A stretch of DNA of 19,342 nt from Bacteroidota bacterium (GTDB taxonomy: Bacteria; Bacteroidota; Bacteroidia; NORP154). The notes under the pieces were generated by a model. The model made no database searches. It had not been told where the DNA came from and saw only the letters and a program-made list of their open reading frames with translations. A program made the translations under genes and the position numbers. The DNA lies in NCBI GenBank assembly GCA_002401055.1, contig NVRZ01000001.1, forward strand, positions 13,941 to 33,282, given 5' to 3'. Below, piece by piece: positions 1 through 19,342 of the stretch. Each line of letters opens with the position of its first letter. Position 1 is the stretch's first letter.

Positions 1-1479
1 CAGAGAAAGCACCCCACCAAACAGCACAAGAATAGCAATAAGAATCACAGAGTATTGCAAGTTGTCCCGCCTACTCATAACTTCAGCTTCCAACCTAGCA
101 GCTTCTTGCTCCTCTTGTTCTTTTATCAGCTGTGCTTTCTCAAACTCATACTTGGTCTGCTGACGAATTGTGGCCTTCTGTGTTTGTTCGTTTTTAATGC
201 TGTCGCGCATTTGAATATGGAGCTCGTACATCATTAAGGCCTGTTTAAAATCGCCTTGTTCTTTGGCTACGTTGCTCAATAAGCCGGAGCTTGTAGAAAT
301 ATGATCAGGTGAACCAATCTCTCTAGCTATTTCCAGCCCCCGCGTCCCGTAATTTAAGGCACTGACCAATCTACCTTGCTCCAATTCAATATCCCCAATA
401 TTGTTTAGGGAGGTAGCGATGCCTCTTTTCTCCCCAATTTCCTTTCTTATTATCAAACTTTTGTGAAAGCACTCTAGAGCCTTAGTGAAATGTTCCACTT
501 TTGTTGAAGATTCGGTAGATGCAGTTCCTTGGTTCTTATAGATATATCCAATATTATTTAAAGAGTTGGCGATACCGCTTTTGTATCCGATTTTTTCTCT
601 TATTCTCAGGCTTTTATGATGATACTCCAGTGCTTTGGGAATGTCCCCTTGATCATCATAGACAGTCCCTATATTGTTTAAAGAGCTAGCGATGCCTCTT
701 TTAGTCCCAATTTCTTCTAGTAGCATCAAACATTTATGAAAATATTCCAACGCCTTAACAGCGTCCCCTTGATTGTGATAGATATACCCAATATTATTTA
801 AAGAAGCAGCCAGGCCGTTTTTCTCTCCAATTTCCTCATGAATCAATAAACTTTTATGATAGTACTCCAGTGCCTTAGCAACGTCTCCTTGATTGCTGTA
901 GATAAGCCCAATATTGTTTAAAGAGATAGCAATGCCACTTTTATCTTCAATTTCCTCCCTTATTATCAAGCTTTTATTATAGTACTCCAGTCCTTTAGGG
1001 ATGTTTCCTTGATTCTTATAAGCAGATCCAATATTATTTAAAGATGCAGCAACACTTCTTTTGCCAGATTGAGCTGTACTTGGATCTGGAGAGTTGCTGA
1101 TCTCGACATTTATTTTTAAACTTTTATAATAGAACTCTAGTGCCTTGGTTAGATTTCCTCGACGGCTATGGATATATCCAATATTATTCAGAGACTCTGC
1201 ATAGCAGTATAAATATCTTTTTTTAATAAGAGAGTTTGGTAGGCCAATTGATAGCTTCTCCTGAGCTAAAGTATGTGCTTTTTTCCAGAGAATAAAAGCG
1301 GTGTCTGGTTTATTCAAGTAAACTTCTTCACCCCAAATTAAATAAGCATTGCAAATGGCGGTGTCGTGCTTTCCAGTTTCAATGATTGATTTCAGAGAGT
1401 CAATCACGCTTTTGTCTTGAGCCTGAACCCCAAAAGTCGATAGAATGAACAGCAGAGTTACGAAGTATTGTTTTACCAC
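1..1479 (-). CDS. TPR-repeat membrane protein, paralog 1 (partial, 3' end beyond window)
   Basis: About 493 residues are visible. They show an N-terminal signal peptide (VKQYFVTLLFILSTFGVQAQ), a helical pair, then about eight TPR units of roughly 40 residues built on the motif SLNNIGxIYxxQGDxxKALEYYxKSL. A charged coiled coil (QTKYEFEKAQLIKEQEEQEA) and the first part of a hydrophobic segment (YSVILIAILVLFGGVLSL) follow at the window edge. By comparison with the paralog at 4046-5749, about 70 residues with further membrane segments are missing on the left. There is no ATG nearby; I take GTG at 1479 because the paralog also starts GTG-GTA-AAA, and a second GTG at 1482 is equally possible. One TPR carries an extra insert of about ten residues (TASTESSTKV). 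TPR/coiled-coil/membrane proteins of this build in Bacteroidota often precede signalling domains; no output domain is visible here. It is probably a protein-interaction or sensory protein; partner unknown. Confidence 0.9.
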   Translation of the reverse strand, partial: MVKQYFVTLLFILSTFGVQAQDKSVIDSLKSIIETGKHDTAICNAYLIWGEEVYLNKPDTAFILWKKAHTLAQEKLSIGLPNSLIKKRYLYCYAESLNNIGYIHSRRGNLTKALEFYYKSLKINVEISNSPDPSTAQSGKRSVAASLNNIGSAYKNQGNIPKGLEYYNKSLIIREEIEDKSGIAISLNNIGLIYSNQGDVAKALEYYHKSLLIHEEIGEKNGLAASLNNIGYIYHNQGDAVKALEYFHKCLMLLEEIGTKRGIASSLNNIGTVYDDQGDIPKALEYHHKSLRIREKIGYKSGIANSLNNIGYIYKNQGTASTESSTKVEHFTKALECFHKSLIIRKEIGEKRGIATSLNNIGDIELEQGRLVSALNYGTRGLEIAREIGSPDHISTSSGLLSNVAKEQGDFKQALMMYELHIQMRDSIKNEQTQKATIRQQTKYEFEKAQLIKEQEEQEAARLEAEVMSRRDNLQYSVILIAILVLFGGVLSL

Positions 1480-1482
1480 CAC

Positions 1483-1725
1483 GCTAATATAGCTACAAGT
1501 GAGAGAATCTGTGATGCAGAGGTCCGAATATAAAGTAGTGTGGGTGTTATGTTGTTCATACCGCTTACCCGCTTCAGGCGGACATTGTTTAGAGTAAACG
1601 GTCTCCCGAGATTAGTTACTGTCATATATGCCCCACATCCAATATTTGAATGGGTATTAATACTTCCATATGTAAATAAATTAATCAATTCAGATCCGTT
1701 CAATTGGACATTAGGTTAAATGGAA
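1483..1725. other. Intergenic region with a small hairpin and a weak attC-like trace
   Basis: No convincing gene. A minus-strand reading of 76 codons crosses it but runs out of frame into the TPR gene and has no family-like features. The stretch holds a short hairpin CCGC-ttcag-GCGG (1569-1581) followed by CATTGTTTAGAGTAAACGGTC (1584-1602 core). The latter looks like the closing half of an attC-like site (ATTGTT) abutting an opening half (AACGGTC) with almost nothing between. GGTCCG at 1521-1526 could pair with CGGAC at 1579-1583. This may be a decayed site or chance. Confidence 0.3.
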
Positions 1726-3087
1726 CTATCTTTTTCTTTTCTTCTTCATGTTCTGAATTTTATCGCCCCGACGCAGACTTTTTTTGTATTTAGCGGCTAA
1801 TTGTTTCTTGTATGGTACTCTCTGGTTTGTTTTCCTGTTTTTTTCCGACTTCTCATGAAAAGCTGCTCCAACTTGGGAGTTTCTCGATTTCTTCCAATTT
1901 ATTATTTCTTCAACAATTGGTTTACTCTTTTCTTCAGGAGTCAACTCAGGGTTCACTTCTACCTCTTTAGGGAATTCTTGTTCTGGAATTGTATAAGCCA
2001 TCAATGACTCAATGGCTTCTTTAGCTTTAGTTTCTTTTTCAGTATAAAATAATATCGCGCTCCCTTCCTGCTCTGCCCTGCCTGTTCTTCCAATGCGGTG
2101 CATATAATTCTCAGGGTAAATGGGAGTATCAAAATTAAAAACCGTGGTAATTTTTTCTAAATCTATCCCTCTGGCGATAACATCTGTAGCAACCAACACT
2201 CGAGTAACTCCTTCGTCAAATTCTTTAATAGACCTTACTCTGAAATTTTGTTCTTTACCAGAATGGATGATTCCTATTTCTCTATCAAACGCATTACTTA
2301 ATTCTTCAAATAATCTTTCTCCTGAAAGCCGGTTAGAAACGAATACCAATACCTTTCTATACGTTTCGTTGTCTTTGAGTAAGTGGACCAGTAAATTTAT
2401 TTTGGTATATAAATTATGAACTTGATAACATTCTTGTGCGATATTGTCTAGAGGCGTTCCGCTAACAGCGATGGATATTTTTGCTGGAGATTTAAAAAAT
2501 GAATCTATCAATACATCCACACGTTCAGTCATGGTTGCTGAGAACATAATGTTCTGTCTCTTTTGTGGTAGATAATCAAATATGTTTATTAGCTGTGTAC
2601 GGTACCCAAAATCAAGCATTACGTCAACTTCATCAATTACAAGTTTCTTAATTGAATTCAGTTTTACAGCATTCTTAAGAACTAGGTCATATAATCGTTG
2701 CGGCGTACCTATTACAATGTCCGTTCCCAGCAATAAAGCCTTTTGCTGGGTTATAATATTTGTGCCGCCATACACACCAACGATACGCGTACTGATGTAT
2801 TTGGTGTAAAGGGTTATGTTTTTTACTAACTGCAACACAAGTTCACGAGTTGGGACCAGGATTAAAACGCTGGGATTTGCATCACTAGAATACTTCAGCT
2901 GTTGAAGTATGGGGAGCATATAAGCTAGAGTTTTACCGGTTCCTGTTTGAGCTATCCCCACAACATCCCTTCCTGATAGCACCACAGAAAAAACTTTTTC
3001 TTGAATGGGGGTTGGTCTATCATAATCCAATTCCGAAATCCCATTAAATAATTGCTTATTCAGCTTGAAGTTTTCAAAAGCAGCCAT
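1726..3087 (-). CDS. DEAD-box (DEVD) ATP-dependent RNA helicase, RhlE-like
   Basis: A 453-residue superfamily 2 RNA helicase that would unwind or remodel RNA duplexes using ATP in the cytoplasm (ribosome assembly, RNA decay or cold adaptation in this family). Motifs appear in order: Q motif (PTPIQ near 25-29), motif I AQTGTGKT (46-53), Ia PTREL (79-83), GG (108-109), Ib TPQR (128-131), motif II DEVD (152-155) instead of DEAD, motif III SAT (183-185), motif IV LVFVSN (about 247-252), motif V ATDVIARGID (300-309) and motif VI HRIGRTGR (330-337). The last 50 residues are a lysine/arginine-rich tail ending KKKRKR, typical of RhlE/CsdA-type enzymes that use it to hold RNA. ATG at 3087 gives the usual N-terminus directly before the Q motif. 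It is followed after about 240 bp by the TPR gene; no operon is implied. The subfamily is uncertain. Confidence 0.97.
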   Translation of the reverse strand: MAAFENFKLNKQLFNGISELDYDRPTPIQEKVFSVVLSGRDVVGIAQTGTGKTLAYMLPILQQLKYSSDANPSVLILVPTRELVLQLVKNITLYTKYISTRIVGVYGGTNIITQQKALLLGTDIVIGTPQRLYDLVLKNAVKLNSIKKLVIDEVDVMLDFGYRTQLINIFDYLPQKRQNIMFSATMTERVDVLIDSFFKSPAKISIAVSGTPLDNIAQECYQVHNLYTKINLLVHLLKDNETYRKVLVFVSNRLSGERLFEELSNAFDREIGIIHSGKEQNFRVRSIKEFDEGVTRVLVATDVIARGIDLEKITTVFNFDTPIYPENYMHRIGRTGRAEQEGSAILFYTEKETKAKEAIESLMAYTIPEQEFPKEVEVNPELTPEEKSKPIVEEIINWKKSRNSQVGAAFHEKSEKNRKTNQRVPYKKQLAAKYKKSLRRGDKIQNMKKKRKR

Positions 3088-3156
3088 AATTATAAAGGTA
3101 GTACATAAGTGTCTATTCCTGAAAAGACATTTCCTCTTTTGGTGAATTAAATAAAC

Positions 3157-3954
3157 CTACCACCAAACAATAAAAATGACTAAATATGAATCTTCATCTT
3201 TTTGCCAGCATAATGCGGTTTGTTTTTCATTAATACTTGTGCTAATGTTCTTTTCTACACCGTTAAGGTCAGTCCAAATTTCGTTTTCAGATGGGTTCAT
3301 TCCCCATTCCTTTTTTGAAGGTAGGTAATAAGTTTTTGCTGAATTATCAAGGCTGATGAATGTCTCGAAATTTAGATAATAGCCTTTTATTGCTTTTTCA
3401 TAACTGGGGCTAAAACGTCCTTTGTACTCATAAGGAATAAACAAGGAGACTAAGAAACACAAAGCTTGAGAAACCTCGTCAATTTCTATATTATTGAGCT
3501 TAGATTTAGTACAGTTATGGTATAATAAGGGAAATTGCTTTCTTTTTAATTTTTCTAATTTCTCTATCAATGAATCATTTCTGTTTGGACCAATCCAGTT
3601 ATTGATTGATTCTGAAGAAATGGCAGGGTCAAATAGATAAAACTTATAGGATAATTCCAGATGAATTAAAGCTTTTGTATTTATCTCTTCTATAATAAAA
3701 TCAAGTTCACCTATGGTTTTTCCCTCTTCAATTACCTGAACATTTTCATAAAGCACGTTGTAGTTGGAAGATGATTTAATTAATTCAGAAACAATTTTTT
3801 CTGCCAAATGGCCCAATCTTAAATTGTTCGGTAATTGAATTTCCAGGTCTGCTACCAGGTTTAATTTTGATAAAGCAAAAGCTTGAAAACCAGTAATTGA
3901 AAAGTCTAGGCTATCGGCTCTTAATATTGATATTATCCTCGACTTAGTTTTCAT
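3157..3954 (-). CDS. DUF1853-family protein (PD-(D/E)XK-like fold)
   Basis: 265 residues recognisable as DUF1853 by LGHLAEKIVSELI (48-60), the run TIGELDFIIEE (80-90), HLELSYKFYL (98-107) and WIGPNRNDSLIEKLEKLK (120-137), all at the family's usual spacing. The acidic residues E52, D85 and E100, with K104 in the beta-strand HLELSYK, have the spacing of a PD-(D/E)XK nuclease core. Nuclease activity is inference; I know of no established function for the family. The length is normal, and the start at ATG 3954 is preceded by an A/T-rich stretch. It lies 69 bp upstream of the helicase in the same direction, so the two could be co-transcribed. There is no signal peptide or membrane segment, so it is presumably cytoplasmic. 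Confidence 0.85.
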   Translation of the reverse strand: MKTKSRIISILRADSLDFSITGFQAFALSKLNLVADLEIQLPNNLRLGHLAEKIVSELIKSSSNYNVLYENVQVIEEGKTIGELDFIIEEINTKALIHLELSYKFYLFDPAISSESINNWIGPNRNDSLIEKLEKLKRKQFPLLYHNCTKSKLNNIEIDEVSQALCFLVSLFIPYEYKGRFSPSYEKAIKGYYLNFETFISLDNSAKTYYLPSKKEWGMNPSENEIWTDLNGVEKNISTSINEKQTALCWQKDEDSYLVIFIVWW

Positions 3955-3981
3955 TTAAATTGGCAACATCGGTCAAATTCT

Positions 3982-4022
3982 GCCTGCCACGGTGGCTGAA
4001 CGCAGCCGAAGCCCAGGCAGGC
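3982..4022. repeat. REP-like nested palindrome between DUF1853 and TPR genes
   Basis: The outer arms GCCTGCC (3982-3988) and GGCAGGC (4016-4022) pair perfectly and enclose a second stem GGCTG (3994-3998) / CAGCC (4003-4007). The element is much more G+C-rich than its surroundings. It sits just 3' of the minus-strand TPR gene but has no T-tract on that strand, so a rho-independent terminator is unlikely. GCCTGCC/GGCAGGC hairpins are a common kind of dispersed repeat in Bacteroidota; a related GCAAAGGCAGGC piece occurs inside attC-8 (around 13451-13465). Confidence 0.5.
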
Positions 4023-4045
4023 TTACCCCGTTCTGATTAAAAGTA

Positions 4046-5749
4046 TCAGGCACTGCTATTCACCAACCCTCCTTTCAGTCTACTTTCAAAGAAAGCGTGA
4101 GCGGGAAAAATTAAAGCTGCTATTCCTGCGTTGAATAAAAGCTTGAGCCCCGGCGCTCCCCCCGACCATCTATCAATATAAGGGTCTGCTAGTACAAGCA
4201 AGAATTCAAAGAGGATAAGGAATGAAAAGAAGATGATCCCCTCTGCCATTCTTACACTGACATTAACAAACCCCAGAGAAAGCACCCCGCCAAACAGCAC
4301 GAGAATTGCAATAAGGATTACAGAGTATTGTAGATTGTCCCGCCTACTGGTTACCTCAGCTTCTAATCTTGCAGCTTCCTTTTCTTCCTGTTCTTTAACA
4401 AGCTGAGCCTTCTCAAACTCATACTTGGTCTGTTGGCGTATAGTCGCTTTCTGTGTTTCCTCATTATTAGTGCTATCCCGCATAAGGATATGTAGTTCGT
4501 ACATTTCTAGAGCTTCGTTGTAGTTACCATACTTCTTGGCCACTTTACTCAATAAATAAGCGTTGAAGGAGATAAGACGAGGCGACCCAATTTCTCTTGC
4601 TATTTCCAAGCCACGTGATGCATATGTGTGCGCATTTGATAATTCATTGCGCTTGAGTTCAATAACTCCTATATTATTTAGCGAGTAAGAGATGCCTGTT
4701 TTGTCCCCAATATCTTCCCGTATCCTCAAACTTTTATGATAGAATTCCAACGCTTTTATGAAATCACCTTGTTTTTTATAGATAAGTCCAATGTTGTTTA
4801 AAGAGAGTCCTATTCCTTTTAGGTAACCTAGCTCTTTTTGTAATTTCAAGCTTTTTTGATAGAGTTTAAGGGCTTTGTCAAGGTCTCCATTCTTCCTATA
4901 AACACTTGCCATATTGTTTAGAGTATATGCAATTCCATTTTTATCATCAACATCTTCGAGTAAGATCAGGCCACGACGATAGTACTCCAGTGCTTTAGAT
5001 TTGTCATCTTGCTTATCATAGATATATCCAATATTGTTTAAAGAGTTAGCGACTCCCTTTTTAGCGCCGATTTTTTCTCTTATTCTCAAACTCCTATGAT
5101 AAAAATCCAGCGCTTTTGGAATATCTCCTTGAGCCTCATAGGTGTACCCAATATTATTCAAGGATGTGGCGATTCTTGCGCTACTGTATTTTGCTGTGCT
5201 TGAATCAGGTGAGACTCCTAACGCTTCAAGGACTCTCAAACTTTTAAGATAGAATGTCAAAGCTTGGGGAATGTCTCCTTGAGTATTATAGGCAGAGCCA
5301 ATATTATTTAAAGATGTCGCCACTCTGATTTTGCCGGCTCTAGCTGCACTTGGGTCGGAAGAATTGCCGATCTCTTCATTAATTTTCAAACTTTTATGAT
5401 AGAAGTGCAGCGCCGTACCTACATTTCCTCGACGGCTATAGATATATCCAATATTGTTAAGAGCTTCCGCATAGAAATATGAATACCTTTTTTTAAGAAG
5501 AGGATCCAGCGGGTCTTTTAATAGCTTCCCCTGAGCCAAATCAAGCGCTTTTTGCCAGAGGATTAAAGCGGTGTCCGGGTCGTTATTGTAGATTTCCTCC
5601 CCCCAACTTAGATAAGCATTGCAAATAGAGGTGTCCGGCTTTCCAGTTTCAATGATTGATTTCAGGGAGTCAATAGCGTTCTGGTCTTGCCCTTGAACCG
5701 CAAAAGCAGAGAGAAACATTAATAGCACTAGTGAGTATCGTTTTACCAC
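4046..5749 (-). CDS. TPR-repeat membrane protein, paralog 2 (complete)
   Basis: 567 residues: a signal peptide (KRYSLVLLMFLSAFAVQGQ), one degenerate and about eight canonical TPR units (residues roughly 50-420, motif SLNNIGxIYxxQGDxxKALEFYHKSL), and a charged coiled coil (KYEFEKAQLVKEQEEKEAAR, about 435-470). Three or more hydrophobic segments follow (YSVILIAILVLFGGVLSL, GIIFFSFLILFEFLLVLA, LKLLFNAGIAALIFPAHAFF). The start is GTG at 5749, shared with the paralog. There is no kinase, LytTR or cyclase domain after the membrane part, although this TPR/coiled-coil/TM arrangement resembles the sensory half of Bacteroidota signalling proteins. It duplicates the gene at 1-1479, with clear DNA-level similarity over the whole coiled-coil/TM region. 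Its 5' side abuts the first attC-like site (5801 onward), but no matching key is found on its 3' side. It therefore looks like the chromosomal gene bordering the cassette array rather than a cassette. Partner and function unknown. Confidence 0.93.
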   Translation of the reverse strand: MVKRYSLVLLMFLSAFAVQGQDQNAIDSLKSIIETGKPDTSICNAYLSWGEEIYNNDPDTALILWQKALDLAQGKLLKDPLDPLLKKRYSYFYAEALNNIGYIYSRRGNVGTALHFYHKSLKINEEIGNSSDPSAARAGKIRVATSLNNIGSAYNTQGDIPQALTFYLKSLRVLEALGVSPDSSTAKYSSARIATSLNNIGYTYEAQGDIPKALDFYHRSLRIREKIGAKKGVANSLNNIGYIYDKQDDKSKALEYYRRGLILLEDVDDKNGIAYTLNNMASVYRKNGDLDKALKLYQKSLKLQKELGYLKGIGLSLNNIGLIYKKQGDFIKALEFYHKSLRIREDIGDKTGISYSLNNIGVIELKRNELSNAHTYASRGLEIAREIGSPRLISFNAYLLSKVAKKYGNYNEALEMYELHILMRDSTNNEETQKATIRQQTKYEFEKAQLVKEQEEKEAARLEAEVTSRRDNLQYSVILIAILVLFGGVLSLGFVNVSVRMAEGIIFFSFLILFEFLLVLADPYIDRWSGGAPGLKLLFNAGIAALIFPAHAFFESRLKGGLVNSSA

Positions 5750-5919
5750 AGTTCCAAGATAGCACTTCCTTTTTGACTCTGAGTGTCACACCCGGAAATA
5801 TGTGCTGTAACGGTAAGTATTTGGGCAGTACCGCTTTACTTTTCTAGCACCACCGACCATACACGCACGCTACAAATTACGCAAAACATTACTCACGCGG
5901 TATTGCCTCAAATACATCC

Positions 5920-6301
5920 TAAGTTTGAAATCTGTTAACTTGAAAAGGATTAACAGGACAGAACAGAGGAGTAAGATCAACAAATACACAGAGTCTTTAC
6001 AAAACTCGTCAACAATGAAGATCCCCTCTGTTCTTCTACTGACATTCCGTACAGTTCATTAGGCCTTTAAGCCTGTTTTTAGGATGTTGGAGTTAGCAGT
6101 AGAATTGTCCTATCAACCTTAAAACTATGAATAAATATAAGCAATATGTGGGCATTGATATGTCCAAGGATGTATTTGATGTAAGTTACTCGGATGGGAG
6201 TCATAAGACTTTTGATAATACCAAGTCAGGCTTTACGAAGTTTGTGAAGAGTCTATCAGGTAACGTGCATTGTGTGATGGAGAATACGGGTAGATACCAT
6301 T
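5920..6301 (+). mobile_element. IS110-family insertion sequence relic (5' end only) inside attC-1
   Basis: This segment holds the structured left noncoding end and the first 58-59 codons of an IS110-type transposase; everything downstream is gone. The left boundary falls near 5916-5920, where the attC-1 arm stops. The right boundary falls at 6297-6302, where the coding sequence runs into CATTGTTAGCG of the cassette. The shared CCATTGT suggests the 3' part was lost by recombination or deletion at a microhomology. The IS1111-attC group within this family is known to target integron attC sites, which fits the position, but whether this relic inserted by target choice cannot be decided here. Confidence 0.6.
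5958..6110 (+). ncRNA. Candidate bridge-RNA region of the IS110 relic
   Basis: IS110 elements (IS621 type) encode a bridge RNA in the noncoding left end just before the transposase. Here that interval is rich in paired elements: AGAACAGAGG (5960-5969) with CCTCTGTTCT (6025-6034), ten perfect pairs around a 55-nt internal region; CTACTG (6036-6041) with CAGTAG (6097-6102); and inside it the hairpin AGGC-ctttaa-GCCT (6061-6074). Two stem-bounded internal loops upstream of the transposase ATG match the general plan of a 5' stem plus target- and donor-binding loops. Loop identity and boundaries are guesses; the relic would be non-functional in cis because the transposase is broken. Confidence 0.3.
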
Positions 6302-6306
6302 GTTAG
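6127..6306 (+). pseudogene. IS110-family transposase, N-terminal fragment
   Basis: The reading frame from ATG 6127 starts MNKYKQYVGIDMSKDVFDVS and ends VMENTGRYHC with a TAG at 6304-6306. The YVGIDMSKDxFDV stretch carries the first catalytic aspartate (D11) and the CVMENTG stretch the glutamate (E52) of the DEDD RuvC-like domain of IS110/IS1111 transposases. Intact members run to roughly 300-400 residues, so about 80% is missing, including the remaining catalytic aspartates and the Tnp domain with its serine. The stop codon is provided by the neighbouring cassette key GTTAGCGCAC, so the frame is fused to foreign sequence. It is the only plus-strand gene in the window. Confidence 0.85.
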
Positions 6307-7211
6307 CGCACGTTTATTTTTATAAATTTCTTTTTTAATGACCCTTGCTCTGTAGAAATTTCGATTAAGTACAGTCCGCTTGTCCAACTGTTCGTATCAA
6401 AAGTTGTTTTACTCGCTTTGCTAACAATTTGGCCTGAACTATCGAAGACCTTAATCCAGTTGAGTTTTAAGTCATCATCAATGCTTATTAAGAGTTGGTC
6501 AGTCACCGGGTTTGGGTACAGTATGATTTTAGAATTTAATTCTGTATCCTCAATTCCAGTTCCGAAGCAGCTAAATATGAAATTGTCAATCATCCACCCG
6601 TCTCTGTTATTATTTATTGTGTCGCTGGAAAATGTGAAACGGAATCGGATGTAGTTCATGTTTCCTTGTGTGGAAATTGTTGATTTAATCCACCCGTCTG
6701 AATTACCTGTGAACCCAGGTTCGTAGTTGATGCTCTCAATTGTATCGAGTTGTGAATAAAGGTTGGTTCCGAAGAATGTGCCCACAGTGTCGGGAAAAAG
6801 AACAATGTTTGTCCAGTTTAAACCACCATCCATTGATGCCTCAATTATTCCACCATCCTTCAAGCTGTCAGTATCAAAACGGTGCCAGAATTCGATGCTA
6901 GTTTGGTCGTCCGAATAAAGTACAAACTCAAATGTTGATTTATTGCCAGTAGGGTATGCGGTCAGTGTGTCAGTTACCAACGCCAATGGATTTGAGTAGG
7001 CACTGTTAAACACGGTCTTTGAAGGTGTCCCGATTTGCCAAATGTTGTTTGTTTGTGTAGTGTCAAAGTAGAAATAGTTTGCTGTATCTCTGTCCTCAAA
7101 GTTACTGACAGGCTGGGGGAAGTAGTAAGCGATAGAATAAATCGTGTCCTGCCCATAAATTGTTAGATTGGTCGCCAGTATGATTGCTGAAATGAGAAGT
7201 AGTCGGTTCAT
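6303..7211 (-). CDS. Cassette C1: T9SS-sorted secreted beta-sandwich protein
   Basis: 302 residues with a signal peptide (MNRLLLISAIILATNLTIYG, cleavage near Q21). The central part resembles choice-of-anchor/MAM-like beta-sandwich domains: IEFWHRFDTDSLKDGG (106-121), ASMDGGLNWTNI (125-136) and YIRFRFTFSSDTI...DGWMIDNFIF (188-213). A C-terminal T9SS type A sorting domain starts at YPNPVTDQLLIS (232-243) and ends with GLYLIEIS and KKKFIKINV. It would be exported by Sec, then passed through the outer membrane and anchored or released by the type IX system. The TAA stop (6303-6305) lies inside the cassette key itself. The leader between ATG and the next attC-like site is only about 17 nt. Its key pair is the least exact of the array (GTTAGCGCAC against GTTGTGCGCAC). 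Ligand or substrate unknown. Confidence 0.9.
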   Translation of the reverse strand: MNRLLLISAIILATNLTIYGQDTIYSIAYYFPQPVSNFEDRDTANYFYFDTTQTNNIWQIGTPSKTVFNSAYSNPLALVTDTLTAYPTGNKSTFEFVLYSDDQTSIEFWHRFDTDSLKDGGIIEASMDGGLNWTNIVLFPDTVGTFFGTNLYSQLDTIESINYEPGFTGNSDGWIKSTISTQGNMNYIRFRFTFSSDTINNNRDGWMIDNFIFSCFGTGIEDTELNSKIILYPNPVTDQLLISIDDDLKLNWIKVFDSSGQIVSKASKTTFDTNSWTSGLYLIEISTEQGSLKKKFIKINVR

Positions 7212-7228
7212 CGTCTGTGTTTTTTAAT

Positions 7229-7354
7229 GTGCGCACAACGGTCCGGCTTACAGCAGTGGGGCACTTTGCTTTGTTTACACCACTTACGAGCTAAACCTGC
7301 TTACCGTTACAGGCTTAAATACGCCCCATTGCGCGTAAGGCATTGTTATGGTGC
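7229..7354 (-). repeat. attC-2
   Basis: Opens GTGCGCACAACGGTCC and closes GGCATTGTTATGGTGC. The arms GGCTTACAGCAGTGGGGC (7245-7262) and GCCCCATTGCGCGTAAGGC (7323-7341) pair with a few mismatches and extra bases, as expected of attC stems. The central part, CACCACTTACGAGC...TTACCGTTACAGGCTTAAA, is nearly the same as in attC-9, showing common descent. Confidence 0.8.
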
Positions 7355-7355
7355 G

Positions 7356-8255
7356 TTACGGGCTAATTATTAATTTCCCAGAACCAACAAATGTTTGATC
7401 TGATTTTAGATTGTATAAATAGATACCCGGATTGTAATTGGAAAGGTCAATTCGTTCACCGGAGGATATGGAATGATTCAAGATTTGTTGACCCAGCAGA
7501 TCATACAGCTCAACATAATATGTCAATTCTGATTTATCCGTTATTTTAAAGGTAACATAGTTAGAGGCTGGGTTTGGCGCAACAGACACATTTGTCTCGC
7601 TGGATTTAAATTCTTCAACAGCATCTAAGAATTGACAATGACAAGATCCGTAGGAATTATATATCAAGGAATCGTCAAGCTTATGACAGAGCAGAAAAGT
7701 AGTGTTACTACCAGTCATGTTTAACTGAAATGGACCATAGTAATTTCCAATGCCTTCGATCCATTCCTGCGCTTCAACCACACCACCGAATCTTATTCTT
7801 CTTCTATACGTTCCATTTATCATGATTGAGTCTACAACACTAACTTGCTCCACGCAACCTAATCCAAAGTAGCCTAAACAGACACTGTCTCCAACATTTA
7901 GAGAAAAGTCATAAAGAAGTACGTCAATGGTGTCACTAGGGTTTCTTACCCATACTTTTTTCATTGAATCTTCTCTGAGCGCGCAAAAGTATGTCGCTAG
8001 TTGTGCGTTAAACATAGTGTCACCAAACGAAGAGAGATAGATTTTGGAATATGAAGTGCTATCTATAATTGTGTCACCCTCCATCCCATAGAACTCATCA
8101 CCGCCACATACCCAATAGCCATTAGGGATATTTACCCAATTCATATATCCTATACTCCAGTACGAACTATCAGTTGGAAATGGGTAATATGTCTGAGCAG
8201 TTAAGTTCAGGGAAACACAAAGTGTTACCAGAGTAATTACACTTTTCATAGTCAT
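7356..8255 (-). CDS. Cassette C2: T9SS-sorted secreted protein
   Basis: I choose ATG 8255 (MTMKSVITLVTLCVSLNLTA), giving 299 residues with a clear signal peptide; ATG 8249 is equally plausible. A further upstream ATG at 8267 lies within the attC key and would add MVHK, which is unlikely. The body has the look of the many Bacteroidota secreted proteins with the phrase EWIEGIGNYYGPF (near 164-176), plus repeated DTI/DSxxY beta-strands and six or more cysteines (for example YGSCHCQF). A T9SS type A sorting domain begins VSVAPNPASNYVTFKI (about 223-238) and ends with GIYLYNLKSDQTFVGSGKLI. The TAA stop is one base beyond the cassette key. The protein should be exported through Sec and T9SS to the cell surface or medium. 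No enzymatic motif is recognised. Confidence 0.9.
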   Translation of the reverse strand: MTMKSVITLVTLCVSLNLTAQTYYPFPTDSSYWSIGYMNWVNIPNGYWVCGGDEFYGMEGDTIIDSTSYSKIYLSSFGDTMFNAQLATYFCALREDSMKKVWVRNPSDTIDVLLYDFSLNVGDSVCLGYFGLGCVEQVSVVDSIMINGTYRRRIRFGGVVEAQEWIEGIGNYYGPFQLNMTGSNTTFLLCHKLDDSLIYNSYGSCHCQFLDAVEEFKSSETNVSVAPNPASNYVTFKITDKSELTYYVELYDLLGQQILNHSISSGERIDLSNYNPGIYLYNLKSDQTFVGSGKLIISP

Positions 8256-8260
8256 TTTAT

Positions 8261-8384
8261 GCACCATAACGGCCCGTGTTTGCGTAGTGTGGCCTTACTT
8301 TTTTATATACCTCTTACGAGTCTAACCTACTGAACCTTATTAATCGATCTTTGCCGCATTGCGCCAAACACATTGTTGTAAGAA
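8261..8384 (-). repeat. attC-3
   Basis: Opens GCACCATAACGGCCCG and closes CACATTGTTGTAAG. The arms GTGTTTGCGTAGTGTGGC (8276-8293) and GCCGCATTGCGCCAAACAC (8353-8371) pair with one small bulge. The inner part contains CTCTTACGAGTCTAACC, the same subfamily signature as attC-2, -9 and -10. Confidence 0.8.
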
Positions 8385-8401
8385 GTAGTCCGATACAGAT
8401 G

Positions 8402-10177
8402 TCAGTTCTGTAATATTTGACTTATTAATGAAACACTAAAGATGCTCAACAAAAACCAACCTAAAAACCCTTCTAGTATTGCTACATATCTAGTTACACC
8501 TTTAACCGGAATATCACCAAAACCCAAGGTGGAAAACGTGTTAATGCTAAGAACAGTTGAGTTGAGTGCTCGTATCAAGACAAGGTATACTAGATACACA
8601 ATAATTGCTGAACTCACAGCAGTTCCAACTAAAACTTTCCGAACTGGTTTAAGATCTATCCAGCGACCACTTAGTATTTCTGCTCTTCTATAAATCCAAG
8701 TCATAACTTTATAATTTATGAGAGACATGCTGTATAATGGTTTACCAAGCACACCAAAAAAGAAGGGAATTTCAATTTTACTCTCCTCTATTTCTACTTT
8801 AAAATCCTCATAAGATCTAAACGCTTCTCTATGTTCATCTGAATAGAAATCTTCAAGTTTCTGTTCTGATCGGAAGTACTGTAACATTTTTCGATATTGA
8901 TTCATTAAAAAGCGCCTACTTATTTTATCCCAATCGCTGTAAAAGAAAAAATAGAAGCACGCAAATGCAAAGATCACGTATATGGAGATTATGAGAGACT
9001 TCACAGGGCTGGTACCGTAATCACAAAAATGTTTAAGAAATTGATTCAGCTTCCAATTGATCCATTTTTTCCCCGTGGGTGATTGGCGGTAGAGGAAGTT
9101 TAATCGGCCAGTCTCAATGTCTTTCATAACTACGTAGCAGGCATTAGCACTTTCGCGGTCTCCACGAGTTTTGTACATCGAGAAAAAGTTGCTATAACTA
9201 CTTGTAAGCCCGTAATAATTAAATGTTTCCGTAAGCTGTGAGTCACCACCAGCTACATAAGGAGAATCATAGTCGTTATATAAACATAATTTCACCTCAT
9301 CAATTGACTCCCAACGAAAGTAAGTATGCCTTTCTGGAAATTGAAAACGATCCACACCAATTGGGTATGTGAAAGTGGTGTTTTGGCCTATGGTAACACT
9401 CTCATTAGCACTACAGTCTTCAAAATTTATGGGGACTTCAAATGAGCAGTTTACCAAACTTAGCTTTCCATAATTACCCTTAAATATGACAGGATTATTA
9501 TATGGTAAAACAGCTTTAAAACTACAGTTCGAAATGCTTATTGAACTTTCTGGAACTTTGTTAACACACAGTAGGAGATGGCGTGGCCCAGATCTTTGAG
9601 AAGAAGTGTCATTGAATATTGTATTGTAAACATCTAGTTTCTGAAAGGTGCTCTGGTAAAGAAATAGTCTATTGTATATTTCTGAATCATTAATGATTAT
9701 TCTATTGTCAAAATCTGCTTTCCAGATGTGAAGGGTACTAAATTGGCAGTTTCCAAATCCAATGTTTCCTTGTGGAATTTTGCACATTAGCAAATAAAAA
9801 CCTTTTTCAAAAGAAAGGTTATATAAGTTGAAATAACTAAAACTACCTTTCAGTCTGAATGTACAGTTGACAAGGTTAACTTTTGATTTGACAATAATTC
9901 TGTTTGAAATACTCAGAAGTGTATCGTAAAGGTCTTTTCCTACTATTGTGTCATCAATTCCAAGCTTGCTTGCGAGAAGACTTTCCAATTCATTATGTGA
10001 AATAAATATTTCTGCATTTTTCAGAGTGTACGTTTTCTTTGTGCAGCTCAACATCTCCTCAATCCATTCAGTTCCCGATAGCTGCCTTTGGATATTATTC
10101 TGAGAATGTGATGCTAGCGTAGTAAGTAGAAATAATGCAAGTAGAGCCCTTTGACGAATTTGATTTATTTTGATCAT
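8402..10177 (-). CDS. Cassette C3: beta-helix/pentapeptide-like protein fused to a potassium-type ion channel pore
   Basis: 591 residues. An N-terminal signal or anchor (RALLALFLLTTLASHS) is followed by about 250 residues of short beta-strand repeats, each with one or two aromatic or hydrophobic residues and Asn/Ser/Cys turns (FRLKGSFSYFNLYNLSF, FGNCQFSTLHIWKADF, LYQSTFQKLDVYNTIF). These look like a pentapeptide-type or right-handed beta-helix. A membrane segment (SLIISIYVIFAFACFYFFFY, about 391-412) and a charged cytoplasmic stretch follow. The C-terminus is a two-TM pore: TM VSSAIIVYLVYLVLI, pore helix and filter TLGFGD (550-555), and TM YVAILEGFLGWFLLSIFS. TLGFGD matches the K+ channel filter TxGYGD/TxGFGD. 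I infer a K+-selective channel with a periplasmic beta-helix; gating unknown. The 33-nt leader is longer than in most other cassettes. Confidence 0.85.
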   Translation of the reverse strand: MIKINQIRQRALLALFLLTTLASHSQNNIQRQLSGTEWIEEMLSCTKKTYTLKNAEIFISHNELESLLASKLGIDDTIVGKDLYDTLLSISNRIIVKSKVNLVNCTFRLKGSFSYFNLYNLSFEKGFYLLMCKIPQGNIGFGNCQFSTLHIWKADFDNRIIINDSEIYNRLFLYQSTFQKLDVYNTIFNDTSSQRSGPRHLLLCVNKVPESSISISNCSFKAVLPYNNPVIFKGNYGKLSLVNCSFEVPINFEDCSANESVTIGQNTTFTYPIGVDRFQFPERHTYFRWESIDEVKLCLYNDYDSPYVAGGDSQLTETFNYYGLTSSYSNFFSMYKTRGDRESANACYVVMKDIETGRLNFLYRQSPTGKKWINWKLNQFLKHFCDYGTSPVKSLIISIYVIFAFACFYFFFYSDWDKISRRFLMNQYRKMLQYFRSEQKLEDFYSDEHREAFRSYEDFKVEIEESKIEIPFFFGVLGKPLYSMSLINYKVMTWIYRRAEILSGRWIDLKPVRKVLVGTAVSSAIIVYLVYLVLIRALNSTVLSINTFSTLGFGDIPVKGVTRYVAILEGFLGWFLLSIFSVSLISQILQN

Positions 10178-10210
10178 ATGCTTGTTTAAGTGTGCCTTTT
10201 AGGGCTATTA

Positions 10211-10322
10211 CCTACAACGGTCCGGTTAAGTGCCGTGCCGCATTGTTTTAGTAGCCTTAAGATACGAAACACTTTTGATAAATATTCTGGCGTGGCATGG
10301 TGCCTTAACCATTGTTAGTGGC
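10211..10322 (-). repeat. attC-4
   Basis: Opens CCTACAACGGTCCGG and closes CCATTGTTAGTGGC. The arms GGTTAAG (10224-10230) and CTTAACC (10304-10310) pair perfectly and continue into GTGCCGTGCCGC against GCGTGGCATGGTGCC with extra bases on one side. Unpaired extra bases on one strand are the feature by which integrases of the IntI type choose the attC bottom strand. Confidence 0.8.
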
Positions 10323-10324
10323 TT

Positions 10325-10909
10325 TTACTTCAACCTGATTTCCGGCAAGTTGACTGCTAACATCTGATTCAAATGTTTAATTCTTGCTTCTGGAAGTGCA
10401 GTTAAAAAGGGCATAATATCATCTCCATAGCTTCTCTTGGAATATGCAAATACAAGAATTCCTCGTTTCCCTTTTTTTAGCTTGACTCTTTTGTATCTGT
10501 AAATGATGAATTCCACCATGATCATAATGTCCTTTTCAGTATGTTCTCCAAGTATACAATCCAACATCAGTTCTTTCCCATCAGGACTTTTATTGACCAA
10601 GTAATTGCAATTAGGGTCATTCTTTTTTCGTTCATCTAGCTCATTTGCCTTCTGTTGTACCGCTTCCTCTACGGTCAGGTCAGTTATAAACACATGGCAA
10701 GTTATCATCTGATTGAACTTCTCCAGAGTTTCGTCTCTGGGCAAGTATTCTTGAATATAGTAGTAGTCACTTGGCTTATCAGTCCACTTTAATTCAAATA
10801 TTGTTTCATTGAATTCAATTGGCCCTGGCACACCAATTCTTTCTGCCCTATCACCACTCCATGTGGATGCGACTAGAAATGAAGATATCAGAAGTGATGC
10901 TAACTTCAT
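10325..10909 (-). CDS. Cassette C4: small exported protein of unknown function
   Basis: 194 residues with an N-terminal signal peptide (MKLASLLISSFLVASTWS). The mature part is mixed alpha/beta and charged: YYYIQEYLPRDETLEKFNQM (about 49-68), a strand-like HVFITDLTVEEAVQQKANEL, two cysteines (NPNCNYLV-type and LDCILGE), and a basic patch YKRVKLKKGKRGILVFAYS. I do not recognise a family. The repeated strand pattern and the phrase GILVFAYSKRSYGDD suggest a small periplasmic domain related to those scoring lipoprotein-like stress or surface material, but this is a guess. The ATG at 10909 lies 14 nt from the attC-5 key, so the gene has no room for its own promoter outside the site. It must be read from upstream cassettes or from within attC-5. 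Confidence 0.75.
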   Translation of the reverse strand: MKLASLLISSFLVASTWSGDRAERIGVPGPIEFNETIFELKWTDKPSDYYYIQEYLPRDETLEKFNQMITCHVFITDLTVEEAVQQKANELDERKKNDPNCNYLVNKSPDGKELMLDCILGEHTEKDIMIMVEFIIYRYKRVKLKKGKRGILVFAYSKRSYGDDIMPFLTALPEARIKHLNQMLAVNLPEIRLK

Positions 10910-10923
10910 ATTTTTTATTAATT

Positions 10924-11047
10924 GCCACTAACGGTCCGGCTTAAAGCAGTACCGCCTTACGTTCAGATACCTACGTAAGGCACACTTACCCACCCAAGTT
11001 ATATAAACTCAGGTTCTGCGGTATTACTTTAAGCCAATGTTGTATGC
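10924..11047 (-). repeat. attC-5
   Basis: Opens GCCACTAACGGTCCGG and closes CCAATGTTGTATGC. The arms GCTTAAAGCAGTACCGC (10939-10955) and GCGGTATTACTTTAAGC (11018-11034) match at 15 of 17 positions. A second, inner hairpin CCTTACG (10955-10961) / CGTAAGG (10974-10980) sits in the loop. Confidence 0.8.
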
Positions 11048-11050
11048 AGT

Positions 11051-11581
11051 TTAATTATAGTCCTTTATTATTAATTTGCCATTCTTAAAGTCTATCACAA
11101 CATACTTTGATTTTATTCCTTTTTTATTCCATTCTGCTGAAATAGCTCCAAATGGATTATCAAAATTCAGATATATTTCACTTATGCCGTCCAAGTCTAA
11201 GTCATCAACAACCAATTGAACTCCTGAATGTTTTCCCCATTTTTTCAATGATTCTAAGCTGTCAGGATAAGGCATATCAAGTTGGACATTGGGGAAATCT
11301 CTTTTTATACCATCAGAACTTAGAGTTAATTGCAAATAGAAATAGGTATGAGCTCCTCCATTACCAATAAATAATAAAGAATCATTCTTTTCATCCCCAT
11401 CAAAATCCCACTTGTTAGAATAATTATAAGAGGTGTTTTTGGTTTCAGTTTCTGGATTGTAAATCTCTTCAGTGTATTCGGAAAAAGGAATGTCAACTTC
11501 TTTCATATCCGTTGAATCTGATTGAGCGTTAGCTGCTACTGATGTAGAGGTCAATAATAAGATTGTATAAAAATGTCTCAC
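11051..11581 (-). CDS. Cassette C5: small exported protein with two DxDGD-type metal-binding-like loops
   Basis: 176 residues: a signal peptide (MRHFYTILLLTSTSVAANAQ), an acidic linker (21-57), then two repeated strand-loop units. The first is NKWDFDGDEKNDSLLFIGNGG (57-77; D59, D61, D63) and the second LVVDDLDLDGISEIYLNFDN (123-142; D127, D129, D131). Each has the DxDxDG pattern followed by D/E and a hydrophobic strand, as in FG-GAP/VCBS calcium-binding beta-propeller units, though two units are far too few for a propeller. It is probably a small calcium-stabilised periplasmic or surface protein; function unknown. The leader between ATG 11581 and the attC-6 key is 14 nt, and the stop is 3 nt from the attC-5 key. 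Gene and cassette are therefore almost the same length, as in compact integron cassettes. Confidence 0.75.
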   Translation of the reverse strand: MRHFYTILLLTSTSVAANAQSDSTDMKEVDIPFSEYTEEIYNPETETKNTSYNYSNKWDFDGDEKNDSLLFIGNGGAHTYFYLQLTLSSDGIKRDFPNVQLDMPYPDSLESLKKWGKHSGVQLVVDDLDLDGISEIYLNFDNPFGAISAEWNKKGIKSKYVVIDFKNGKLIIKDYN

Positions 11582-11595
11582 TTAATTTCGTAATT

Positions 11596-11667
11596 GCATA
11601 CAACGGCCTGTGTATGAAGCGGAGCCAGCCGATAGGCGGCTATGATTTCATACACCTTGTTAACACC
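11596..11667 (-). repeat. attC-6 (short, 72 bp)
   Basis: Opens GCATACAACGGCCTG and closes CACCTTGTTAACACC. The arms GTGTATGAA (11610-11618) and TTCATACAC (11647-11655) are a perfect nine-base inverted repeat with an inner AGCCG/CGGCT stem. It is much shorter than the other sites and lacks the long central loop, so it is close to the size of classical 60-bp attC sites. Confidence 0.8.
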
Positions 11668-11672
11668 TTTTG

Positions 11673-12209
11673 TTATTTTATTTTTAACGAATTCATTATT
11701 TCGTCTGCGGTTGTTTCCCATTCCGTGATACTTTTTTCCGTACAATTAAAAGTACATAACAGCAATTTCGCATCTAAATCAGTGAAAAACATTACATTAT
11801 AGATTTTCGTATCAATTGCTGGTGTAATTAGTTTTAAATACCCGACTTTTCGGCCATTAATTTTTTTCATTCCCGAGCCTTTCCATTCAGCAGAAGGGTA
11901 CAGATTTTTAAATGTATTCACGAAATTTTCTACGTATGGTTCAATCATTTTTTGACTTGCTTTATTCTCAGTCAAGTTTAATGAAACATTTATTCCTCCA
12001 CTTTCATTTGAATAAATAAGAGTTGGTCTTCTTTCTGATGGATATTTTAGTTTCATCAGTTCTTCTGACATTATTTCAAATTCCGATGGTATTTTTAATT
12101 CAACTTTATCATTCATTAATGATTTAATTTCAAGTTCAATTTTTCCAACGGTCATTGAAACTAATGGGATAATTAATATTCCAATAAATAATAGTTTAAT
12201 TTTTTTCAT
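11673..12209 (-). CDS. Cassette C6: small exported protein, DcrB/PsbP-like fold (tentative)
   Basis: 178 residues with a signal peptide or lipoprotein-like N-terminus without the lipobox cysteine (MKKIKLLFIGILIIPLVSMT). The pattern of the mature part fits the small Mog1/PsbP/DcrB-type fold: an opening strand VELKIPSEFEIMSEE (36-50), a hydrophobic strand with GGINVSLNL (70-78), a helix around MIEPYVENFVNTFKNLYPSA, the central hairpin KINGRKVGYLKLI (about 115-127), strand YNVMFFTDLDAKLLLCTFNCTE and a closing helix ending EIMNSLKIK. Those proteins are periplasmic or lumenal and rarely enzymatic. The assignment rests on strand order only. Codon use is markedly A+T-rich compared with the RNA repair genes of C8, in keeping with separate origins of cassettes. 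The leader is about 17 nt. Confidence 0.75.
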   Translation of the reverse strand: MKKIKLLFIGILIIPLVSMTVGKIELEIKSLMNDKVELKIPSEFEIMSEELMKLKYPSERRPTLIYSNESGGINVSLNLTENKASQKMIEPYVENFVNTFKNLYPSAEWKGSGMKKINGRKVGYLKLITPAIDTKIYNVMFFTDLDAKLLLCTFNCTEKSITEWETTADEIMNSLKIK

Positions 12210-12226
12210 TTATGTTTTTTTTAATT

Positions 12227-12350
12227 GGTGTTAACGGCTCGGCTTTGAGCCAGTGCCGTCTTTAAAGTTACGCTTTACGCACAGATTAGAAGTCTACCCG
12301 ACCTGCTAATCACGTGCTCCCCGGCATGGCGCCAAAGGCATTGTTAGCGG
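12227..12350 (-). repeat. attC-7
   Basis: Opens GGTGTTAACGGCTCGG and closes GGCATTGTTAGCGG. The arms GGCTTTGAGCCAGTGCCG (12241-12258) and CGGCATGGCGCCAAAGGC (12322-12339) pair at most positions. The loop has the CTTTACGC...CGACCTGCTAATCAC type of sequence found in several sites. Confidence 0.8.
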
Positions 12351-12359
12351 TATTTTACA

Positions 12360-13253
12360 TTAATCTGGATTTATGTATGTCTTTACAGGTAAATTTGATG
12401 TGGACATGTTATTTAAATCACTTATCAATCCAGGTTTGTTTATAATGTGGTCACCTTTATCATAAATAAAGAGTAAGAGCAAATCACAATCTGGATGATT
12501 TTTATAGCGGCCAATATCAATTAATAGTTGGCTTCCTGCTTCTTTGTCTTTTAGGCTATCGTTTGTCATTTTAACTTCAATAACAATTCTTTCGTTTTTT
12601 AGAACAAAATCAACTCTTGAATTTGAACCAGCATAACTTGGCACATAATCTTCATCTCGAACATCATCAAAATGCTCTTTCAACAAGGCCCTTAGCAAGT
12701 CTTGTACATCATATTCGTCTGTGATTATAAGAGAGTCTCTTTTAGCATGTCTAATTCGAAGAGTCTGTGCAATCCTATGAAATTTGGCAAAAAGATTTTC
12801 AAGTTTTCTAAGTGCTAATTCACCTTTGTCTTCTTTTTTATTTTGAACAATGATTGGCTCGGGATTAAGGGAATCAATAAGGTCAACCTTATCCCTAATC
12901 TTTTGTAATCGCTTTTGCTGTTTATTGACGTCAGATTTGTGGTCATTTAGCAGTTCTTGCAAAGAAGGTGGGCCACCTCCTAACATTCCAAAAGATACGC
13001 CATAACTAGTGTAATCCCTATGATAATCGTTATTAGGTCTATCAAAAGACTGCTTCAGTAATTCAGAGTTATAATCATCCCAAGAACTGAAATCTGACTT
13101 AGCCTTTCCTAATTCATCATGATTTGAAATGGTTCGCTCGATTATTTCTTCTCCAATTTCAAGCCTTTTATCTAATTCATTTTTGAACTCATCATGAGAT
13201 TTAATCAGAATATCTCTGTGAACTTCTGTGGGGACAACTTTTCTTTTTACCAT
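12360..13253 (-). CDS. Cassette C7: DpnII/MboI-like PD-(D/E)XK nuclease-domain protein
   Basis: 297 residues, cytoplasmic. The N-terminal half (1-150) is helical and charged with a coiled coil (HKSDVNKQQKRLQKIRDKVD, 105-124) and a glycine-rich GMLGGGPPS turn. The C-terminal half (about 155-290) matches the REase_DpnII-MboI type: FHRIAQTLRIRH (158-169), TDEYDVQDLLRALLKEHFDD (178-197), VPSYAGSNSRVDFVLK (204-219), IVIEVKMT (223-230), IDIGRYKNHPDCDLLLLFIYD (245-265). Catalytic positions D215, E226 and K228 (the E-x-K of IVIEVK) are intact, so it should cut DNA (or possibly RNA). Stand-alone proteins of this kind occur in defence settings, often without a methyltransferase; none is nearby, so it is not an ordinary type II restriction pair. 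Start at ATG 13253, 23 nt from the attC-8 key. Confidence 0.85.
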   Translation of the reverse strand: MVKRKVVPTEVHRDILIKSHDEFKNELDKRLEIGEEIIERTISNHDELGKAKSDFSSWDDYNSELLKQSFDRPNNDYHRDYTSYGVSFGMLGGGPPSLQELLNDHKSDVNKQQKRLQKIRDKVDLIDSLNPEPIIVQNKKEDKGELALRKLENLFAKFHRIAQTLRIRHAKRDSLIITDEYDVQDLLRALLKEHFDDVRDEDYVPSYAGSNSRVDFVLKNERIVIEVKMTNDSLKDKEAGSQLLIDIGRYKNHPDCDLLLLFIYDKGDHIINKPGLISDLNNMSTSNLPVKTYINPD

Positions 13254-13276
13254 TTATAGTTTCTTTTATTTAGTTA

Positions 13277-13554
13277 CCGCTAACGGTCTGTATTAGAAAC
13301 GTGCGTTCCGAACATGACCAGCCTGCCGATTCTCATTAATAGCGGTAAACGCTTTAACATGTTCTGCTTCACGTTAATTACTTACGTTACTGCTCCGCAT
13401 TTTGCTTAATGACCTAGCCAACCTTCACAGTCCGACTTACGGTCACTAACCTGCAAAGGCAGGCAAAGCAAACGGCGTTTCTCAAAGATAGTAAAAGACT
13501 GAGATGCTTCGGCGAAGACCTTCCCAGCATGTTTTCTAATACAATGTTGTAAAA
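13277..13554 (-). repeat. attC-8 (long, 278 bp, composite)
   Basis: Opens CCGCTAACGGTCTG and closes ACAATGTTGTAAAA. The terminal arms TGTATTAGAAA (13289-13299) and TTTCTAATACA (13533-13543) are a perfect 11-base inverted repeat. Inside, AACGTGCGTTCCGAACATG (13298-13316) pairs with CATGTTCTGCTTCACGTT (13358-13375) as a second large stem. The site is more than twice the usual length and may be two sites fused or a site with an insertion (13376-13530 includes a GCAAAGGCAGGC REP-like piece). Confidence 0.7.
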
Positions 13555-13878
13555 TCGTAAACCGCCACTACTACGGCAAGCCTAACCGGAATTTCACATA
13601 TCCGCCCTGCCGTACTGATTGCGCTCTGAGTACGAACAGCTTCATCGTTCTGGGTACGCTCACCTTATCAGTCCGACCTACACGCCACCCTTTACGACCT
13701 GCTTATAAGTCCACCGAGCGCCGGGAGAAGAGATTTTGATTTGAGTTAAGCGGCGACTTGGATATAAGATTAGCGGAGGGGGTTTTGTGATTTGCTCACC
13801 GCAGAGCAAAAACTAAGAGGGTTACAACACAGAAGCATGAACGAGGATGGCAATTGACAAAACAGCGTGAGTCCTTTT
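13555..13878. other. Structured noncoding 3' flank of the RNA repair genes inside cassette C8
   Basis: No open frame looks coding. The stretch has several paired elements: TACGGCA (13572-13578) with TGCCGTA (13608-13614), and a hairpin around 13627-13662 (GAAC/GTTC with flanking TAC/GTA and TGAG/CTCA). It also has GAGATTTTGATTTGA (13730-13744), which is repeated inverted on the far side of the operon. Short TTACGA/CCTGCTTATAA phrases resemble loop sequence of the attC-like sites, so part may be decayed site. No T-tract terminator is clear. Confidence 0.45.
13730..13744 (+). repeat. Left copy of inverted repeat flanking hen1-pnkp
   Basis: GAGATTTTGATTTGA here is exactly complementary to TCAAATCAAAATCTC at 18046-18060. 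The similarity extends outward (CCACCGAGCG at 13711-13720 against CCACCGCGC in the reverse complement of 18061-18070), with an extra ten bases in the left copy. Confidence 0.55.
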
Positions 13879-16452
13879 TTACAACCTCGGATCAACTTCC
13901 TCGCTCTCCAATGCCAATACCCCGAATACACTCTCGTGTATGCGCCTTAGCGGTTCTTTTTTGACAAACCGTTCAAGACCTTCGATTCCAAGAGCAAATT
14001 CCCTGAGAGCCAAAGATCGCTTTCGAGAAAGGCCTCTGTTCTTCAGCCTTTCAAGATTCTCCGGCAGATCATACTCAGGGCCATAGATAATTCGTAAATA
14101 CTCGCTACCTCTGCATTTCACCGCTGGCTGTAGAAGTCCATCCCTACCTGTTGCAACAAACTCATACGGCTTGACTACCATACCTTCACCACCCACTTTG
14201 GTCAGTTCTAACCACCAGTCAACAGCTTCAGCAACACTTTCCTTATCCTGGGTGTCAATTACCTTATAAGGCGTAACTCTGAATATCTTTTCATCCGCCT
14301 TGCACAGTTCCTTGATATTCTCCATGTGCCACTCATGATCTTTATCAACATGTACTTTCCCTTCAGTAGCTAGGATATGGAACGGTGCCAACTTGTAGTC
14401 TTCAACTGAAGAAACGTCCCAACAGTAGTGCCTGTATGCATCTGTATACTTTGCTATCGCAGTTTTCCTGTTACTATATTGCTCCAATGGTTGCTTTGCT
14501 TTACCAATTCCTCCGTCAACAGCTTTTTTGAGTACTAGTTCAACTTCAACCAGTGCGTTTTTTGCTGCTGCGCCCACAGAAGCATATTGATCTTGGATCA
14601 GCGACTGTGCTTTAGCAGACCAAGGCATTAATTCAGCATCCAGACATACCCAATCAGTATTGTGCTTTTCCCAAAATTTCGATTTAGTGAGAGCCTTAGC
14701 CACTCTAGACAGGAATTCCTTCTCCAGTTTTGAATCATTGAAGAAATTTCGGCCAGTACGCGTGTAGCAGATTCCGATTCCTTCATCAGATATACCAAAT
14801 CTTTTAAGAACGGTATCCTCGTCCTTACAAATAACTAGTACCGCACGTGAGCCCATATGCTTCTCCTCACAGATAACTTTCTTGACAGCCCTTTTCTTAT
14901 AATAGTTAATGGCTTGATTCGGATGCTCTAAGAAATCTGGCAAATCACTCGTACCACAGGGTGACATTGTAGGTGGCAGATATATCAACCATTTAGGATT
15001 TATAGCGAATCGGCTCATTAATTCAAGAGCTGCAATTGAGTTTTCCTCCCGAATAGTGATATTGTTTCTCAAACGTGTTTGAACAATGCGCTTGCCGATA
15101 ACATCATCAATATTGAGCAAGTCATCATACTCCTGCTGATGCGACATTTGCTCACTTGCTTCCTCAATGAAGGGCTTTGCTGGCTCACAGTAAGTTTTCT
15201 TTGCCGGAACGGAGACTAATTCTTCCTCTGGATATCTCAAAGCGGTTAACTTTCCTCCAAAAACACAACCGGTATCTATATCTATCGTTTTGTTTAACCA
15301 TTCCGCTTCGGGAACAGGGGTATGGCCATAAACTACTTTTGCCTTTCCTCTGTACTCTGAAGCCCAGTTATATCTAACTGGTAAGCCAAATTCATCCGTT
15401 TCGCCTGTAGTCTCACCATAAAGGCAAAAGGCACGAACTGCACCTGATCCTCTTCCTTGCATTTCCTCTTTCAATCCCGCATGAGCAACAACTAGCCTTC
15501 CATCATCAAAGACAAAGTGGCTAATCAAACTATATAAGAATTCCTTTACCTGCTTAATAAACTCAGGAGATTCAGATTCTAGTTGCTCTAAGGTTTCTGT
15601 TAGCCCATGATTAACTGTCACATTCTTGCCGTTAAGCTTCTTTTGTAATTTCAAATCGTGATTACCTGGAACGCAAATACCAACCTTACTGTGAACCATA
15701 CTCATTACCAGCTTTAGAACAGCAGGTGAATCAGGGCCACGATCAACTAGATCACCCACGAAAATGATCTGTCGCGCCTCCTTATGCGTTACGTCAATCC
15801 CAAAGTTCTTTCCGTCATCCTTTACTTTCTTGACGCTATATCCGAGCTTTTTAATCAGCTCAAGCGTTTCGTCGTAACAGCCATGAATGTCTCCGATTAT
15901 ATCGAAGGGTCCTTTGTTGTCTTTCTTATCATTATAGAGCCTCTCTCTGCCAATCTCAGTGACACTATCCACTTCTTCTACCGAGTTCAGGACGTAGATC
16001 TGCCTAAACCCCTCTCTTTTAAGACCTCTAAGAGAACGCTTCAGCTGCTGCTTTTGCTGTCGAATAACATGATTTCCAAAATCTCTCTCAGGACGTTTAG
16101 CATTTCTATCCTCACACTCTCGCTGTGGTATGTTCAGAACAATGGCTACAGGTAGTGTATGGTATTCTCGCGCCAATTGGATCAATCCTTTTCGCGACTC
16201 AGGTTGAACATTGGTAGCATCTATAACGGTCAAGTATCCGTTTTTTAACCTTTTGCCCGTAATGTAACGCAAGACGTCAAAGGCTTCATTTGTAGCCGAC
16301 TGACTGTTCTCGTCATTGGAAACTATTCCCCTGCACTCATCAGACGACACAACTTCATATTTACCAAAGTGCTTTTTGGCAAAGGTGCTCTTACCCGATC
16401 CAGAAGCTCCGATCAGTAATACCAATGATAGATCTGGTACTTTAATTTCCAT
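13879..16452 (-). CDS. pnkp: Pnkp: polynucleotide 5'-kinase / 2',3'-phosphatase / RNA ligase (bacterial RNA repair)
   Basis: An end-healing and sealing enzyme of the bacterial RNA repair system: it phosphorylates 5'-OH, removes 2',3'-cyclic or 3'-phosphate, and with Hen1 seals tRNAs cut by ribotoxins. Start chosen at ATG 16452 (857 residues, MEIKVPDLSLVLLIG): this aligns the P-loop GASGSGKST at 15-23, the position known from the Clostridium thermocellum enzyme (870 residues). An in-frame ATG 54 nt upstream would add 18 residues that make no sense. Kinase: K21/S22, D38 and R41. Metallophosphatase: GDIHG (D188, H190), GDLVDRG (D234), GNHD (N264, H265), AHAG (H324), GHTP (H377), D393. Ligase: EEKHMGSR with nucleotidyl-accepting K531, CLDAELMPW, GGEGMVVKP (754-762), KCRGSEYLRIIYG (779-791). 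All catalytic residues look intact. It overlaps hen1 by 11 nt, so translation is probably coupled. Confidence 0.97.
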   Translation of the reverse strand: MEIKVPDLSLVLLIGASGSGKSTFAKKHFGKYEVVSSDECRGIVSNDENSQSATNEAFDVLRYITGKRLKNGYLTVIDATNVQPESRKGLIQLAREYHTLPVAIVLNIPQRECEDRNAKRPERDFGNHVIRQQKQQLKRSLRGLKREGFRQIYVLNSVEEVDSVTEIGRERLYNDKKDNKGPFDIIGDIHGCYDETLELIKKLGYSVKKVKDDGKNFGIDVTHKEARQIIFVGDLVDRGPDSPAVLKLVMSMVHSKVGICVPGNHDLKLQKKLNGKNVTVNHGLTETLEQLESESPEFIKQVKEFLYSLISHFVFDDGRLVVAHAGLKEEMQGRGSGAVRAFCLYGETTGETDEFGLPVRYNWASEYRGKAKVVYGHTPVPEAEWLNKTIDIDTGCVFGGKLTALRYPEEELVSVPAKKTYCEPAKPFIEEASEQMSHQQEYDDLLNIDDVIGKRIVQTRLRNNITIREENSIAALELMSRFAINPKWLIYLPPTMSPCGTSDLPDFLEHPNQAINYYKKRAVKKVICEEKHMGSRAVLVICKDEDTVLKRFGISDEGIGICYTRTGRNFFNDSKLEKEFLSRVAKALTKSKFWEKHNTDWVCLDAELMPWSAKAQSLIQDQYASVGAAAKNALVEVELVLKKAVDGGIGKAKQPLEQYSNRKTAIAKYTDAYRHYCWDVSSVEDYKLAPFHILATEGKVHVDKDHEWHMENIKELCKADEKIFRVTPYKVIDTQDKESVAEAVDWWLELTKVGGEGMVVKPYEFVATGRDGLLQPAVKCRGSEYLRIIYGPEYDLPENLERLKNRGLSRKRSLALREFALGIEGLERFVKKEPLRRIHESVFGVLALESEEVDPRL

Positions 16453-17839
16453 AGGTAAATACTGCCATTTGTGATGGAGGTCCAACCTTCTTCTCGATTT
16501 CTCCAACTGGTAGAAACTCTACCGTGTAATTATTTCGTTTTCCGACTCCGTTGGCCCAGCTCTCGAACTCTTTACGTGTCCACTCAAAGCGGTGGTCTGT
16601 ATGTCTCATGCTACCAGCGTCCATGCCTTCAAAAAGCACATTGTACTCTCCATTAGGTGTTGTAAGCACGACTGTTTTGGGATTGGCGAATTCAAACACA
16701 ACTCTCTCGAAAGCCAATAATCTGTTAGTATCTAAATGTTCAATAACCTCAACGATAGCCGCCGCATCGTACCCCTCCATTCTTTTATCCTTATAAGTCA
16801 AAGCACCTTGAAAAAGTGAGATACGTTCTTTTTGCCTAGGAGCCATTTCGTCCCAGTGTAATCTGTCTTTTGCTCTGGTCAATTCATTATAAGAAACATC
16901 AGTTCCTGCAATTGTGGAGAATTGCTTTTCCTTCAGGAGCATGCGCAGGAGCTTTCCTTCACCACATCCTAGATCTATTACCTTTTGTGCTCCCGACTTC
17001 TTTAATTGTTCTAGAACCAAAGACAAACGCTTCTGATGAAGTGTTTCCTTACGTTCTTTCTCCTTGCTGCCTTCCTCTTCCGCTGCTTCTTGAGGCTCGT
17101 CGCCCTCATTCAATCTTTCCAAGGCCTCTCGTGAAAGTGAATGGAGATTGATCAGATAACGCCTCGTAATTTGTTCCATCTCAGGATGGGTTGACAACCA
17201 GCCTTTACCTTTTTCAAGCAGCTTGTTAATTTCATCCTGGCTCACGAAGTAATGTTTGAAATTATCAATTGCTGGAATTAGGATATACAGATGAGAAAGC
17301 AATTCTTTGATAGTAATAGTATGGGACAATTCAAGAGTAAAGTACTTGCTATCTCCCCAATCTTTGAATGAGTCATCCAAGATGTGTCTTTGCAGTTTGA
17401 CCTTATAACCTAATGGTTCAAATAGTTTTCTAATCAGAATTTCGCCACCCTTAGGTGCTGGAAGAACGGCTAGCTTGACTTGGAGAGGAAGTTTAGTATC
17501 GACTAACTCTGGTTTGTCGGCACAATTTCCGTTCATCGCCGTCGAGAACGCCTTAGACAGAGCAACGCTCATGAATGAGGAAGCTACATAAGGGCGGTCA
17601 TTAACGTATTGCGCAAGTGAGAAGCCAGTACCAGATACCTTTCTTCCACTTCTGACCATATCAATTGGATTGATATCAAGAAGTACTGCAATGGTAGTGC
17701 TCTCCTCTGAGCTTTCAGGATAGAAGATATGAGCCTTGCCTATAGGTAGGTCGACTGACTGGAACTTATCTGGATGCTTGTGAAGCAGATATCCTAAATC
17801 TGTCGCGGGCGAATGTGTTGTGGTTATCGTTAATAGCAT
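16442..17839 (-). CDS. hen1: Hen1: RNA 3'-terminal ribose 2'-O-methyltransferase, Pnkp partner
   Basis: 465 residues. It methylates the 2'-OH at the 3' end of the broken RNA before sealing, so the repaired site resists the same ribotoxin. The N-terminal half (MLLTITTTHSPATDLGYLLH, GKAHIFYPE 34-42, LLDINPIDMVR 53-63, YVNDRPYVASSFMSVALSKA 78-97, LPAPKGG 126-132) is the Hen1 N domain that activates the Pnkp ligase. A glutamate-rich linker (242-265) follows. The C-terminal methyltransferase has the SAM motif VIDLGCGEG (287-295) and the metal-binding set E364, E367, H368 (VEVIEHL) and H416 (RHTDHRFEW). First gene of the operon, read from the leader at 17840-18163. Its last codons, TATGGAAATTAA, include the pnkp start. 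It fits the standard hen1-pnkp order and spacing. Confidence 0.97.
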   Translation of the reverse strand: MLLTITTTHSPATDLGYLLHKHPDKFQSVDLPIGKAHIFYPESSEESTTIAVLLDINPIDMVRSGRKVSGTGFSLAQYVNDRPYVASSFMSVALSKAFSTAMNGNCADKPELVDTKLPLQVKLAVLPAPKGGEILIRKLFEPLGYKVKLQRHILDDSFKDWGDSKYFTLELSHTITIKELLSHLYILIPAIDNFKHYFVSQDEINKLLEKGKGWLSTHPEMEQITRRYLINLHSLSREALERLNEGDEPQEAAEEEGSKEKERKETLHQKRLSLVLEQLKKSGAQKVIDLGCGEGKLLRMLLKEKQFSTIAGTDVSYNELTRAKDRLHWDEMAPRQKERISLFQGALTYKDKRMEGYDAAAIVEVIEHLDTNRLLAFERVVFEFANPKTVVLTTPNGEYNVLFEGMDAGSMRHTDHRFEWTRKEFESWANGVGKRNNYTVEFLPVGEIEKKVGPPSQMAVFTYGN

Positions 17840-17866
17840 CTCGGAGCAGATTGGTCATTGAGGTAA

Positions 17867-17874
17867 CAAATTTA
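17867..17874 (-). promoter_or_regulatory. Candidate Bacteroidota -7 promoter box for hen1-pnkp
   Basis: On the minus strand the sequence reads TAAATTTG, an exact fit to the TAnnTTTG -7 element of Bacteroidota primary sigma factor promoters, 27 nt before the hen1 ATG. A TTG-type -33 element is not clear upstream (CTCTGTACAG region), so the call is tentative. It would give a short leader of about 20 nt. Confidence 0.4.
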
Positions 17875-17943
17875 AACTCTTTTAGCTGTACAGAGAATGG
17901 TAGAGTGTAAATACTTACTTCCGCAGAACATAAGTTTTAGGAG

Positions 17944-18035
17944 AGCAAGCTCTTTTACAGGTTTGCCGGAGGCCGTGCTTTTTTGTTTGTATTTTTTCCA
18001 CAAACCAAAAAGGACGACCTGTAAATGTGCTTGCT
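17944..18035. repeat. Long hairpin (92 nt) upstream of hen1
   Basis: AGCAAGCTCTTTTACAGGT (17944-17962) pairs with ACCTGTAAATGTGCTTGCT (18017-18035) at 17 of 19 positions, and inside it TTTTTTGTTTGT (17979-17990) pairs with ACAAACCAAAAA (18000-18011). It lies about 70 nt upstream of the candidate promoter. It does not carry the AACGGTC/ATTGTT ends of the attC-like sites. It could be a small non-autonomous palindromic repeat, a decayed foreign recombination site, or the terminator/attenuator of incoming transcription. Confidence 0.6.
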
Positions 18036-18163
18036 GTGCGGAGGGTCAAATCAAAATCTCGCGCGGTGGCTTATCCGCCCAGTTTGTCAGGGTTCTGCTT
18101 ACGAACCGTTCAGGGGTCCTACATACCCGCCCCACGTATTACACAAATGAATCACGGTTTATG
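18036..18163. other. Distal leader of cassette C8, no gene seen
   Basis: About 130 bp between the long hairpin and the attC-9 key. Plus-strand readings through here are short and lack family features. It contains the right copy of the flanking inverted repeat, TCAAATCAAAATCTC (18046-18060), and a G+C-richer stretch (GCGCGGTGGCTTATCCGCCC) unlike the neighbouring cassettes. With the 17840-17943 part, this cassette has a 325-nt leader, against 11-33 nt in most others. Confidence 0.5.
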
Positions 18164-18285
18164 TTTTACAACGGTCCGGCTTAACTTAGTGGGGCCATTG
18201 TTTTTTTCACACCACTTACGAGTTATTCCTCCTTACCTTTACAGGCTTAAACACGCCCCATTAAGCTTAAGCCATTGTTACAAGC
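18164..18285 (-). repeat. attC-9
   Basis: Opens TTTTACAACGGTCCGG and closes GCCATTGTTACAAGC. The arms GGCTTAACTTAGTGGGGC (18178-18195) and GCCCCATTAAGCTTAAGCC (18255-18273) pair almost throughout. The core CACCACTTACGAG and TTTACAGGCTTAAACACGCC parallels attC-2 closely. Confidence 0.8.
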
Positions 18286-18293
18286 AGTTAAGG

Positions 18294-18845
18294 TCAAACA
18301 TCCTTAAATTCGTATATAACTTTCATCCTTTGCTGTCCTTGCTTATTAGTATACTTTTCTTTTCTCTCACTTGGTTTTGGGCAAAGCCTCTTTTCTAACC
18401 AGATTGGTAGAATCAAAGAAGGAATATTAAGGCATACCACGAGAACTGCAGCCGCCCAGTTAAGCGAATCTGTCCCGCTGAAAATGATTCCAACGATGCT
18501 GACAATTAAGCCGAACGCCGCCATAGCTGCTACCCACATATAGTATTTAAGTAGCATTCTTGCTACCCCATATATTAAAATCCCATACCAAAGCACAATT
18601 CCAATCGAAGGGGAGGCATACATATAAAGTCCAGCCGTTAGAATGAGCAGGCTAAGAAGCATGTAATTCCATTTACCATATAGTTTGATTGCTTCCAATG
18701 ATGGGAGGTTTTTTATTAAATCGGCCACAATCTTCCCGTTTTTATATTTCGTTTTTAAATTTTCATATGCGGTTTGACGAGAAATTCCTTCCTTCAGAAG
18801 CTTCCTGGCTTCCGTTCTAATCACTTTTTTATCAGGTTTATCCAT
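18294..18845 (-). CDS. Cassette C9: four-TM membrane protein with helical N-terminal domain
   Basis: 183 residues. Residues 1-53 are a charged helical region (KKVIRTEARKLLKEGISRQT, AYENLKTKYKNGKIVADLIK) resembling a short helix-turn-helix or a membrane-protein regulatory tail. Four hydrophobic segments follow: WNYMLLSLLILTAGLYMYA, IGIVLWYGILIYGVARMLL, YMWVAAMAAFGLIVSIVGII and WAAAVLVVCLNIPSLILPIW. The C-terminus (about 150-183) is basic and soluble. I do not recognise a specific family; small proteins with this N-terminal region and four helices are seen in Bacteroidota. Inner-membrane location is expected from the segments and the positive ends. ATG 18845 is 18 nt from the attC-10 key and the TGA stop 8 nt from the attC-9 key. 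Confidence 0.8.
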   Translation of the reverse strand: MDKPDKKVIRTEARKLLKEGISRQTAYENLKTKYKNGKIVADLIKNLPSLEAIKLYGKWNYMLLSLLILTAGLYMYASPSIGIVLWYGILIYGVARMLLKYYMWVAAMAAFGLIVSIVGIIFSGTDSLNWAAAVLVVCLNIPSLILPIWLEKRLCPKPSERKEKYTNKQGQQRMKVIYEFKDV

Positions 18846-18863
18846 TGATTCGTTTATAGAATT

Positions 18864-18985
18864 GCTTGTAACGGCCCTAATAAACGCACGTGCGGCCTGG
18901 TTTTGTTAATTACCACTTACGAACCTGCTGTACTAACCGTTGCAAACTGAGCTTCGCCGCATTGCGTTTATTAATTGTTAGCGCC
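18864..18985 (-). repeat. attC-10
   Basis: Opens GCTTGTAACGGCCC and closes AATTGTTAGCGCC. The arms TAATAAACGCACGTGCGGC (18878-18896) and GCCGCATTGCGTTTATTA (18956-18973) pair with one bulged base. The loop has the CCACTTACGAACCTGC subfamily signature. Confidence 0.8.
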
Positions 18986-18997
18986 AGTTTTAAACTT

Positions 18998-19285
18998 TTA
19001 ATAAATTACAAATGCCATCAACAGAAACAACACATTTATAATTATCGCCAGCAGGATAAATATTTTGTAATATCTGACTTTATATGGATATCCTTTAAAT
19101 CTTATAATAGCTAGCGGTAACGATAAGAAGCTTGAGTAAAAAATTCCCGCTAATCCAATAACCCACATCACGGAATCAATATGAGCAGTGTAATTACCAC
19201 CAAGTTTGGCGTTCCCGTAAATTGTGAAGTTGAGAGTCATTAAAATTCCCAAAATCAACAATTTAATTTTCTCCTTTTTACTCAT
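18998..19285 (-). CDS. Cassette C10: small three-TM membrane protein
   Basis: 95 residues with three hydrophobic segments: IKLLILGILMTLNFTIYG (7-24), MWVIGLAGIFYSSFLSLPLAI (40-60) and YKIFILLAIIINVLFLLMAF (72-91), separated by a short polar loop (GNAKLGGNYTAHID) and a basic loop (RFKGYPYKVRYY). No family is recognised. The basic loop between helices 2 and 3 suggests that this loop faces the cytoplasm. The ATG at 19285 is 11 nt from the attC-11 key, the shortest leader in the array, so it depends on transcription from the right or from within attC-11. Cassettes encoding tiny membrane proteins of unknown role are common in chromosomal integrons. Confidence 0.75.
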   Translation of the reverse strand: MSKKEKIKLLILGILMTLNFTIYGNAKLGGNYTAHIDSVMWVIGLAGIFYSSFLSLPLAIIRFKGYPYKVRYYKIFILLAIIINVLFLLMAFVIY

Positions 19286-19296
19286 TATATATAATT

Positions 19297-19342
19297 GGCG
19301 CTAACGTCAATTATAAGAGCAGTGCTGGCTTCACCATCACCG
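19297..19342 (-). repeat. attC-11 (cut by window edge)
   Basis: Opens GGCGCTAACGTCAATTATAA, the exact complement of the C10 left key GTTAGCGCCA extended by the next base. Only 46 bp are visible, so the second arm cannot be seen. It deviates after AACG (TCAA instead of GTCC/GCCC). Its presence means the array continues to the right. Confidence 0.65.

Follow-up and report, generated by a model that had tools for sequence, protein, structure and literature searches.

A Bacteroidota cassette array that looks like a second version of integron gene capture

Which recombination system would build an array of gene cassettes in a Bacteroidota bacterium whose contig shows no integrase? The window analyzed here, a stretch of 19,342 nucleotides, contains ten consecutive units at 6303-19304 with all genes on the minus strand, as proposed by an earlier sequence-only reading, and its right end is the end of the contig, at the array head (Table 1). 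Attributing this array to an integron-type gene-capture platform, driven by an XerA/IntI-like tyrosine recombinase other than IntI, is by far the most probable explanation. AttC-like foldable sites lie between the cassettes, one 3' of each unit's coding part. The earlier reading had assigned one site to each gene; co-orientation and a site per unit stand, but the unit at 13547-18171 holds two genes. The window gave no Rfam match at the gathering score, 5700-19342 gave none at E 1, and a tRNA search of the window returned none.

Table 1. Features of the window array (positions in the window)
Feature	Position	Strand	Remarks
s1 body	5809-5919	-	Leftmost attC-like site, split by an insertion sequence; R1 covariance match C253:19747-19863, 39.8 bits, E 3.2e-7; aligned to the intact G005 site
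Truncated element in s1, presumably IS110-type	5920-6298	+	Transposase start 6128
s1 last bases (ATTGTT)	6299-6304	-	Alignment with the intact G005 site
Cassette A	6303-7238	-	Gene 6303-7211, T9SS sorting domain; a shift is needed for its ends to match
s2	7237-7347	-	R1 109.4 bits
Cassette B	7346-8269	-	Gene 7356-8267, T9SS sorting domain; key GTTATGGTGC
s3	8268-8377	-	R1 115.1 bits
Cassette C	8376-10217	-	Gene 8402-10177, C-terminal ion-channel-like domain slightly under the Pfam cut-off; key 5/7
s4	10216-10316	-	attC-like site
Cassette D	10315-10931	-	Gene 10325-10909; no Pfam family
s5	10930-11041	-	attC-like site
Cassette E	11040-11603	-	Gene 11051-11581; no Pfam family
s6	11602-11661	-	attC-like site, short (60 nt)
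Cassette F	11660-12234	-	Gene 11673-12209; no Pfam family
s7	12233-12345	-	attC-like site
Cassette G	12344-13283	-	Gene 12360-13253, DpnII-MboI-like nuclease domain, PF18742, E 3.5e-45
s8	13282-13548	-	attC-like site, long (267 nt); absent from the R1 covariance matches
Cassette H	13547-18171	-	4625 bp; RNA repair pair Pnkp (13879-16506) and Hen1 (16442-17839); key 6/7
s9	18170-18279	-	R1 112.1 bits
Cassette I	18278-18871	-	Gene 18294-18845; no Pfam family
s10	18870-18979	-	attC-like site
Cassette J	18978-19304	-	Gene 18998-19285; first cassette of the array
attI-like array head	19303-19342	-	Cut by the contig end; shares 41 identical nt with C226:296-336, where a different cassette follows

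Private keys and foldable sites

Read on the gene strand, each cassette starts with GTTR-N6-A and closes with the complementary key. The head and tail of the same unit match on average at 5.8 of the 7 positions after GTT, against 2.4 for non-own pairs (maximum 5, n = 90), and the observed sum of key matches was reached in 0 of 100,000 permutations. From left to right the units score 0, 7, 5, 6, 7, 6, 7, 6, 7, and 7 of 7. The private complementary ends described earlier for all ten cassettes are thus confirmed for nine, at 5 to 7 of 7, and not for the leftmost, which matches at 0/7 in register and resembles its partner only when shifted. GTTR is present at 57/57 cassette heads (10 in the window and 47 at other loci). 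The motif GTTRRRY, which together with RYYYAAC we take to be the integron core consensus, is found at 0/10 window heads and at 4/47 heads elsewhere. A looser unit rule, which yielded 26 units on contigs of this genome against 3 in shuffled sequence, was dropped because relatives gave 28 units against 16 in shuffled sequence.

The eleven palindromes noted previously are attC-like sites except for the rightmost (19303-19342), which is the array head; the first is split by an insertion sequence. Their shared ends, AACGGYC and ATTGTTR, hold approximately: starts vary in s7 (AACGGCT), s1 (AACGGTA), and s11 (AACGTCA), and ends in s5 and s8 (AATGTT) and s6 (CTTGTT). The shorter AACG is present in 36/36 attC-like sites compared. 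In computed folds, in which covariation is seen, the sites form R, an unpaired central spacer, L, and a terminal structure, the anatomy described for folded attC (PMC2727003). One-base bulges fall, among 28 sites of this genome, on the R''-L'' arm alone in 17, on the other arm alone in 0, on both in 5, and on neither in 6; among 27 sites of other loci, the corresponding counts are 1, 5, 3, and 18. G.T wobbles are distributed between the strands at 43 to 1 (36 related sites) and may mark the strand that folds, an asymmetry suggestive of attC recombining as a folded single strand. The gene-opposite strand is computed to be more stable in only 4/9 window sites.

The element inserted in s1 is 83% identical to the surroundings of an intact 324-amino-acid transposase in the same-genus genome G005, and this type of element was found in two genomes only. 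Its family name, presumably IS110, comes from a motif in the translation. Like the IS1111-attC elements, it lies at one end of a recombination site; it differs from them in looking IS110-like, on the same presumption, in being truncated, and in occurring in Bacteroidota sites. The IS1111-attC insertion sequences ISKpn4 and ISPst6 are described as sitting at one end of their recombination site (PMC11187229).

Array heads and their recombinase

Contigs C226, C173, and C189 of this genome carry heads related to that of the window. Array heads in this genome have a common upstream sequence and begin to diverge just after GTT; two contig pairs diverge just after the same head, as expected if attI had seen recent turnover. 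For the first cassettes of C189 and C173, a tail that matches the head is missing from the contig. A single cassette occurs in three contexts, with homology ending at GTT and AAC. Breakpoints at the key, which strain comparison was expected to reveal, were therefore found, and cassettes appear to have been exchanged at the G/TT step, located to GTT and not to the exact base because GTT is shared. The sequence-only reading had also named a gene order fixed among relatives, and a genome devoid of tyrosine recombinases, as arguments against an integron array. Tyrosine recombinases are present, and a search with 5800-13600 matched six relatives at sites, at the insertion-sequence piece, and at the channel-coding end of one cassette, that is, in pieces and not over the whole array.

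The window contig, cut off at the array head, carries no integrase, and upstream of the same head C226 offers 295 nt without an integrase frame. Immediately upstream of arrays, relatives and named public loci carry a tyrosine recombinase, and an attI-like junction follows the stop of the integrase gene; this genome shows the head alone. Of 49 testable loci, 19 have a cassette head no more than 200 nt from the recombinase stop; the corresponding count for 1350 control windows is 2. Cassettes run in the direction of the recombinase in 85 cases and opposite to it in 1. The other 30 testable loci fail this strict head test, and array headship is not established for every member. Since the head rule was derived from the loci to which it was applied, weight rests on the controls and not on the count alone. 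The strict test, which uses the conserved position 11 and loses locus L214, supersedes a first, loose one, which gave 20/49 loci (10 with at least two units) and, among 592 upstream windows used as controls, 39 and 3. Both tests left out beforehand the 31 of 80 loci whose downstream sequence was shorter than 1 kb. The head distances of L170 (29) and L172 (-4) are understated because an earlier in-frame stop shortly precedes the one used. Among short class-survey loci, only 9/28 contain a strict unit. Xer-type controls (from 11 loci given, 8 rows in which one gene appears twice) showed no cassette head behind 7 distinct genes, within only 1.2 to 1.5 kb downstream of each. Isolates carrying the platform with a recombinase free of the IntI-specific insertion (I2, or patch III) include members of Winogradskyella, Arenibacter, Polaribacter, and Flavobacterium; Winogradskyella ursingii (L162) is one whose recombinase is associated with an array head. 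A recombinase on C264, the only close one found in this 60%-complete genome, was rejected as head of the window array: an ORF6N gene comes next, and no array.

Judged from its sequence in relatives and named loci, the array recombinase is an XerA/IntI-like tyrosine recombinase other than IntI. It combines a SAM-like core-binding domain (PF13495) and a catalytic domain (PF00589) with an additional N-terminal domain of about 100 residues. R, K, HxxR, H, and Y, presumably the catalytic residues, are invariant in 39 sequences. The C264 copy scores 213 bits with NF040815, below the cut-off of 220. All 85 aligned sequences other than IntI, 23 of them from array heads, lack the IntI-specific insertion, which IntI1 and IntI2 have; residues 180-245 of IntI 2a3v align opposite a 23-position stretch. 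Nine loci without a protein of at least 250 amino acids (L170, L172, L192, L207, L209, L222, L225, L227, and L231) were excluded from alignment and tree, and the tree includes only two IntI, which leaves their placing among array recombinases undecided. Among solved structures, the catalytic part is nearest in sequence and fold to XerA and archaeal Xer recombinases, considered here together with the "integron-like" tyrosine recombinase subgroup; the Bacteroidota enzyme differs from these in its extra N-terminal domain and in its place at cassette array heads. No IntI exceeded the TIGR02249 cut-off in this genome or in the seven genomes of the order (most of them incomplete), and only 2 of 396 did so in the class. 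Keys, foldable sites, and exchange thus support the integron-type array first proposed, IntI family membership is unsupported, and the option that a different recombinase could act is backed by the enzyme at array heads.

Mechanism, alternatives, and wider meaning

We propose that a cassette would excise as a circle in which its own two ends rebuild the long private stem. The gene-opposite strand would fold as a hairpin, which the recombinase would cut at the G/TT (AA/C) step and join to attI. Integration would divide the outer stem between neighbours, and capture may be easier than loss. The cassette genes, mostly promoterless, are probably read from upstream. We infer the activity of the platform from sequence. 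With integrons it shares co-oriented arrays of mostly promoterless cassettes, a foldable site 3' of each gene, G usually following AAC, an unpaired spacer separating the R and L arms, exchange at GTT, and an integrase with attI at the head. It differs in an integrase with an extra N-terminal domain and without the IntI-specific insertion, in a GTTR-N6-A(T) core with a long private key rather than GTTRRRY, and in sites where one-base bulges are not general and G.T wobbles mark one strand. An integrase that runs in the direction of its array, with attI behind the stop, is not unique, as archaeal integrons are reported to have attI immediately downstream of intI (PMC9668308).

The window contig resembles a CALIN in lacking a visible integrase, although it stops at the array head, where several relatives carry one. 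That these are ordinary IntI integron cassettes, kept or moved by IntI in trans, would agree with the overall attC anatomy, with AACG in every site compared, and with the confinement of the bulge, in 17 of this genome's 28 sites, to the arm bearing the classical extrahelical bases (0 only on the other). We consider it improbable, given the scarcity of IntI in the order and class, the different recombinase family heading such arrays, and the rarity of GTTRRRY at cassette heads. Palindromic repeats of the ordinary intergenic kind (REP-like or terminators) would likewise recur between genes, but the private pairing of keys, the constant end motif of unrelated cassettes, the breakpoints at GTT/AAC, and the 85-to-1 orientation make this reading barely credible.

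The same system might instead be a relic here, with no active recombinase in this lineage. No integrase is seen beside the array or its sister head on C226, an insertion sequence interrupts the first site, the ends of the first unit have diverged, and the integrase copy is broken in G005:C26 and lacks most of its N-terminal part in G003. This reading is nonetheless unlikely: the two contig pairs part right after the same head, as recent attI turnover would give, nine units out of ten keep 5 to 7 key matches of 7, and open frames of 383 to 425 amino acids precede a cassette head or key in G004, G006, and G005:C54.

Integrons are a main bacterial gene-capture system, and the platform favored here seems to be a second form of it, so far overlooked, in many Bacteroidota, because the recombinase heading related arrays is without the segment considered the hallmark of integron enzymes. 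A paper on the "integron-like" subgroup regards the insertion as indispensable to integrons, and another assigns to the I2 domain the accommodation of extrahelical bases and reports it as not identified elsewhere (PMC4792948). Surveys are said to detect IntI via its specific domain (PMC9668308), and a survey made with IntegronFinder 2.0 gives Salinibacter ruber as the Bacteroidetes proper in which a complete integron is present (PMC9024848). Among the matches listed, titles and openings of abstracts (bioRxiv and most subscription journals aside) gave no account of such arrays. The need for I2 in recombining folded single-stranded sites becomes testable with a platform that is free of it.

A more far-reaching reading, which we offer tentatively as the less probable one, is a separate integron lineage, common across Bacteroidota and perhaps in other phyla, in which both devices regarded as essential to classical integrons would be exchanged: a HARP/XPB-like N-terminal domain binding DNA distortions would replace I2, and G.T wobbles marking the strand to be folded would replace extrahelical bases. 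The private stem would be complete only in the free circle, and integration would therefore weaken the hairpin and favor the keeping of captured cassettes. Had IntI then arisen inside this broader group of recombinases, the capture of cassettes through a folded strand would predate the domain credited with making it possible.

The I2-less platform also gives access to a store of mobile cassettes hidden until now, and the window cargo includes a nuclease and an RNA repair pair. The cassette G product has a PADLOC helical-REase match (E 5.6e-29) that spans its C-terminal half, and the two cassette H products match TIGR04075 (1448.6 bits) and TIGR04074 (710.2 bits), both above cut-off.

Cassette anatomy in the window

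The window covers positions 13941-33282, the right end of the 33,282-bp contig G000:C253, in a genome of 2.49 Mb (269 contigs, 60% complete, 0.2% contamination). Its array consists of ten units, all on the minus strand and 327 to 4625 bp in size, and in nine of them the bases at the start of the gene strand recur, reverse-complemented, at the end of the unit. At positions 4-10, own head/tail pairs match at a mean of 5.8 of 7 bases versus 2.4 in non-own pairs (maximum 5, n = 90), and none of 100,000 permutations reached the observed own-pair sum. The own ends of the leftmost unit match at 0 positions in register. Since predicted genes start only 1-39 nt from the unit end in nine of the ten units, own promoters are hardly possible for those nine genes; cassette H has a leader of 331 nt. 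Two cargo proteins contain PF18962 T9SS sorting domains, consistent with Bacteroidota.

Coordinates of features in the window and in related loci
Feature	Location	Description
Array	6303-19304	Ten units
Cassette H	13547-18171	Pnkp/Hen1 RNA repair pair as one 4.6-kb cassette; untranslated 331 nt on either side
TPR proteins	1-5749	Array end
Insertion element, window	5920-6298	Truncated
Insertion element, G005:C5	L103:3922-5150	Intact
Head element of contig C226	L095:273-336	Common to the window
Tandem repeats, G000:C64	L097:507-848, 11326-11657	About 42 bp, close to two attC-like sites on one contig

Folding of attC-like sites and array heads

An alignment of eight sites contains 23 base pairs, and two-sided changes are seen at 12 of these. 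Within AAC/GTT, five bases lie opposite three, some being able to pair as G.T, and a long L stem comes next. The window-type sites share this plan with classical attC sites, which comprise R, an unpaired central spacer, L, and a terminal structure (PMC2727003); in most classical attC sites, according to PMC2727003, AAC is followed by G. Here, G directly follows AAC in all 36 sites of one set and in 17 of 19 additional sites from the own genome. A one-base bulge occurs solely on the classical extrahelical arm in 17 of 28 own-genome sites (other arm only, 0; both, 5; none, 6). The corresponding counts for 27 sites from other loci are 1, 5, 3, and 18, so a bulge on the classical arm is not general. 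Over the 36 sites, whose relatedness makes the counts nonindependent, the outer stem holds 43 G.T pairs if the folded strand is the one opposite to the genes versus 1 if it is the gene strand (9 to 1 in the window). By computed stability, the strand opposite to the genes is favored at 29 of these 36 sites, with 1 equal, but at just 4 of 9 in the window.

End-motif statistics were drawn from 47 units in 20 public recombinase loci that passed a looser head test. Head position 11 is A in all 47 and the mirror tail position is G in 46, so the two cassette ends differ by one constant step, which is a G.T wobble in the folded strand and an A.C mismatch in the other. The preceding key is free, with distinct ten-base keys in 42 of 47 units. 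The window ends conform less strictly: the head has A in 9 of the 10 units, and the tail base is G in 6 units, T in 3, and C in 1. GTTRRRY is satisfied in 4 of the 47 units and 0 of 10 window units.

At the attI-like junctions, the 45 nt preceding GTT form a strong palindrome in 10 of 26 cases versus 1% of shuffles. In the C226 head element, the gene strand folds better (-24.9 versus -12.7), as it does with a smaller difference in the C173 head; the attC-like sites show the opposite preference.

A tyrosine recombinase at related array heads

R1, a covariance model built from the eight aligned sites, gave 30 matches in the own genome at a threshold of E 0.1, of which 9 fall on the window contig and the other 21 (one weak) on ten further contigs. 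Counting the own genome, matches occur in all 7 genomes of the order, one with a single match (E 0.003), and, under stricter filters, in 42 of 396 class genomes. In relatives, a tyrosine recombinase gene adjoins R1 sites, upstream of and codirected with the cassettes (G003:C54, G006:C120, and G004:C39), and the same kind of gene precedes a GTT key in G004:C82 and G005:C54. The order is recombinase stop codon, attI-like junction, cassette head. On the window contig, which ends at the array head, no integrase is seen. The G005:C26 copy is broken, and the G003 copy is without most of the N-terminal part.

A public-genome scan for this recombinase family yielded 80 titled loci, the top matches in a longer list. 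Of these, 49 had 1 kb or more of downstream sequence and were tested by a strict rule (GTTR-N6-A head plus matching tail). A cassette head lay within 200 nt of the recombinase stop in 19 and at least two chained cassettes in 10, while 30 failed the head test. Among 1,350 random upstream windows, 2 had a head and 0 chained cassettes, and no head followed 7 distinct Xer-type control genes, whose flanks were short. Downstream of the recombinases (219.5 kb), 85 units were co-oriented and 1 was opposed; shuffled sequence gave none. The 19 positives include Arenibacter arenosicollis, Winogradskyella ursingii, W. pacifica, W. epiphytica, Seonamhaeicola aphaedonensis, Polaribacter vadi, Flavobacterium selenitireducens, Rufibacter sp., and one MAG whose bin label reads Micrarchaeota.

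Related recombinases with head-like junctions also occur in MAGs whose labels read Nitrospirae (by the loose test only) and Micrarchaeota (L214 and L228), which suggests either spread outside Bacteroidota or mislabelled bins. IntI-type integrases exceeded the cutoff twice in the 396 class genomes (G136:C40 and G370:C58; L247 and L248). Two MAG loci labelled Flavobacteriales (L197 and L206) have the first cassette key GTTATGGGTC in common, in units of 2902 and 2580 nt.

Probable cassette movement and a proposed route

The G000:C237 and G005:C5 copies of a cassette whose gene we take, by eye, to be TlpA-like share 91% identity across 823 nt; homology stops at GTT on one side and at AAC on the other, and the neighbors differ. 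A third copy, on G000:C11, begins at the contig end, and its visible AAC side lies beside yet another site. When relatives were searched with 5800-13600, a query ending before the Pnkp/Hen1 part, matches were mainly the sites; the others were a piece of the insertion sequence, matched in G005, and the end of cassette C that encodes the channel, matched in G004 and G005 and at other places in the own genome (67-84%).

Array heads of the own genome also diverge: C189 and C173 are identical over 98 nt and part just past GTT, and the window head and C226 are identical over 41 nt and part just past GTTA. Such a pattern would be the expected trace of different cassettes inserted at one attI, whether in separate cells or in more than one array. 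Heads shared between contigs may alternatively reflect assembly error; the first cassettes of C189 and C173 have no matching tail on their own contigs.

Given the observed anatomy, recombinase association, and junctions, we propose that insertion at attI would proceed from a cassette circle, in which the strand opposite to the genes would fold and be cut at AA/C, the cut cassette then being joined to attI and the first cassettes read from the side of the integrase. In the circle, the long private stem would be whole; integration would break it, which could bias the reaction to capture. We hypothesize that the wobbles and the N-terminal domain have a role in the reaction.

In two genomes, the insertion element, presumably of the IS110 type, adjoins the final bases of an attC-like site, much as IS1111-attC elements do in classical integrons. 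TPR proteins related to one another turn up both at the ends of arrays and within cassettes in the own genome and G005 (the window, L094, L095, and L103), and the TPR-type cassettes on C11 and C226 have the key GTTACAGCAC.
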